Shown piece after piece: positions 1 to 55,411 of a DNA stretch of 55,411 nt. The position numbers were made by a program, and so were the translations under genes. Position 1 is the stretch's first letter. Every line of letters starts with the position of its first letter. Below the pieces are notes generated by a model that had not been told where the DNA came from, did no database searches, and saw only the letters and a program-made list of their open reading frames with translations. Source of the DNA: Devosia insulae DS-56 (GTDB lineage Bacteria > Pseudomonadota > Alphaproteobacteria > Rhizobiales > Devosiaceae); NCBI RefSeq assembly GCF_000970465.2, contig NZ_LAJE02000189.1, positions 1-55,411 on the forward strand. Direction: 5' to 3'.

Positions 1-326
1 CAGGGGGGTGGGGGGGTGGGCGGGGGGGGGTGGGTGGTCCGAGGGGTGGAGGTGGGCCGATGGGCGGCGGTTGCCGGAGGGGGGTGGGGTACGTGATGGG
101 CGGTGGCTACGCGATGGGTGGTGGCTAGCGGGTGGTTGGTGGCTACCCGATGGGTGGTGGCGGCGCAATGGGTGGTGGTGACCACTGGGGTGGCGGCGAC
201 CATGGCGGTGGCGGTGACCATGGAGGTGGCGGTGACCACGGCGGTGGCGGTGGTGACCACGGCGGTGGCGGTGGTGACCACGGTGGTGGCGGTGGTGACC
301 ACGGTGGTGGCGGCGGGCGCCGTTAA
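1..326 (+). pseudogene. 3' end of a Gly/Met/His-rich low-complexity protein, interrupted by an in-frame stop
   Basis: Reading from base 3, the frame is open from the window edge to TAG at 126-128 and encodes Gly-rich text with MGGGY-type repeats. The same frame then continues to TAA at 324-326, encoding seven DHGGGG/DHGGGGG repeats ending in RR. The stop falls inside a repeat of the MGGGYxMGGGY type, and the local sequence can be explained by one lost and one gained base. So either this is a decayed gene or sequencing error created the stop in this very G-rich DNA. A short separate gene starting at GTG 132 or ATG 153 is the alternative. His/Gly repeats could bind metal, but no function can be assigned. 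Confidence 0.35.
180..323 (+). repeat. Tandem 18-21 bp repeats encoding DHGGGG(G)
   Basis: Seven units begin GAC-CAC or GAC-CAT and continue with four or five glycine codons: the first three are 18 bp, the next three 21 bp, the last is degenerate. The coding strand is extremely rich in G runs from base 3 onward, so it could form G-quadruplexes and mis-assemble easily. Confidence 0.8.
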
Positions 327-366
327 CGCCGTGACGAACCCCACCAACTAGTGGCGCTTGAAGTTG

Positions 367-397
367 CACCCGTCACCCGTGAGTCGGGCGACGGGTG
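367..397 (+). terminator. Possible hairpin terminator after the Gly-rich frame
   Basis: CACCCGTC (367-374) and GACGGGTG (390-397) form a perfect 8-bp stem about 40 bp after the Gly-rich frame's stop. There is no clear T tract, so a Rho-independent terminator is only possible. The rest of 326-617 holds no convincing gene. Confidence 0.3.
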
Positions 398-529
398 TCG
401 ATTCAAAGAACGACGGCTCTCCGGGGGCGTGAGGCGATCGGTCCGCTGATCGAGGCAAGTCGCGAGCGGGTTCGCCGGTTTGCCAACTCTCGAAGTTGCA
501 GAGGTTGAGGTCGTCTGTCTCGGCGATCG

Positions 530-541
530 ATACCAAAAGGC
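530..541 (+). promoter_or_regulatory. Single copy of the recurrent ATACC operator before the first response regulator
   Basis: ATACCAAAAGGC is followed by TATGG. The left half and the following ATGG match the recurrent palindrome seen throughout region 1; the right half is weak and no partner is visible 17 bp away. It lies 77 bp before ATG 618, the usual distance for this motif. Confidence 0.4.
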
Positions 542-617
542 TATGGAGGAGGGAAAGTCCGCCGCTTATCTCGAATGGCATCTGCGAATTCGGGCGACGA
601 GCAACAGGTGCCCCTCA

Positions 618-1358
618 ATGAGAGATCCATTCACCACTATATTGGATGAGCCGCACGCCGGCAGCAGACCGCGGGCTTTTCACCGGCGTTTGTACCATGG
701 GGATGGTGCGAGGCCGTCCGTCGCCGAAGACCCGATCGTCTTCATTGTCGATGCCGAGAGACGCAGTCGCGAAGCACTTCAGCAGCTGCTGGAGTCGGTG
801 AGCATCAAGTCGCTGGCCTTCGGGTCTGTGGACGACCTTCTGGTTCGAGGTCTGCCTGACAAGCCCAGCTGTCTGGTGCTCGACGTGAGACTGCCAGGCA
901 TCGGCGGGCTCACGTTTCAGGAGCAACTCATCCGGTCGGCCATAGAGATCCCGATCGTCTTTCTCACCGGTCATGCCGACATTCAGATGACGGTTCGGGC
1001 CATGAAGGCCGGCGCCGTCGATTTCCTCACCAAACCAGTCCGAGATCAGGACGTCCTGGATGCCGTGACCGTCGCACTGCAGCGTGACCTGCGCCGGCGT
1101 AGCAGGCTTCACGCTCTGGCAGAGCTGAGGGAGAGACTGTCGCAGCTTTCGGAGAGGGAGCGAGAGGTCATGCCGATGATTGCGGCAGGTCGCATGAACA
1201 AGCAGGTCGCCGCCGCACTGCACATCAGCGAATCCACGGTGAAGATTTACCGTGGCGGCGTGATGCGGAAAATGCGGGCAAGAACGGTTCCCGATCTGGT
1301 CCGCATGGCTGACACCCTTGCCATCACGATCGATCGGCCGATCGATCGGGACTGGTAA
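618..1358 (+). CDS. FixJ/NarL-family response regulator (receiver + LuxR-type HTH)
   Basis: Two-component response regulator of about 246 residues. A receiver domain (about residues 40-150) keeps the phosphoacceptor Asp in LVLDVRLPG, the Thr in FLTGH and the Lys in LTKP. A GerE/LuxR-type helix-turn-helix follows (about 170-235), with LSEREREV and the recognition region SESTVK. The usual DD(D/E) acidic pocket of FixJ reads DAE in FIVDAE, so one magnesium-binding acid is missing and phosphorylation may be altered. I chose ATG 618 because an operator-like motif sits 77 bp upstream; the frame is open from TTG 480, and ATG 543 is possible. It is convergent with the kinase at 1362-3818, only 3 bp apart, suggesting a partner pair. 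Its target is unknown. Confidence 0.85.
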   Translation: MRDPFTTILDEPHAGSRPRAFHRRLYHGDGARPSVAEDPIVFIVDAERRSREALQQLLESVSIKSLAFGSVDDLLVRGLPDKPSCLVLDVRLPGIGGLTFQEQLIRSAIEIPIVFLTGHADIQMTVRAMKAGAVDFLTKPVRDQDVLDAVTVALQRDLRRRSRLHALAELRERLSQLSEREREVMPMIAAGRMNKQVAAALHISESTVKIYRGGVMRKMRARTVPDLVRMADTLAITIDRPIDRDW

Positions 1359-1361
1359 CGC

Positions 1362-3818
1362 TCACGCCTGGTGCTGACCGCCTGCCGGGCCTTTCGTGGC
1401 GGCAATGCAGGGGATGGAAAAGGTAAAGGTCACGCCCGGACCATCCTCATTGGTCGCGGCCCGAAGCTTTCCACCATGACGGTCAATAATGGAACGGCTC
1501 ACCGACAGGCCGATGCCCATCCCGTTCGGCTTGGTCGTGTAGAACGCGTCGAAGATCCTGGCGATATCCTCGGCAGGGATGCCGGGACCGTTGTCCCGCA
1601 CCGTCAGGGTCACGTTGCCGGCTTCCGCCTCGGTGGCCTCGACGATGATCTGACGAGAATCCCGCTCAACGCTGCCAACGGCATCTGCTGCGTTGAGCAC
1701 CAGATTGAGCACGACCTGCTGCAGCTGGATGCGGTCGCCTTCGATCCTGGGCAGTGCGGCATCCAGTTTCGACTTGAGGATGATGCGTCGCCGCTGCATT
1801 TCGTGCGCACAGGTCGCGAGGACTTCCTGGGCGGCTTCGTTGAGATCGAAGGGTTCAGGATTGAGGTCCTGCTTGCGATAAAGGTTCCTCAGGCGTTTGA
1901 CCACCTCAGCCGCCCGGTTGCCGTCGCGGATGCTGAGCTGCGCCGTCCGTATCGCGCCCTCGATGTTCGGTGGATCGGCCGCCAGCATGCGCAGGCAGGT
2001 GCTCGCATTGGTGATGATCCCCGAGAGCGGCTGATTGACCTCGTGGGTGATCGAGGCGGCCAGTTCGCCCAGACTCATGACCCGCGTTACATGCGCGAGT
2101 TCGCTTCGAAGCTGGTCAGCGGCATCGTCGGCGAGCCGCTGTCGGGTGACGTCCTGTGCCACCCCGACGCTTTCGAGGCGGCCGTCCTCGTGGGTGATCA
2201 CCCGGAACGCGGTGCTGATGTACTTGATGCGACCGTCCGGAAACAGCAGCCGTTCGACGTTCGGCGGGCTGTTTTCTCCCCGGAAGGCGCGTTGCGCCTT
2301 CTCCTGCACCCACGCCTCGTCATCGGGATGCACCTTGGCCATCAGGTTGGGATAGACCGGCTCCATTCCATCCGGGACTTCGTAGATGCGATGCATCTGG
2401 GTCGACCAGAACAGCTTGTTGGTCTTCATGTCCCAGTAGAAAGATCCCGTTTCGCTGATCCGCTCAGCTTCCTCGAGCAGGAACTTCCGCCGCCGCAGCT
2501 GATCCTCCGCCCAGAAGCGCTCAATGGCGATACTGGCGATCTGTGTGGTGCGGTCGATGATGTCCTGGTGCGCCGGTAGCAGCTTCTGTGACGTGCCGCG
2601 GCAGATGCTCAGGCTGCCCAGGATCGTGCCGTCCTTGGAGGTGACCGGAGCGCTCCACATCAACTTGAGACCTTGCGCGAGGAAGTGAGCCCTCGCCGGC
2701 GTATCCGTCCACAGAACGGGGCTGCCGAAATTGTCCTCGATCACCTGCATCCTGCGGCTGATGGCCATGTCGCACGGCGATGCCTTCTCGGCGACGCGGC
2801 TGCCGATGATCGCCGCGACGTAGTTCTCGGGAAACGATGGTGCCTCGACATGTTCGAAGACCGTGCGGCTCGCATCGAGTGTCCGGATCTCGCACAGCGA
2901 ACCGGGCAAGGCGGCTTCAACCACGCTGCAGAGCTTTGCCAGCACCTCATGCAGCGGTCGCCCCCACGCAATCAGTTCGAGCAGTTGCCGCTCGCCCGCA
3001 AGAAGCAGCGTCGCTCGCTTCTGCTCGTCTATATCGACCTTTACGCCAAACCATTTGACCACATTGCCGTGCTCGTCGCGCAGCGGGTGGGTACGGAAGT
3101 TGAACCAGCGGTAGGTTCCGTCGTGGCGCCGCACCCGCGCCTCGATATCGCCTCCCGTGCCAGCCGCGTCGAAGCGCTTCCAGGCAGACAAGACGGTCTG
3201 TTGATCATCCGGATGGACCACGCTTGTCCACTGCCAGTCGACGAGCTTCTCGATCGGTAGACCGACATAGTCGAGGTAATGCCGATTGAAGAAGTCGGCG
3301 GTGCCGTCGCTCCGTGCCGACCAGGCCAGCGCTGGGATGGTGTCGATGGTCAGTTGCAGGTTCTGCTCGCTGGCCTTCAGCGCATCCTTGGCGAGCTTGC
3401 GGTCGTGCACGTCAACCAGCAGCACATGCCAGGCGACAATGCTGCCGTCTGCAGCGCGCCGTGGACGGCCGTGATTGTCGAACCAGCGGTACTCGCCATC
3501 GTGCCGGCGCAACCGCTGCTCGATGGTGTATGGGGTGCCTGAGGCGATCGACTGCCCGAAGAGTCTCGCCACATTGGGCATGTCGTCCGGATGGACGATG
3601 CCGTTTGTTCCCCACTCCCTCAGCTGGTCCAGTCTGTGGCCGCAATAGTCCTCGATCTCCCGGTTGACCTGCTCGACGCGTCCGTCCGGCGCGAGGACCG
3701 CGACCAGTCCAGGGATCGCTTCGATGAACGAGCCTACACTTTGGGCCCAATCCACCTCGGTTTGCTGGTCATTGGCAGGTAAAGATGGTTGCCCGTCATA
3801 CGAAGATGCATAGTTCAT
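1362..3818 (-). CDS. PAS-PAS-GAF-PAS sensor histidine kinase (FixL-like)
   Basis: Soluble sensor kinase of about 818 residues with no membrane segment seen. In order: PAS (about 25-150), PAS (about 153-275), GAF (about 276-440), PAS (about 450-560), HisKA with phospho-acceptor His in SITHEVNQPLSG (about residue 590), then a HATPase domain with the N box LNLVLNAADA and the G box DNGPGIPAED. Its PAS domains and kinase core closely resemble those of the kinase at 8160-11408, so the two are probably duplicates. The start is ATG at 3818 (MNYASSY); the frame stays open upstream to 4013 but that part is not protein-like. One perfect copy of the recurrent operator lies 79 bp upstream. The sensed signal cannot be read from sequence; I saw no obvious haem-PAS evidence. 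Confidence 0.92.
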   Translation of the reverse strand: MNYASSYDGQPSLPANDQQTEVDWAQSVGSFIEAIPGLVAVLAPDGRVEQVNREIEDYCGHRLDQLREWGTNGIVHPDDMPNVARLFGQSIASGTPYTIEQRLRRHDGEYRWFDNHGRPRRAADGSIVAWHVLLVDVHDRKLAKDALKASEQNLQLTIDTIPALAWSARSDGTADFFNRHYLDYVGLPIEKLVDWQWTSVVHPDDQQTVLSAWKRFDAAGTGGDIEARVRRHDGTYRWFNFRTHPLRDEHGNVVKWFGVKVDIDEQKRATLLLAGERQLLELIAWGRPLHEVLAKLCSVVEAALPGSLCEIRTLDASRTVFEHVEAPSFPENYVAAIIGSRVAEKASPCDMAISRRMQVIEDNFGSPVLWTDTPARAHFLAQGLKLMWSAPVTSKDGTILGSLSICRGTSQKLLPAHQDIIDRTTQIASIAIERFWAEDQLRRRKFLLEEAERISETGSFYWDMKTNKLFWSTQMHRIYEVPDGMEPVYPNLMAKVHPDDEAWVQEKAQRAFRGENSPPNVERLLFPDGRIKYISTAFRVITHEDGRLESVGVAQDVTRQRLADDAADQLRSELAHVTRVMSLGELAASITHEVNQPLSGIITNASTCLRMLAADPPNIEGAIRTAQLSIRDGNRAAEVVKRLRNLYRKQDLNPEPFDLNEAAQEVLATCAHEMQRRRIILKSKLDAALPRIEGDRIQLQQVVLNLVLNAADAVGSVERDSRQIIVEATEAEAGNVTLTVRDNGPGIPAEDIARIFDAFYTTKPNGMGIGLSVSRSIIDRHGGKLRAATNEDGPGVTFTFSIPCIAATKGPAGGQHQA

Positions 3819-3896
3819 GCAATGCCCCGCCGGTCCATTGAGACCCGCTCCCATACCACCAAAAGGGCGGCATGGGAGCGGTCCATCACGTGACCG

Positions 3897-3908
3897 ATAC
3901 CATGGTAT
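3897..3908. promoter_or_regulatory. Perfect palindromic operator upstream of the first kinase
   Basis: ATACCATGGTAT is a perfect 12-bp palindrome, extended to 18 bp by flanking CCG/CGG (3894-3911). It is the most symmetric copy of the region 1 motif and lies 79 bp before the kinase start at 3818, in the 127-bp gap after the metallo-hydrolase gene. Confidence 0.7.
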
Positions 3909-3945
3909 CGGCATCGGCCGGGCTGTTCGCAGCTCCTGTCCAGCT

Positions 3946-5043
3946 TCAGTCGATGCGCAGGCTCTGCTCCATCGCGTAGCATTGGTCCCAGATGTAGACG
4001 TCGAACGCGGCAAGCCTCGGCTGCCATTTCGGGGTCACGGCATTCACGCACTGCACGACGACCCGGTCGATATAGTTGTCGAACACCGCCCAGGGGTTGG
4101 CGAAGTCCGCCGGGTCCATCTCCTTTTCGGGGGCGGTGGTTTGGAGGGACGTCAGGGCTGCCGCCTTGACGTCGTTCATGAACTCGAGCTGGTCGCGTAC
4201 GTCCTGGTGCGTCCCGACCCGGTTGACGTGGCCACCGACGAAGGTTTCGAACGGAACCTTGTCGATGTCGGCAACCTGCTGGAAGTAACCGGGGACGTCC
4301 TGGGCCAGGGCGAAGCGGCGCCACGGCATCCAGCCCGGGAACACCACGTCGACCACCATCAGCGTTTTCTGCTCCGGGGCGTAGATGAAGATGTTGCCGG
4401 GCTCATGCGCCACCCCGTGATAGCTGAGCTCGAGCACCTGGCTGCCGACCTTCAGGCTGTAGGTGTCACCGAAGGTTACCGTCGGCACAGGCCGCTTGGG
4501 GTCGGCGGCTCGCGCCAGCAGGCGCTTGGTCTCGTCGTGCGCGATAGTGATCGGGCTTCCGCCCAGATCCAGGACGCCGCCGATGTGGTCGATGTGGGAG
4601 TGGCTGTAGATCACGTGCGTGACGGGCTGATCAGTGACCTCGGCAATGGCCTTGAGCAGCTGCGCTGAGTACCTTGGTGGCGCGTCCACCATTACGACGC
4701 CGGTCTCGTAAACGAGGAACATCGACTGATAGGCGTTGTCGGTGACCAGATAGAGACCACGGCCCAGTTCCTGCAGCCGATAGCCCTTCGCGGCATCCAC
4801 CGCCGGCGCCGCGGCCTCATCCGGCACCGGAAGGTAGCGATCGACACGTTCGCCGATCGCCGCCAGTTCGGGTTGGTTCGCATAGGGCGCCCCTGCATGT
4901 CCTGGCAGCGCGGCGGGGGCGGCACGAGCGGGCCCGGTGAGGCCCAGCCCGAAAGCGAGTGCGGCAATCGCCACGAAGCTTCCGGCTATTGCGATCATAT
5001 TGGGCAGCCTGGTGCGGCTTGCAGCTGCTGATCTGTTCGGCAT
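3946..5043 (-). CDS. Exported metallo-beta-lactamase-fold hydrolase
   Basis: A 365-residue protein with an N-terminal hydrophobic segment (about residues 15-42, ending near ARAAPA) typical of a Sec signal, so probably periplasmic. The MBL-fold zinc motif HxHxDH appears as SHSHIDHIGG near residue 150. Further candidate ligands are the His in YHGVAHEPGN, the Asp in MVVDVVFPGW and the His in FVGGHVNRVG. The family hydrolyses esters, lactams, lactones or thioesters; the substrate here is unknown. The start ATG 5043 gives a good signal peptide. A two-copy operator lies 83 bp upstream (5126-5154). The next gene downstream on the same strand is the sensor kinase, which has its own operator. Confidence 0.88.
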   Translation of the reverse strand: MPNRSAAASRTRLPNMIAIAGSFVAIAALAFGLGLTGPARAAPAALPGHAGAPYANQPELAAIGERVDRYLPVPDEAAAPAVDAAKGYRLQELGRGLYLVTDNAYQSMFLVYETGVVMVDAPPRYSAQLLKAIAEVTDQPVTHVIYSHSHIDHIGGVLDLGGSPITIAHDETKRLLARAADPKRPVPTVTFGDTYSLKVGSQVLELSYHGVAHEPGNIFIYAPEQKTLMVVDVVFPGWMPWRRFALAQDVPGYFQQVADIDKVPFETFVGGHVNRVGTHQDVRDQLEFMNDVKAAALTSLQTTAPEKEMDPADFANPWAVFDNYIDRVVVQCVNAVTPKWQPRLAAFDVYIWDQCYAMEQSLRID

Positions 5044-5125
5044 GGCAATCTCCTGGTTTGACGGCGCGACACGGGCGCACGCCTTGCCTTGCCAGACCTA
5101 TGAGCCCCGCTTCCTAGGGGGGAGT

Positions 5126-5154
5126 GGACCTTCGTGTCGGCGATACCAATGGCT
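5126..5154. promoter_or_regulatory. Two-copy operator upstream of the MBL-fold gene
   Basis: Two imperfect 12-bp units, GGACCTTCGTGT (5126-5137) and ATACCAATGGCT (5143-5154), are separated by CGGCG, giving the 17-bp periodicity seen at the other sites. The near edge is 83 bp before ATG 5043. Individual units are weaker than at other sites. Confidence 0.5.
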
Positions 5155-5187
5155 CCACCAAGCCGCAGGCCGGCGTTCCGTGCTCCG

Positions 5188-5655
5188 TCAGGCCAGCCAC
5201 GCGGCCGCGAGGGCGAGGCTGATGGCAACAACGTCCTCGAGCAGCGCGACCGGCAGATCCCAACCGCCGATGCGGCCAACCAGCCACCGCCGCGCCGCAA
5301 AACCGCCATGCGTTCCCATCACCGCCGCGGCCGCGCCGAGCACAAAGCCGACGAACCACAGTCCTGCGCCGGCGATCGCCAGTGCGCTGCCGGCGATCGC
5401 ACCGACCACAACGCGGATTGCAAACTGCAGGGGCGCCTTGCGGCTGGGGGTTGTGGGGAGCTTGTCGATGAAAGTTTCGCCCAATGCGACAAGCGTAATT
5501 ACCCAAGGCACAAGGCCGGTCGAAAGCAGCGCCAGCCAACTGCTGCCGAAGTCGATCCAGCCCCATGCGCCGGCCCACGCAAGGGCGGCGACTGGGGTCG
5601 CCGTTCGCAGCCCGCTCGCCAAACCGATCATCAGCGCGGCAACGACGTAAGTCAT
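5188..5655 (-). CDS. DUF4126 integral membrane protein
   Basis: A 155-residue hydrophobic protein beginning MTYVVAALMIGLASGLRTATP, with about four or five membrane segments rich in Gly and Ala. The GLRTATP motif near the N-terminus and an acidic residue in LGETFIDKLPTTP are typical of the DUF4126 family, which has no established function. GGAG eight bases before ATG 5655 supports this start; the open frame continues upstream to 5898 but is not protein-like. It is transcribed alone, with a long structured leader (hairpin 5702-5735) and a copy of the recurrent motif about 208 bp upstream. Confidence 0.8.
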   Translation of the reverse strand: MTYVVAALMIGLASGLRTATPVAALAWAGAWGWIDFGSSWLALLSTGLVPWVITLVALGETFIDKLPTTPSRKAPLQFAIRVVVGAIAGSALAIAGAGLWFVGFVLGAAAAVMGTHGGFAARRWLVGRIGGWDLPVALLEDVVAISLALAAAWLA

Positions 5656-5690
5656 CGAAGACTCCAGGGATAAGTGAAGCAGGTAAGACG

Positions 5691-5735
5691 CCCCCCGGGG
5701 GGACCACCAACGCGTTGGGCCGCGCGTTGGTGGTC
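5691..5735 (-). promoter_or_regulatory. Strong stem-loop in the leader of the DUF4126 gene
   Basis: GACCACCAACGCG (5702-5714) pairs perfectly with CGCGTTGGTGGTC (5723-5735), leaving an 8-nt loop. It abuts the C6G6 palindrome at 5691-5702. On the minus-strand transcript both lie between the putative promoter and the ribosome binding site at about 5664. There is no T tract, so an mRNA leader control or stability element is more likely than a simple terminator. Confidence 0.5.
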
Positions 5736-5862
5736 GGCGGAAACCAGCGGGAGGGAGCACTGGTTCCGCGGGGTGCCGTCCGGGGCGAGGGCGGCACCAG
5801 GTCTTGCCGCCTGTCTGTGCACGGCCCGCTGTAAGTGCCTCGAAAACTCCAGTCAGTCGATA

Positions 5863-5874
5863 ATACGATGGTGT
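5863..5874 (-). promoter_or_regulatory. Single copy of the recurrent operator facing the DUF4126 gene
   Basis: On the minus strand the sequence reads ACACCATCGTAT followed by TATCG, a close match to the left copies at 7753 and 15212. No good partner lies 17 bp away. It is about 208 bp before ATG 5655. Confidence 0.5.
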
Positions 5875-5918
5875 GTATTCGGAGGGATTTTTCCACACTT
5901 ACTGCCATCCACCTAACC

Positions 5919-5947
5919 AATCTAAAGTATGTCCGATACCTTCGTGC
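5919..5947 (+). promoter_or_regulatory. Two-copy operator upstream of the AraC-usp unit
   Basis: AATCTAAAGTAT (5919-5930) and ATACCTTCGTGC (5936-5947) are separated by GTCCG with 17-bp periodicity. The near edge is 83 bp before the AraC start at 6030, matching the distance at the MBL and epoxide hydrolase genes. Confidence 0.65.
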
Positions 5948-6029
5948 AGTAGCTCGCCGACCTGCTGTTCGCCTCTTCTCTCTACGCGCCGCCCGATGGA
6001 CGGGCGGACAGCAGATGGAGGCAGAAGTG

Positions 6030-6506
6030 ATGCAGTCAGCAACAGTCAGCCCTGGACGGTCAGGGCAGCGCCCGCCAATCGAGGCGCTCAGTGGACCACA
6101 AATGGACCGCTTCCTCATGGCGGCTGTTGCCAGGGCGCTGGACGTTCAGCCAGCGCGCGAAAGCGGCGGCCTCTGCGATTGGCAGCTGAAGCGCGTGCGG
6201 CGTCACATCGAGCAGAACATTGGCGGCCCCATTCTCGTCAACGAACTGGCCACCGTCGCCAAACTCAGCCAGAGCCATTTCAGCAGGTCCTTCGGGATTT
6301 CCACCGGACTCTCGCCTCACGCATTCATTGTCCGTGCACGCATCGATCGTGCCCGTACCCTGATGCGCGAAACCTCTTCGAGCCTCGCCGAGGTCGCCTT
6401 CCAGTGCGGTCTGGCGGATCAGTCCCACCTCAGTCGGGTGTTCCGGCGCGTTGTCGGAAAGTCTCCGAGCACCTGGCGTCGGGACGCCATTCAGTCGAGG
6501 TCATAG
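6030..6506 (+). CDS. Short AraC-family transcriptional regulator
   Basis: A 158-residue protein whose C-terminal 100 residues form an AraC/XylS double helix-turn-helix: first HTH around LVNELATVAKLSQSHFSRSF, second around SLAEVAFQCGLADQSHLSRVFRR, then the typical GKSPSTWRR ending. The N-terminal 50 residues are too short for a ligand-binding cupin, so it may act without a small-molecule effector or respond by abundance alone. ATG 6030 is preferred because GGAGG lies seven bases upstream; ATG 6015 is the alternative. The stress-protein gene starts 2 bp after its stop, so the two are one unit. A two-copy operator sits upstream. Confidence 0.9.
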   Translation: MQSATVSPGRSGQRPPIEALSGPQMDRFLMAAVARALDVQPARESGGLCDWQLKRVRRHIEQNIGGPILVNELATVAKLSQSHFSRSFGISTGLSPHAFIVRARIDRARTLMRETSSSLAEVAFQCGLADQSHLSRVFRRVVGKSPSTWRRDAIQSRS

Positions 6507-6507
6507 G

Positions 6508-7323
6508 ATGGAAATCCGCTCGATCCTGGTGAATGTGGACCTGGAGCAGGTCGACACGCCGGCACTACGCTTTGCCGTTGATCTGGCTCGTACCCTCGAT
6601 GCCCGGATCATCGGCATTGGCGCTGACGAGCCACACCTGGTGGTTGGCGAGTTCGATCAGGGCTTTGCAACGCAGCAGGTGTACGAGGCCGAACTGTCGC
6701 AGATCACAGCACAGCTGTCTGAGGCCGGCGAGCGGTTCCAATCACTGGTGCCGGCCGGCATCGACGCGCGATGGCGGCCAGCGGTAGTCGGCACCACCAG
6801 CTGCCTGATCGAAGCTTCAACTGAGGCTGACATGATCGTCACCGATCCGGGGCCGATGTCGAGCTGGGCGCGGACAGGCAAGGTGGATATCGGCGAGCTC
6901 GTGCTGCGCTCCGGTCGGCCGGTCACCGTCGTCGGCGACCGAGCCAAAGGCCCCGAGATCAAGACCGTCGTGGTCGGATGGAAGAATACCCGCGAAGCGC
7001 GCCGGGCACTGGCGGACGCCATGCCCTTGCTGCAGCGAGCGCAAGCCGTATCGATTGTTACCGTTGGGGAAGGCGATCGTCGGTCGGAACAGCGCAGCCT
7101 CGATGAAGCAACGGACTGGTTGAAGCGCCACGGAGTGGCGGCACGCAGCGAACTGCTGGCGCCTGACCGAACCGTGCCGCTCACAGAGTTGGCGGCTGCG
7201 CGAGACGCCGACCTGCTCGTCACGGGCTGCTACGGTCACAGCAGGGGATTGGAGCTGCTGTTCGGTGGCGTAACACGCCGACTGCTCGAGGCTGATCAGT
7301 TGACCCGTCTCCTGTCGCACTAA
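6508..7323 (+). CDS. Universal stress protein with two Usp domains
   Basis: A 271-residue cytoplasmic protein made of two tandem UspA folds. The first begins MEIRSILVNVDL; the second starts near residue 150 (IKTVVVGWKNTREARRAL). The second ends in TGCYGHSRGLELLFGGVTRRLL, which resembles the GxxGx9G(S/T) ATP-binding motif except that Thr/Arg replace the usual end. The first domain lacks it. Tandem Usp proteins respond to energy, oxygen or nutrient stress. It is co-transcribed with the AraC gene (2-bp gap, AGGA overlapping the stop). The start MEIRSIL is fixed by that ribosome binding site. Confidence 0.9.
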   Translation: MEIRSILVNVDLEQVDTPALRFAVDLARTLDARIIGIGADEPHLVVGEFDQGFATQQVYEAELSQITAQLSEAGERFQSLVPAGIDARWRPAVVGTTSCLIEASTEADMIVTDPGPMSSWARTGKVDIGELVLRSGRPVTVVGDRAKGPEIKTVVVGWKNTREARRALADAMPLLQRAQAVSIVTVGEGDRRSEQRSLDEATDWLKRHGVAARSELLAPDRTVPLTELAAARDADLLVTGCYGHSRGLELLFGGVTRRLLEADQLTRLLSH

Positions 7324-7408
7324 TGGGGAGTTGGCGGGGCGACAACCGTTCGCAAGGCAAGTCACCACTGGGCGCCTATGGTGGTGGCCCAGTGGTGATG
7401 GGGTTGGG

Positions 7409-7675
7409 TCAGAAAACCCGCTGCTCGGAGTCGGGGTCGTAATACTCGGTCACGAACTTGCCGTTCTGCAGGTGCTGGACCTTGTAGCAGCCGTTCCAGA
7501 CCGTGACGGTGGCGCCGAATTTGCCTTCGAGGTGACGGCTCTGAGCAAAGTCTTCCGTATCCCCGGCTTCGTCGTCGCCGGTATAGTCACACTGCGGGGC
7601 GGCGGTCGCCGTTCCCGTCAGGGCTGCAGACGACAGCAGTACTGCAGAAAGAGCGACAATAATTGACTGTTTCAT
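7409..7675 (-). CDS. Small secreted protein of unknown function
   Basis: An 88-residue protein with a clear Sec signal peptide (MKQSIIVALSAVLLSSAALTGTATAA, cleavage near TAA-PQ). The roughly 62-residue mature part is acidic, with two cysteines (PQCDYTG and WNGCYKVQ) that could form a disulfide, and several aromatics (YYDPDSEQRVF at the end). I do not recognise a family. GGAG seven bases before ATG 7675 sets the start; an in-frame ATG at 7687 is less likely. A strong two-copy operator is 78 bp upstream. Confidence 0.75.
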   Translation of the reverse strand: MKQSIIVALSAVLLSSAALTGTATAAPQCDYTGDDEAGDTEDFAQSRHLEGKFGATVTVWNGCYKVQHLQNGKFVTEYYDPDSEQRVF

Positions 7676-7752
7676 GGTGATCTCCATTTCGAGAGGATGC
7701 GCTGGTACATTGCACGTCGGAAATGTTGTTCACTAAAGGGCAATTTAGTATT

Positions 7753-7781
7753 GCACGATGGTGTCGTCGATACCTCAGTAT
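7753..7781. promoter_or_regulatory. Two-copy operator between the secreted protein and kinase genes
   Basis: GCACGATGGTGT (7753-7764), spacer CGTCG, ATACCTCAGTAT (7770-7781). Read on the minus strand, the first copy is ACACCATCGTGC followed by AATAC. The site is 78 bp before the secreted protein start at 7675 and could serve both directions. Confidence 0.75.
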
Positions 7782-7849
7782 GACGCTCGATCGCCGACCT
7801 CCCGTCAGCGGCAGTACCCTCCGATATCACCAATGATTCCGCCGAACCG

Positions 7850-7861
7850 ATACCTAGGTGT
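7850..7861 (+). promoter_or_regulatory. Further operator copy on the kinase side
   Basis: ATACCTAGGTGT followed by CATGG is a near-perfect match to the motif. It points to the kinase operon starting at 8160; the partner position 17 bp upstream is poorly conserved. Confidence 0.6.
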
Positions 7862-8159
7862 CATGGACTGCAAGCGCGGCTGCGGCGACTGTAGCCGGGT
7901 GGTGTGCCTTTCGGGCCTAGAGCCGGAATGTGATGCCGCCAGAGAGCGGCGTTCCGGGCAGGTCCGCAGGGCAGACGCGCAACGGGCAGCGTGAGATCGC
8001 AAGCGGTTCGGACCGCAGTCGCTCCACCATCTGCACCATTGGTGGGGTTGGCATGATGACATCGGATTTACCGTTGATCGGCTTTACCGGCCCCGCTGCA
8101 ATCGTGCCGGTCGGCAAGGCAGGTTGGCGCCGCATTTGGTTCGCTTTGGCCGTTCCTGC

Positions 8160-11100
8160 ATGACAACGTTTACAACCGATGCCATCGCCGAGGTGCAGCA
8201 GCTCAGACAAGCAATGAGTGGCCTCGCGGCATTGGCGGCGTTGCCCGCGATATGGGTGGGGCGTGATGCGGATTACGTGCTGGAAACCCTGCTGGACGCC
8301 CTGCTGAGTGCGCTGAAGGCCGATTTTGTCTGCGTCACCCTCGAAGGGCCCAAGCCAAAATCGCGCATACGGGGCCGAAGCGGTGTTACGCCGGCGCATG
8401 ATCAACTGCTCCGCGCACTCGCTGGTACATTTGGCGATGACAAATCAGCCTGGCCCCCCGCCGGCGAGATCTCCGTTGGCGCTGATGCAATCTCGATCCT
8501 TTCGGCGCCGATGGGCCTGCAAGGCGAGGTCGGTGTTGTGGTCGCCGGAACGCGGCGCCGTGACTTCGACGACGAAACTGGCGGACTGCTGCTGGGGGCC
8601 GCGGCGAACCAGGCGGCGCTGGCGCTGCAGGCTGTGCGTCGACTGGACGAGCAGAAGCAGATCGCCAGCGACCTCGACGAGCGTGTTGCGCAACGTACCG
8701 CGGAGCTGGCCCGCGCTAACGAAGCGCTGCGCTTTGCAGCCCGAGAGTCGCGCGAGATTGTTGACAACATTCCGACGCTGGTCGGCCTGCTGAGCCCCAC
8801 TGGCCAGGTCGAACTCGTCAATCGCCAGATCCACGAGTACACGGGCCGGTCGACTGAGGAGCTCGAGAAGTGGGGGATGAGCGATCTGGTGCACCAGGAC
8901 GACCTGGCTGATGCGCTCGACAGCTTTGTGGCGGGTTTTGCAGCGGGCGAGCCGTTCGAGATCGTCTACCGCATGCGCCGGCACGACGGAATCTATCGCT
9001 GGTTCGAAGGTCTCCACCACCCGCTGAAGGATGCCGAGGGGCGCGTCGTTCGGTGGTGCGTGTCGTGCAACGACATCGAGGATCGCAAGCAGGTCGAGGA
9101 CGCTCTGCGCGAGAGGGAACGTACCTGGCGTTCGGTGATCAACGGCATTCCGGGATTGACCGCGACCCTGTCGCCGCGCGGCATGGTCGAGGCGGTGAAC
9201 CGCCAGATCGTCGAATACACCGGTTGCGAGCTGGAGGCGCTTCGGGGGTGGGGCAGTAACGGCATCGTCCATCCCGAGGACATGCCGCATGTCGCCGAGA
9301 TATTCGGCAAGTCGATTGCCGCGGGAGCGTCATACGAGATCGAACAGCGTCTGCGCCGCTTCGACGGCGAGTACCGCTGGTTCAGCAATCGCGGCACGCC
9401 CGCTTTCGATGCTTCGGGGCAGGTCGTTCGCTGGTATGTGCTGCTGGTCGACATCCACGAAGCGCGGCTGGTGGCTGACGCCCTGCGGAGCAGCGAGGAC
9501 AACGCCCGCTCGATCGTCAGCAGCATAGCGGGCATGATTGCCGTATTCACCGCGGATGGCCAGCTATGCGGCGGCAACCAGCAGTTGCTCGATTTCTTCG
9601 AGCAGCCGCTCGAAGAGGTGGGCCGCTGGGCCACCAACGGCATGACGCACCCCGACGATCTGCAATACTGCATCGACAGCTTCATGGGCTCGATCGTCAG
9701 CGGCGAACCCTACAATTACGAGACGCGCTTCAAGCGGGCCGACGGCGTTTGGCGCTGGTTCAACATCCGCGGTCAGCCGCTGCGTGACGCCAGCGGGCAG
9801 ATCGCGCGCTGGTATGGGCTGCTGACCGACATCGATGACCGCAAGCGCGCTGAAGAGGCGCTCGAGGTCAGTGAGCGCAACCTGCAGCTTACCGTCGACA
9901 CCATACCGGCGCTGGCCTGGTCGGCGAGGATCGACGGCACGGCCGATTTCTTCAATCGCCACTACCTCGAGTATGTCGGTAAGACGCCGGAAGAACTCGG
10001 TGGGTGGGCGTGGACGGCTGCTGTCCACCCCGACGATATCGCCCGGCTGGGCGCCACCTGGAACTTGGCGCGCGAAACCGGTGGAAACGCAGAATGCGAG
10101 GCACGCCTCCTTGGCGCCGACGGCGCCTACCGCTGGTTCATCTTCCGCGCGAACCCGCTGCTTGATGACGCCGGCAACGTCCTGAAGTGGTACGGTATCA
10201 ACACCGATATCGAGGACCGGAAGCGGGCCGAGGAAAGCCTCAGGCTCAGTGAAGCGTCGCTCGCGGAAGCTCAGCGCCTCAGTTCGCTCGGGAGCTTTCA
10301 GTGGCGGCTCGATACCGACGAGCTGACCTTTTCCGATGAACTCTATCGCATCTTCGAGTTCGACACCGCCGAGCCGGCCACTCTCGAGCAGATCGCCGCC
10401 CGGGTCGATCCAGACGACCTTCCATTGCTCACCGAGAAGATGGAACTGGCACGGGTCGGCATCGACGACCACTCCTATGACATTCGGCTGCGTATGCCCG
10501 ATGGTCGCACCAAGCATCTGCGCTCCGTTTCGCGCTCCGGAACCGAGTCCGATGGCAGGCGAGTATTTCGCGGCACGATCCAGGACGTCACCCAGCGCAA
10601 GCTGTCCGAGGAGGCGCTCAATGAGCTGCGCACCGAACTTGCGCACGTCTCGAGGGTCAGCACGCTTGGTGCGATGACGGCCTCGATCGCCCATGAGGTC
10701 AATCAGCCGCTCGCCGGCATCATCACCAATGCCAGCACCTGCCTGCGGATGCTGGCAATGGACCCGCCGAACATCGAGGGGGCGCTGGAGACCGCGCGCC
10801 GCAGCATCAGGGATGGCAATCGGGCCGCTGAGGTCATCACCAGACTGCGCGCCATGTTCAGGAAGACCACCAACACCAGCGAGACCGTCGATCTGAACGA
10901 GGCCGCACGGGACGTCATCGTGCTTGCCGGCAGTGAATTGCGTCGGAAACGGGTGGAGCTGGAGACCAACCTCGCGTCCGATCTGCCACCGGTGATGGGT
11001 GATCGCGTACAATTGCAACAGGTTATCCTGAACCTGCTGCTCAACGCCGCTGACGCCGTCACGGACATTCGGGATCGCCCGCGGCGAGCCATGCTCAAAA

Positions 11101-11408
11101 CCAGCGAGGACGAAGACGGAAACGTGAGACTAACCGTGCAGGATAATGGGGGCGGGATCGACCCCAGCAGTTCAACCAAGCTCTTCGACGCCTTTTACAC
11201 GACCAAGGCCAGTGGGATGGGCATCGGGCTGTCGGTGAGCCGTTCGATTATCGAGCGCCACGGCGGGCGCATCTGGGCAAGTGCGAACGATGGTCCGGGG
11301 GCGAGCTTCTCGTTCGCCGTTCCGCGTTCGCCCAAGGGATACAATGGAGGGGACGCGACAGCGTACTCCGCGCATACGCAGTTGCGGCCCCAGGGGGAAG
11401 GCCAATGA
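8160..11408 (+). CDS. Large GAF + five-PAS sensor histidine kinase
   Basis: Cytoplasmic kinase of about 1,082 residues. A GAF-like domain (about 30-170) is followed by a short coiled coil (about 170-195), five PAS domains (starting near 197, 322, 448, 574 and 700), HisKA with His in SIAHEVNQPLAG (about residue 843), and a HATPase (about 950-1060) with N box LNLLLNAADA and G box DNGGGIDPSS. PAS 2 and PAS 4 are very like the two N-terminal PAS domains of the kinase at 1362-3818, so the array grew by duplication. The start ATG 8160 has no obvious ribosome binding site; TTG 8124 and ATG 8214 are alternatives. The stop overlaps the receiver gene's start, so kinase and receiver are translationally coupled. 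Confidence 0.93.
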   Translation: MTTFTTDAIAEVQQLRQAMSGLAALAALPAIWVGRDADYVLETLLDALLSALKADFVCVTLEGPKPKSRIRGRSGVTPAHDQLLRALAGTFGDDKSAWPPAGEISVGADAISILSAPMGLQGEVGVVVAGTRRRDFDDETGGLLLGAAANQAALALQAVRRLDEQKQIASDLDERVAQRTAELARANEALRFAARESREIVDNIPTLVGLLSPTGQVELVNRQIHEYTGRSTEELEKWGMSDLVHQDDLADALDSFVAGFAAGEPFEIVYRMRRHDGIYRWFEGLHHPLKDAEGRVVRWCVSCNDIEDRKQVEDALRERERTWRSVINGIPGLTATLSPRGMVEAVNRQIVEYTGCELEALRGWGSNGIVHPEDMPHVAEIFGKSIAAGASYEIEQRLRRFDGEYRWFSNRGTPAFDASGQVVRWYVLLVDIHEARLVADALRSSEDNARSIVSSIAGMIAVFTADGQLCGGNQQLLDFFEQPLEEVGRWATNGMTHPDDLQYCIDSFMGSIVSGEPYNYETRFKRADGVWRWFNIRGQPLRDASGQIARWYGLLTDIDDRKRAEEALEVSERNLQLTVDTIPALAWSARIDGTADFFNRHYLEYVGKTPEELGGWAWTAAVHPDDIARLGATWNLARETGGNAECEARLLGADGAYRWFIFRANPLLDDAGNVLKWYGINTDIEDRKRAEESLRLSEASLAEAQRLSSLGSFQWRLDTDELTFSDELYRIFEFDTAEPATLEQIAARVDPDDLPLLTEKMELARVGIDDHSYDIRLRMPDGRTKHLRSVSRSGTESDGRRVFRGTIQDVTQRKLSEEALNELRTELAHVSRVSTLGAMTASIAHEVNQPLAGIITNASTCLRMLAMDPPNIEGALETARRSIRDGNRAAEVITRLRAMFRKTTNTSETVDLNEAARDVIVLAGSELRRKRVELETNLASDLPPVMGDRVQLQQVILNLLLNAADAVTDIRDRPRRAMLKTSEDEDGNVRLTVQDNGGGIDPSSSTKLFDAFYTTKASGMGIGLSVSRSIIERHGGRIWASANDGPGASFSFAVPRSPKGYNGGDATAYSAHTQLRPQGEGQ

Positions 11409-11776
11409 CTAAACGTCTTCTTGTGACGGTTGTAGACGACGACGAGTCGGTGCGTGAATCGCTTCCCGATCTGCTGAAGGTGCTCGGCTACTCGGTTCAG
11501 GCCTTCTCGTCTGCCGCTGCCTTCCTCGGGTCCGCCGATATCGAGAACAACGACTGCCTCATTCTGGATGTGGCGATGCCGGAGATGACCGGGCCGGAGC
11601 TGAGCGTCGAGTTGAGACGACGGGGCTATCGCATCCCGGTGGTGTTCATCACCGCTCATCGCGATTACTCGGTGCCTCCGCTGGTCCCGGGACAAGATGC
11701 CGTGCAGTGCCTGCTGAAGCCGTTCAGCGAAGCGGCGCTTATCGCCGCGCTGGATACCGCAATTCCACGAAATTGA
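11405..11776 (+). CDS. Single-domain response regulator (receiver only)
   Basis: A 123-residue receiver without an output domain. It has the complete active site: VVDDDES acidic pocket, phosphoacceptor Asp in LILDVAMPEM, Thr in FITAH and Lys in LLKPF. The ATG overlaps the kinase stop (ATGA), so the kinase is the natural phosphodonor. It may act as a phosphate sink, a relay intermediate, or a competitor of the FixJ-type regulator encoded 39 bp downstream. Confidence 0.9.
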   Translation: MTKRLLVTVVDDDESVRESLPDLLKVLGYSVQAFSSAAAFLGSADIENNDCLILDVAMPEMTGPELSVELRRRGYRIPVVFITAHRDYSVPPLVPGQDAVQCLLKPFSEAALIAALDTAIPRN

Positions 11777-11815
11777 ACCTGAAGTCATGTCGCAGAATTA
11801 TGCTTGGAGGTATTT

Positions 11816-12499
11816 ATGGGTATCGCCACTGTTTCTGGCCAGTTGTGGAAGGTAATTCCAGTGACACCTGCTACGCCGGTCGTATTCATCGTCGATGACG
11901 ACGTCTCCGTCCGGGAGTCGCTGGAACTCTTGGTTCGGGAAGCGGGTTGGCAGCCCGAAATGTTCTCGGATGCACAGGCATTTCTGGAGCACCGGCCTGA
12001 CCGGGTGCCCGGTTGCCTGATCCTCGACGTCAACCTGCCCGACCTCAACGGCCTCGAGCTGCAGAAGCACGTTGCCACCGAACGGCCGGAGATGCCGATC
12101 ATCTTCATCACCGGCTATGGTGATGTGCCGATGACCGTGCAGGCGATGAAGGCAGGCGCTGTCGAGTTCCTGCAGAAGCCGTTTGCCGATGACGTGCTGC
12201 TCGATGCCATCCGCAACGCCATCGCGCGCAGCGAAACAGCACTGGAGGCGACCGCAGAGATCGACGACCTTCGTCTCCGCCATTCCTCCCTCAGCCCCCG
12301 CGAGCTCGAAGTCATGGCGATGGTCGTCTCCGGTTTGATGAACAAGCAGGTTGGCGGCAATCTCGGCATCAGCGAGATCACCGTGAAGGCGCATCGTGGC
12401 CGGGTGATGCAGAAAATGCGCGCCAAGTCCTTTGCCGATCTGGTCAAGATGGCCGCGAAGCTTGGGCTTCCCACCGGCGCCCCGACCCAGCAGCGCTGA
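11816..12499 (+). CDS. FixJ-family response regulator (receiver + LuxR-type HTH)
   Basis: A 227-residue response regulator. The receiver (about 20-135) has an intact active site: FIVDDDVS, Asp in LILDVNLPDL, Thr in FITGYGD, Lys in LQKPF. A linker leads to a GerE-type HTH (LSPRELEV to ITVKAHRGRVMQKMRA, about 160-220). ATG 11816 follows GGAGG by 5 bp and is preferred to TTG 11804. It is the third gene of the kinase-receiver-regulator operon and is the best candidate for binding the ATACC palindromes around it: NarL/FixJ proteins bind such inverted repeats as dimers, and it is the only DNA-binding regulator here with both an intact receiver and a cognate kinase in the operon. Confidence 0.93.
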   Translation: MGIATVSGQLWKVIPVTPATPVVFIVDDDVSVRESLELLVREAGWQPEMFSDAQAFLEHRPDRVPGCLILDVNLPDLNGLELQKHVATERPEMPIIFITGYGDVPMTVQAMKAGAVEFLQKPFADDVLLDAIRNAIARSETALEATAEIDDLRLRHSSLSPRELEVMAMVVSGLMNKQVGGNLGISEITVKAHRGRVMQKMRAKSFADLVKMAAKLGLPTGAPTQQR

Positions 12500-12712
12500 C
12501 CCCCGGGGGGCGCGGCGCAAACGCCGTCTGCGAGGCGCACGAGGTCGGTGTCGAAACGGATCTCGGTGCTGCCGCCGCTCAGTCGTCCGGTCAGGCGAAC
12601 AGTGATCCCGAGGGCGACCGCAACTGCTTACCGGCGATTGTCGGATGCTGTGCCGGCGGTTATCGCCGGGATGAGCAGGTCATACGCAAGCGCGGCCAGT
12701 GCGGCCGCCCGC

Positions 12713-13804
12713 TCATCCGAAGGTGAACACGTAGACGTCGGCGCCAGGGTCGAGGAACTCGACCTCGAACTGCCGGTCGCTGACCACGCCAGGCTGACGC
12801 ACCAGCTGGTAGAGCCGCTGCTGAATGACCGTGCCATTGCCTTGCGCATCGATATCGACACCGTGTGCATCCCCGGGCGCCTGGCCATCGAGGGTCACGC
12901 GGAACCGAACGGTGGCGCCCTTGTGCGACGGCCCCAGGACGAGATGCAGGTCTCTCGCCTGGAACCGATAGCTCAGCCGCCCGCCCGCAGCGTCCGAGCG
13001 GATGCCCGATGCGGCAACGGTCCAGGTACCAGACAGCGCCCATGTGTTGAGGTTGAGGTGGGTTGGCGCGCTGTAGGCGCGTGGCTGGTCGGTGGCGAGC
13101 GTTTCGGGCGAGACGAAGCCGGTGCCCTGCGCATAGCCCACATAGGTCTCGCCGGACCGCAGCGTATCCCAGTCGGCCGCCACCTCCACGCCTTCGGCCT
13201 GTCCGGAAACCAGGCCGCCGGGAACGCCGAGCTGGCCGGCTTCCGCCAGCAACTGCTGGATGACCCGCTCGGCATCCTCGTAGCCACCTTCACCGAACTG
13301 GTGGTGGCGGATGCGCCCCGTCGCGTCGGCGATGTAAACCGCCGGCCAGTAGTGGTTGGAGAAAGCCTCCCACACCGAATAATCCGGGTCGAGCGCAATA
13401 GGGTAGTCGACGCGCATGGCCTTGGCTGCCGTGCGGACGTTGTCGACATTCTTCTCGAACTCGAACTCCGGCGTGTGGATGCCGATGACCACGAGGCCAT
13501 GCTCGCGATACTTTTCTGCCCAGGCGCGAACATAGGGCAGGGTGCGGATCCAGTTGATGCAGGTGTAGGTCCAGAAGTCGGCAAGCACCACCTTTCCCTT
13601 GAGCCCATCCGACGTCAGGGGCGGGGAGTTCAGCCAGCCGGTGGCCCCACTCAGGGCCGGCAGGTTCGATCGTCTCATGCTCTGGTCCTCTGCAGATGCC
13701 CATGGGCCGACATCGCAGCCGGTCAGCTGCACCGCCGCAAACGCTAATCCGCCGCTGCAGAGCAAGCGACGCGAACGGTCGGTCGGATCGCTGATCTGGG
13801 ACAT
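12713..13804 (-). CDS. Thioredoxin-fold (DipZ/redoxin-like) exported lipoprotein lacking the second active-site Cys
   Basis: About 363 residues. The N-terminus has a twin-arginine-like stretch (DRSRRLLCSGG) and a lipobox (QLTGC), so it is probably a membrane-anchored periplasmic protein. The thioredoxin-like domain (about 70-200) matches the DipZ C-terminal/redoxin type, but the usual active site WTYTCINC reads WTYTCINW, leaving one cysteine. A beta-rich C-terminal domain follows (about 230-360). MSQI at 13804 has AGGA eight bases upstream; MTGQ at 13825 is possible. It lies 79 bp downstream of the epoxide hydrolase on the same strand. Its redox role is uncertain because a single Cys cannot perform ordinary dithiol exchange. 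Confidence 0.8.
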   Translation of the reverse strand: MSQISDPTDRSRRLLCSGGLAFAAVQLTGCDVGPWASAEDQSMRRSNLPALSGATGWLNSPPLTSDGLKGKVVLADFWTYTCINWIRTLPYVRAWAEKYREHGLVVIGIHTPEFEFEKNVDNVRTAAKAMRVDYPIALDPDYSVWEAFSNHYWPAVYIADATGRIRHHQFGEGGYEDAERVIQQLLAEAGQLGVPGGLVSGQAEGVEVAADWDTLRSGETYVGYAQGTGFVSPETLATDQPRAYSAPTHLNLNTWALSGTWTVAASGIRSDAAGGRLSYRFQARDLHLVLGPSHKGATVRFRVTLDGQAPGDAHGVDIDAQGNGTVIQQRLYQLVRQPGVVSDRQFEVEFLDPGADVYVFTFG

Positions 13805-13883
13805 CGGGGTATCCTGGCCTGTCATGTTGAAGCTTCGCAGGTCGGCCGGACCGCCGGTCGACCCGCGCAATCTCGGTGGTCCG

Positions 13884-15128
13884 TCAGCGCAGTGACCTGA
13901 ATGCCGCCCGCAGTTCTGCGGCGTAGAGTTTCGGCTGCTCCCAGGCGGCGAAGTGCCCGCCCTGGTCGACCTCGTTGAAGTAGATGAGGTTGGGATAGGC
14001 CTTCTCGGTCCAGCTTTTTGGAGCCTGGTAAATCTCGCCGGGGAACACCGTCACGGCGACCGGGATCGAGATATCCTGGGTCTTCTGCGCCGGAGAGCTG
14101 AAGTTGTTGTTGTTGTTTTCCCAGTACAGCCGCGCCGACGAAATGGCGCTGTTGGTCAGCCAGTAGAGCGTGATGTCGTCGAGCATCTCGTCCTGGGTCA
14201 GCGAGCGTTCGGCGACGCCGCCGCTATAGGTCCACTGGATGAACTTGTCGTACATCCATGCCGCCAGCCCGACCGGTGAATCGCTGAGCCCGTAGCCGAC
14301 GGTCTGCGGCCGCGTCGACATCATGGCGCCATAGGCGGCATTCTTGCCGAAAAAGACGCTGAGCTGATTGAACGCGGCCTTCTCGGCGTCGCTGAGCCTG
14401 GCCGGCGCTGGATCGCCTGCGTTTATGGCGGGCACCAGCTCGCCCGGCACCGTCGCCGGCATGTTGAGGTGGATGCCGAGCAGGCCGGGCAGGGCGTGCA
14501 GCGCCATCACGTCGGCCACCACCGAACCCCAGTCGCCGCCCTGCGACACGTACTTGCTGTAGCCGAGACGACCCATCAGCTCGTGCCAGGCGAGGCCGAT
14601 CCTGGTGGGGTTCCAGCCGCCGGCTTTCGGGCGTTCAGAAAAGCCGTAGCCGGGCATCGAGGGCACCACGACGTCGAAGGCGTCGGCGACACTCCCGCCA
14701 TGCGCCGTCGGATTCACCAGCGGATCGATGGCATTGAGCAGCTCGAACACCGAGCCCGGCCAGCCATGCGTCACCAGCAGCGGCAGCGCTCCCGGGTGCC
14801 TGGAGCGCACGTGGATGAAGTGGATCTCGAGCCCGTCGATATCGGTGGTGAATTGCGGAACGGCATTCAGTCGTGCCTCAGCCTTGCGCCAGTCATAGGC
14901 GGTGCCCCAGTACTGCACCAGCGCCTGGAGCGTCGCGAGCTGGACGCCCTGCGACTGGTCGTCGACGGTTTCCTTGTCGGGCCAGCGCGTGGCCAGCACC
15001 CGCCGGCGCAGCTCGTCCAGCTCGGACTGGGGGAAATTCACGCGGAACGGCCTGATCTCCGGTGCGACCTTGGCCGGCTTGGCCTGTCGATCGGTCTTGT
15101 CCGCTGCGAGCGTGGTCGTGGACATCAT
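13884..15128 (-). CDS. Epoxide hydrolase (alpha/beta hydrolase with EHN domain), cytosolic form
   Basis: A 414-residue enzyme expected to add water to epoxides. It begins with an epoxide-hydrolase N-terminal (EHN) domain (about residues 20-130, IRPFRVNFPQSELDELRRR), followed by an alpha/beta hydrolase core. The oxyanion motif is HGWPGS, the nucleophile is Asp in QGGDWGS, and the catalytic His is in GGHFAAWEQP near the C-terminus. No signal peptide is seen, unlike the paralogue at 18581-19876. ATG 15128 and ATG 15125 are adjacent, both after AAGGA. A two-copy operator lies 84 bp upstream, just past the UBP zinc-finger gene. Family assignment is firm; the natural substrate is unknown. Confidence 0.92.
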   Translation of the reverse strand: MMSTTTLAADKTDRQAKPAKVAPEIRPFRVNFPQSELDELRRRVLATRWPDKETVDDQSQGVQLATLQALVQYWGTAYDWRKAEARLNAVPQFTTDIDGLEIHFIHVRSRHPGALPLLVTHGWPGSVFELLNAIDPLVNPTAHGGSVADAFDVVVPSMPGYGFSERPKAGGWNPTRIGLAWHELMGRLGYSKYVSQGGDWGSVVADVMALHALPGLLGIHLNMPATVPGELVPAINAGDPAPARLSDAEKAAFNQLSVFFGKNAAYGAMMSTRPQTVGYGLSDSPVGLAAWMYDKFIQWTYSGGVAERSLTQDEMLDDITLYWLTNSAISSARLYWENNNNNFSSPAQKTQDISIPVAVTVFPGEIYQAPKSWTEKAYPNLIYFNEVDQGGHFAAWEQPKLYAAELRAAFRSLR

Positions 15129-15211
15129 GCGCTTCCTTCGTCTTTTGCGATGGTGCCTGCAGGGTGCAGGCGCAGGGGCAATGGAGGCAGCCGGCTGGGC
15201 GAAACTCCATT

Positions 15212-15240
15212 GCACGATGGTGTCGCCGACACCTTGGTGG
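15212..15240. promoter_or_regulatory. Two-copy operator upstream of the cytosolic epoxide hydrolase
   Basis: GCACGATGGTGT (15212-15223), spacer CGCCG, ACACCTTGGTGG (15229-15240). The inner part GGTGTCGCCGACACC is a perfect odd palindrome. It starts 84 bp before the hydrolase start, and its 12-mers match those at 7753 and 24736. Confidence 0.8.
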
Positions 15241-15248
15241 GAGGCGCC

Positions 15249-15536
15249 TCAGGCCCGGTGCGCCGGCACCGGCCCGGGCTCCAGCAGGACGTCGTCGGCA
15301 TAGCAGTAGCGCCAGTCCTCGCCGGGCTGGAACGATGCGATGATCGGGTGCGCGGTGATCTCGAAATGGCGCCGCGCATGCCGGTTCCTGGAGCTGTCGC
15401 AGCAGCCGACATGCCCGCAGCTGAGGCAGATTCTCAGATGAACCCAGCGATCGCCCATGGCGATGCACTCTGGACAGCCATCGAGCGAACTGGGCTCGAC
15501 GTCGTGGATCGCTGATGCGTGCGTGCAATCGCCCAT
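15249..15536 (-). CDS. UBP-type zinc-finger protein
   Basis: A 95-residue protein made of one ZnF-UBP domain. Cys and His ligands occur in order as GDCTH, GCPEC, RICLSCGHVGCCDSS and RHARRHFE...HPI. In eukaryotes this fold binds the ubiquitin C-terminus; bacterial versions are stand-alone and of unknown function, often near redox or stress genes. The start is ATG 15536, 5 bp after the hydrolase gene's stop at 15542, so it is probably co-transcribed with that gene. Confidence 0.88.
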   Translation of the reverse strand: MGDCTHASAIHDVEPSSLDGCPECIAMGDRWVHLRICLSCGHVGCCDSSRNRHARRHFEITAHPIIASFQPGEDWRYCYADDVLLEPGPVPAHRA

Positions 15537-15541
15537 CGCAG

Positions 15542-16312
15542 CTACCTCGCCTTGGCTGCCGCTTCGATCAGCTCCACCACCTCGCCTGGATGGGAGATCA
15601 TCAGCACGTGCGAGGCGTTGTCGATCTCAACCGCTTTCACCACCTTGGCGCGGTCGGCCATGAAGACCTGTGCAGCTGCCGGGATGTTGAGGTCGCCGGA
15701 GCCGTAGATGCTGAATGACGGGATCGTCTTCCACGACGCGACGGTGCTGACGCCACCCAGCGCTGCCTCGGTGATCGGGCGTTGCGTCTGCGCCATCAGC
15801 GCCGCGACATCGAGCGGTACGTCCGCTGCGAACTGGTCGGGGAACTTCGCCTGCTTGATGTAGAGGTCCTTGCCGCCATCGGGCAAGTCGACCGGCTGCA
15901 ACGTGTCCCCCAGGGTACTGCCCGGAAATTTGGCGGAGAGCGTCGCCGCGGACTCGCCCACGTCGGGGATGAAGGCGGCAACGTAGACGAGCGCTTTGAC
16001 GTTGCTGTTGCCGCTCGCTGCCTCGGTCACTACGAGGCCGGCGTAGGAATGACCGACCAGCACGACGTCGCCTTTGATCGATTTGACCAGGGCAGAGAGC
16101 TCCGCCGCGTCGCCGGCGAGACTACGCAAGGGGTTCGCCGCAGCGATCGTCGTGTAGCCGTCCTTGTTGAGCTGGGAGATGACGCCGTTCCAGCCCGACG
16201 CATCGGCGAATGCACCATGCACCAGTACGATGGTCGGCTTGTCGGCCTGCGCCAGCGCCGCAGGTGCACCCAGCACCGCTGCAAGTGCCACGGCGCCGAT
16301 CAGGATCTTCAT
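15542..16312 (-). CDS. Secreted alpha/beta hydrolase (esterase-like)
   Basis: A 256-residue protein with a Sec signal peptide (MKILIGAVALAAVLGAPAALAQA). The core has the oxyanion motif LVHGAFADASGW, nucleophile Ser in VGHSYAG, and a late His in NASHVLMISHP. This pattern belongs to the small esterase/hydroxynitrile-lyase-like alpha/beta hydrolases. GGAG eight bases before ATG 16312 fixes the start. It follows the small histidine kinase by 34 bp in a leftward run of genes. Confidence 0.87.
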   Translation of the reverse strand: MKILIGAVALAAVLGAPAALAQADKPTIVLVHGAFADASGWNGVISQLNKDGYTTIAAANPLRSLAGDAAELSALVKSIKGDVVLVGHSYAGLVVTEAASGNSNVKALVYVAAFIPDVGESAATLSAKFPGSTLGDTLQPVDLPDGGKDLYIKQAKFPDQFAADVPLDVAALMAQTQRPITEAALGGVSTVASWKTIPSFSIYGSGDLNIPAAAQVFMADRAKVVKAVEIDNASHVLMISHPGEVVELIEAAAKAR

Positions 16313-16346
16313 TTTCTGTTCTCCGTTAAAGGGCACGGCCTCGTGC

Positions 16347-17072
16347 CTATTCGAGATGGCTGGGCAAGCGCAGCAGCACGGAGGTTCCCTCGCCGAGAAT
16401 GCTCTCGATGGCGACGGACCCACCGCAACTGTCGGCGAAGTCCCGGACGATCGACAGCCCGAGTCCGGTGCCGCGATCTGCGGGTTTGGTGGTGAAGAAG
16501 GGCGTGAGCACCTGCCGGAGCAGGTCGCGGCTCATGCCGTGGCCGGTATCGTCGATCTTCAGGGCGACCTCGTAGCCACCGGTGGCGAGGTTGACGGAGT
16601 CCTCGTCGAGGAACAGCGAGATCCGCAGCTCGCCGCCGCCAGGCATAGCATCCCGGGCGTTTGCAACGAGGTTCAGCAGGGCGTTCTCGAGATGTCGCCC
16701 GTCACAGCGGACGTGCGGTATGCCGTCGCTGGAGTAGATGTCGACCCGCACGGACGGGCCGACGGTCAGCGAGATCAGGTCCCGCATGGCGCCGAGGATT
16801 GTCGCCACGTCGACCAGTTCGCGGCTTCGATCCGGTGACCTGGATACACCAGCGATTTCACGGCTTAATGCCGTCGCGCGCTCGACCGACGCCTGGGCAC
16901 TCTGGGCCAGCCGATGTACTGCGGCCGGGTTGTTTCGATCTGCTTCGCGCTCGATCAGCTGCACAGCACTGGAAATGATCTGCAGAAGATTGCGCAGGTC
17001 GTGGACGAGGCCCATTTCGCGAAGCCCGAAACTCCTCACGTCGGCGTCGTTCAGTTGCACGGTCGGCTTCAT
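16347..17072 (-). CDS. Small soluble histidine kinase without a sensor domain
   Basis: A 241-residue protein with only a dimerisation/phospho-acceptor helix (His24 in LVHDLRNLLQ) and a HATPase domain (N box LLNLVANARDAMP, G boxes DDTGHGMSRD and GTGLGLSIV). No PAS, GAF or membrane segment is seen. The GGAG-less start ATG 17072 gives the full helix. It sits between two hydrolase genes on the same strand. It may take input from another protein or feed the nearby regulators, or work as a phosphatase; no dedicated response regulator is adjacent. Confidence 0.87.
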   Translation of the reverse strand: MKPTVQLNDADVRSFGLREMGLVHDLRNLLQIISSAVQLIEREADRNNPAAVHRLAQSAQASVERATALSREIAGVSRSPDRSRELVDVATILGAMRDLISLTVGPSVRVDIYSSDGIPHVRCDGRHLENALLNLVANARDAMPGGGELRISLFLDEDSVNLATGGYEVALKIDDTGHGMSRDLLRQVLTPFFTTKPADRGTGLGLSIVRDFADSCGGSVAIESILGEGTSVLLRLPSHLE

Positions 17073-17160
17073 TGCTTGCCCCTGTGGTGTTTGCTTGAGC
17101 GCGCTGCATGATGCCTGGCCGGCAGCGGGTCCGCCGGCCAGGTAACCGTTCGGGTGTCTG

Positions 17161-18219
17161 TTATTTCGTCGCCGAGCCGGCGACGGCGATCACGGCGTCG
17201 GCGAAAGCCTGCGGCGCTTCCTGCGGCAGATTGTGGCCGATGCCGCCCGTGACGTTCCGGTGCTCGTACTTGCCGACGAATTTCTTGGCGTAGGCGGCGG
17301 GGTCGGGATGCGGCGCGCCGTTCGCGTCGCCTTCGAGGGTGATGGTCGGCACCGTGATGACCGGACCATCGGCGAGTTTCGCCTCGATCTCGTCGTACCT
17401 GGCCTCGCCCTTGGCGAGCCCGAGGCGCCAGCGGTAGTTGTGGACGGTGATCTCGACGTGGTCGGGATTGTCGAGCGACGCTGCCGAGCGGTCGAAGGTG
17501 GCGTCGTCGAACTGCCATTTCGGCGAGGCGATCTGCCAGATCAGCTTTGCGAAGTCGTGGCGGTACTTGTCGTAGCCCGCCTTGCCGCGCTCGGTGGAAA
17601 AGTAGAACTGATACCACCACTGCAGTTCTGCAGCCGGCGGCAGCGGCGTCATACCGGCCTTCTGGCCGCCAATGAGATAACCGCTTACCGACACGAGGCC
17701 AGTGCAGCGCTCCGGCCAAAGCGCCGCGACGATATCGGCGGTCCGCGCGCCCCAGTCGAAGCCGGCGAGGGTCGCCTTGTCGATCTTGAGCGCATCCATC
17801 AAGGCGACCGCATCCATGGCGACTGCCGACGGCTGGCCGTTGCGAACGGCGTTCTTCGACAGGAACCGCGTCGTGCCGTAGCCGCGAACATGCGGAACAA
17901 TGACGCGATAGCCGCGGGCCGTCAGCAGGGGCACAACGTCGACGAAACTGTGGATGTCGTAGGGCCAGCCATGCAGCAGCAGGATCGCCGCACCGTCGGC
18001 CGGGCCTGCCTCGACATAGCCGATGTCGAGTTCGCCGGCGTTGATCTGCTTTGTCGGGCCGAAACCATTCGCGGTTGCGCCGCTGGAGCCCGGCGGGGCG
18101 GCATCGCCGCCGCCCGAGGCTGACAGTGCGGAGCCGACGGCGCCGAATTGTGTGGCTGCGATGGCGAACGCTGCAGCGCCCAGGAACTCCCGGCGGTGCT
18201 GACTGAATTCCTCGATCAT
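17161..18219 (-). CDS. Tat-exported alpha/beta hydrolase (epoxide hydrolase/dehalogenase-like)
   Basis: A 352-residue protein whose N-terminus HRREFLGAAAFAIAATQF is a Tat signal, so it folds before export. The core has the oxyanion motif HGWPYD and a putative Asp nucleophile in GFDWGARTA, which places it with epoxide hydrolases and haloalkane-dehalogenase-like enzymes rather than serine esterases. The catalytic His is probably in GGIGHNLPQEAP. GGAG eight bases before ATG 18219 supports the start over MNEVK at 18294. A two-copy operator is 118 bp upstream. It heads a leftward run with the small kinase, the esterase and the UBP protein. Confidence 0.87.
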   Translation of the reverse strand: MIEEFSQHRREFLGAAAFAIAATQFGAVGSALSASGGGDAAPPGSSGATANGFGPTKQINAGELDIGYVEAGPADGAAILLLHGWPYDIHSFVDVVPLLTARGYRVIVPHVRGYGTTRFLSKNAVRNGQPSAVAMDAVALMDALKIDKATLAGFDWGARTADIVAALWPERCTGLVSVSGYLIGGQKAGMTPLPPAAELQWWYQFYFSTERGKAGYDKYRHDFAKLIWQIASPKWQFDDATFDRSAASLDNPDHVEITVHNYRWRLGLAKGEARYDEIEAKLADGPVITVPTITLEGDANGAPHPDPAAYAKKFVGKYEHRNVTGGIGHNLPQEAPQAFADAVIAVAGSATK

Positions 18220-18336
18220 TTTTGGTCTCCGTTGAACCGGCGATTGCGGGGGGAAACGAGCAGCCGACCAGCTCCGGGCCTTCACCTCGTTCAAACTCCG
18301 CCTGCAGTGAGCACCACGAGTGTAGCGGCGGCGATT

Positions 18337-18365
18337 GTATTAAAGTGTCGCCGGTACTTTCGTAT
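18337..18365. promoter_or_regulatory. Two-copy operator facing the leftward hydrolase
   Basis: GTATTAAAGTGT (18337-18348), spacer CGCCG, GTACTTTCGTAT (18354-18365). It has the canonical 17-bp periodicity and spacer. The near edge is 118 bp before ATG 18219. Confidence 0.7.
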
Positions 18366-18414
18366 TTCATGCTGTGAGTAGATCAGGTCAGTCTACGGAC
18401 GGTGTGTCGGAGTA

Positions 18415-18443
18415 ATACCTAGGTATGGCGCACACCTAGGTGC
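18415..18443 (+). promoter_or_regulatory. Two-copy operator with near-perfect palindromes upstream of the Tat epoxide hydrolase
   Basis: ATACCTAGGTAT (18415-18426, a perfect palindrome), spacer GGCGC, ACACCTAGGTGC (18432-18443). These are the best-conserved copies in the window, again 17 bp apart. The site ends 137 bp before the start at 18581. Confidence 0.8.
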
Positions 18444-18580
18444 AATCGACCTTCAATACTGCGGCAGGTCTAGTGCAGGGGTGCCGCTGGGCCACTGGTC
18501 GCCACGGCATCACACGTGAGCCGCGCTCCCTTTTCGGGAAAGGCCGGCAGGTTTCAGCCAGAGTGCCAATGGAGAAGAAA

Positions 18581-19876
18581 ATGTCCGTACAGAGTGCGCC
18601 GATGGGCCGTCGCGAATTCATGGTCGCTTCCGCGATCGTTGGGGCTGCCAGTGCATTGCTGCCTGCCGTCGCCACCAGTGCTGCTGCAGCACAGGGCGGC
18701 GAGGACGCCATCCGTCCGTTCGAGTTTCACGCTTCCGACGAGGCGCTGGCCGATCTGAAGCGCCGCATCAAGGCCACCAGGTGGCCAAGCGAGGAGTTGG
18801 TGCCCGATGCCACCCAGGGTGTGCAACTCGCTACCGTCAAGGCGCTCGCCGAGTACTGGGAAAAGCACCACGACTGGCGGAAATTCGAGAGCTACCTCAC
18901 CTCTCTGCCGCAGTTCGTCACCAAGATCGACGGCGTCGACATCCACTTCATCCACGTCCGCTCCAAGCACAAGAACGCCCTGCCGGTGATCGTCACGCAT
19001 GGCTGGCCGGGCTCGATCGTCGAGCAGCTGAAGATCATCGAGCCGCTGACCAACCCGACCGCCAACGGCGGCACCGAAGCTGACGCGTTCGACATCGTCA
19101 TCCCCTCGCTGCCGGGTCACGGCTTTTCCGGCAAGCCGACTGAACTCGGCTGGGATCCGATCCGGATCGCCAAGGCATGGGTCGTGCTGATGCGGCGCCT
19201 CGGTTACGACCGCTACGTCGCGCAGGGCGGCGACTGGGGCAATGCCGTCACCGAACAGCTGGCGCTGCTCACCCCAGCCGGTCTGCTCGGCATCCATACC
19301 AACATGGCGGCCACCATCCCCGATGACATCGCTGCTGTCCTGGCGGCAGGCGGTCCGGCGCCCAAGGATCTCTCGGCCGACGAGAAATACGCTTTCGACC
19401 AGCTCGATACCTTCTACAAGCACGGGCTCGCCTATGCGCAGGAGATGGGCAACCGTCCGCAGACCCTCTACGGCATCGAGGACTCGCCGGTTGGCCTCGC
19501 CGCCTGGATGCTCGATCACGACGCGCGCAGCTACGAGTTGATCACCCGCGTGTTCAACGACCAGGCCGAAGGCCTGACCCGCGACGACATCCTGAACAAC
19601 GTGACGCTCTACTGGCTCACCAATACGGCGGTCTCGTCGGCTCGCCTCTACTGGGAGAGCAAGCTGCCGTTCTTCGCACCCAAGCATGTGCCGTTGCCGA
19701 CTGCCGTCAGCGCCTTCCCGGACGAGATCTACACCCCGCCGCAGAGCTGGGCCGAGCGCGCCTACCCCAAGCTGATTCACTACAACCGCCTGAAGAAGGG
19801 TGGCCACTTCGCCGCCTGGGAGCAGCCCAAAGTGTTCACCGAAGAACTGCGCGCCAGCTTCAAGTCGCTGCGTTGA
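18581..19876 (+). CDS. Epoxide hydrolase with EHN domain, Tat-exported form
   Basis: A 431-residue paralogue of the enzyme at 13884-15128, but with a Tat signal (GRREFMVASAIVGAASALLPA). It has an EHN domain (about 45-150, IRPFEFHASDEALADLKRR), oxyanion HGWPGS, Asp nucleophile in QGGDWGN and catalytic His in GGHFAAWEQP. So one form of the same chemistry acts in the cytosol and one in the periplasm. ATG 18581 follows GGAG by 6 bp; ATG 18569 is also in frame. It is followed by a hairpin and the SDR gene 70 bp downstream. Confidence 0.92.
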   Translation: MSVQSAPMGRREFMVASAIVGAASALLPAVATSAAAAQGGEDAIRPFEFHASDEALADLKRRIKATRWPSEELVPDATQGVQLATVKALAEYWEKHHDWRKFESYLTSLPQFVTKIDGVDIHFIHVRSKHKNALPVIVTHGWPGSIVEQLKIIEPLTNPTANGGTEADAFDIVIPSLPGHGFSGKPTELGWDPIRIAKAWVVLMRRLGYDRYVAQGGDWGNAVTEQLALLTPAGLLGIHTNMAATIPDDIAAVLAAGGPAPKDLSADEKYAFDQLDTFYKHGLAYAQEMGNRPQTLYGIEDSPVGLAAWMLDHDARSYELITRVFNDQAEGLTRDDILNNVTLYWLTNTAVSSARLYWESKLPFFAPKHVPLPTAVSAFPDEIYTPPQSWAERAYPKLIHYNRLKKGGHFAAWEQPKVFTEELRASFKSLR

Positions 19877-19884
19877 CCTGAAGC

Positions 19885-19913
19885 CCCGCGGGACGGATTC
19901 GCCGTTCCGCGGG
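19885..19913 (+). terminator. Intercistronic hairpin after the Tat epoxide hydrolase
   Basis: CCCGCGGGACGG pairs with CCGTTCCGCGGG (12 bp including one G-U) around a 5-nt loop. No T tract follows, and the SDR gene with its own AAAGGAG starts at 19947, so partial termination or mRNA stabilisation is likely. Confidence 0.5.
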
Positions 19914-19946
19914 CACCCACTGCCACGCGTATAAAGGAGACGCAAA

Positions 19947-20699
19947 ATGGGACTGCTGACTGGCAAGATCGCCTTGATCACCGGCACCGCCGGCGGGCAG
20001 GGCAGGGTAGCCGCCCACGTCTTCACCCGCGAGGGCGCGCAGGTCATTGGTTGCGACCTGAACGCCGAACAGAATGAGGCTACGGTGCGCGAGGTCCGCG
20101 GGGGCGGTGGCGACATGACTGGCTTTGCGCCGGTCAATCTCACCGATCCCGCCCAGGTCGAGCGCTTCGTCGCAGATGCTGCCGAGGCCTATGGCGGCAT
20201 CGACATTGTCTACAACAACGCTGCCCTGGCGCGGTTCGGCACCGTGCCGGACATGTCGATCGAAGACTGGCACGCCACCATCGCCGGCGAGCTCGACAAC
20301 ACCTACTACGTCACCAAGTACGCCTGGCCACACCTCGTGGCTCGCGGCGGCGGGGTGATCCTCAACATCGCATCGATGGCCGGCATCATCGGTTTCCCGG
20401 CGCCGCCAATGTCGGCGCATGCCGCGGCCAATGCCGGCGTCATCGGCATGACCCGGCAGCTGGCCGTCGAGGGCGCGCCGCACGGCATCCGCGCCATTGC
20501 CATCAGCCCGGGCGCCATCGTCACGCGCGAGGCCGACCTCGACGCCGTCACTCGCGAAACCATTGCCAGCCGTACCCTGCTGAAGCGCTGGGGCCGGCCC
20601 GAGGAGATCGTCGAGGTTGCCGCCTTCCTCGCCTCCGACCGCGCTTCCTACATCACGGGCGCCAACATCCCGATCGAGGGCGGCACCACGGCCTGGTAG
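19947..20699 (+). CDS. Short-chain dehydrogenase/reductase with degenerate active site
   Basis: A 250-residue Rossmann-fold protein with the cofactor motif TGTAGGQG, the NNAA motif and the C-terminal GGTTAW. The catalytic YxxxK of classical SDRs, expected in a YGAAKAGV-like context, reads HAAANAGV: Tyr is His and Lys is Asn, each one base away (CAT, AAT). The usual Ser is present in IASMAG. Without Tyr and Lys, normal hydride-transfer catalysis is unlikely; it could be a binding or scaffold protein or have different chemistry. AAAGGAG upstream fixes the ATG. It is probably co-transcribed with the epoxide hydrolase. Confidence 0.85.
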   Translation: MGLLTGKIALITGTAGGQGRVAAHVFTREGAQVIGCDLNAEQNEATVREVRGGGGDMTGFAPVNLTDPAQVERFVADAAEAYGGIDIVYNNAALARFGTVPDMSIEDWHATIAGELDNTYYVTKYAWPHLVARGGGVILNIASMAGIIGFPAPPMSAHAAANAGVIGMTRQLAVEGAPHGIRAIAISPGAIVTREADLDAVTRETIASRTLLKRWGRPEEIVEVAAFLASDRASYITGANIPIEGGTTAW

Positions 20700-20763
20700 T
20701 CGCGCTGCCCCTCGGGCCATAGCATCGTGAGCAGGGCGTTCCCTCCCGTCCTCCTCACTGAGA

Positions 20764-20817
20764 CCGACCGGCAACCACGTCTCCGCCCTCCCTCGGACGG
20801 CCTGGTTTGCCGGTCGG
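20764..20817. terminator. Bidirectional terminator between convergent genes
   Basis: CCGACCGGCAA (20764-20774) pairs perfectly with TTGCCGGTCGG (20807-20817). The loop is long (32 nt), and a short T run (ATTTT) follows on the plus strand. It lies between the converging SDR and DUF3237 genes. Confidence 0.45.
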
Positions 20818-20824
20818 CGCATTT

Positions 20825-21295
20825 TCAGACGATTTCCGAGATCCAGTAGACCGGCCCTTGCGGCAGCCGCACGCCGGTGCCGACGGCGACGATCCGGTTG
20901 AGCCACTCATAGCGCGCAGCGGACGTGTCGAATCTCGGCACGATGCGGAAATAATAGGACGCCGGATCGACCTCTTCGCCACGCCCCAGCCGCGCCATCA
21001 CGTCCGCAGATCCATGGCGGATGCCGGTGTAGGTGATCGCGATCGTCGCGCCATCGTCGCTATGCAGCAGCGCCCGTGCATCGAGCAGCACCGCGCCATC
21101 GCCGCGCACCGTCTGCCAGTCGGCGCCACCGGGCACCACCGTGCCGTTGAGTCGGTCACCACCAAAGGTCCCGCCGTCGATGCTGCCAATCCGTCGTCGC
21201 GCACCGGGCGGCCCACCGGCATCGACCAGCGTGCCAACGGTTACGTTGAGGACCAGCAGTGGCCGCAACTGCAGTGAGGTGGAAGGGGATATCAT
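20825..21295 (-). CDS. DUF3237 family protein
   Basis: A 156-residue protein beginning MISPSTSLQLRPLLVLNVTVG. It has the DUF3237 pattern: Gly-rich GGTFGGDRLNGTVVPGGADWQ, RGDGAVLLDARALL, YTGIRHG and YYFRIVPRFDTS. The family forms beta-barrels of unknown function and often lies near catabolic genes. The start ATG 21295 is 2 bp after the hydrolase stop (coupled translation). It is the last gene of the tautomerase-hydrolase-DUF3237 unit. Confidence 0.82.
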   Translation of the reverse strand: MISPSTSLQLRPLLVLNVTVGTLVDAGGPPGARRRIGSIDGGTFGGDRLNGTVVPGGADWQTVRGDGAVLLDARALLHSDDGATIAITYTGIRHGSADVMARLGRGEEVDPASYYFRIVPRFDTSAARYEWLNRIVAVGTGVRLPQGPVYWISEIV

Positions 21296-21297
21296 GA

Positions 21298-22215
21298 TCA
21301 CACAGACGCTTTTGCGAGAGAGCGGCCGGCTGCAGCACCCAGCTGCCGGGCGAGAAAGTCGCGGATCAATACCGCGATCTCGTCGAGCTGCTCCTCGAGC
21401 GCAAAATGGCCGGCATCGAGGATATGGATTTCGGCCCCCGGGACGTCGCGCGCATAGGCAGACGCGCCATCCACCTGGAAGGACGGATCGTACCGTCCCC
21501 ACAATACCAGCATCGGCGGCTGTCGTTCCCGCAACCACGCCTGCCAGTCCGGATAGGACGCGACATTGCTTTGATAGTCGTAGAACAGGTCCGACTGGAT
21601 GCGGTCCTGGCCGGGGCGCGACAGCATCGCAAACTCCTCGGTCCAGCTCTCCGGGTTGTACCGCCGAGGATTTGGACTGCTGCCCACGTGCCGCTGGCGA
21701 GCAACCTCGAGCGATGTGAACGCCGACATGACCTCGGCCTCGTGTGCCGAGCGGTCGCGCCAGAAGGTCTTGCGGGCCTCCCAGAGCTGTCCCAATCCTT
21801 CGAGGTGGGCCACGGCGTTCTGCACGATGATCGCCTCGACCTGCTCGGGGTGCCTGAGCGCCAGCCGCATGCCGATGGGGCCGCCATAGTCCTGCTGCAG
21901 CAGCGAGTAGCGCCGCAGCCCGATAGCCCGGGTGAAGCTGGCGATGATGCGCGCCAGGTGATCGAAAGTGTAGGCGAAATCCCCCGCCGGGGGAGCGTCG
22001 CTCAGGCCGAACCCCGGATAGTCCGGGGCAATTAGGTGGTAGCGGTCAGCCAGCAGCGGGATCAGTTCGGCGTACATCTTCGACGAAGAGGGAAAGCCGT
22101 GCAGCATCAGCAGGGCCGGTGAGTCGGGCGAGCCGGCCTCCCGGTAGAAGATGCGCACCCCGTCCATGGTGACGGTTCGGTAAGTCAGCGTAGCTGACGT
22201 CGACAGCACGGGCAT
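21298..22215 (-). CDS. Alpha/beta hydrolase, dehalogenase/epoxide-hydrolase-like
   Basis: A 305-residue cytoplasmic protein. The oxyanion motif is LHGFPSSS; PDYPGFGLSD follows, and the nucleophile elbow is QQDYGGPIG, with Asp rather than Ser. Late acid and His are in WGRYDPSF and LDAGHFALEE. An Asp nucleophile fits haloalkane or haloacetate dehalogenases and epoxide hydrolases. It is preceded by the tautomerase (9-bp gap) and followed by DUF3237. Confidence 0.88.
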   Translation of the reverse strand: MPVLSTSATLTYRTVTMDGVRIFYREAGSPDSPALLMLHGFPSSSKMYAELIPLLADRYHLIAPDYPGFGLSDAPPAGDFAYTFDHLARIIASFTRAIGLRRYSLLQQDYGGPIGMRLALRHPEQVEAIIVQNAVAHLEGLGQLWEARKTFWRDRSAHEAEVMSAFTSLEVARQRHVGSSPNPRRYNPESWTEEFAMLSRPGQDRIQSDLFYDYQSNVASYPDWQAWLRERQPPMLVLWGRYDPSFQVDGASAYARDVPGAEIHILDAGHFALEEQLDEIAVLIRDFLARQLGAAAGRSLAKASV

Positions 22216-22224
22216 CGCAAACGC

Positions 22225-22461
22225 TCAGCGGCTCTTGGCAGCGAGCTGCTTGCGGTACTCCGCGACGGGAAGGCCACCCCATCCCCAGTTCTCCATTTCA
22301 ACCTCCTCGAAGATCACCCAGGTCCAGTCGACCGGCTTGTCGAGCACGTCGAGCAGCACCTGGCTCATCCCCTGGTAGATCGCCGCCTTCTGTTCGGCGG
22401 TGACATGGTCGACGCCTGGCTCGGTCCCTTCTCGCGTCAGCTGGACTGTTACGATCGGCAT
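22225..22461 (-). CDS. 4-oxalocrotonate tautomerase-family protein
   Basis: A 78-residue protein beginning MPIVTVQLTREG; after Met removal, Pro1 would be the catalytic base of this family. The rest (TAEQKAAIYQGMSQVLLDVL, then VIFEEVEMENWGWGG) has the right size and pattern for a single beta-alpha-beta tautomerase subunit that assembles as a hexamer. It heads a three-gene leftward unit. A two-copy operator begins 63 bp upstream. Confidence 0.88.
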   Translation of the reverse strand: MPIVTVQLTREGTEPGVDHVTAEQKAAIYQGMSQVLLDVLDKPVDWTWVIFEEVEMENWGWGGLPVAEYRKQLAAKSR

Positions 22462-22523
22462 GGCTCGTCTCCTCGAGGGTTGATGTCTCCCATCTGATCG
22501 CCCCGCCGGGCTGTCGCTCCATC

Positions 22524-22552
22524 ATCCCTTGGTATCGGCGATACTTTCGCGC
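22524..22552. promoter_or_regulatory. Two-copy operator shared by divergent tautomerase and enoyl-CoA hydratase units
   Basis: ATCCCTTGGTAT (22524-22535), spacer CGGCG, ATACTTTCGCGC (22541-22552). Both copies carry the downstream NATGG extension on their own strand. The site is 63 bp from each start codon (22461 and 22615), a symmetric divergent control region. Confidence 0.8.
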
Positions 22553-22614
22553 TATGGATCGCTGCTCCGCCCATCGCTGATGTTGCTCCCGACAATTCCT
22601 CAAGGAGCAGTGCC

Positions 22615-23478
22615 ATGGCCAGCGACCGTCAGCTTTCGATCGATCGGACAACGAAGGGCGTGTGGGTTGTCACCTTCAGCAACCCGCCGATCAACCTGCT
22701 GGACCCCGCCACGATCGACGAACTGCAGAGGCTGGTGGGTGAGGCGGAAGCCGACAAATCGTTGAAGGTGATCGTCTTCCAGTCGGCGAACCCGGATTTC
22801 TTCATCGCCCATTTCGACACGCGCAAGTCGGCGGAAATGTCCGCCGTGCCGGGCCCGACCGGCTTCACGCCGTGGATCGACGTCGTCATGCGGCTCAGCC
22901 ACGGCCCGTTCGTCAGCATCGCCAAGATCCGTGGCAGGACGCGTGGCGTCGGCACCGAGTTCGTCTTGGCCTGCGACATCCGGTTCGCCAGCCGCCAGAA
23001 GGCGGTGTTCGGTAATCCCGAGATCGGCGTCGGCCTGCCACCCGGGGGCGGCGCGCTCGAATGGTTGCCGCGGGTCATCGGCCGGTCGCGGGCTCTGGAG
23101 TTTGCGCTCAGCGGCGACGATTTCGATGCCGATGTGGCTGAGCGGTACGGGCTCGTCAACCGAACCATCGATGACGCCGAACTCGACGGTTTTGTCGATG
23201 CGCTGGCGACACGCCTCAGTTCCTTCGACCGCGATGCCCTCGGCCAAATCAAGGCCCAGATCAGCCGCATCGGGGTGCCGACCGGCGAGGAAATCGAAAC
23301 CAGTAATGGACTGTTCTTTTCCGGCCTGAGCCGGCCGGACGCCGTGGCGCGCCGGGCAAAGCTGCAGACCGTCGGCTACGGCGAGCGCAGCACCTTCGAG
23401 CTCAACTTCGGGCGCGTCGTAACCGCCTTGGGTCCTGACGGCAGCGAGCTTTCCTCGGCTGTCAGCACTGCAAACTAG
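22615..23478 (+). CDS. Enoyl-CoA hydratase/isomerase-family protein
   Basis: A 287-residue crotonase-fold protein. The oxyanion-hole segments are ANPDFFIAHFD and KIRGRTRGVGTEFVLACD, with the first conserved Glu in TEFVLACD. The second catalytic region reads GLPPGGGALEWLPR, where the family often has Glu or variants, so hydratase activity is not certain. GGAG eight bases before ATG 22615 supports the start. It is the first gene of a rightward unit with the next two genes. Confidence 0.85.
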   Translation: MASDRQLSIDRTTKGVWVVTFSNPPINLLDPATIDELQRLVGEAEADKSLKVIVFQSANPDFFIAHFDTRKSAEMSAVPGPTGFTPWIDVVMRLSHGPFVSIAKIRGRTRGVGTEFVLACDIRFASRQKAVFGNPEIGVGLPPGGGALEWLPRVIGRSRALEFALSGDDFDADVAERYGLVNRTIDDAELDGFVDALATRLSSFDRDALGQIKAQISRIGVPTGEEIETSNGLFFSGLSRPDAVARRAKLQTVGYGERSTFELNFGRVVTALGPDGSELSSAVSTAN

Positions 23479-23515
23479 CTCCCATCTGGGCGCCCCCACC
23501 AAACGGAGACTGGAA

Positions 23516-24040
23516 ATGAACGACCACGAAATCGTCGACTCAAGTTTCAGCGCCATCATCAACGCGCCAATTGCCAGGATCGATATACCGACCTGGGCCT
23601 TCGCGCTTCCCGAGCTCGAATATCAGGGTTGCTCGCCGGCCCATATCGCCGCCGGCTTTACCACCGCTCCGGACGGCAAGCGCATGTCGATCAATGTCGA
23701 AACCATCGGCGGCAGCCTGATGGTGCAGCACTATGTCGAAAAGCTCGCCGAGCCGGATCACCTGATCCTCGACTCGATCTCCGACGTCTTCACCCCGAAC
23801 GGCCACACGACGATCCAGGTCATCTGGGAGCTCAGCGTCAAGCCGATCGATGCAGAGAAGTGCGAGTTCACCAACCACGTGCGGTCGCTCGCCACCCACC
23901 ACCTGCTGGCCCTGCTGGATCGGCAGGGCATCCCGTTCGAGATCTTCCGGACCCAGCGTCAGCCGATGTCGATCGCCCACAACCGGGCCGAGACACCGCT
24001 GTTCGCCGCCAGCCTCGAGCGTGCGGCGCTCCGCAACTGA
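23516..24040 (+). CDS. Conserved hypothetical, possibly SRPBCC-fold protein
   Basis: A 174-residue protein, cytoplasmic by sequence. The opening VDSSFSAIINAPIARIDIPTWAF and alternating beta-rich pattern (MSINVETIGGSLMVQHYVEK, HTTIQVIWELSVKPI) resemble the SRPBCC/START-like hydrophobic-ligand fold, but this is an inference from pattern only. GGAG precedes ATG 23516. It lies between the enoyl-CoA hydratase-like gene and the isochorismatase-like gene. Confidence 0.7.
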   Translation: MNDHEIVDSSFSAIINAPIARIDIPTWAFALPELEYQGCSPAHIAAGFTTAPDGKRMSINVETIGGSLMVQHYVEKLAEPDHLILDSISDVFTPNGHTTIQVIWELSVKPIDAEKCEFTNHVRSLATHHLLALLDRQGIPFEIFRTQRQPMSIAHNRAETPLFAASLERAALRN

Positions 24041-24065
24041 TCTGCAACAGGACTGGATCCCGAAA

Positions 24066-24704
24066 ATGTCACCTCCGAGCTACTCGCGGGGCGCGACGGC
24101 GCTCGTGCTGATCGACCCCTACAACGACTTTCTCTCCGAAGGCGGCAAGGTCTGGCCACGCGTCCAGTCCATCGCCGAGGAAGTTGGCCTCATCGCCAAT
24201 CTGATCGCCATCGATCGCGCCGTCCGGGCGGTCGGGATCCAGGTTTTCTTCGCGCCACATCGCCGGTGGGAGCCCGGCGACTACGAGACCTGGCAGCACC
24301 CCAATCCGACGCAGGTCGGCATCATGCAGCGCCACTCCTTCGCGCGTGGGACCTGGGGCGGCGACTGGCACCCGAGCTTTGTGCCAAAGCCGGGCGATAT
24401 CGTCGCCAAGGAGCACTGGTCGCAGAGCGGCTTTGCCAATACCGACCTCGACCAGCAGTTGCGCCAGCACGGCATCACCCACGTCATCTTTGTCGGCCTG
24501 CTCGCCAACACCTGCGTCGAGTCGACCGGCCGCTATGCCATGGAGCTCGGCTATCATGTCACCCTCGTCCGCGACGCCACGGCCGCCTACAGCAAGGAAA
24601 TGATGCACGCGGCACACGAACTGAACGGTCCGACCTTCGCCCACGCGATCGTCACCACCAGTGACCTGCTGGTCGCCCTGAAGGCTCTGCCGCAGGCGTT
24701 GTAG
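24066..24704 (+). CDS. Isochorismatase-like cysteine hydrolase
   Basis: A 212-residue hydrolase of the isochorismatase/nicotinamidase family. The Asp-Lys-Cys triad is visible: Asp in VLIDPYNDF, Lys in DIVAKEHWSQSGF and Cys in LLANTCVESTGR. Family members hydrolyse amides, enol ethers or carbamates; the substrate is unknown. The start ATG 24066 is 25 bp after the previous stop. It closes a three-gene unit. Confidence 0.9.
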   Translation: MSPPSYSRGATALVLIDPYNDFLSEGGKVWPRVQSIAEEVGLIANLIAIDRAVRAVGIQVFFAPHRRWEPGDYETWQHPNPTQVGIMQRHSFARGTWGGDWHPSFVPKPGDIVAKEHWSQSGFANTDLDQQLRQHGITHVIFVGLLANTCVESTGRYAMELGYHVTLVRDATAAYSKEMMHAAHELNGPTFAHAIVTTSDLLVALKALPQAL

Positions 24705-24718
24705 CGGTCGCGCTGCCG

Positions 24719-24747
24719 ATACGATGGTCTCCACGACACCTTGGTGC
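24719..24747. promoter_or_regulatory. Two-copy operator upstream of the FMN reductase
   Basis: ATACGATGGTCT (24719-24730), spacer CCACG, ACACCTTGGTGC (24736-24747), followed by GATGG. It ends 87 bp before ATG 24834. Confidence 0.8.
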
Positions 24748-24833
24748 GATGGAATTGAGGTCCCCCCGGTCCTCACATAGTCGGTGAAAGCGCAGCGGAA
24801 TTCGCCGGCGCCAACCGATCGAGGATCAGCAAA

Positions 24834-25463
24834 ATGGACAACCCCAGGATCGCCGTCATCATCAGCTCGACCCGTGCCACCCGGTTCGGCGAAATACCGG
24901 CGCGGTGGATCTACGAGCTGGCCCTGGCCCGGGGCGATATGGAACTCGAGCTCATCGACCTCCGGGACTATCCGATGCCGTTCTTCGACGAGCCGGCGTC
25001 CAATGCCTGGGTGCCGGCGCGGAACGAGACCGCCCTGCGCTGGCAGCGCAAAGTCGCGCAGTTCGACGGCTACATCTTCGTCACCGCCGAATACAATCGC
25101 GGCATCCCCGCCGTGCTGAAGAACGCCCTCGATTACTCCTACCCCGAGTGGAATCGGAAAGCCGCGGCGTTCCTCGGTTACGGCAGTGTCGGCGGCGCCC
25201 GCGCCGTCGAGCAACTGCGGCTGAACTGCGTCGAGCTGCAGATGGCCCCGACGCGCACCGGCGTCCACATCCAGGGGGCCGACTTCTTCGACGCCCTGCA
25301 GAATGGACGGAACCTCGATGCCATCCCCTACATCACAGAGAACGCCACCGTGATGCTCGATGAGCTCTACTGGTGGGCAAGCGTGCTTTCCGCCGGCCGC
25401 GCCGCGAGCAGCGAATTCTCGGCGCCACGCCTGCGCGGCGCTGACGACACGCTGGTGGCGTAG
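24834..25463 (+). CDS. NADPH-dependent FMN reductase
   Basis: A 209-residue flavodoxin-like oxidoreductase. The phosphate-binding motif is IISSTRATRFGE (family GSTRxxR), and TAEYNRGIPAVLKNALDY matches the family's EYNxSxPGxLKN motif. Such enzymes reduce FMN, quinones, chromate or azo compounds with NAD(P)H. The GAGG at about 24821 supports ATG 24834. It is followed after 10 bp by a small secreted protein. Confidence 0.9.
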   Translation: MDNPRIAVIISSTRATRFGEIPARWIYELALARGDMELELIDLRDYPMPFFDEPASNAWVPARNETALRWQRKVAQFDGYIFVTAEYNRGIPAVLKNALDYSYPEWNRKAAAFLGYGSVGGARAVEQLRLNCVELQMAPTRTGVHIQGADFFDALQNGRNLDAIPYITENATVMLDELYWWASVLSAGRAASSEFSAPRLRGADDTLVA

Positions 25464-25473
25464 GAGCGTCGCC

Positions 25474-25758
25474 ATGCACAACCAGCTTTTCCACGTCACT
25501 GCCGGACTGTCGCTGTGCCTGGCGATGATCGAACCGGCTGCCGCGGAAGTCGCCTCAACTGTCGGCTGCGCCGCCCAATCCGACGACCTCGCTTCCATCG
25601 ACGTGCTCGACGACTTTCCCCTTGATCCGGGCGGCAAGGCCAGCGACTGGCCGAGGTCCCTCCGCATGACGTACCTCGACGCTCAGGGGCGCTACGTCAC
25701 GGTCTACCACGACCCCGACTGGCAACGACGCCTGCGCCTGGCAAGCTGTCCGCTTTGA
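25474..25758 (+). CDS. Small secreted protein of unknown function
   Basis: A 94-residue protein with a signal peptide (MHNQLFHVTAGLSLCLAMIEPAAA, cleavage near AAA-EV). The mature part has two cysteines (VGCAAQ and the C-terminal ASCPL), suggesting one disulfide. Family unrecognised. GGAG overlapping the reductase stop precedes the ATG. It is not obviously similar to the secreted protein at 7409-7675, but both are small two-Cys exported proteins behind the same operator. Confidence 0.72.
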   Translation: MHNQLFHVTAGLSLCLAMIEPAAAEVASTVGCAAQSDDLASIDVLDDFPLDPGGKASDWPRSLRMTYLDAQGRYVTVYHDPDWQRRLRLASCPL

Positions 25759-25826
25759 CTGGCTGATGGAGCGTCGAGGCGGTGGGCGGAGGCAACGGGG
25801 TTTCGACGTCTGCCTTCGCCTCGGCG

Positions 25827-28277
25827 CTAGGGCGTTGCCTGGGCATTGGACTGTTGGTTGCCGGGAATACAGAAGCTGAAGGTCACGCCCGGTCCATCGT
25901 TAGGTTCCACCCACAGACGGCCCTGGTGACCTTCGATGATCGAGCGGCAGATTGACAGGCCCACGCCCATGCCGTTCGCCTTCGTCGTATAAAAGGGTTG
26001 GAACAGCTTCTCGATGGCGGCGGCTTCGATGCCCTTGCCGCAGTCGCGAACGGCGAGCTGGACGGACCCATCGTCGTTGAGGCCTGTCGTGACCAGCATC
26101 CTCCTGGGCCTATCCTGAACCTCGACCATTGCATCGCCCGCGTTGAGCAGCAGGTTCAGAATGACCTGCTGTAGTTGAACGCGATCGGCCAGCACGAGGG
26201 GAAGCGTCGTGGCGAGTTCGGTCCGGACCAGCGCCTGGCGCAGCCCAAGTTCGACGGAGGAAAGCGCGATGACCTCGCGTGTCGCGTCGTTGAGATCGAT
26301 CAGATCGCGGGTGGGAGTCTTGTTGGAGAGCAGCTCGCGCAGGTGCCTGATTACATCGGCGGCACGGCTTGCGTCCCGAATGGTCCGGCGAACCGTCTCG
26401 GTGGCACCGGCGACATCTGGCGGATCCGCAGCAAGAAATCGCGCGCTGGTGTTGGCGTTGGTCAGGATCCCGGTAAGCGGCTGGCTGACCTCGTGCGCAA
26501 TGGACGCGGTCATGGCGTTGAGCGTCGCCACCCGCGCCACGTGTGCAAGCTCCGCCTGCGACTGGCGTAAGCTCGTCTCCGTCCGGATGCTCTCGGTGAT
26601 GTCGCGGACGGAGCCGACGAAGTCGAGGTTGCGGACGCCCATTGCCCGCCCAGTGCTCTGAACGTACTTCACCCGCCCATCCGGCATCAGCAGGCGGTGC
26701 TCACTTTCGAAATCCACGCCGTTCCGCATCGCCGCTTCCACATGCTGCTGCACATGCTCGCGATCGTCGGGGTGCATCCGCTCCCAACCATGCTCGGCGG
26801 TAACGCCATTCGACGGGTCGTACTCCATGATGCGGTAGAGTTCGTCCGACCAGTAAACCTCGCCGGTTGCTGCCGTCCATTCGAAGGCGCCGGTACGACT
26901 TATCCGCTGACCCTGGGCCAGGAACGCCTCGCTGCGTTTGAGATCGGAATAGAGGGTCGCATTCTCCAGCGAGATCGCCGCCTGCGAAGCCAGCACCCCA
27001 AGCAGCCGCACTCGCTCGGCAGTGAATATGCGGGGAGCCGTTGAGTGCTCGAGATAGAGCACGCCGCTCAGTACGCCCTGATGCGACACCGGCAGGCAAG
27101 CGACCGAGCGCGGCCGCTGATGACCCACGGAGAATGGATTGCCCGGCGCCGGCACGGATGCATCATCCAGAACAATGGGCTGAGTGGTCAGGACAACCTG
27201 GCGGACGATGCTTTCCGGGGCACTCGCCGAGATTGGCTGCTGGCGCATCGTTACGTCGATCCGATCACCAACGACCAACGCCTCTGCGACGGCTTGATAG
27301 CCGCCATTGGTGGGCAGTACCAGAACTGCGCGGTCGGCTTCCGAATTCTCCAGTACGGTCCTGATCAGCCGCTCAATCAGCTTGGGCAGCTCGATCTCAC
27401 TCGAGATTGCGCGAGAGGTGCCGACGATGAGCGCCAGCAAATCGCCTCGCGCGACGCCGGTGTAAAGCCTGGCTGTTTCTGCAAGCAGCGCGGTCAGGAC
27501 AACTGTTGACGTGACCAGTGAAAACAGCCGGCCGCCATAGAAACCGACGGTGACTGAGCCGCCTCGCCTGAAGCCAATCAGCGCAGTGATGGCGAGCTCG
27601 ACGATCATGGCGAGGACGACAACCATCAGCCACTGGTCGATTGCCGCGCGCCGACGCACCCACAGCGCGAGGAGTGCAGCAGTGCAGATCAGCATCGTAA
27701 CGGCCGTCAGCCATTGCCCCTCTTCCGGGGTGAGAGGGGGCAGCAAGACAAGATAGACGACGCACGCCGCGAGGAACAAAGCTGCCGCGGCAATGAGAAC
27801 GGCAAGGATGTTCGCAGGCGAATGCGGACCGGCCCTGTCGCGGTCTCTTTCACGGAGCCAGACATAGGCGAAGGCGCCCACGGCAATGCCGAGGTGCCAC
27901 AACAGGTAGATTCTGAAATTGATGCGCAAGCTTTGGCCGGGCGCGTCAAACGGGTACAATGCCTCCGGAAACGTCACCCCGTGCGCAACGACCGCTGCAG
28001 CCGAGAAAAAGTAGCCACACGCCAGCGCCAAGAGCGCCCTCGAGCGGGTCACCGAGAAATGCGCGAGGAGCAGACCTGCGGTTATGAGGTCGGTGACAAA
28101 CAGCGTCGCATCGAGCGCAACGATGTACCCGCTGACCATTGGCAGTGGCAGTCCCGCAAAGGGGATGAGAGCCACCAAACCGAAGATCAGGAATGCAACC
28201 CCAGCAAGCGCCGCCCATGTCTGCCGCGGAGTTGGCGGCAGATGAGCCGACGAAATCTGAGGTTGCCCAGCGCCCAT
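25827..28277 (-). CDS. Membrane sensor histidine kinase (MASE4-like, GAF, PAS)
   Basis: An 816-residue kinase. About seven hydrophobic segments in residues 20-250 resemble a MASE-type integral-membrane sensor (MASE4-like). A GAF domain (about 290-450), PAS (about 465-580), HisKA (His in SIAHEVSQPLTG, about residue 594) and HATPase (N box LNLLLNAGDA, G box DCGKGIEAAA) follow. The kinase core is close to those at 1362-3818 and 8160-11408. No response regulator is adjacent, so it probably feeds the FixJ-type proteins elsewhere in region 1. A single operator copy lies about 197 bp upstream. ATG 28277 may not be the true start, but gives a full N-terminus. Confidence 0.92.
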   Translation of the reverse strand: MGAGQPQISSAHLPPTPRQTWAALAGVAFLIFGLVALIPFAGLPLPMVSGYIVALDATLFVTDLITAGLLLAHFSVTRSRALLALACGYFFSAAAVVAHGVTFPEALYPFDAPGQSLRINFRIYLLWHLGIAVGAFAYVWLRERDRDRAGPHSPANILAVLIAAAALFLAACVVYLVLLPPLTPEEGQWLTAVTMLICTAALLALWVRRRAAIDQWLMVVVLAMIVELAITALIGFRRGGSVTVGFYGGRLFSLVTSTVVLTALLAETARLYTGVARGDLLALIVGTSRAISSEIELPKLIERLIRTVLENSEADRAVLVLPTNGGYQAVAEALVVGDRIDVTMRQQPISASAPESIVRQVVLTTQPIVLDDASVPAPGNPFSVGHQRPRSVACLPVSHQGVLSGVLYLEHSTAPRIFTAERVRLLGVLASQAAISLENATLYSDLKRSEAFLAQGQRISRTGAFEWTAATGEVYWSDELYRIMEYDPSNGVTAEHGWERMHPDDREHVQQHVEAAMRNGVDFESEHRLLMPDGRVKYVQSTGRAMGVRNLDFVGSVRDITESIRTETSLRQSQAELAHVARVATLNAMTASIAHEVSQPLTGILTNANTSARFLAADPPDVAGATETVRRTIRDASRAADVIRHLRELLSNKTPTRDLIDLNDATREVIALSSVELGLRQALVRTELATTLPLVLADRVQLQQVILNLLLNAGDAMVEVQDRPRRMLVTTGLNDDGSVQLAVRDCGKGIEAAAIEKLFQPFYTTKANGMGVGLSICRSIIEGHQGRLWVEPNDGPGVTFSFCIPGNQQSNAQATP

Positions 28278-28473
28278 GTCACGTTGCTCGCGTCAGTTCG
28301 CACCAAGTGCAGAGGAGGTCAGTCCTGCCGGAATCGTGCGGCCTCGGTGCAGCACCCGCGCGATGTGGCGCAACAGGGTGTGACTCGTGCCGCTTTGAAT
28401 ATCCCACCACACGTCAGGTGCACCTATCATGACGTGAACGGGACGCTGCGCTGGCCACGTCGAAACTGCTATT

Positions 28474-28485
28474 GCACTTTGGTGT
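28474..28485 (-). promoter_or_regulatory. Recurrent operator copy upstream of the membrane kinase
   Basis: On the minus strand it reads ACACCAAAGTGC followed by AATAG, like the copies at 7753 and 15212. The partner 17 bp away is not conserved. Confidence 0.5.
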
Positions 28486-28524
28486 TGGTCACGGGAGCGC
28501 GCTGGAGAGGCTGTCGCCGCCAGG

Positions 28525-28622
28525 GAGCGGAGCCTGCAACTGACCGCCAATACCATACCCGCGCTGGTCTGGTCGGCGCGGCCGACGGCAGCTTCGCGTG
28601 CGGGGACTATCTGCGCGAGAGA
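28525..28622 (+). pseudogene. Decayed PAS-domain fragment of a sensor kinase
   Basis: The frame from 28525 encodes ERSLQLTANTIPALVWSAR, almost the same as ERNLQLTVDTIPALAWSAR in PAS 4 of the kinase at 8160-11408. After 28581 a frameshift continues the similarity (ADGS..., DYLRE). It lacks the rest of a gene and is on the opposite strand to the neighbouring kinase, so it is a relic of a duplicated kinase. Confidence 0.65.
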
Positions 28623-28717
28623 AGTAGACTTGACACCCCAAGGATACCCCAAGGTTTGATCTTAGGACCGACGTTACCTAATCACTTGAAAAGGCACAGC
28701 ATGTGTCGGTGGGGTTC

Positions 28718-28767
28718 CCAGATTGATAATCTGGGGGTCAGGAGTTCGAATCTCTTAGGGCGCGCCA
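28718..28767 (+). tRNA. tRNA 3' fragment (anticodon arm to CCA), apparent anticodon GAT (Ile)
   Basis: Bases 28718-28734 form a 5-bp anticodon stem with loop TTGATAA. A 5-nt variable region, a T arm with loop TTCGAAT (28740-28756), an acceptor 3' strand AGGGCGC, discriminator G and CCA (28765-28767) follow in exact tRNA spacing. The upstream DNA has no GCGCCCT acceptor partner and no D arm that pairs, so it is a 3' remnant and not a working tRNA. Such pieces are typically left at att sites of tRNA-integrating elements. Confidence 0.6.
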
Positions 28768-28830
28768 ATCCTTCTCCGAATGCTGACGCTGTGGTGCCGG
28801 GGCACCCGACCTCCGGATTGGTCCGGCCGG

Positions 28831-29898
<1,068 letters not shown>

Positions 29899-29927
29899 GG
29901 GTATTCCTTACTTACTGAGCCCGCCGG

Positions 29928-30842
29928 TCACTTCAGACCGGACATGGCAATGCCGCGGATGATCAGGCGCTGGAAGATGATGAAGAAGATGACGATCGGC
30001 ACGATCGAGAGCACCGACATGGCAAAGAGCTGGCCATAGGCGGAGACCGAATCCTGAGCGATGAAGCTGCGGAGTGCGAGCGGCACAGTGTAGTCGCGCA
30101 TGTCGTTCAAATAGACCAGTGGCCCGAGGAAATCCTCCCAGGTCCAGATGAAGGAGAAGATCGCCGCCGTCGCCATCGCCGGCACCGAGAGCGGCAGGAT
30201 GATGGCCCAGTAGATCTTGAACGGGTTGCAGCCGTCGATCATTGCCGCTTCGTCGAGATCGCGCGGCAACTGCCGGAAGAACTGCACCATGAGGAAAATG
30301 AAGAAGGCGTCGCCGGCCAGGAAGCGCGGCACGATCAGCGGTAGGTAAGAGTCGACCCAGCCGGCCTTGAGGAACAGGATATACTGGGGGATGAGGACGA
30401 CGTGGTAGGGGATCATCAGCGTCATCATCATGAGTGCGAACCAGATGTTCTTGCCGGAGAACTCGAGCCGCGCGAACGCATAGGCGGCGAACGAGCACGA
30501 GATGACGTTGCCGATGACGCTGAGCACGGTGACGAAGGTCGAGTTGAGGAAGAAGCGGGTGAAGCTCACGGCCATGGCGTTCCAGCCGGCGGTGTAGTTT
30601 TCCCAGCGGAGTTCCGATGGCCAGAGGCCGAGATTGCCGAAGATCTGGTTGTCCGGCTTCAGCGAGGACGCCAGCATCCAGATCAGGGGATAGATCATCA
30701 CCAGTGAGGTGATGATCAGGAAAATGTGCTTCAGGAGCGCCGCGCGCTTGCCGCGCCTGGCCCGCTCTTCGCGGATCGCGGCGGCGATCTGGGCGGTTGT
30801 GGGGTGTGTTGGAGCAGCGCCGACGAGGGTGGTATCGGCCAT
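29928..30842 (-). CDS. ABC sugar transporter permease (second permease, MalG-like)
   Basis: A 304-residue inner-membrane protein with about six hydrophobic segments. The EAA coupling motif reads LDEAAMIDGCNPFKIYWAIILP, where it docks to the ATPase. The unusually long polar N-terminus (residues 1-35) precedes the first membrane segment. It starts 3 bp after the partner permease's stop. Confidence 0.93.
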   Translation of the reverse strand: MADTTLVGAAPTHPTTAQIAAAIREERARRGKRAALLKHIFLIITSLVMIYPLIWMLASSLKPDNQIFGNLGLWPSELRWENYTAGWNAMAVSFTRFFLNSTFVTVLSVIGNVISCSFAAYAFARLEFSGKNIWFALMMMTLMIPYHVVLIPQYILFLKAGWVDSYLPLIVPRFLAGDAFFIFLMVQFFRQLPRDLDEAAMIDGCNPFKIYWAIILPLSVPAMATAAIFSFIWTWEDFLGPLVYLNDMRDYTVPLALRSFIAQDSVSAYGQLFAMSVLSIVPIVIFFIIFQRLIIRGIAMSGLK

Positions 30843-30845
30843 GGC

Positions 30846-31736
30846 TCAGCTCCGCTCGTTCTCGTAGTGGACCCAGTATTTGGAGGTCCAGAAGGCGACG
30901 GCGGTGAAGACCGCAATGATCAGGAGGAGCACCCAGGCGAGGGCAGAGGCGTAGCCCATGCGGAAGTACGAGAAGGCCTCGTTGTAAAGGTAGACGGTGA
31001 AGAACAGCAGCGAGTCGAGGGGGGCGCCCTTGCCGCCGGAGATGACGAAGGCGCCCGAAAAACTCTTGAAGGCCTCGATCATCTGGAGGACCAGATTGAA
31101 GAAGATGACCGGGGCGAGCAGCGGCAGGGTGATGGCGAAGAAGCGCCTGAACTTGCCCGCGGCGTCGATCTCGGCCGCCTCGTAAAGCTCCTGCGGGATG
31201 GCGCGGAGGCCGGCGAGGAAAATCAGCATGGGCGAGCCGAACTGCCAGACGGCCAGCACGATAAGGGTAGTCAGCGAGTAGCGCGGGTCGGAGAGCCAGT
31301 TGGGGCCATCGACGCCGACGACGCCGAGCAGCGTGTTGACGAGCCCGTCATTCTCGAACAGTTGCCGCCACAGCACCGCGACGGCGATCGAGCCACCGAG
31401 GATCGAGGGCAGATAGAACAGCGCCCGGTACCAACCGATGGCGCGCACGCCCCTGTCGAGGATCATCGCCACGGCGAGGGCGAAAACGAGCTTGGCCGGC
31501 ACGGAGATGACGACGAAACTGAAAGTGACCGAGAGCGCTTTCCAGAAGCGTCGGTCCTTGACCATGAACTCGTAGTTCTCGAGCCCGATCCAGCTGGGCG
31601 CGGCCACGGCGTCATAGTCGGTGAAGCTCAGGTAGAGCGACGAGACGATTGGCCCGACGGCGAGCGCGAAAAAGCCGATGAGCCACGGCAACAGGAATGT
31701 GTAGCCGGCGAGATTGCGGCGGATGAACTTGTTCAT
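30846..31736 (-). CDS. ABC sugar transporter permease (first permease, MalF-like)
   Basis: A 296-residue protein beginning MNKFIRRNLAGYTFLLPWLIG with about six membrane segments. The EAA motif is ELYEAAEIDAAGKFRRFFAITLP. It pairs with the permease at 29928-30842 to form the channel. A hairpin separates it from the binding protein gene. Confidence 0.93.
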   Translation of the reverse strand: MNKFIRRNLAGYTFLLPWLIGFFALAVGPIVSSLYLSFTDYDAVAAPSWIGLENYEFMVKDRRFWKALSVTFSFVVISVPAKLVFALAVAMILDRGVRAIGWYRALFYLPSILGGSIAVAVLWRQLFENDGLVNTLLGVVGVDGPNWLSDPRYSLTTLIVLAVWQFGSPMLIFLAGLRAIPQELYEAAEIDAAGKFRRFFAITLPLLAPVIFFNLVLQMIEAFKSFSGAFVISGGKGAPLDSLLFFTVYLYNEAFSYFRMGYASALAWVLLLIIAVFTAVAFWTSKYWVHYENERS

Positions 31737-31761
31737 GCGGCTCCTACTCCTCGAGGCAGCG

Positions 31762-31788
31762 GGCCCGCCAAGTCAGGCTCGGCGGGCC
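31762..31788 (-). terminator. Hairpin between binding-protein and permease genes
   Basis: GGCCCGCC (31762-31769) pairs perfectly with GGCGGGCC (31781-31788). It lies in the 61-bp gap after the binding protein gene. No T tract: probably a 3'-end stabiliser raising binding protein over permease levels. Confidence 0.5.
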
Positions 31789-31797
31789 GGAGTGGGC

Positions 31798-33096
31798 TTA
31801 CTTCGCGCGCTGCAGGATCGCCGCAGCTTCGTCCAACCACTGCTGGGCAGCGTCTTCGATCGACATCTGGCCCAGCAGCACGGCGACAGCGCTGCGCTGC
31901 TCGAACGCTTCCTCGAGCTCGCGGACGCCGGCCGGCGCCGGCGGCGCGAGCGGCGCAACGTGCGCCTGGATGGCGTCGAAATAGGCCACCGAGACAGCCT
32001 CGATCTCGCTGAGCTTGGGCTCAAGTGCGGCACGGACATCGGACTGCTGCGGGATGCCGCGTTCGAGCCCGAGCACGGCCGTCATATCCGGATCGTTGAC
32101 GAAGGCGTTCATGTAGGCGAGCGCCGCATCGTCGTCGGTCGAATCGCGGCTCAGGCAGATGAACTGGCTCGGCTGGATCGACTGGCCGGGCTTGCCGTCC
32201 TTCAGATGCGGGCGCATTCCGGCGCCGAGCTTGTCCTGCGTCAGCGCCTGCGTGCCGACGATCTGGTTCGACCAGGCGTAGGAGATGGCAGACTTGCCGG
32301 TGACGATGCCCATCTTGTCGAGGTCGGCCATGCCGGCGATGGCCGCCGAGTCCTCGGCCGAGGGCGTGGCGCCGGCGTCGCGCATATCCTTCCACAGGTT
32401 CCAGTAGTCGACGAGAATGTCGGCGCCGAAGGCGAGTTCGCCGGCCTCCGTGAACTGGTTGAGGAAGCCGCGCTGGCCGCAATAGACGCCGAAGCCGCCC
32501 CAGTCTGCAGTGAGGTCGTCGGTGCCCTTTGGTCCACCCTTTTCTCCAATCTTGAGGGCGATCGTCTTGATGTCGTCGTAGGTCCAGAGGATCGGATCGG
32601 TGTCGATACCGGCTTCCTCGAACAGGCGAGTGTTGTAGAGCGTTGCCATCGAGTTGGCGCCGATGGTGAGCCCGTAGAACTTGCCGCGGAAGGTGCCGGC
32701 GGCGATGCCGCTCGGGTCGATCTTCGAGGTGTCGATCTTGCCGGCGGCGACCGCCTCGTCGAGCGGCTTCAGCGTGCCCTTGTCGACATATTCGAGCATG
32801 TTGCCGTAGCCGTTCTGGATCACGTCCGGCATGTTGCCGCCGGCGATCTGGGTAGTGAGCTTGGTGAAATAGTCATTGAAGCCGACGGTCTCGCCTTCGA
32901 CGGCGATGCCGGGGTTTTTGCCGTTGAAGATCTCGATGACGGCAAAGGTGCGCTTGTCGCGTTCCGGGTTACCCCACCAGAAATGGCGGATGCGCTTGTC
33001 CTGGGCAAATGCGACCCCGCCCATCGCCGAGGCGAGCGCGGTGCTGCCGGCGAGGCCGGCGGTGCCCTTGAGGAATGTTCTGCGGCTGAAAGTCAT
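31798..33096 (-). CDS. Tat-exported ABC sugar-binding protein
   Basis: A 432-residue periplasmic solute-binding protein of the CUT1 family. The signal MTFSRRTFLKGTAGLAGSTALASA has the twin-arginine pattern. The mature domain has the usual two-lobe pattern (HFWWGNPERDKRTFAVIEIF start, GANSMATLYNTRLFEEAGI). The GGGAGG eight bases before ATG 33096 fixes the start; the open frame extends to 33540 without meaning. The ligand is unknown, probably a glycoside or oligosaccharide given the hydrolase upstream. Confidence 0.93.
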   Translation of the reverse strand: MTFSRRTFLKGTAGLAGSTALASAMGGVAFAQDKRIRHFWWGNPERDKRTFAVIEIFNGKNPGIAVEGETVGFNDYFTKLTTQIAGGNMPDVIQNGYGNMLEYVDKGTLKPLDEAVAAGKIDTSKIDPSGIAAGTFRGKFYGLTIGANSMATLYNTRLFEEAGIDTDPILWTYDDIKTIALKIGEKGGPKGTDDLTADWGGFGVYCGQRGFLNQFTEAGELAFGADILVDYWNLWKDMRDAGATPSAEDSAAIAGMADLDKMGIVTGKSAISYAWSNQIVGTQALTQDKLGAGMRPHLKDGKPGQSIQPSQFICLSRDSTDDDAALAYMNAFVNDPDMTAVLGLERGIPQQSDVRAALEPKLSEIEAVSVAYFDAIQAHVAPLAPPAPAGVRELEEAFEQRSAVAVLLGQMSIEDAAQQWLDEAAAILQRAK

Positions 33097-33119
33097 GTGT
33101 AGTCCTCCCGTGTTGATGT

Positions 33120-34814
33120 TCAGTCTGAATACGTCGGCGCAACCAGGCCGGGCTGGCGTACGCTCGCCAGTTCCCCGCCCGAAAACTCCAGTTGCTCGTT
33201 GGCCGCGACACGAAACGGCAGCTCCACTCCGCCGATCCTGAGGCTGCCCTCGATGGTGTTGACGCTCATGCCGATGAGCGAGCGCAGGTTTCCGGCGCGG
33301 TCGGTGACGATCCGCACCCCTCGCGGCGCTTCGAACAGCAGCGCGCCGTCTCGAAACGCAGAACTCGCTTCGGCAGTGTTGACGAGCTCGAAGCGCACGC
33401 CATCGATGGTCCGCGCATAAGCCGTATGGTGGCTGACATCGCGATGCTCGATCTGCTGCGGGGTGAGTCCCGTGAACCACAGCGTCCCGTCCGGCCGAGG
33501 CAGGATCCCGCTCAGCCGCTCGACGAAATCGATCAGGCAAAGGATTGCCGGCGAATAGGCCTCGGTGAAGCCGACGCGGCCGGTGAACGGGTCCAGCGTT
33601 TGCGCGAAGCGCTCCGCCTTGAACAGCGCCGACAGCGTCGCCTGCATCGCCCAGGTGAGTTCGACATATCGTCCGTGATGTTCGAACGCATGCGGCGCGC
33701 GGATCAGGCTGAGCATGTTCGACGGCCCGGCCCAGCTGTTGTAGTCATAAGCCGGAGTGAACCGTGGGTCGTCGAGCGCGATCGAGGTGAATGGGAATTT
33801 GGCGAAGAATTTCCGCGTGTTGAGCAGGTAACGATGCAGCGCCTGCTCGAACAACGCAGCGTCGCCGATCTCACAGGCAAGGACGCGCAGCAGCACGTCC
33901 GATTGCACACGAACGTGTCGCCCGTTGCGGTCGAGATCGTAGAACATCCCGTCGTCGCGATCGAAGCAATGCGCAAACAGCGCCTCGATGCTCTGCTCGG
34001 CTCTGTCCCGCCAGCCCTCGCCGTTCTCGCCCAATTCTTCAGCGATCCGCGCCAGGTAGACCCGCTGGCAGGCGACATTGGCGGTGAGATCGGGCGCGAC
34101 GAAGGGCAGGATCGGGTTGTCCGGATCGTATCGCTTGGGATCGTTGCCGAACGGGCTGTCCGGCACGTGCCAGAAGCGGGGGCTGAGGTCGTGGCCGGTG
34201 TCGTAAGTGCAGAACGCTTCGACCCCACCGGTGCCGCGCGTATCGCGCCATGCCGCGAGCCAGGCGTCGTTGCGCACCATCGCCGCATACATGCGACGGA
34301 GGAAGTCCGTGTTCCGGCCGTTCGTGGCGTAGTGCGTCCAGACGCTGCGGGCGAACGGGGTAACGAGCTGGATCTGCGCGAAAGCCGGCCCGCTGGCGGT
34401 CAGCTTGTAGGGGAACAGCCCGTCGTCCCGCTGTTGCTCGGCGAAGCACGCGAAGGTGGCTTCGGCGATCGACGGCAGGAAACGCGACAGCAATTCGGCA
34501 TTGATGCTGCCGGTGCTCTCTATCCAGCACCCCAGATAGATGCCGCCCTCATGCAGGATCGGTCGCTCGCTGGCGGCCGGCTTGATGCAACTGAATAGCT
34601 CGCGGACGGCGCGCCAGTACTGCCGCTCCATCGCCGCCGACGAGGCCGCAAAACGCACGCCGGACCGGCGCCACTCTTCGAGCGGCGCGGAAGCCGAAGC
34701 ATCGCCGACCACGCCGATGCTCTCGGCGACTTCGGCGGCTCGGAGCCTCCCCAACAAATCGGCAGCGGCAAACGACAATGCGGTACGTACCTCTTCCCAA
34801 TATCGTTCCGGCAC
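33120..34814 (-). CDS. Six-hairpin (alpha/alpha)6 glycoside hydrolase-like protein
   Basis: A 564-residue cytoplasmic protein with the helix-rich pattern of (alpha/alpha)6 glycosidases (MGH1/GH63/trehalase-like). Typical segments are EQQRDDGLFPYKLTASGPAF, FCTYDTGHDLSPRFW, DLTANVACQRVYLARIAEEL and YDYNSWAGPSNMLSL. A beta-sandwich C-terminal domain follows (about 470-564). Catalytic acids cannot be assigned with confidence. The start is GTG 34814; no strong ribosome binding site is seen. Located between the oxygenase and the binding protein, it probably acts on the imported sugar. Confidence 0.75.
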   Translation of the reverse strand: MPERYWEEVRTALSFAAADLLGRLRAAEVAESIGVVGDASASAPLEEWRRSGVRFAASSAAMERQYWRAVRELFSCIKPAASERPILHEGGIYLGCWIESTGSINAELLSRFLPSIAEATFACFAEQQRDDGLFPYKLTASGPAFAQIQLVTPFARSVWTHYATNGRNTDFLRRMYAAMVRNDAWLAAWRDTRGTGGVEAFCTYDTGHDLSPRFWHVPDSPFGNDPKRYDPDNPILPFVAPDLTANVACQRVYLARIAEELGENGEGWRDRAEQSIEALFAHCFDRDDGMFYDLDRNGRHVRVQSDVLLRVLACEIGDAALFEQALHRYLLNTRKFFAKFPFTSIALDDPRFTPAYDYNSWAGPSNMLSLIRAPHAFEHHGRYVELTWAMQATLSALFKAERFAQTLDPFTGRVGFTEAYSPAILCLIDFVERLSGILPRPDGTLWFTGLTPQQIEHRDVSHHTAYARTIDGVRFELVNTAEASSAFRDGALLFEAPRGVRIVTDRAGNLRSLIGMSVNTIEGSLRIGGVELPFRVAANEQLEFSGGELASVRQPGLVAPTYSD

Positions 34815-34826
34815 GTTGGCCGGAGA

Positions 34827-34848
34827 GGCGTCGCGTTAGCGCGACGCC
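34827..34848 (-). terminator. Perfect hairpin between oxygenase and glycosidase genes
   Basis: GGCGTCGCG (34827-34835), loop TTAG, CGCGACGCC (34840-34848): a perfect 9-bp stem in a 46-bp gap within the operon. No T tract follows on either strand, so attenuation or RNA stability is more likely than full termination. Confidence 0.5.
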
Positions 34849-34860
34849 GGGTCGTTATTG

Positions 34861-35733
34861 TCAGGCGGTGCGGCCCGGCGGCAGCACCGGTGTGGTGTGC
34901 GGCATGACCAGTCCGCGCCGGCGCGGCGTCAGCCGGGCAAGCAGGTCCGGGCTCGGCCGGTAAGGCAGGCGGAACGACCCCCAGCTCGGGCCATAGCGAT
35001 AGACCGCGATGCGGCGGTTGCCCGGATTGGTGCGCCGCGCCGAGCCATGCGCGATGGCATCGACGAACAGCAGTGCATCGCCCTTCTCGAGATGGCACTC
35101 GATGGCGCCGACGACACCGTCGACCGAGCTTTCCTCGGCGCGTCTCTCGATCGCCACGGTTTGGGGATGCCGGACATTCGACTTGTGCGAGCCGGGAATA
35201 ACCATGGTGGCGCCATCGCCCGGCCCGATGTCATTGAACGCCATCAGAATGTTGACTTGCCCGCAGTGGAACTTGCCGGCGTGGTAGCGGAACTGAGTGC
35301 GGATAGTGCCGACATGACCGCCCGAATGCAGCCGCTGCGCCCCGCCGGTGGAGCGGATCGTGCCGAAGCACTCATCGATGAACGCCGGGCCATGATGCCC
35401 GTCGAAATTCTCCGGATCGTCGGTGCCGATGAAGTGGATCGCCTTGTCGTACCACGAGGGGTGGTCAAGCAACTCCTCCCAGACCGGGCCCGCCTCATAG
35501 AGCTGCTGCAGGATGATCCCCTCCTGTTTGCCCGAATTGTTGACGCTGACGTTGCCCCACCAGCCGCGGCCTGTGATCGACTTCGCCGCTTCTTCGATCT
35601 CGTCGTAGGTGGCGTTGCAGGCGGCGACCTGCTGCGGCGTCAGGGCATTCTTGATGATCAGATATCCGTTCAGATCGAACAGATAGGCTTCCATCTCGGT
35701 CACGGCAGGCGCGGCCATCACATGCTCGTTCAT
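34861..35733 (-). CDS. Phytanoyl-CoA dioxygenase (PhyH) family Fe(II)/2-oxoglutarate oxygenase
   Basis: A 290-residue cupin-fold oxygenase. Recognisable are FDLNGYLIIKNAL at the N-terminus, the conserved PGDGATMVIPGSHKSN, and the distal His/Arg pair in VDAIAHGSARRTNPGNRR. The proximal metal motif is not the usual HxD/HxE; the candidate is LHSGGH, with Gly at the third position, as in some related PhyH groups. So iron binding or reaction type may differ. MNEHVM at 35733 with AGGA four bases upstream is the likely start. It is the first gene of the leftward glycoside operon. Confidence 0.85.
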   Translation of the reverse strand: MNEHVMAAPAVTEMEAYLFDLNGYLIIKNALTPQQVAACNATYDEIEEAAKSITGRGWWGNVSVNNSGKQEGIILQQLYEAGPVWEELLDHPSWYDKAIHFIGTDDPENFDGHHGPAFIDECFGTIRSTGGAQRLHSGGHVGTIRTQFRYHAGKFHCGQVNILMAFNDIGPGDGATMVIPGSHKSNVRHPQTVAIERRAEESSVDGVVGAIECHLEKGDALLFVDAIAHGSARRTNPGNRRIAVYRYGPSWGSFRLPYRPSPDLLARLTPRRRGLVMPHTTPVLPPGRTA

Positions 35734-36215
35734 AGTCCAGTCCTTCCGATACCAAATCCAGGCCCCGGGCGGGGCCATGTGCGGATCGATGAGGAAGGTT
35801 TGACGAGACCTGCCGACAACCGGGACCGCACGGTTGAACCTGGGATGGGTCTCTCAGAAGGTTGCAGCAAGCAGGGCCGTTTTGTAGCGGTCCGACCACC
35901 GATGCTGCACGTAGCTCACGCTTTACCGCGTACCCCGGCTGGGCCTTCGGGTTTGAAACCCGCGGCCCATTACGTGTCTCCGGCCGATCCTGGGGGATTA
36001 TTCCCTCTCAGATGCGAGTATGTTCAACACGCGCGGTCATCATGTCAATCCCGTGGGTAACGGCAACGCTCAGGGCGCGCCGATCCTCCGGCAAAGTTGT
36101 GAACCGCAGTGCTGACACCTTTGCCCACCCCCTCCGATCAGCAGAAAATGTCGCCTGCCTCAGCCGGGGATCACGGTCTCGCCGTGGCGGCTGCGAGCAA
36201 GCAGGGAGATTTCAG
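35734..36215. other. Divergent intergenic region between the PhyH and aldose-epimerase genes
   Basis: This 482-bp gap holds no convincing gene. A strong imperfect palindrome at 35941-35968 (GGGCC..CGGGTTT, GA, AAACCCG.GGCCC) could be an operator or hairpin controlling one or both flanking units. The other open frames are not protein-like. Confidence 0.6.
35941..35968. promoter_or_regulatory. Palindrome in the divergent promoter region
   Basis: CGGGTTT and AAACCCG flank a GA centre; GGGCC and GGCCC extend the symmetry. Its central position between divergent sugar genes suggests an operator, but no regulator gene is adjacent. Confidence 0.35.
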
Positions 36216-37094
36216 GTGGCATCGATCGAGCTGCGGGCCAATGACCTTGCCGCCGGCATTTCGCCGCTCGGAGCGGAGCTCGTATCCCTCAGTCATCGCC
36301 GGCTTGGGGAGTTCATCTGGCAGGCGCAGTCGGACGCGTGGCGTCGCAGCGCACCGGTGCTGTTCCCGGTGGTGTCACACTATCCGCGCGGCCTGGTGAT
36401 GCTCGGTGATACCCCGATGGATCTGCCACCGCACGGCTTTGCGCCGAGCAGCACATTTGAGGTGCTGGAGGTCACGGGACATTCGTGTCGATTGCGGTTG
36501 GCATCGTCGCCGGACACTTTGGCCACGTTTCCCTATGCGTTCGAGCTGAGCGTGGATTTCGCGCTCGATGCGCGAGGGCTGACGCAGGAGATGCGGGTAC
36601 GCAACCCGGATGCCAATGCCGAGCTGCCCTACATGCTGGGGGCCCATCCCGGCTTCAACTGGCCACTGCCGGGGGCGGGGCGGCGCGAGGCGCATCGGCT
36701 GCAGTTCGACGCGGTGGAAGCCGGAGCGACTCAGCCGCTGGGCGGTGCGCCTGTCCCTCGCTACAGCTTTGACGGACGCGTCGCCGTGCCATCCGACATC
36801 GACTTTTCGACCGCCTATGGCCTGCCTGATGTCGTCAGTCGTTCGGTGCGGTTCGGCACCGAAGCGACGCATATGACGCTCGATTTCGACGGCTTCGCAC
36901 AGTTCGCGCTGTGGAGCCGGGGCGTGGCGCCATTCCTCTGTCTCGAGCCGTGGAGCGACATGCCGATCGCCATTACCGAGCCCCGGCAGTTCGCCACCCT
37001 GCCAGGGGTTTCGCGGCTGCCGCCGGGCGCCGGCCGCAGTTACAGGCTGCGCTTTACGCCGGGAGGAGCGCAGGTGCGGGAAGGGCAGCGATAG
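36216..37094 (+). CDS. Aldose 1-epimerase (mutarotase)-family protein
   Basis: A 292-residue beta-sandwich protein of the galactose mutarotase superfamily. Landmarks are ISPLGAELVSLSH, FPVVSHYPRG, PHGFAPSS (first catalytic His region), GAHPGFNWPL (second catalytic His) and CLEPWSDMP (catalytic Glu). It interconverts alpha and beta anomers of sugars. GTG 36216 follows GGGAG by 7 bp; no upstream ATG gives a sensible N-terminus. Its 3' end overlaps the converging dgoK-like gene by 41 bp. Confidence 0.85.
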   Translation: MASIELRANDLAAGISPLGAELVSLSHRRLGEFIWQAQSDAWRRSAPVLFPVVSHYPRGLVMLGDTPMDLPPHGFAPSSTFEVLEVTGHSCRLRLASSPDTLATFPYAFELSVDFALDARGLTQEMRVRNPDANAELPYMLGAHPGFNWPLPGAGRREAHRLQFDAVEAGATQPLGGAPVPRYSFDGRVAVPSDIDFSTAYGLPDVVSRSVRFGTEATHMTLDFDGFAQFALWSRGVAPFLCLEPWSDMPIAITEPRQFATLPGVSRLPPGAGRSYRLRFTPGGAQVREGQR

Positions 37095-37950
37095 TGCTGC
37101 CGATATCGATCCGCGCCGCCGCGGCGGTGATGCCGCGCCGGCTGAGGGCCCTTGTGTAGCGGACGGCATCGGGGCTGCCGCCGAGGACCAGAACCGGCAC
37201 CGAGCCCAGCGACCATTCCGCCTCGGCTTCGAGGATTTCGGCGCCGGTGACGAGGCCGGCAATGTAGCCGGCGATGTCCGCGCGCGGCAGGCGCTCGAAC
37301 AGCACGAGGCTGCGGGCGGAAAACAGCCGGCGCAACAGGCCGCCGGCAATCTCGCCGCTCCAGGCCGTCGCGAGGCCCAGCTCGAAACCGGCGTCGGTGA
37401 TCGCCGCCCCCACGGGAATCAACCGGCTGACCAGCGAGTCGCGGCGCAGCAGCGCGGCGGTCTCGCCGCCCATATAGGTGGCGAGACGCGTGATGCGGCC
37501 GGCCTCGACGGCGACATATTTGGTGTGAGCGCCCGGCAGGATGACGGTGGCGGCCGGGTGCCCTCCGGCTGCGGCGATGGCCTTGAGTTCCTCGCCACGC
37601 ATCACGTCGGGGAGGGGATCGTCGACACTGACGCCGCAGAGGAACAGCAACGGCAGGCCGTCGACCACAAGCCGTTTCCCTTGCGCGGCGATTTCCGCCA
37701 ACCCTGCAGGGGCCGGCGCGAAGCTGGTCTCGAGCCAGCCGCCCCGTCCGGTGATCATTCCCGAGAGATAGGCGCGTGTGGCGCGCCGACGCCAGTCGGC
37801 CGGAACGAACTCGAGGAAACGGGCCTCGAACGCGCCATCCTTCACCTGGTTGACGCCGAACGGCTGACGGATCTCGGCCACCACCGCCCCGGCCGCGTCG
37901 ATCAGGTCGGCGGCGAAACTCGCTGATGTCCACTCCACATAAATCTGCAT
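37054..37950 (-). CDS. dgoK: 2-dehydro-3-deoxygalactonokinase-like sugar-acid kinase
   Basis: A 298-residue kinase of the DgoK family (ASKHA fold). Typical segments are MQIYVEWTSASFAADLIDAAG, SGMITGRGGWLET, LPGAHTKYVAVEAGRITRLATYMGGE and LVLGGSP. It would phosphorylate a 2-keto-3-deoxy sugar acid. It is divergent from the aldolase-dehydratase operon with a shared 128-bp promoter region holding a palindromic operator, so the same regulator probably controls both. Confidence 0.88.
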   Translation of the reverse strand: MQIYVEWTSASFAADLIDAAGAVVAEIRQPFGVNQVKDGAFEARFLEFVPADWRRRATRAYLSGMITGRGGWLETSFAPAPAGLAEIAAQGKRLVVDGLPLLFLCGVSVDDPLPDVMRGEELKAIAAAGGHPAATVILPGAHTKYVAVEAGRITRLATYMGGETAALLRRDSLVSRLIPVGAAITDAGFELGLATAWSGEIAGGLLRRLFSARSLVLFERLPRADIAGYIAGLVTGAEILEAEAEWSLGSVPVLVLGGSPDAVRYTRALSRRGITAAAARIDIGSTIAALPAPALLPA

Positions 37951-38028
37951 CGGATCCCCGTTCTGCTGGTCGGCGCGCTCATCAACTTCGTCACGCGCCC
38001 TTGACCGCTAGCACGGCCCGTGGCATCA

Positions 38029-38065
38029 GTTCCATATTAAAGAAAGTAGTTCCAACATATGGAAC
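38029..38065. promoter_or_regulatory. Palindromic operator between dgoK and the sugar-acid operon
   Basis: GTTCCA, 5 bp, TGGAAC (38049-38065) is a perfect inverted repeat. A further half-site, GTTCCATAT, lies at 38029-38037. The palindrome ends 13 bp before the aldolase ATG at 38079 and next to its ribosome binding site, a position typical of repression. The IclR domain encoded at 44478 is the natural candidate. Confidence 0.6.
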
Positions 38066-38078
38066 ATAGGAGTTGAGG

Positions 38079-39005
38079 ATGCTTGAGGGAGTGCTGCCGG
38101 TCCTGCCGACGCCGTTCGACGCGTCGGGGCAGATCGATGAGGCCGGCATGGCGCGGGTGACCGAGTTCGCCCTCGATGCGGGTGCGGATGGCGTGGTGTT
38201 TCCGGGCGTTGCCAGCGAGTTCGACCACCTGAGCGCCGCCGAGCGCGAGACGCTGGTGCGGATCGTCGGCCGCACCCTCGGTGGCCGCCGTCCGCTCATC
38301 GTCGGGGCCAGCGCCGCAACTCCCGCCGAAGTCATCGCCTTCTGCCGCATCGGCAAAGCAGCTGGCGCGACGGCCGCCATGGTCATGGCCCCGGCATCGG
38401 TCGGCGCTGATCCCGGGGCACTGGTTGCGTTTTTCGGCGCCGTCGCGGCCGAGGCCGGCATCGACATTATCCTCCAGAACGCACCGGCGCCGGTGGGCAG
38501 CGGCCTGCCGGTCGCGGCCATCGCCGAGGTGGTTCGCGCCGTGCCGGCCATTCGTTACGTCAAAGAGGAAACGCTTCCCTCGGGCCCCCGCATCACCGCC
38601 TTGCTCGAGGCGGTCGGCGACCGGCTTGAGGGCGTCATGGGCGGCGGCGGCGCGCGCTATGTCTATGACGAGCTCGAGCGGGGGGCGGTGGCGCTGATGC
38701 CCGCGGCCGAGATCACCGATCTCCACGCCGCGCTGTTCCAGGCCTATCGCCGCGGCGACCTCGGCGGGGCGCGTGAGCTCTATATCCGCTCGCTGCCGCT
38801 GCTGCTGGTGCAGATGATCTACCGGATGTCGCTGACCAAGGAAGTGCTGATGCGCCGCGGCGTCTTCACCAGCTCCGGCGTGCGGGCCCCGCTGCCCAAG
38901 TTCGATGCCCACGGCCTCACCGAGATCGACATGATGATCGCCGAGATCGCCGACCTGCTGCCGGTCGGCGCCGCGCCGAAACTGCCTGCCCTGGGAGATG
39001 CATGA
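38079..39005 (+). CDS. DapA-family aldolase (2-keto-3-deoxy sugar acid aldolase-like)
   Basis: A 308-residue TIM-barrel class I aldolase. The Schiff-base Lys is in IRYVKEETLPSG; the family GxxGE-type loop reads FPGVASEFDHLS, and DIILQNAPAPVG is the Tyr-motif strand, with Asn in place of the usual Tyr region. In this operon it probably cleaves a dehydrated sugar acid to pyruvate or a phosphorylated product, rather than acting in lysine synthesis. AGGAG precedes ATG 38079. The next gene overlaps its stop. Confidence 0.85.
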   Translation: MLEGVLPVLPTPFDASGQIDEAGMARVTEFALDAGADGVVFPGVASEFDHLSAAERETLVRIVGRTLGGRRPLIVGASAATPAEVIAFCRIGKAAGATAAMVMAPASVGADPGALVAFFGAVAAEAGIDIILQNAPAPVGSGLPVAAIAEVVRAVPAIRYVKEETLPSGPRITALLEAVGDRLEGVMGGGGARYVYDELERGAVALMPAAEITDLHAALFQAYRRGDLGGARELYIRSLPLLLVQMIYRMSLTKEVLMRRGVFTSSGVRAPLPKFDAHGLTEIDMMIAEIADLLPVGAAPKLPALGDA

Positions 39006-40174
39006 TGACGAGCCGCATCAAATCGGTCGAGAGTTTCACCATCCAGATCGACCGGCAGGACGAGCCCTATCTGGGCGGCCCCAAGAACGGTGAATCGGCC
39101 AACGAGGCCGGCTACTTCGTCCGCGCCGAGAACCGGACGGTGTATCCGACCAAGGACCGCACGGTGCTCTGCCGCATCGAGACGGTCGATGGCACGGTGG
39201 GCTGGGGCGAGACCTATGGCATCGTTGCCCCGGGCGCGGTGCGGGCCATCATCGATGACCTGCTGTCGACCTTCTTGATCGGCCGCGACCCCTTCGACGT
39301 CGCGGTGATCTACGAAGACCTTTACGACCTGCAGCGCGTTCGCGGCCAGCACAGCGGCTATACCCACGATGCGCTGGCGGCAGTGGACATCGCCCTCTGG
39401 GATATCTGCGGCAAGCTTCGCAACGCCCCGATCGCCAAGCTGCTGGGCGGGGCGCGCCGCACCGAGGTGCCGGCCTATGTCTCGGGCCTGCCGGGCGAGA
39501 CGCTGGCCGACCGGGCAAAGTTCGCCGTCAGCTGGCTCGATCGCGGCTTCACCCAGTTCAAGTTCGCCTCGCCGCATGCCGAGAGCGGCGTGGTCGAGGA
39601 GTTCCGGGTGCTGCGCGAGGCGCTCGGCCCCAAGCCGATGATCGCCGCCGATCTGCACTGGACCTTGACCGACGTCGAGACGGTGGCGCTGGCGCATAAA
39701 TGCCTGCCTTACGATCCCTGGTTCCTCGAAGCGGTGTGCAAACCCGAGGATATCGAGGGCATCGGCCGGGCGGCCGAGCATTCGCCGGTACCGATCGCAG
39801 CGGGCGAGGAATGGCGCAACGTCTTTGATCTCCGCGCCCGCCTAGAAGCCGGGCCGCTGGCCATCGTGCAGCCGGAGATGGGGCACACCGGGATCACGGC
39901 GTTCCACCGCATGGGCCTCCTGGCCCAGGCGCACCACCGCCAGATCATCCCGCATGCCACTATCGGCACGGGCATTTTTCTCGCCGCCAGCCTGCAGGTC
40001 AGCGCGACGCTGCAGAACCTCAGGGGGCACGAATTCCAGCACTCGGTGATGGCGCGCAACGCGCCCTATGTCGAGACGGCGCTCGAGGTGCGGGAGGGCA
40101 AATACCTGGTGCCCGACAAGCCCGGCCACGGCGCCGAGCCATCGGCCCGGGCGCTGGCCACGATGGTCAAATAA
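39002..40174 (+). CDS. Mandelate racemase/muconate lactonizing enzyme-family sugar-acid dehydratase
   Basis: A 390-residue enolase-superfamily enzyme. Metal ligands are visible as Asp in IAADLHW, Glu in FLEAVCKPED and Glu in AAGEEWRN; a catalytic His is in IIPHATIGTG. This pattern suits an acid-sugar dehydratase making a 2-keto-3-deoxy acid. The ATG overlaps the aldolase stop, so the two are translationally coupled. The exact sugar acid (galactonate, arabinonate, gluconate or other) cannot be told from sequence alone. Confidence 0.85.
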   Translation: MMTSRIKSVESFTIQIDRQDEPYLGGPKNGESANEAGYFVRAENRTVYPTKDRTVLCRIETVDGTVGWGETYGIVAPGAVRAIIDDLLSTFLIGRDPFDVAVIYEDLYDLQRVRGQHSGYTHDALAAVDIALWDICGKLRNAPIAKLLGGARRTEVPAYVSGLPGETLADRAKFAVSWLDRGFTQFKFASPHAESGVVEEFRVLREALGPKPMIAADLHWTLTDVETVALAHKCLPYDPWFLEAVCKPEDIEGIGRAAEHSPVPIAAGEEWRNVFDLRARLEAGPLAIVQPEMGHTGITAFHRMGLLAQAHHRQIIPHATIGTGIFLAASLQVSATLQNLRGHEFQHSVMARNAPYVETALEVREGKYLVPDKPGHGAEPSARALATMVK

Positions 40175-40201
40175 CACGTCACATTTGGGAGGATATTGAC
40201 G

Positions 40202-41461
40202 ATGAAGCTTTCGAGAACATTCGCCGCGCTGCTCTTGGCCGGCATCGTCGCGCTGCCGGGGCTCGCCGCCGCCGAAACGCGGCTGAACTTCGTGTCCTGG
40301 CAGAAAGGCGAGAAGGGCTATGGCGACTGGTGGCAGGCCGTCATCGACGAGTTCGAGACGACCCATCCGGACGTCAAGATCGATTTCACGCTGATGCCGC
40401 GTGACGGCTATTCGGACGCGATGATCACCCAGTTCGCCGCCGGCTCGGCGCCCGACATCGTGCATCTCACCTCGTTCGAATATGTCACCTTCGCCGAGAA
40501 CGGCTGGCTTGAGGACCTCGGTCCCTGGATCGAGAAATCGGGCATGGATCTCAACGGCTGGGCCGGCCAGAGCGTCTGCGAATGGGACGGCAAGACCCAG
40601 TGCATCATGATGCTCTATTTCGGGTACATCATGGCCTATAACGAGCAGATCCTCGCCGAAGCCGGTATCGCCGAGCCGCCCAAGACCTGGGACGAGTTCC
40701 TCGCCGCGGCCCGGGCCACCACCATCGATCGCGATGGCGACGGCATCAAGGATGTCTACGGCACCGGCGTGCACATGGTCTCGGCCAATTCCGGCTGGAC
40801 CAACGACATGCTGATCTACGTGCTGTCGGCCGGCGGCCGCTGGACCAATAATGAAGGCAAGGTCACCATCAATACCCCCGAGACCATCGAGGGGATCAAC
40901 CGCTGGCGCACGCTGGTGGATGAGGGGCTGGTGCCTCCGGGTGGGGCCGAGCTCGACCAGCTGTTCATCGAAGGCAAGGTCGCCATGCGCCTCAATGGTC
41001 CGTGGATCAACGCCTTCCTGCAGAAGGCCGATCCGGCAATCCAGCCGCACCTGAAATATGCGGCCTCGCCGATGCAGCCGCCGCTGGGTGGGGCCTCCAA
41101 TGTGCTGACGCTGGCGGCCGAGACGCCGCAGGAAAAGAAGGAACTGGCCTGGGAGTTCATCCAGCTCGCCACCAGCCAGAAGTTCCAGGAGCTCTATTCC
41201 GAGCTCGGCGCCTCGCCGGCGCCGCGTCCGGGTGCAGTCGGCCCGGCTTCGTTCGAGAAGGTGCCGCACATGCAGCTGTTGATCGACGCCACCAACGCCG
41301 CTTCGGCTGCCGGTGTCGACCGCATGCCCAAGGGGCTCGAAGCGCAGAACAACGAGTTCACCAAGCTCGCGGCTGAGCAGTTCCAGCGCATGATTATCGA
41401 GAAGCTGCCAACCGAAGCCGTCGCCGCGACCGTGCAGGCCGAAGCCGAAGCGCTGCAGTAG
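40202..41461 (+). CDS. ABC sugar-binding protein (CUT1)
   Basis: A 419-residue periplasmic binding protein. The Sec signal is MKLSRTFAALLLAGIVALPGLAAA. The mature protein has the CUT1 fold (RLNFVSWQKGEKGYGDWWQAVIDEFETTHPDVKIDF, FEYVTFAENGWLEDL). GGGAGG upstream supports ATG 40202. It delivers the substrate to the permeases that follow after a hairpin. Confidence 0.93.
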   Translation: MKLSRTFAALLLAGIVALPGLAAAETRLNFVSWQKGEKGYGDWWQAVIDEFETTHPDVKIDFTLMPRDGYSDAMITQFAAGSAPDIVHLTSFEYVTFAENGWLEDLGPWIEKSGMDLNGWAGQSVCEWDGKTQCIMMLYFGYIMAYNEQILAEAGIAEPPKTWDEFLAAARATTIDRDGDGIKDVYGTGVHMVSANSGWTNDMLIYVLSAGGRWTNNEGKVTINTPETIEGINRWRTLVDEGLVPPGGAELDQLFIEGKVAMRLNGPWINAFLQKADPAIQPHLKYAASPMQPPLGGASNVLTLAAETPQEKKELAWEFIQLATSQKFQELYSELGASPAPRPGAVGPASFEKVPHMQLLIDATNAASAAGVDRMPKGLEAQNNEFTKLAAEQFQRMIIEKLPTEAVAATVQAEAEALQ

Positions 41462-41465
41462 CGAC

Positions 41466-41501
41466 AAGCGGGTCGCGCACTGGCAGGTGCGCGGCCCGCT
41501 T
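41466..41501 (+). terminator. Hairpin between binding-protein and permease genes
   Basis: AAGCGGG..GCGCAC (41466-41480) pairs with GTGCGC..CCCGCTT (41487-41501) around a 6-nt loop with a 2-nt internal bulge on each side. It lies in the 68-bp gap after the binding protein gene. No T tract, so a stabiliser or weak attenuator is likely. Confidence 0.55.
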
Positions 41502-41529
41502 CCAGTCATCTTGAGGAGGAGAGGCTGAT

Positions 41530-42486
41530 ATGACCGACCTGACCCAGCCGCGCCCGGTAACGGCGCCGGTGCGCCGCAGTTCCGGCCTGTTCGGCATCGA
41601 CCTCGCGAGCCCGCGCCACGCCAGAAAGCTCGGCTACCTGCTGCTGCTGCCGGCCGTGCTGCTGATCCTCGGCATCCTCGTCTACCCGATGCTGCTCGCC
41701 ATCGAGATCAGTTTCCACGACGTGAAGTTCGCGACGCTCAGCTTCGGCGCCAGCGACTACACGCTCAAGAACTACGTCAAACTGTTCACCTCGAGCGATT
41801 TCTGGAACGCCATCGGCGTCAGCGCCAAGCTGCTGGTGGTGGTGACCAGCATCTCGATGCTGGTGGGGCTCGGCGCGGCATTGCTGGTTAACCAGCAGTT
41901 CCGTGGCCGCGGCGTCGCCCGCATGCTGATCGCGCTGCCCTGGGCCATTCCCGAAGTGGTGGCGGTGATCACCTGGCTGTGGATCCTCGATGCCTCGTTC
42001 GGCGTGCTCAACTGGATGCTGCTCAAACTCGGGGTGATCGGCTTGCCGATCTCCTGGCTCAACCAGCCGCTGCCGGCCTTTTCGGCCGTCACCATGGTGA
42101 TGGTGTGGAAGGGCTTCCCCTTCATTTCCATCATGATCCTCGCGGGCCTGCAGTCGATCCCCGAGGAATACTACCAGGCGGCGCGGGTCGACGGCGCCAA
42201 TGTGTGGAAGCGCTTCATCTGGATCACGCTGCCCTGCCTGATGCCGGTGCTCGGCGTGTCGCTGGTGCTGACCGTGCTCTGGGTGTTCCGCGACTTCTCG
42301 ATCATCAACGTGCTGACCGGTGGTGGTCCGGTGGGCGCCACCGAGACGCTCGCCATCATGACCTATGAGGAGGCCTTCTCGTTCTTCCGCATGGGCTACG
42401 CCTCGGCGCTGGGCGTGGTGACGCTGATCATCTGTGCGCTGATCAGCGCCTTCCTGGTCAAAAAGACCAGTCACGCCGTGTTCTGA
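41530..42486 (+). CDS. ABC sugar transporter permease (first permease)
   Basis: A 318-residue inner-membrane protein with about six membrane segments after a 35-residue N-terminal tail. The EAA motif is EYYQAARVDGANVWKRFIWITLP. GAGGAGGAG upstream supports ATG 41530. It pairs with the next permease. Confidence 0.93.
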   Translation: MTDLTQPRPVTAPVRRSSGLFGIDLASPRHARKLGYLLLLPAVLLILGILVYPMLLAIEISFHDVKFATLSFGASDYTLKNYVKLFTSSDFWNAIGVSAKLLVVVTSISMLVGLGAALLVNQQFRGRGVARMLIALPWAIPEVVAVITWLWILDASFGVLNWMLLKLGVIGLPISWLNQPLPAFSAVTMVMVWKGFPFISIMILAGLQSIPEEYYQAARVDGANVWKRFIWITLPCLMPVLGVSLVLTVLWVFRDFSIINVLTGGGPVGATETLAIMTYEEAFSFFRMGYASALGVVTLIICALISAFLVKKTSHAVF

Positions 42487-42499
42487 GGGAGGGGGCTCG

Positions 42500-43330
42500 A
42501 TGAAACGCAAGCTCTGGCAATCCATCCTGCTCTACGCGACGGTGATCGTCGCCTGCGCCGTGGTGCTGTTCCCGGTCTACTGGATGGTGGTCACCTCGCT
42601 GCAGCCGCCCGGGTCGCTCCGCGCCTATCCGCCGCATTTCCTGCCGCCCGACCCGCAGTGGCAGACCTATATCAGGCTGTTCATCGAGACCGACATCCTG
42701 CGCTGGATGGCCAACTCGGCCATCGTCGCCGTCACCGCCACCGGCATCTCGATGGTGGCCGCGGTGCTGGCCGGCTACAGCCTGTCGCGCTACCAGACGA
42801 AAAGCAGTGAGAATGTCGGCCTGTTCATCCTGATGAGCAAGATGCTGCCGGCCACCATGCTGATTATCCCGCTGTTCGGCATCATGCGTTCGCTGGGGCT
42901 GATGGGCTCGCTCTGGTCGCTGATCTTTGCGCATGCGACCGCGATCGTGCCGTTCGCCACCTGGATGCTGAAGGGCTATTTCGACTCCATTCCCAACGAG
43001 CTCGAGCAGGCGGCGCAGGTCGATGGCTGCACGCCCTGGGGCGCGCTGTTCCGGGTGATCCTGCCGGTGGCGGCGCCGGGGCTGGCCGCCACCTCGCTCT
43101 ATGGGTTCGTGCTGAGCTGGGCCGATTATCTGTTCGCCCGCACCTTCCTCGCCAACAATGCCGACAGCTGGACGGTCAACCTGGGCATCGCCACCTTCAA
43201 GGGCGAGTACCAGACCGACTGGAACCTGGTGATGGCCGCCTCGCTGTTGGCCGCGCTGCCGATCATGATCGCCTACCTCTTCCTGCAACGCTTTCTCGTC
43301 GGCGGCATGACCGCAGGCGCGGGGAAATAG
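42500..43330 (+). CDS. ABC sugar transporter permease (second permease)
   Basis: A 276-residue MalG-like permease with about six membrane segments. The EAA motif is ELEQAAQVDGCTPWGALFRVILP. It is 13 bp after the first permease and 4 bp before the ATPase gene. Confidence 0.93.
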   Translation: MKRKLWQSILLYATVIVACAVVLFPVYWMVVTSLQPPGSLRAYPPHFLPPDPQWQTYIRLFIETDILRWMANSAIVAVTATGISMVAAVLAGYSLSRYQTKSSENVGLFILMSKMLPATMLIIPLFGIMRSLGLMGSLWSLIFAHATAIVPFATWMLKGYFDSIPNELEQAAQVDGCTPWGALFRVILPVAAPGLAATSLYGFVLSWADYLFARTFLANNADSWTVNLGIATFKGEYQTDWNLVMAASLLAALPIMIAYLFLQRFLVGGMTAGAGK

Positions 43331-43334
43331 TCCG

Positions 43335-44465
43335 ATGGCCGATATCCAGATCCAGAACCTCAACAAGCGCTACGGCTCCTTCCAGGCGCTCCACGACATG
43401 TCGCTGGACGTCAAGGATGGCGAGTTCATCGTCTTCGTCGGCCCGTCCGGCTGCGGCAAGTCGACGGCGCTGAAGATCCTCGCCGGGCTCGAGGCCGCCA
43501 GCACCGGCAGCATCATCATCGGCGGCGAGGACGTGACCGAACTGGCGCCGGCCAAGCGCGATATCGCCATGGTGTTCCAGAACTACGCGCTCTACCCGCA
43601 TCTGACGGTGCGGCAGAATATCGGCTTCGGCCTGATGATGCGCGGCACCGACAAAAAGCAGATCAACCAGCGCGTCGAGCGGGCGGCCCAGGCGCTCGAA
43701 ATCAGCGACCTCTTGGAGCGCCGCCCCAAGGCCCTGTCGGGCGGGCAGCGGCAGCGCGTGGCGCTGGGCCGGGCGATCGTGCGCGAGCCGCAGGTGTTCC
43801 TGATGGACGAGCCGCTGTCCAACCTCGACGCGGCCTTGCGCGTGCAGATGCGGGCCGAGATCACCGCGCTGCAGCGGCGCATCGGCGTCACCACCATTTA
43901 TGTCACGCACGACCAGACCGAGGCCATGACCATGGCCGACCGCATCGTCATCATGCGCAAGGGCGTGGTGCAGCAGATCGGCTCGCCCGACGCGCTGTTC
44001 AATCGCCCGGCCAACATGTTCGTCGCCGGCTTCATCGGTTCGCCGGCGATGAATTTTCTCCGCGGCAAGGTACAGCGCGACGATCGGGGCCTGTTCGCCG
44101 ATGCCGGTGGCCTCAGGCTGCCGGTCGTCGAGGCGGCGGCATCCTACCTCGGCAAGACCGTGATCTGCGGCATCCGCCCGGAATCGCTGGATCTGGCGCG
44201 CGGCGATGCGCCGGCGCTGGAGATCACCCCGACGCTGGTGGAGAGCCTCGGCACCGAGGCCTATGTGCATTTCAAGCTGCCCGGGCAGCAGGTCGCGACC
44301 GCGGTGGCGGGCGAGCACGAGCACCAGCCGCTCGGCAACGGCACGCTGATCGCCCGGCTCTACGACGTCGGCACACCGCTTTCCGGGGGGACAATCCGGC
44401 TGGGTCTGAAGCCGCAGGCTTCCGTCCACCTGTTCGACCCGGCTACAGAACAGGCTATCAGCTAA
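43335..44465 (+). CDS. CUT1-family sugar ABC transporter ATPase
   Basis: A 376-residue ATPase with Walker [10 protein letters not shown], signature [14 protein letters not shown] and Walker [13 protein letters not shown], plus a C-terminal regulatory domain (about 240-376). It completes the importer encoded by the three upstream genes. The stop is 12 bp before the IclR fusion gene. Confidence 0.95.
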   Translation: MADIQIQNLNKRYGSFQALHDMSLDVKDGEFIVFVGPSGCGKSTALKILAGLEAASTGSIIIGGEDVTELAPAKRDIAMVFQNYALYPHLTVRQNIGFGLMMRGTDKKQINQRVERAAQALEISDLLERRPKALSGGQRQRVALGRAIVREPQVFLMDEPLSNLDAALRVQMRAEITALQRRIGVTTIYVTHDQTEAMTMADRIVIMRKGVVQQIGSPDALFNRPANMFVAGFIGSPAMNFLRGKVQRDDRGLFADAGGLRLPVVEAAASYLGKTVICGIRPESLDLARGDAPALEITPTLVESLGTEAYVHFKLPGQQVATAVAGEHEHQPLGNGTLIARLYDVGTPLSGGTIRLGLKPQASVHLFDPATEQAIS

Positions 44466-44477
44466 GCCGGAGCCGCA

Positions 44478-46181
44478 ATGCCGATCGATGCAAAGCAACT
44501 GGGCGGGCACGAAATGCCCATGGGCACCTCGGCCCTGGGCAAGGGGCTCTACGTGCTCGACCTGCTCGGCGAGGTCGAGCGGCCGCAGCGCTTCACCCAG
44601 TTGCTGAAACTCACCGGCTTTCCCAAGGGGACGCTGCATCGCATCCTCGAAGCGCTGATGGAGTTCCGGCTGATCCGCTTCAACGAGGCGGACCAGACCT
44701 ATCGGCTGGGGCCGCGGCTGTTCGAACTGGCGCATAAGGTGTGGGACGAGTTCGATCTCCGAGGCGCCGCCGCCCCCGAGCTCGACCGGCTCGCCGATCT
44801 CACCCACGAGACGGTGTCGCTGTGCGAAATCGAGAGTGGCGCGATCCTCTATATCGACCGGCGGCTGGGCGCGGACGCGTTCGGCTTCCGCATCGAGGTG
44901 GGGCGCCGCGCCCCTTTGCACTGCACCTCGGGCGGCAAGGCGCTGCTGGCCTTCCTCGCGCCGCACCGGCAGCATGAACTGATTGCGGAACTGCGCAATT
45001 CCGGCGATCCGACCAAAGTCCCACCGGACGAGCCGGGGCTCTTGGCCGATCTCGGCCTCACCCGGGCTCGCGGTTATGCGCTGTCGATCGAGGAGCATGT
45101 CGCGGGCGTAGTGTCGGTGGCGGCGCCGGTGCTCGACCATCGGCATGAGCCGATCGCGGCGATCGGCGTCTCCGGTCCGCGCGAACGCATTTCGGTCGAG
45201 CGCCTCCACACCATCGGCCGCGACCTGATGGAAGCGGCCCGCCGCATCTCGGGCAATGTCGGAGCCACCGCGATGAGCATCAATGCCCCGGACCGGCCGC
45301 GCATCGCGGTGGCGGCCAATGCCGAGTGCGTCCTGCCAGTGGCGGCGCACCTGGGCGAGGGACCGATGTGGAGCGACACCGACAGCCGCCTCGTCTGGCT
45401 CGATATTCTGGCGCCTGCGGTGCACGTGTTCGATCCGGCCAGCGGCCAGGATACCACCACCAAGGTGTCGCGCATGGTCACCGCCATCGCCCCGCGCGCT
45501 GCCGGCGGCTATGCGGTGATGACGCAGAATGGCCTCGAGCTGCTGGACATCGCCACCGGCGAGCTGACGCCGGTGGTCGACCCCGAAGCCGACATCGAGA
45601 CCAACCGCTTCAACGACGCCAAGTGCGACCGCCGCGGGCGGTTCTGGGCCGGCTCGATGGCCCTCGATGCGTCGCGGCCGGCCGGCTCGCTCTATTCGAT
45701 CGAAGCGGATGGCAAGTGGCGGCGGCACGATACCGGTTTTACCGTTTCGAACGGCATGGGCTGGAGCCCGGATGACCGGCTGATGTACTTCGCCGACTCG
45801 GCTGAGGGCTGTGTGTTTGCCTATGACTTCGACATCGAAGCCGGCACCCTGTCGAACCGCCGCAGCGTGATCCAGATTCCGCCGGTCGAAGGCAAGCCCG
45901 ATGGCCTCACCGTCGATGCCGAAGGCTATATCTGGGTCGCGGTGTGGGACGGCTGGGCGGTGCGCCGCTACGCCCCGGACGGCCGGCTGGACCGGGTCGT
46001 CGGCGTGCCGGTGCCGCGTCCCTCGAGCTGCTGCTTCGGCGGCGACAAGCTCGAGACGCTCTACATCACCTCCGGGCGCATCCGCCTCGCCGAGCGCATG
46101 CTGGTGGAGGCGCCGCTGTCCGGCGGCATCTTCGCCATCGCGGCCGGCGTGCGTGGACAGCCGAGCGGAGTCTTCGGCTAA
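44478..46181 (+). CDS. IclR regulator fused to an SMP-30/gluconolactonase-like domain
   Basis: A 567-residue two-part protein. The N-terminal half is an IclR-type regulator: winged helix (about 18-80, with RFTQLLKLTGFPKGTLHRIL) and effector domain (about 85-265, with RAPLHCTSGGKALLAF). The C-terminal half (about 275-567) is a six-bladed propeller of the SMP-30/gluconolactonase/LRE family. It has a metal-binding Glu in HLGEGPMWSD, Asn/Asp in NRFNDAKCD and SNGMGWSPDD, and KPDGLTVDAEG. It thus joins the operon's likely repressor to a sugar lactonase. GGAG six bases before ATG 44478 supports the start. TAATG overlap links it to the SDR gene. Confidence 0.9.
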   Translation: MPIDAKQLGGHEMPMGTSALGKGLYVLDLLGEVERPQRFTQLLKLTGFPKGTLHRILEALMEFRLIRFNEADQTYRLGPRLFELAHKVWDEFDLRGAAAPELDRLADLTHETVSLCEIESGAILYIDRRLGADAFGFRIEVGRRAPLHCTSGGKALLAFLAPHRQHELIAELRNSGDPTKVPPDEPGLLADLGLTRARGYALSIEEHVAGVVSVAAPVLDHRHEPIAAIGVSGPRERISVERLHTIGRDLMEAARRISGNVGATAMSINAPDRPRIAVAANAECVLPVAAHLGEGPMWSDTDSRLVWLDILAPAVHVFDPASGQDTTTKVSRMVTAIAPRAAGGYAVMTQNGLELLDIATGELTPVVDPEADIETNRFNDAKCDRRGRFWAGSMALDASRPAGSLYSIEADGKWRRHDTGFTVSNGMGWSPDDRLMYFADSAEGCVFAYDFDIEAGTLSNRRSVIQIPPVEGKPDGLTVDAEGYIWVAVWDGWAVRRYAPDGRLDRVVGVPVPRPSSCCFGGDKLETLYITSGRIRLAERMLVEAPLSGGIFAIAAGVRGQPSGVFG

Positions 46182-46933
46182 TGAATCTCTCCAACCGCTA
46201 TCCCAGCCTTGCCGGCCGTCCGGTGCTGATCACCGGAGCCGGCGCCGGTATCGGCCGCGCCATGGCGCTGGCCTTCGCGGGGCAGGGGGCTGCGGTCGGT
46301 CTCATCGACCGCGATGCAGCCGGGCTCGAACGCACGGCCGGGATGATTGACGGCACGGTCGTCACCCGGGTCGCCGATGTGACCGATATCGAGGCGCTGC
46401 GCGGCGCCATTGCGGCGATCCGCTCCGAGCTCGGGCCGATCCGCATCCTCATCAACAATGCCGGCAGCGATACGCGGCACGACTTTCGCACCGTCACTCC
46501 GGACTATTGGGACGACCGCATGGCAACCAACCTCCGCCATCTCGCCTTTGCGGCGCAGGCAGTGACGCCGGACATGGAAGCCGCCGGCGGCGGCGTCATC
46601 ATCAACCTCGGCTCGACGTCGTGGATGCAGGGCGCCGCCGGCCTCATCGCCTATGGCACGGCGAAGGCGGCGATCGGGGGCTTCACCCAGTGCCTCGCCC
46701 GCGATCTCGGCGAGACAGGGATCCGCGTCATGTGCATCGCCCCGGGGCGGACGGTGGTCGAACGAACCACGACCGATCCCGCCTATGTGGCCGGAACCAT
46801 CGGGCGGCAGGCCGTGAAACACCTGGTCGAGGCCGAGGACATTGCCAGCCTGGCGCTGTTCCTCTGTTCCGACGATGCCCGCATCTTCACCGGCCAGACC
46901 ATCATCGCCGATGGCGGCCACCTGATGCGCTAG
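46181..46933 (+). CDS. Short-chain dehydrogenase/reductase (sugar dehydrogenase-like)
   Basis: A 250-residue classical SDR with TGAGAGIG cofactor motif, NNAG, catalytic Ser in LGSTSWM and an intact YxxxK in IAYGTAKAA. In this operon it would oxidise the imported sugar to a lactone for the fused lactonase. The ATG overlaps the stop of the IclR-SMP-30 gene. It is the last gene of the operon. Confidence 0.92.
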   Translation: MNLSNRYPSLAGRPVLITGAGAGIGRAMALAFAGQGAAVGLIDRDAAGLERTAGMIDGTVVTRVADVTDIEALRGAIAAIRSELGPIRILINNAGSDTRHDFRTVTPDYWDDRMATNLRHLAFAAQAVTPDMEAAGGGVIINLGSTSWMQGAAGLIAYGTAKAAIGGFTQCLARDLGETGIRVMCIAPGRTVVERTTTDPAYVAGTIGRQAVKHLVEAEDIASLALFLCSDDARIFTGQTIIADGGHLMR

Positions 46934-47015
46934 CGTCGTAGCGCCCTGGCGAATACCGACAGGTGGTGACCAGGCGCCCGGGCACAGGGCGCGCAAGCCA
47001 GTCTCACCAAGGGGT

Positions 47016-49289
47016 TCAGCCGACTGCTCCCAATGCGGCCAGCTCGGCGCGGTGGCGCTGCATGGCGAGCTGGATACGATAGTCGCGCTCGAGGCCGGCT
47101 CGCGCGTCTGGGTGGGGAGAGAGCTCGGTGCTGGGCTGCACCATTGCCGCGCAAGCCGACGGCATATCGGGGTAGAGACCCGCTGCGGTGGCCGCCACCA
47201 TGGCAACGCCGAGGAGCGTTGGATCCGCAGCCGTCGACACCACCACCGTGCAGCGGGCTGCATCGGCGTAGAGCTCCATCAGCAATGGGTTGTGGCTATG
47301 CCCCCCGGTGACGTGCAGCGTTTCGATGCCGTAGCCGCGCGCGGTGAGGGTATCGAGGATGTGCCGGACCTGCACGGCGATCGCCACTGCGGTGCGCCAG
47401 TAGAGGCGGCAAAGGCTGTCGAAATCGCTGTCCAGTGACAGGCCGGAGATTACCCCGAGGGCGCGTGGGTCGGCCAGCGGTGAGCGGTTGCCGTGAAAGT
47501 CCGGCAGCACGTTGAGCTGCGGCGCCAGGTCGGCGCCCTCGCTGGCCCGCAGCTCCGCCACGCGCTGAATGACGCGATGGTGCAGTTCCGGGGTAGGGTC
47601 GCCACCCGCCGCATTGGTGCGCAACACATGATCGAGCAGGGCGCCGGTGGCAGATTGCCCCGCTTCGTTGAGCCAGCTGCCAGGCAGCACGGCGTTATGA
47701 TAGGGGCCCCAGACGCCGGCAGTGGGCATGGGCTGGTCGGACAGCGCCATGACGCAGCTCGATGTGCCCGCGATCAGCGCCGGATGTCGGTGGAGGTTTG
47801 CGGCATCGTTGGCAAAGCCCGCGAGGACACCTAGGGCGCCAGCATGCGCGTCGATCAGGCCGACGCCGACGACGCAGCGGCTGGTGAGGCCAAGCTTCGC
47901 CGCGGCATCCGCCGTCATTGGCCCCAGCGACTGGCCGATCCGGCTCGCCGTCTCGGGCAGCCCGGCGCGCGCGAACAGCTCATCGAGACCCATGGCGGCA
48001 AGGAAGTCCCGCTGCCAGCTGGGGCTTTCATGCGTGAGATAGGTCCATTTGCAGGTGAGTGTGCACTCCGAACGCGCGTTCGAGCCCGACGCCTTCCAGC
48101 TCAGGAAATCGACGAGGTCGAAGATCTGGCCGGCCCGGGCCCAGCTCTGAGGCGCATGGCGCTTAAGCCACATCAGCTTGGGCACTTCCATCTCCGGCGA
48201 CATGGTGCCGCCGATGAACTCGAGCACCCGATGGCCGCTCGCTGTGCATTGCTCGGCTTCGGCCTGCGCCCGATGATCGAACCAGGCAATGGTGTCCCAA
48301 CGCGCATCGCCGCCCGGACTGACGGGTAGGGGCGCGCCGTCGTCATCGCGCACCACCAGCGAGCAGGTCGCATCGAAGCTGATCCCTGCTGCCTCGTGCG
48401 CCGCGACGCCCGCCAGCCGCATTGCCATGCGCACCGCCTCGGCGACCGCGTCCCAGATCTGCTCGGAATCGTATTCGGCGATATCCGAACCCACCCGGCT
48501 CAGCTCTAGCGGGTGCTCCGCCCGGCTGACCAGGCGCCCCGACGGCGTAACGAGACCGGCTCGCGCGCTCGCCGTCCCCACATCCACGGCGACCAGCATT
48601 GCCGCCTCGCCCGCGTCGCGCGCCGCCTGGAGTTCCAGCAGGCCGGGCAGCGACCGCATGTCCTCGATGATCGCATCGGGCGCCAGCGCCTCGATCTCGG
48701 GCCGGAGCCCGCTGGGCCCGATATGGCTGCCGCCGACATAGGCGAAGACCCGCATGCCTGCCGCCTGCGCCGCCAGTATCCCGGCCGGCGAGTCCTCGAT
48801 GACGAGGCAGTTTTCGGGCGCGACGCCCATCTCACGCGCCGCGTGGAGAAACAGGTCGGGCGCCGGCTTGCCGTTCCTGACCATACTGGCCGAGTAGACG
48901 TGTCCCTCGAAGCGGGGGAGGAGGCCGGTGAGCTCGAGGCTCAGCCGGATCCGCTCGAGCTGACTCGATGACGCGACGCAGAATGGCAATTCGAGCCCCG
49001 CCAGCACCTCGCCAATCCAGCCGGTCGGCTTCAACTCGCGCCGGTACAGCGCATAAAGCCGGTCGCGCATGCCACTGAGCGAGGCGTCGCTGAGGTGTGC
49101 CCCATGGCTCTGGTTCAGGCTTTCGGAGATCGAGGCAAGGCTGCGCCCCAGATAGGAGCGGAACGCCACCTCGCGTTCGATGGCGATGCCCTGCTCGGCG
49201 ATCAGCTCGAGCAGCATCCGCATCGCCAGCGGCTCGCTGTCCACCAGCACGCCGTCGCAGTCGAAGATGACGAGCTTGATCGGCGCCAT
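47016..49289 (-). CDS. HAD-superfamily phosphatase fused to FGGY-family carbohydrate kinase
   Basis: A 757-residue fusion. Residues 1-225 form a beta-phosphoglucomutase-like HAD phosphatase: DCDGVLVDSEP (nucleophile Asp), a SSS motif, GKPAPDLFLHA (Lys) and VIEDSPAG. Residues 232-757 form an FGGY kinase: phosphate-1 loop VAVDVGTASARAGL, WFDHRAQAEAEQ, GLIDAHAGALG and late HVTGGHSHNPL. In smo-type operons these are normally separate genes (a HAD protein and a xylulokinase-like kinase). The kinase should phosphorylate the ketose formed from the polyol. ATG 49289 follows GGGAGG. It is the last gene of the polyol operon. Confidence 0.88.
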   Translation of the reverse strand: MAPIKLVIFDCDGVLVDSEPLAMRMLLELIAEQGIAIEREVAFRSYLGRSLASISESLNQSHGAHLSDASLSGMRDRLYALYRRELKPTGWIGEVLAGLELPFCVASSSQLERIRLSLELTGLLPRFEGHVYSASMVRNGKPAPDLFLHAAREMGVAPENCLVIEDSPAGILAAQAAGMRVFAYVGGSHIGPSGLRPEIEALAPDAIIEDMRSLPGLLELQAARDAGEAAMLVAVDVGTASARAGLVTPSGRLVSRAEHPLELSRVGSDIAEYDSEQIWDAVAEAVRMAMRLAGVAAHEAAGISFDATCSLVVRDDDGAPLPVSPGGDARWDTIAWFDHRAQAEAEQCTASGHRVLEFIGGTMSPEMEVPKLMWLKRHAPQSWARAGQIFDLVDFLSWKASGSNARSECTLTCKWTYLTHESPSWQRDFLAAMGLDELFARAGLPETASRIGQSLGPMTADAAAKLGLTSRCVVGVGLIDAHAGALGVLAGFANDAANLHRHPALIAGTSSCVMALSDQPMPTAGVWGPYHNAVLPGSWLNEAGQSATGALLDHVLRTNAAGGDPTPELHHRVIQRVAELRASEGADLAPQLNVLPDFHGNRSPLADPRALGVISGLSLDSDFDSLCRLYWRTAVAIAVQVRHILDTLTARGYGIETLHVTGGHSHNPLLMELYADAARCTVVVSTAADPTLLGVAMVAATAAGLYPDMPSACAAMVQPSTELSPHPDARAGLERDYRIQLAMQRHRAELAALGAVG

Positions 49290-49352
49290 GCTGCCCTCCC
49301 GGCTTATCGGTAGCCGGGCGACATCCGCTTCGGCAAGATTAGTGTCAGAAGC

Positions 49353-50831
49353 TCAGAGGGTCCCGCCGAGATAGGCTTCGAGCGTCGCCTTGGTGCCGCG
49401 TGACCAGAGGCTCGACAGCGCCGTGGTGAAGGCCGCGACATAGGTTGGGTTGCTGGCGAGCGGCCCGAAGATATCGCCCATCGACAGCCAGGCCACCGGA
49501 TCGGATTTCGCCTGCTTGGCCAGCGCCGTCAGCCGCTCCCAGTTCGGATCGTTCGGTGGGATCGGCTTGCCGCTGTCGCTTTCGCCGTAGCAGTAGCGGG
49601 CCCACAGCGCCGAGACCAGCGCCAGCCCGGTTACCGATTGGCCCGCTGCCAGCCGATCCGCCGCCGAGGGCAGGATGAACTTGGGCTGCCGGTTCGAGCC
49701 ATCGAGGCAGAGCCGCTGGATGGTGTCGCCGATCTTGGGGTTCGAAAACCGCCGCTCGATCAGCTGGTAATAGTCGCCCAGATCGGTGTCGGGCACCGGC
49801 GGCACCACCGGCACGATCTCCTCGCGTTCGACCTTTTCGAGGAAAGCCCGAACCAGCGGATGCTCCATCGCCTCGTGCACGAAATGGATGTCGAGCAATC
49901 CGGCCGGGTAGGCGATGGTGGCGTGCCCGCCATTGAGAATGCGGATCTTCATATGCTCGTAGGGCGCCACATCGGGGACGAACTGCACCCCCACCTTTTC
50001 GAGTGCCGGTCGGCCGGCCGGGAAGTGATCCTCCAGCACCCACTGCTTGAACTCTTCGCAGAATACCGGCCAGGCATCGACGATGCCGAAATCGGCCTCC
50101 AGCGCATCACGCTCGCGCTGCCCGGTTGCCGGGGTGATGCGATCGACCATGCCGTTGGGGAAGGCCACCAACTCCCGCACCCAGCTGGCGAGTTCCGGGT
50201 TGATCAACTCGGCGAGCCCCGCCACGGCATTCTGTGTAACGTGGCCATTGCCGGGGATATTGTCGCAGCTCATCACCGTGAACGGCTGGATGCCGCGCTC
50301 CCGGCGCAGTTGCAGGCCGAGCAGGATCAGCCCGAACACCGTCTTCGGCGCCTCCGGGTTGACGCTGTCGGCGACGATGTCGGGATGGTCTACATCGAAC
50401 CGCTGCGAGGCCGGATCGATATAGTAACCGCCTTCCGTGACGGTCAGCGAGACGATCCGCACTTTCGGGTCGGCTAGTGCCTCGCCGATCGCCGCGACGT
50501 CGCCGACCGGCAGAAAGTCGATCATCGCGCCGGTGACCCGGGCGCTCGTTCCGCCCGCTTCCTGCTCTACCACGGTGGTGAGGTAATCCTGCCCCAGGAG
50601 CTTTTCTCGCATCTCGGCGTCGTTGGCCCGGACGCCTGCGCCGACCAGGGCCCAGTCGTGGTCGAGCCCCAGGTTGAACAGACTGTCGAGATACACCGCC
50701 TGGTGGGCACGATGAAAATTGCCGACGCCGAAATGCACGATGCCCGGCGTCAGCGAGCCGCGCTGGTAGTGCGGCACGCCGGCGGTGGCAGCGATCTCCG
50801 GCAGGTCTTCGGCGGAGAGTTCTAGCGGCAT
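49353..50831 (-). CDS. mtlK: Mannitol 2-dehydrogenase-family polyol dehydrogenase
   Basis: A 492-residue long-chain polyol dehydrogenase. The N-terminal NAD region is VHFGVGNFHRAHQAVYLD; the catalytic Lys-Asn-His motif is in MKIRILNGGHATIAY. It would oxidise mannitol, arabitol or a similar polyol to a ketose. It lies between the ABC ATPase and the kinase fusion, the usual place of mtlK in smo operons. The separate sorbitol dehydrogenase smoS found in known smo operons is not in the window. Confidence 0.9.
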   Translation of the reverse strand: MPLELSAEDLPEIAATAGVPHYQRGSLTPGIVHFGVGNFHRAHQAVYLDSLFNLGLDHDWALVGAGVRANDAEMREKLLGQDYLTTVVEQEAGGTSARVTGAMIDFLPVGDVAAIGEALADPKVRIVSLTVTEGGYYIDPASQRFDVDHPDIVADSVNPEAPKTVFGLILLGLQLRRERGIQPFTVMSCDNIPGNGHVTQNAVAGLAELINPELASWVRELVAFPNGMVDRITPATGQRERDALEADFGIVDAWPVFCEEFKQWVLEDHFPAGRPALEKVGVQFVPDVAPYEHMKIRILNGGHATIAYPAGLLDIHFVHEAMEHPLVRAFLEKVEREEIVPVVPPVPDTDLGDYYQLIERRFSNPKIGDTIQRLCLDGSNRQPKFILPSAADRLAAGQSVTGLALVSALWARYCYGESDSGKPIPPNDPNWERLTALAKQAKSDPVAWLSMGDIFGPLASNPTYVAAFTTALSSLWSRGTKATLEAYLGGTL

Positions 50832-50849
50832 GGGTCTAATCCTGGGTGG

Positions 50850-51851
50850 TCAGCGGAGCGCCTGGCCGGCGCGGTCGAAGCGATAGATACGGCCCGGCTC
50901 GGGCGAGAGCCAGACCTGTTCGCCGGGATGATAGTCGTTCTCGCCGCCGGTGCGCACGGTCTGGAGGCCCACGCCATCGACATGCACATGCAGGAACGTG
51001 TCGGAGCCGAGATGCTCGGCGACGCCGACCTTGCCCTGCCACTCCCCCGCATCGCGCGAGATCCGCACATGCTCGGGTCGCACTCCGATAGCCTCGGCCT
51101 GGTACTTGCCGGCCGCGGCGCCCTCGAGAAAGTTCATCTTGGGCGAGCCGATAAAGCCGGCGACGAACCGGTTGGCCGGGCTCTTATAGAGTTCGAGCGG
51201 TGTGCCGAACTGCTCGACCCGGCCGGCGTTCAACACCACGATGCGGTTGGCCATCGTCATGGCTTCGACCTGGTCATGCGTCACATAGACCATGGTGGTC
51301 TTCAGCTGCTGGTGCAGTTCGGTGATCTCGATGCGCATGTTGACGCGCAGCGCCGCATCGAGGTTCGACAGCGGTTCGTCGAACAGGAACGCCTTGGGCT
51401 GGCGCACGATGGCGCGGCCGATGGCGACGCGCTGTCGCTGCCCGCCGGACAAGGCCCGAGGCTTTCGGTCAAGGTAGTCGGTGAGGTTCAGCACCCGCGC
51501 CGCATCCGCCACCTTCTGCTCGGCAATCGCCTTGTCGATATTGGCCATCTTCAGCGGGAAGGCGATGTTCTGGCGCACCGTCATATGCGGGTAGAGCGCG
51601 TAGGACTGGAACACCATGGCGAGGCCGCGATGCGCCGGTCCCTTGTCGGTGACGTCGACGCCGTCGAGTTTGATCGCGCCGGAGGTCGTGTCCTCGAGGC
51701 CGGCGATCAGTCGGAGGAGAGTCGACTTGCCGCACCCCGAGGGCCCGACGAAGACGACGAACTCGCCATCCTCGATTTCGAGCGAAACATCGGGGATGAC
51801 CGGATGGCCACCAAAAGTCTTGTTGACGTGTTCGAGTGTGATGGAGCCCAT
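50850..51851 (-). CDS. smoK: Sorbitol/mannitol ABC transporter ATPase
   Basis: A 333-residue ATPase with Walker [10 protein letters not shown], signature [14 protein letters not shown] and Walker [13 protein letters not shown] and a C-terminal regulatory domain. It is 10 bp after smoG and 18 bp before mtlK. The polyol substrate follows from the operon's gene order. Confidence 0.92.
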
Positions 51852-51861
51852 CTGAAATCCC

Positions 51862-52686
51862 CTATTTCACGGCGCCGAAGGTGAGACCGCGCACCAGCTG
51901 CTTCTGGCTGAACCAGCCGAGCAGCAGGATCGGCAGGATCGCCAGCACCGATGCGGCACTCAGCTTGGCGAGGAACTGGCCTTGCGGCGAAGAGAACGAT
52001 GCAATGAAGGCGGTCAGCGGCGCTGCATCATCGGTGGAAAGCCTGAGCGTCCAGAACGCCTCGTTCCAGGCGAGGATGACGTTGAGCAGCAGCGTCGAAG
52101 CGATGCCCGGCACCGCCATCGGCAGCAGCACATAGACCAGTTCCTTGCCCAGCGTTGCGCCATCCATGCGCGCCGCCTCGAGGATATCGACCGGGATTTC
52201 CTTGAAGTAGGTGTAGAGCATCCACACCACGATCGGCAGGTTCACCAGCGTCAGGATGATGCTGAGCCCCAAGAGCGTATCGAGCAGCCCGGTATTGAGA
52301 AAGATCAGGTACATCGGCACCAGCACGCCGGCGGCCGGCATCATCTTGGTCGAGAGCATCCACATCAGCACGTCGCGGGTTTTCGGCGTCGGCGTGAACG
52401 CCATCGCCCAGGCCGCCGGCACCGCGATCAGCAGCGCCACGATGGTCGAGCCGATCGAGATCACCACCGAGTTGAAGAACGGCCGCAAGTAATCCTGCTG
52501 GTCGAGCACCGCCGCATAGCTCTCGAAGGTGAAGGACGGGATCATCGAGAACCCCGCCGCGGCTTCGCCCTCGGTCTTCAAACTGGTGATGATGGTGTAG
52601 AGGATCGGAAAGAAGACGATCAGCGCCACCAGCCAGACGAGGATCGTCATGGTGAGCTTGCGGCGCGTGGATACGGCCCGGGCCAT
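51862..52686 (-). CDS. smoG: Sorbitol/mannitol ABC transporter permease
   Basis: A 274-residue MalG-like permease with about six membrane segments. The EAA motif is [23 protein letters not shown]. It is separated from smoF by 183 bp that contain a long inverted repeat. Confidence 0.9.
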
Positions 52687-52731
52687 TAGAGTTCTCCCCC
52701 AAACTGTGGTGCAGATGTCCTGACTGATAGA

Positions 52732-52853
52732 GACGGCCCCCTCCCGACCTCCCCCATGAAGGGGGAGGTGAAGAGTCGAGGCTGGGGCTCAATCGTGCGC
52801 CAAGCGCCGGCCGGCACCTCCCCCTTCATGGGGGAGGATGGGAGGGGGCCGTC
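52732..52853. repeat. Long inverted-repeat element between smoF and smoG
   Basis: Two 39-bp arms (52732-52770 and 52815-52853) match as inverted repeats at 37 of 39 positions; each arm also contains its own palindrome around CCCCCATGAAGGGGG. The structure is that of a mobile palindromic intergenic element. The last bases of the window (55392-55411), a C-rich CTCCCCCTT-type stretch, may be the start of another copy. Confidence 0.75.
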
Positions 52854-52869
52854 TGCGAGTGGTGGTCGC

Positions 52870-53742
52870 CTAAGCATCGAGGTTCCTCCCCACCGCCCGC
52901 ATCAGGAAGATCGCGACAATGTTGGCGAGCACCACGGCGACGAGGCCTCCCGCCGCGCCGGCGCCGATGTTTCCGCCCAACACGCCGGTGTTGTAGATGA
53001 GGAAGGGCAGGTTGGTGCTGGCAAAGCCCGGGCCGCCGCCGGTGGTGATCTGGATTTCGGCATAGACGCCGAGCAGGTAGATCGTCTGGATCAGGATCAC
53101 CACGGTGATCGCCCGCGCCAGGTGCGGCAGGATGATGTACCAGAAGCGCCGGAACACATTGGCGCCGTCCATTTCGGCGGCTTCCTTCTGTTCCTCGCTC
53201 AGCGATTGCATCGCCGTCAGCAGGATCAGCGTCGCGAACGGCAGCCACTGCCAGGCGACGATGACGATGATCGACAGCAGCGGGTAATTGCCGAGCCAGT
53301 TGACCGGCTCCTGTCCGAAAAACCGTGACACCGCGGCGAAGACTCCCCAGGTCGGGTTCATCAACTCATGCTTCCAGACCACCGCCGCCACCGGCGGCAT
53401 GACGAAGAAGGGCGAGATCATCAGGATCCGGACGATCCCCTGGCCCCAGATCGGCTGGTCGAGCATCAAAGCGAGCAGAATGCCTAGGCCCACGGTGATC
53501 ACCAGCACGCCGACCACGATCAGCAGCGTGTTGATAATGGCCGGCCAGAAGGCCGGATCGGTGACGAAGAACTCGAAGTTCGCGAAACCGGCGAAACCCT
53601 TGATGTTGGGGTTGGTGAGCCGGTAGCGCTGGAAGGCAAACCAGATGGTCAGGGCCAGCGGCACGATCATCCAGATCAGCAGCACGAAGACCGAAGGCGC
53701 CATCATCCAGCGGGCGAGGCGATGCGACTGCTTGGTAGCCAT
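52870..53742 (-). CDS. smoF: Sorbitol/mannitol ABC transporter permease
   Basis: A 290-residue MalF-like permease beginning MATKQSHRLARWMMAPSVFVLL, about six membrane segments. The EAA motif is EQKEAAEMDGANVFRRFWYIILP. The start at 53742 is preferred to MRKTAG at 53790 because the extra 16 residues are not protein-like; no strong ribosome binding site is seen. Confidence 0.9.
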   Translation of the reverse strand: MATKQSHRLARWMMAPSVFVLLIWMIVPLALTIWFAFQRYRLTNPNIKGFAGFANFEFFVTDPAFWPAIINTLLIVVGVLVITVGLGILLALMLDQPIWGQGIVRILMISPFFVMPPVAAVVWKHELMNPTWGVFAAVSRFFGQEPVNWLGNYPLLSIIVIVAWQWLPFATLILLTAMQSLSEEQKEAAEMDGANVFRRFWYIILPHLARAITVVILIQTIYLLGVYAEIQITTGGGPGFASTNLPFLIYNTGVLGGNIGAGAAGGLVAVVLANIVAIFLMRAVGRNLDA

Positions 53743-53807
53743 GGTGCCGTTTCCCCAAATGCGCCGGTCCTCACCGGCCGTCTTGCGCAATCTATCCCCC
53801 GCACCGG

Positions 53808-53904
53808 GTCACCCCGGCGAAGGCCGGGGCCCATCCTGAAATCTCTCGGCGTCCACAGCGAGAGCAAGTATCTCAGGATAGGTACCGGCCTTCGCCGGCA
53901 TGAC
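53808..53904. repeat. Palindromic intergenic repeat between smoE and smoF
   Basis: A 97-bp imperfect inverted repeat: outer arms with GGCGAAGGCCGG and CCGGCCTTCGCC, followed inward by CATCCTGA and TCAGGATAGG. It differs in sequence from the element at 52732-52853. The type is common between genes in alphaproteobacterial genomes. Confidence 0.75.
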
Positions 53905-53953
53905 GCTGCGTGTGGGTGGGGCTGCGGCGACGGCAGCCCGCTGATCCGAAAGG

Positions 53954-53976
53954 GCCCGGCAGCGTGGCCGCCGGGC
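53954..53976 (-). terminator. Hairpin just after smoE
   Basis: GCCCGGC (53954-53960) and GCCGGGC (53970-53976) form a 7-bp stem 20 bp after the binding protein's stop. No T tract. It may protect the smoE mRNA end. Confidence 0.4.
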
Positions 53977-53996
53977 AGTCGCTCGGGAGGAGAACC

Positions 53997-55304
53997 TCAG
54001 TAGTAGCCGGCCGCCTTCATCTCGCGGTCGACGCTCTGCTGCGCCTGGGCCAGCGCGTCATCGACGCTGGTCGAGCCGGCGAGTGCCGCCGAGAACAGCT
54101 GGCCGACCGTGGTCGCCATGCCGGCGAACTCGGGGATGGCGACGAACTGCACGCCGGTATAGGGCACCGGCTTCACCGCCGGATTGGTCGGGTCGGCGGC
54201 GTTGATCGAGTCGAGCGTCATCTTGGCGAAGGGCGCCGCGGCCTGGTAATCGGCGTTGGCGTAGAGCGAGGTGCGGGTGCCCGGCGGAACGTTCGCCCAG
54301 CCGTCCTTGGCGGCGACCAGCGCCAAATAGTCCTTGCTGGTTGCCCAGGAGATGAACTTCTGCGCCGCGTCGGCCTTCTGCGAGCCGGCCGGGATGGCGA
54401 GCGACCAGGCCCAGAGCCAGTTGCCGCGCTTACCGAGCCCGGTGTCCGGGGCGAGGGCGAAACCGACCTTGTCGGCCACTGAGCTTGCCTTGGCGTCGGT
54501 CACGAACGAGGCGGCGACCGTGGCGTCGATCCACATGCCGCACTTGCCCTGCTGGAACAGCGTCAGGTTCTCGTTGAAGCCGTTCGAGGAGGCGCCGACC
54601 GGGCCGGCATCCTTCATCAGGTCGACATAGAACTGCAGCGTGTTCTTCCATTCCGGCTGGTCGAACTGCGGCTTCCAGGCTTCATCGAACCAGCGCGCGC
54701 CAAACGAGTTCGACATCGCGGTGAGGAACGCCATGTTCTCGCCCCAGCCGGCCTTACCGCGGAGGCAGATGCCGTTGATCTCGGCGGCGCGGTCGGTCAT
54801 TTTGCGGGCGGCGTCGGCGACGAACTCCCAGGTCGGGGCATCCGGCATGGTCAGCCCGGCCTTCTCCATCAGGTCCTTGCGATACATGATGAAGCTCGAC
54901 TCGCCATAGAACGGCGCGGCGTAGAGCTTGCCATCGGCGCTGAGACCGCCGCGAATGGCCGGCAGCAGGTCGTCGACATCATAGGTGTCGCCGAGATTGT
55001 CGAGCGGCAGCAGCCAGCTGTTCTTGGCCCAGATCGGCACTTCGTAGGTGCCGATGGTCATCACGTCGAACTGGCCGCCCTTGGTGGCGATATCGGTGGT
55101 GACGCGCTCGCGCAGGATGTTCTCCTCGAGCGTCACCCACTGCAGCTGGATATCTGGGTTCTTGGCGGTGAAATCGTCGGTCAGCCCCTGCATGCGAACC
55201 ATATCGCCATTGTTCACGGTGGCGATGGTGAGGGTGGTCTGGGCATACGCCGTCGAGCCGAGCGCAAGCACCAGCGCGCTCGAGAAAAGCGGAAGCAGTT
55301 TCAT
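53997..55304 (-). CDS. smoE: Sorbitol/mannitol ABC transporter substrate-binding protein
   Basis: A 435-residue periplasmic binding protein. The Sec signal is MKLLPLFSSALVLALGSTAYA. The mature N-terminus (TTLTIATVNNGDMVRMQGLT, then TDIATKGGQFDVMTIGTYEVPIWAK) matches the SmoE family of sorbitol/mannitol importers. GGGAGG seven bases before ATG 55304 fixes the start. It is the first gene of the polyol operon; the 107 bp upstream to the window end should hold the promoter. Confidence 0.93.
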   Translation of the reverse strand: MKLLPLFSSALVLALGSTAYAQTTLTIATVNNGDMVRMQGLTDDFTAKNPDIQLQWVTLEENILRERVTTDIATKGGQFDVMTIGTYEVPIWAKNSWLLPLDNLGDTYDVDDLLPAIRGGLSADGKLYAAPFYGESSFIMYRKDLMEKAGLTMPDAPTWEFVADAARKMTDRAAEINGICLRGKAGWGENMAFLTAMSNSFGARWFDEAWKPQFDQPEWKNTLQFYVDLMKDAGPVGASSNGFNENLTLFQQGKCGMWIDATVAASFVTDAKASSVADKVGFALAPDTGLGKRGNWLWAWSLAIPAGSQKADAAQKFISWATSKDYLALVAAKDGWANVPPGTRTSLYANADYQAAAPFAKMTLDSINAADPTNPAVKPVPYTGVQFVAIPEFAGMATTVGQLFSAALAGSTSVDDALAQAQQSVDREMKAAGYY

Positions 55305-55411
55305 CAATGTCCTCCCATCGGCGAGCATTTGTCTCGCCGCTGAGCAATTACTCACAAACTTTAGTATGATGTCAAGCGGGTGGAACGCCTTCTGCTCCCC
55401 TCCCCCTTGAG

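Follow-up and report, generated by a model that had tools for sequence, protein, structure and literature searches.

The twin 12-bp palindromes upstream of signalling and enzyme genes in a 55,411-nucleotide stretch of the Devosia insulae DS-56 genome (contig NZ_LAJE02000189.1; the window) are putative binding sites for the FixJ/StyR-type response regulator whose gene lies at 11816..12499 (+; Response_reg plus GerE), the presumed output of a phosphorelay made up of one or more PAS kinases, a single-domain receiver and this regulator. We give this reading, which is drawn from comparative sequence analysis, a probability of roughly 0.8. Directly observed are the sites and their spacing, their conservation, their co-occurrence with the regulator and the promoter-like elements beside them. 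The family of the regulator is already known (NarL/FixJ, StyR-like): a receiver precedes a GerE/LuxR helix-turn-helix (PF00072, 3.2e-27; PF00196, 1.8e-21), and the nearest solved structure is StyR (1yio, E 1.9e-58, 197 residues aligned). The literature searched gave no description of this regulon or signalling system. In Pfam the multi-PAS histidine kinase (kinase B, 8124..11408, +) matches HisKA and HATPase_c once each, and the single-domain receiver is a separate gene (11405..11776, +; Pfam), whose relatives (50-62%) adjoin the regulator in most ortholog loci.

All 21 of the 12-mers that a sequence-only reading had reported are present where it placed them, including the perfect palindromes at 3897 and 18415 and eight pairs spaced exactly 17 bp apart (a 12+5+12 bp layout), five of which (5126, 7753, 15212, 18337 and 22524) carry the CGNCG spacer it described. 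Its single copies are good at 3897, 5863, 7850 and 28474, but the one at 530 (ATACCAAAAGGC) is only a half-site of 6.4 bits. With at most one mismatch, the pattern AYACCWWNGTRY matches the window 29 times, against a mean of 5.37 in 100 shuffles (largest 11). Scanning spacings from 12 to 40 bp with a matrix trained on the same eight pairs, for which the independent test is provided by relatives, gave eight pairs at 17 bp and one each at 13, 25 and 30 bp, and the reversed matrix gave none. The copies are imperfect, and a strict search pattern with TACC arms therefore detected none of the sites. The twin motif in the window is not a chance occurrence. An Rfam scan of positions 1-30000 and a tRNA scan returned no match.

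The best-scoring site in the genome among the matches listed, 15212..15240 (-), lies 83 bp from the ATG at 15128 of an EHN-type epoxide hydrolase gene (EHN1, 13884..15128, -), a proposed regulon member with a thioredoxin-like gene downstream (12713..13870, -). A second epoxide hydrolase gene (EHN2, 18473..19876, +; start uncertain) follows the pair at 18415..18443 (+), while 18337..18365 (-) is upstream of hydrolase-kinase-hydrolase genes; the alpha/beta hydrolase orf17 (17161..18294, -) has relatives of 62-72% in ten ortholog loci and one match at 34%. The pair at 22524..22552, of ambiguous direction, lies 62 bp from each start, between divergent genes for a 78-aa tautomerase (22225..22461, -; translation and Pfam) and an enoyl-CoA hydratase family protein (22615..23478, +), and 24719..24747 (+) precedes an NADPH-dependent FMN reductase (24834..25463, +). 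Upstream of an AraC-type HTH gene (6015..6506, +; start uncertain) and a universal stress protein gene (6451..7323, +; proposed regulon member) lies 5919..5947 (+), and upstream of kinase B lies 7753..7781, of ambiguous direction. The weakest of the eight, 5126..5154 (-), has no AATNG flank and ends 82 bp from the ATG at 5043 of a metallo-beta-lactamase-fold (MBL) gene (3946..5043, -), likewise a proposed member. Single sites lie mostly upstream of signalling genes: the perfect dodecamer at 3897..3908 (-) before a PAS/GAF histidine kinase (kinase A, 1362..3854, -; start 3854 or 3818), 7850..7861 (+), followed by CATGGA, before kinase B, and 28474..28485 (-), followed by AATAG, before a MASE4-GAF-PAS histidine kinase (25827..28277, -); another, 5863..5874 (-), precedes a DUF4126 gene, and the half-site at 530..541 (+), followed by TATGG, precedes a second FixJ-type response regulator (RR2, 618..1358, +), a possible regulon member. 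These protein assignments come from Pfam; none of ten cluster proteins matched NCBIfam at its curated cut-off.

The distances to start codons, said to be mostly 63-137 bp, are 62-86 bp for the MBL, EHN1, enoyl-CoA hydratase, FMN reductase, RR2 and AraC-type genes but spread more widely for the others: 42 or 78 bp (kinase A), 42-117 bp (orf17), 29-137 bp (EHN2), 102 or 207 bp (DUF4126), 196 bp (MASE4 kinase) and 262 bp (kinase B). The NATGG attributed to many copies follows 15212 (-), 22541, 24736, 7850 and 530; a related AATNN flank follows 7753 (-), 18337 (-), 18415 and 28474 (-), and neither form follows 5126 or 5919.

The twin motif accompanies the regulator's relatives. In 26 held-out ortholog loci (474 kb), a matrix trained on the window only found 7 pairs spaced by 16 bp, 4 by 17 bp and 10 by 18 bp; 17 of the 26 loci had such pairs, and the reversed control found none (0/26); in 69 loci of FixJ-type relatives of 44-56% identity (1.32 Mb) pairs occurred in 2, as in the reversed control (2/69). 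Binned by identity to the regulator, with the window itself left out and the same matrix, 16-18 bp pairs were present in 23 of 35 loci at or above 60%, spanning Proteobacteria and Acidobacteriota, in 1/5 at 54-60%, in 3/35 at 50-54% and in 2/30 below 50%; pairs are far rarer at the loci of less similar FixJ-type regulators (2/69 against 23/35). Several counted loci are near copies of each other, and L166, from the same genome as L006, was kept in the held-out counts and dropped from the bins and from the nearest-gene and signalling-gene counts below. No 16-18 bp pair rose above threshold in 12 of the 35 loci, of which L004 and L183 have degenerate or 20-bp versions; the other ten are L007, L011, L163, L167, L170, L172, L174, L178, L179 and L181. 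Among the pairs counted, a few are of poor quality: the one common to L165 and L176 lacks the CG spacer, and that of L180 reaches 18 bits. Other spacings in the 26 loci included seven pairs at 40 bp, five at 21 and four at 38. The FastTree phylogeny took one regulator per locus, with L115, L116 and L197-L200 deliberately omitted; no clean row for the regulator was obtained from L024, L025, L044 and L196.

The window-only matrix also placed a dodecamer no more than 350 bp ahead of a signalling gene at 26 of 36 ortholog loci, compared with 18 of 69 control loci, and found single dodecamers enriched near FixJ-type relatives of 44-56% as well; the dodecamer alone was therefore rejected as diagnostic of this regulator, the marker of the clade being, on comparison of these sequences, the tandem form followed by AATNG. 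Where the nearest gene could be identified, pairs found with the window-only matrix preceded an enzyme gene in 7 of 11 cases and lay nearest a signalling gene in 4. Among targets, the EHN hydrolase recurs in L004, L006, L008, L161, L196, L201 and L208, and enoyl-CoA hydratase in L001, L114 and L196. The same promoter type occurs in Burkholderiaceae, on a Rhizobium plasmid and in Acidobacteriota. Plasmid loci chosen by EHN similarity gave two 17/18 bp pairs in L208 and none in L204-L207, read, as were L198, L199 and L203, with a matrix of all 37 sites.

Genome-wide scans gave a concordant picture. In the 5.75-Mb Devosia genome, where 150 of 4988 first-look candidates were scored, there are at least nine strong tandem sites, eight of them in the window and one on contig C362, which also has a weaker site. 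The weaker one, read like L115 with a matrix that includes sites from five relatives, is in the training set of the model R2 yet absent from its listed matches. R2 was built from 23 training sites, leaving out L006 and L008, which are named as Burkholderiaceae, but not L001, from a betaproteobacterial MAG whose family is not given. It was run on 398 Burkholderiaceae-family genomes with strict filters and up to 17 first-look candidates scored in each. Among the matches listed, at E<=0.003, a cut-off set after seeing the list, it hit 10 of 21 genomes with the regulator and none of 377 without (Fisher 1.4e-14). The match in the tenth genome, G236, is on another contig, C100, and contains no dodecamer pair (L199); without it the counts among the matches listed are 9/21 and 0/377 (Fisher 4.7e-13). 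At E<=0.03 they are 13/21 and 29/377, the 29 by matches of 15.9-20.0 bits. Of the R2 match regions read in G245, G143 and contig C100 of G236, L202 and L199 contain no pair, and L203, from G143, one of these regulator-less genomes, carries a 17-bp pair of moderate strength that lacks AATNG.

The surroundings of the pairs suggest how they might act. In 25 of 27 pairs from relatives, AATNG comes immediately after the proximal dodecamer, and in 0/27 it lies on the other side, an asymmetry partly built in, since the flank also served to orient the pairs. In the 18 sites of the d18 class, TGG occupies positions 23-25 downstream and a TTAAT-like hexamer positions 26-31; relatives match the -10 better than the window does. 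Judged by AATNGA and this -10-like hexamer, the proximal dodecamer is predicted at about -43 relative to a predicted start, and we read the AATNG flank and the TGGYTTAAT-like element as marking a probable activator site against the -35 region. Phosphorylated regulator dimers would each bind one dodecamer, one against the -35 region (AATNGA, about -43) and a second, perhaps cooperatively, 16-18 bp upstream at about -60; they would bring sigma-70 polymerase to promoters whose -35 is poor and whose -10 is TGG-YTTAAT-like. Binding would depend on phosphorylation in response to a sensed signal, and would activate rather than repress. Single sites would mostly drive signalling genes, as feedback, and twin sites mostly effectors: epoxide hydrolases, other hydrolases, enoyl-CoA hydratase, tautomerase, FMN reductase, MBL and stress proteins.

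The sequence-only reading had envisaged one local regulon with a FixJ-type binder, either 11816-12499 or 618-1358. The regulator at 11816-12499 is supported, but RR2, 45% identical to it, was rejected as the main binder because its recognition helix differs and no pair lies within the 19.5 kb read in a same-genus genome at a 56% relative's locus (L198), evidence that argues against it with modest strength. It is unlikely that another FixJ-type paralog (on C362 or C400, for example, or RR2) is the main binder and 11816-12499 only co-inherited. Such a view could draw on the C362 sites, which adjoin two paralogs of 48-52% identity, on genome G028, where three pairs adjoin a regulator that matches at 39-45%, and on the enrichment of the dodecamer near distant FixJ-type relatives; yet tandem sites follow relatives of at least 60%, no 17/18-bp pair occurs in the part of C400 that was read (L115), and the C362 regulator beside the better site (L114) has the same ISEITVKAHRG helix as 11816-12499, and shared recognition therefore fits the data.

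It seems very improbable that the sites are bound by a repressor, or by a regulator from a different family such as an unlinked factor or the AraC-type protein at ~6015-6506, with the phosphorelay genes being mere targets. The cluster does include the AraC-type gene, with matches in four ortholog loci listed (L009, L010, L181 and L183), but most ortholog loci with pairs have no such match, and twin 12-bp palindromes adjoining the -35 region suit NarL/FixJ activators (StyR site STY2 lies at about -40; PMC2442086). Nor do we give much credence to a dispersed, REP-like repeat or chance composition, by far the least probable view and a rejected one: the short palindrome does occur in many intergenic regions, but at least nine strong tandem sites in 5.75 Mb with eight in one cluster, a fixed AATNG flank and a -10-like element, conservation between phyla, and pairs that track the regulator in the held-out test (reversed control 0/26), the 398-genome co-occurrence and the identity bins all contradict it.

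With 11816-12499 as the probable binder, the shared regulon is supported, with most of its sites in the window, but it is not confined there: C362 has further sites, and the promoter type recurs in Burkholderiaceae, on a Rhizobium plasmid and in Acidobacteriota. It may even be portable, the twin operator, AATNGA and TGG-YTTAAT-like -10 having moved together with their phosphorelay between Proteobacteria and Acidobacteriota, a conjugative Rhizobium plasmid included, with operator number setting two response levels, single for signalling and twin for enzymes; we offer this tentatively, and incline slightly against it. For a widespread signalling system it is now possible to propose the operator, the regulator and the target enzymes, so that a regulatory input can be assigned to EHN-type epoxide hydrolases and their companions. 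The similar promoter layout across phyla is a natural experiment on the joint movement of regulator and sites, and the single/twin split provides a testable rule for graded output.

Among known systems, FixL/FixJ of rhizobia has the same order of receiver and GerE domain, and among full-length structural matches to 11816-12499 FixJ (5xso) ranks second. The fixK promoter motif GTACGTAG (PMC13327599) differs from the dodecamer pairs of AYACCWWNGTRY found here, and no fixK or nif gene was present among the cluster proteins scanned. TodS of Pseudomonas putida responds to aromatic compounds (PMC4861429); searches of that paper found no binding site for TodT. TodS/TodT combines a PAS kinase with a response regulator, as here; unlike here, TodT targets toluene genes. 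The closest solved relative is StyR (1yio/1zn2, E 1.9e-58), of the StyS/StyR system that acts at the styrene promoter PstyA of Pseudomonas fluorescens ST. The core of the StyR site is ACCATGGT. StyS has two kinase cores, whereas kinase B has a single HATPase_c match, and StyR targets styrene genes, whereas Pfam detected no styrene or toluene oxygenases among the cluster proteins scanned. PMC2442086 describes STY1, which overlaps an IHF site, and STY2 as two distinct sites, in contrast to the 16-18 bp tandem described here. The same source places a high-affinity StyR site at about -40, with further sites and a tetramer formed from two StyR-P dimers; for the proximal dodecamer here the predicted position is about -43.

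The imperfect 12-bp palindromes (dodecamers) reported by the sequence-only reading were all found at their places in the window, where a one-mismatch pattern gave 29 matches against a mean of 5.37 and a maximum of 11 in 100 shuffles. In the eight tandem pairs the two copies are spaced exactly 17 bp apart, with a CGNCG spacer in five of the eight; the supposed single copy at 530 proved to be a half-site only (6.4 bits). Sites lie upstream of genes, often by 60-90 bp in gene models of which some starts are uncertain, yet the distance reaches 262 bp for kinase B (8124..11408, plus strand) and 196 bp for the MASE4 kinase. Site 22524 is located between a divergent tautomerase (start 22461, minus strand) and an enoyl-CoA hydratase (start 22615, plus strand), 62 bp from each start. 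Single dodecamers at 3897, 7850 and 28474 are upstream of kinases, and the one at 5863 is upstream of a DUF4126 gene (5188-5898, minus strand); kinase B is preceded by a pair as well as by the single dodecamer at 7850. An AATNN or NATGG flank is kept by six of the eight pairs, but those at 5126 and 5919 have neither. The right half of the window (28831-55411) encodes sugar-type ABC transporters, lacks tandem operators and resembles sorbitol/mannitol loci on alphaproteobacterial plasmids.

A related-locus search with the proposed binder, the FixJ/StyR-type response regulator at 11816-12499 (plus strand; query 11816-12496), gave 80 loci. The window-trained 29-bp matrix scored 23.8-36.9 in five of them (L001, L002, L004, L006 and L008; from Betaproteobacteria, Acidobacteriota, a Rhodospirillales MAG, Caballeronia and Paraburkholderia), all with regulators 65-69% identical to that of the window; the best score in the other 75 was 14.3 and one further match inside L008 reached 15.2, on a background where one of 20 shuffled windows attained 14.9. 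Dodecamer spacing in the acidobacterial loci is 18 bp. In a held-out set of 26 further loci, 25 from the Burkholderiaceae family and one from the window's class (L166 and L006 are from one genome), a window-only 12-mer matrix detected pairs in 17/26 loci (7 at 16 bp, 4 at 17 bp and 10 at 18 bp), and the reversed matrix none (0/26); each matrix found pairs in 2/69 control loci. Other spacings occurred in the test loci as well (seven pairs at 40 bp, five at 21, four at 38), in part from several copies within one locus. Burkholderiaceae 16-bp twin sites at L171:3417, L173:3366 and 7952 (more than one in this locus) and L175:2734 carry an AATTGA flank on the outer strand.

With the window left out, 16-18 bp pairs above threshold accompanied the regulator in 23 of the 35 loci where it is at least 60% identical, but not in the other 12; they accompanied 1/5 regulators at 54-60%, 3/35 at 50-54% and 2/30 below 50%. 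The five pair-bearing loci below 54% are two from the window's own genome (L113, L114), one picked by its hydrolase (L208) and two controls (L033, L055). On a FastTree phylogeny of 106 regulators the pair label needs 14 changes, a count helped by near-copy regulators, versus a shuffled mean of 26, and none of 500 shuffles was as low.

R1, a sequence-only operator model built on 13 sites (eight of the window and five of relatives, all entered in both orientations), was used to scan the window's own genome of 5.75 Mb in 410 contigs. Among the 150 of 4988 first-look candidates that were scored, R1 recovered all eight sites of the window and a single strong one outside it, C362:37671-37694, with the next matches at E of at least 2.9; a second model, R2 (23 sites), gave the window's eight plus C362:37662-37694. 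The sites are mostly in the window, as the idea of a local regulon implied, yet the strong site on contig C362 falls outside it. This contig carries genes for two FixJ-type regulators, kinases, cupins and an enoyl-CoA hydratase. A weaker site at C362:31298-31326, with 24 bits by the 29-bp matrix, is one of several two-mismatch pattern matches, which the backward control yields too. With its two tandem sites, C362 (L113, L114) is a second cluster within this genome. Across 18 same-genus genomes R2 gave no match below E 0.038.

Single dodecamers above 13 bits near regulators of 44-56% identity, often ctATACNNNNGTATag, an extended palindrome, number 105 per Mb within 1.5 kb versus 30 per Mb beyond 4 kb, and the dodecamer is therefore a word of the wider FixJ/StyR group. 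Cross-talk between paralogous regulators is possible. Such singles were seen among L012-L080 in rhizobia and others (e.g., L069:10633, L019:12039).

The regulator (E<=1e-70) is present in 21/398 Burkholderiaceae-family genomes. R2, whose training set excluded L006 and L008, the named Burkholderiaceae loci, matched ten of the 398 at E<=0.003, a cut-off picked after the list was seen, and all ten are regulator carriers (Fisher 1.4e-14). The tenth match, in G236, is on a different contig from the regulator and has no dodecamer pair; when it is dropped, 9/21 genomes with the regulator match versus 0/377 without (Fisher 4.7e-13). At E<=0.03 the figures are 13/21 and 29/377, and the 29 score 15.9-20.0 bits; for G236, G313 and G347, three of the 13, the match is on a contig other than the regulator's. 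Among 384 genomes of the window's class, one other than its own carries a relative at E<=1e-68. This sporadic occurrence suggests horizontal transfer of the module. The conjugative Rhizobium indicum plasmid pPR13E02 (L208) encodes a 54% regulator, kinases, an EHN-type epoxide hydrolase, SDR, enoyl-CoA hydratase, isochorismatase and FMN reductase; its operators are two pairs and two singles with an AAT flank. In the genome G028, which belongs to the window's order, three pairs sit among genes related to those for the window's isochorismatase (77%), EHN2 hydrolase (18473..19876, plus strand; 71%), abh21 (58%) and enoyl-CoA hydratase (45%).

Single and twin sites were tallied by nearest gene for dodecamers above 11.5 bits in the ortholog loci, which hold several each and are partly near copies. 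Where that gene was identifiable, signalling genes were preceded by 41 singles and 4 pairs, and enzyme genes by 7 singles and 7 pairs; 31 more singles and another 20 pairs had no window-homologous gene nearby, and 2 singles lay inside genes. At least one signalling gene with a dodecamer in its upstream 350 bp was found in 26/36 ortholog loci versus 18/69 controls at 11.5 bits, and in 24/36 versus 10/69 at 14.5 bits. In L165, L167, L170 and L176, two near copies of the regulator flank a single-domain receiver, and signalling genes are preceded by single dodecamers. The proposed regulon takes its inputs from several PAS kinases, with hydrolases, reductases and stress proteins as outputs; our guess is that it responds to a reactive compound or to one derived from plants. 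Neither the regulon nor the dodecamer words were found described in the literature searched, which omits many subscription papers.

In the relatives' pairs, AATNG directly follows the proximal dodecamer in 25/27 cases and the distal one in 0/27, pair orientation being set by a flank rule that itself uses AATNG; one pair, L184:995, has its flank facing away from the closest enoyl-CoA hydratase gene. In the 18 sites with 18-bp spacing, TGG tends to occupy positions 23-25 and a TTAAT/CTGAT-like hexamer 26-31; the nine 17-bp sites are less regular here, and the -10-like element is weaker in the window. TGG and the hexamer would form an extended -10, with TNGA at -35 and 17 bp between. From such sequence features we infer that the proximal dodecamer may lie at about -43 and the distal one at about -61. 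The FixJ motif at fixK is given as GTACGTAG (PMC13327599). The closest solved relative of the window regulator is StyR, for which PMC2442086 places the main site at about -40 and describes StyR-P tetramers forming on two sites.
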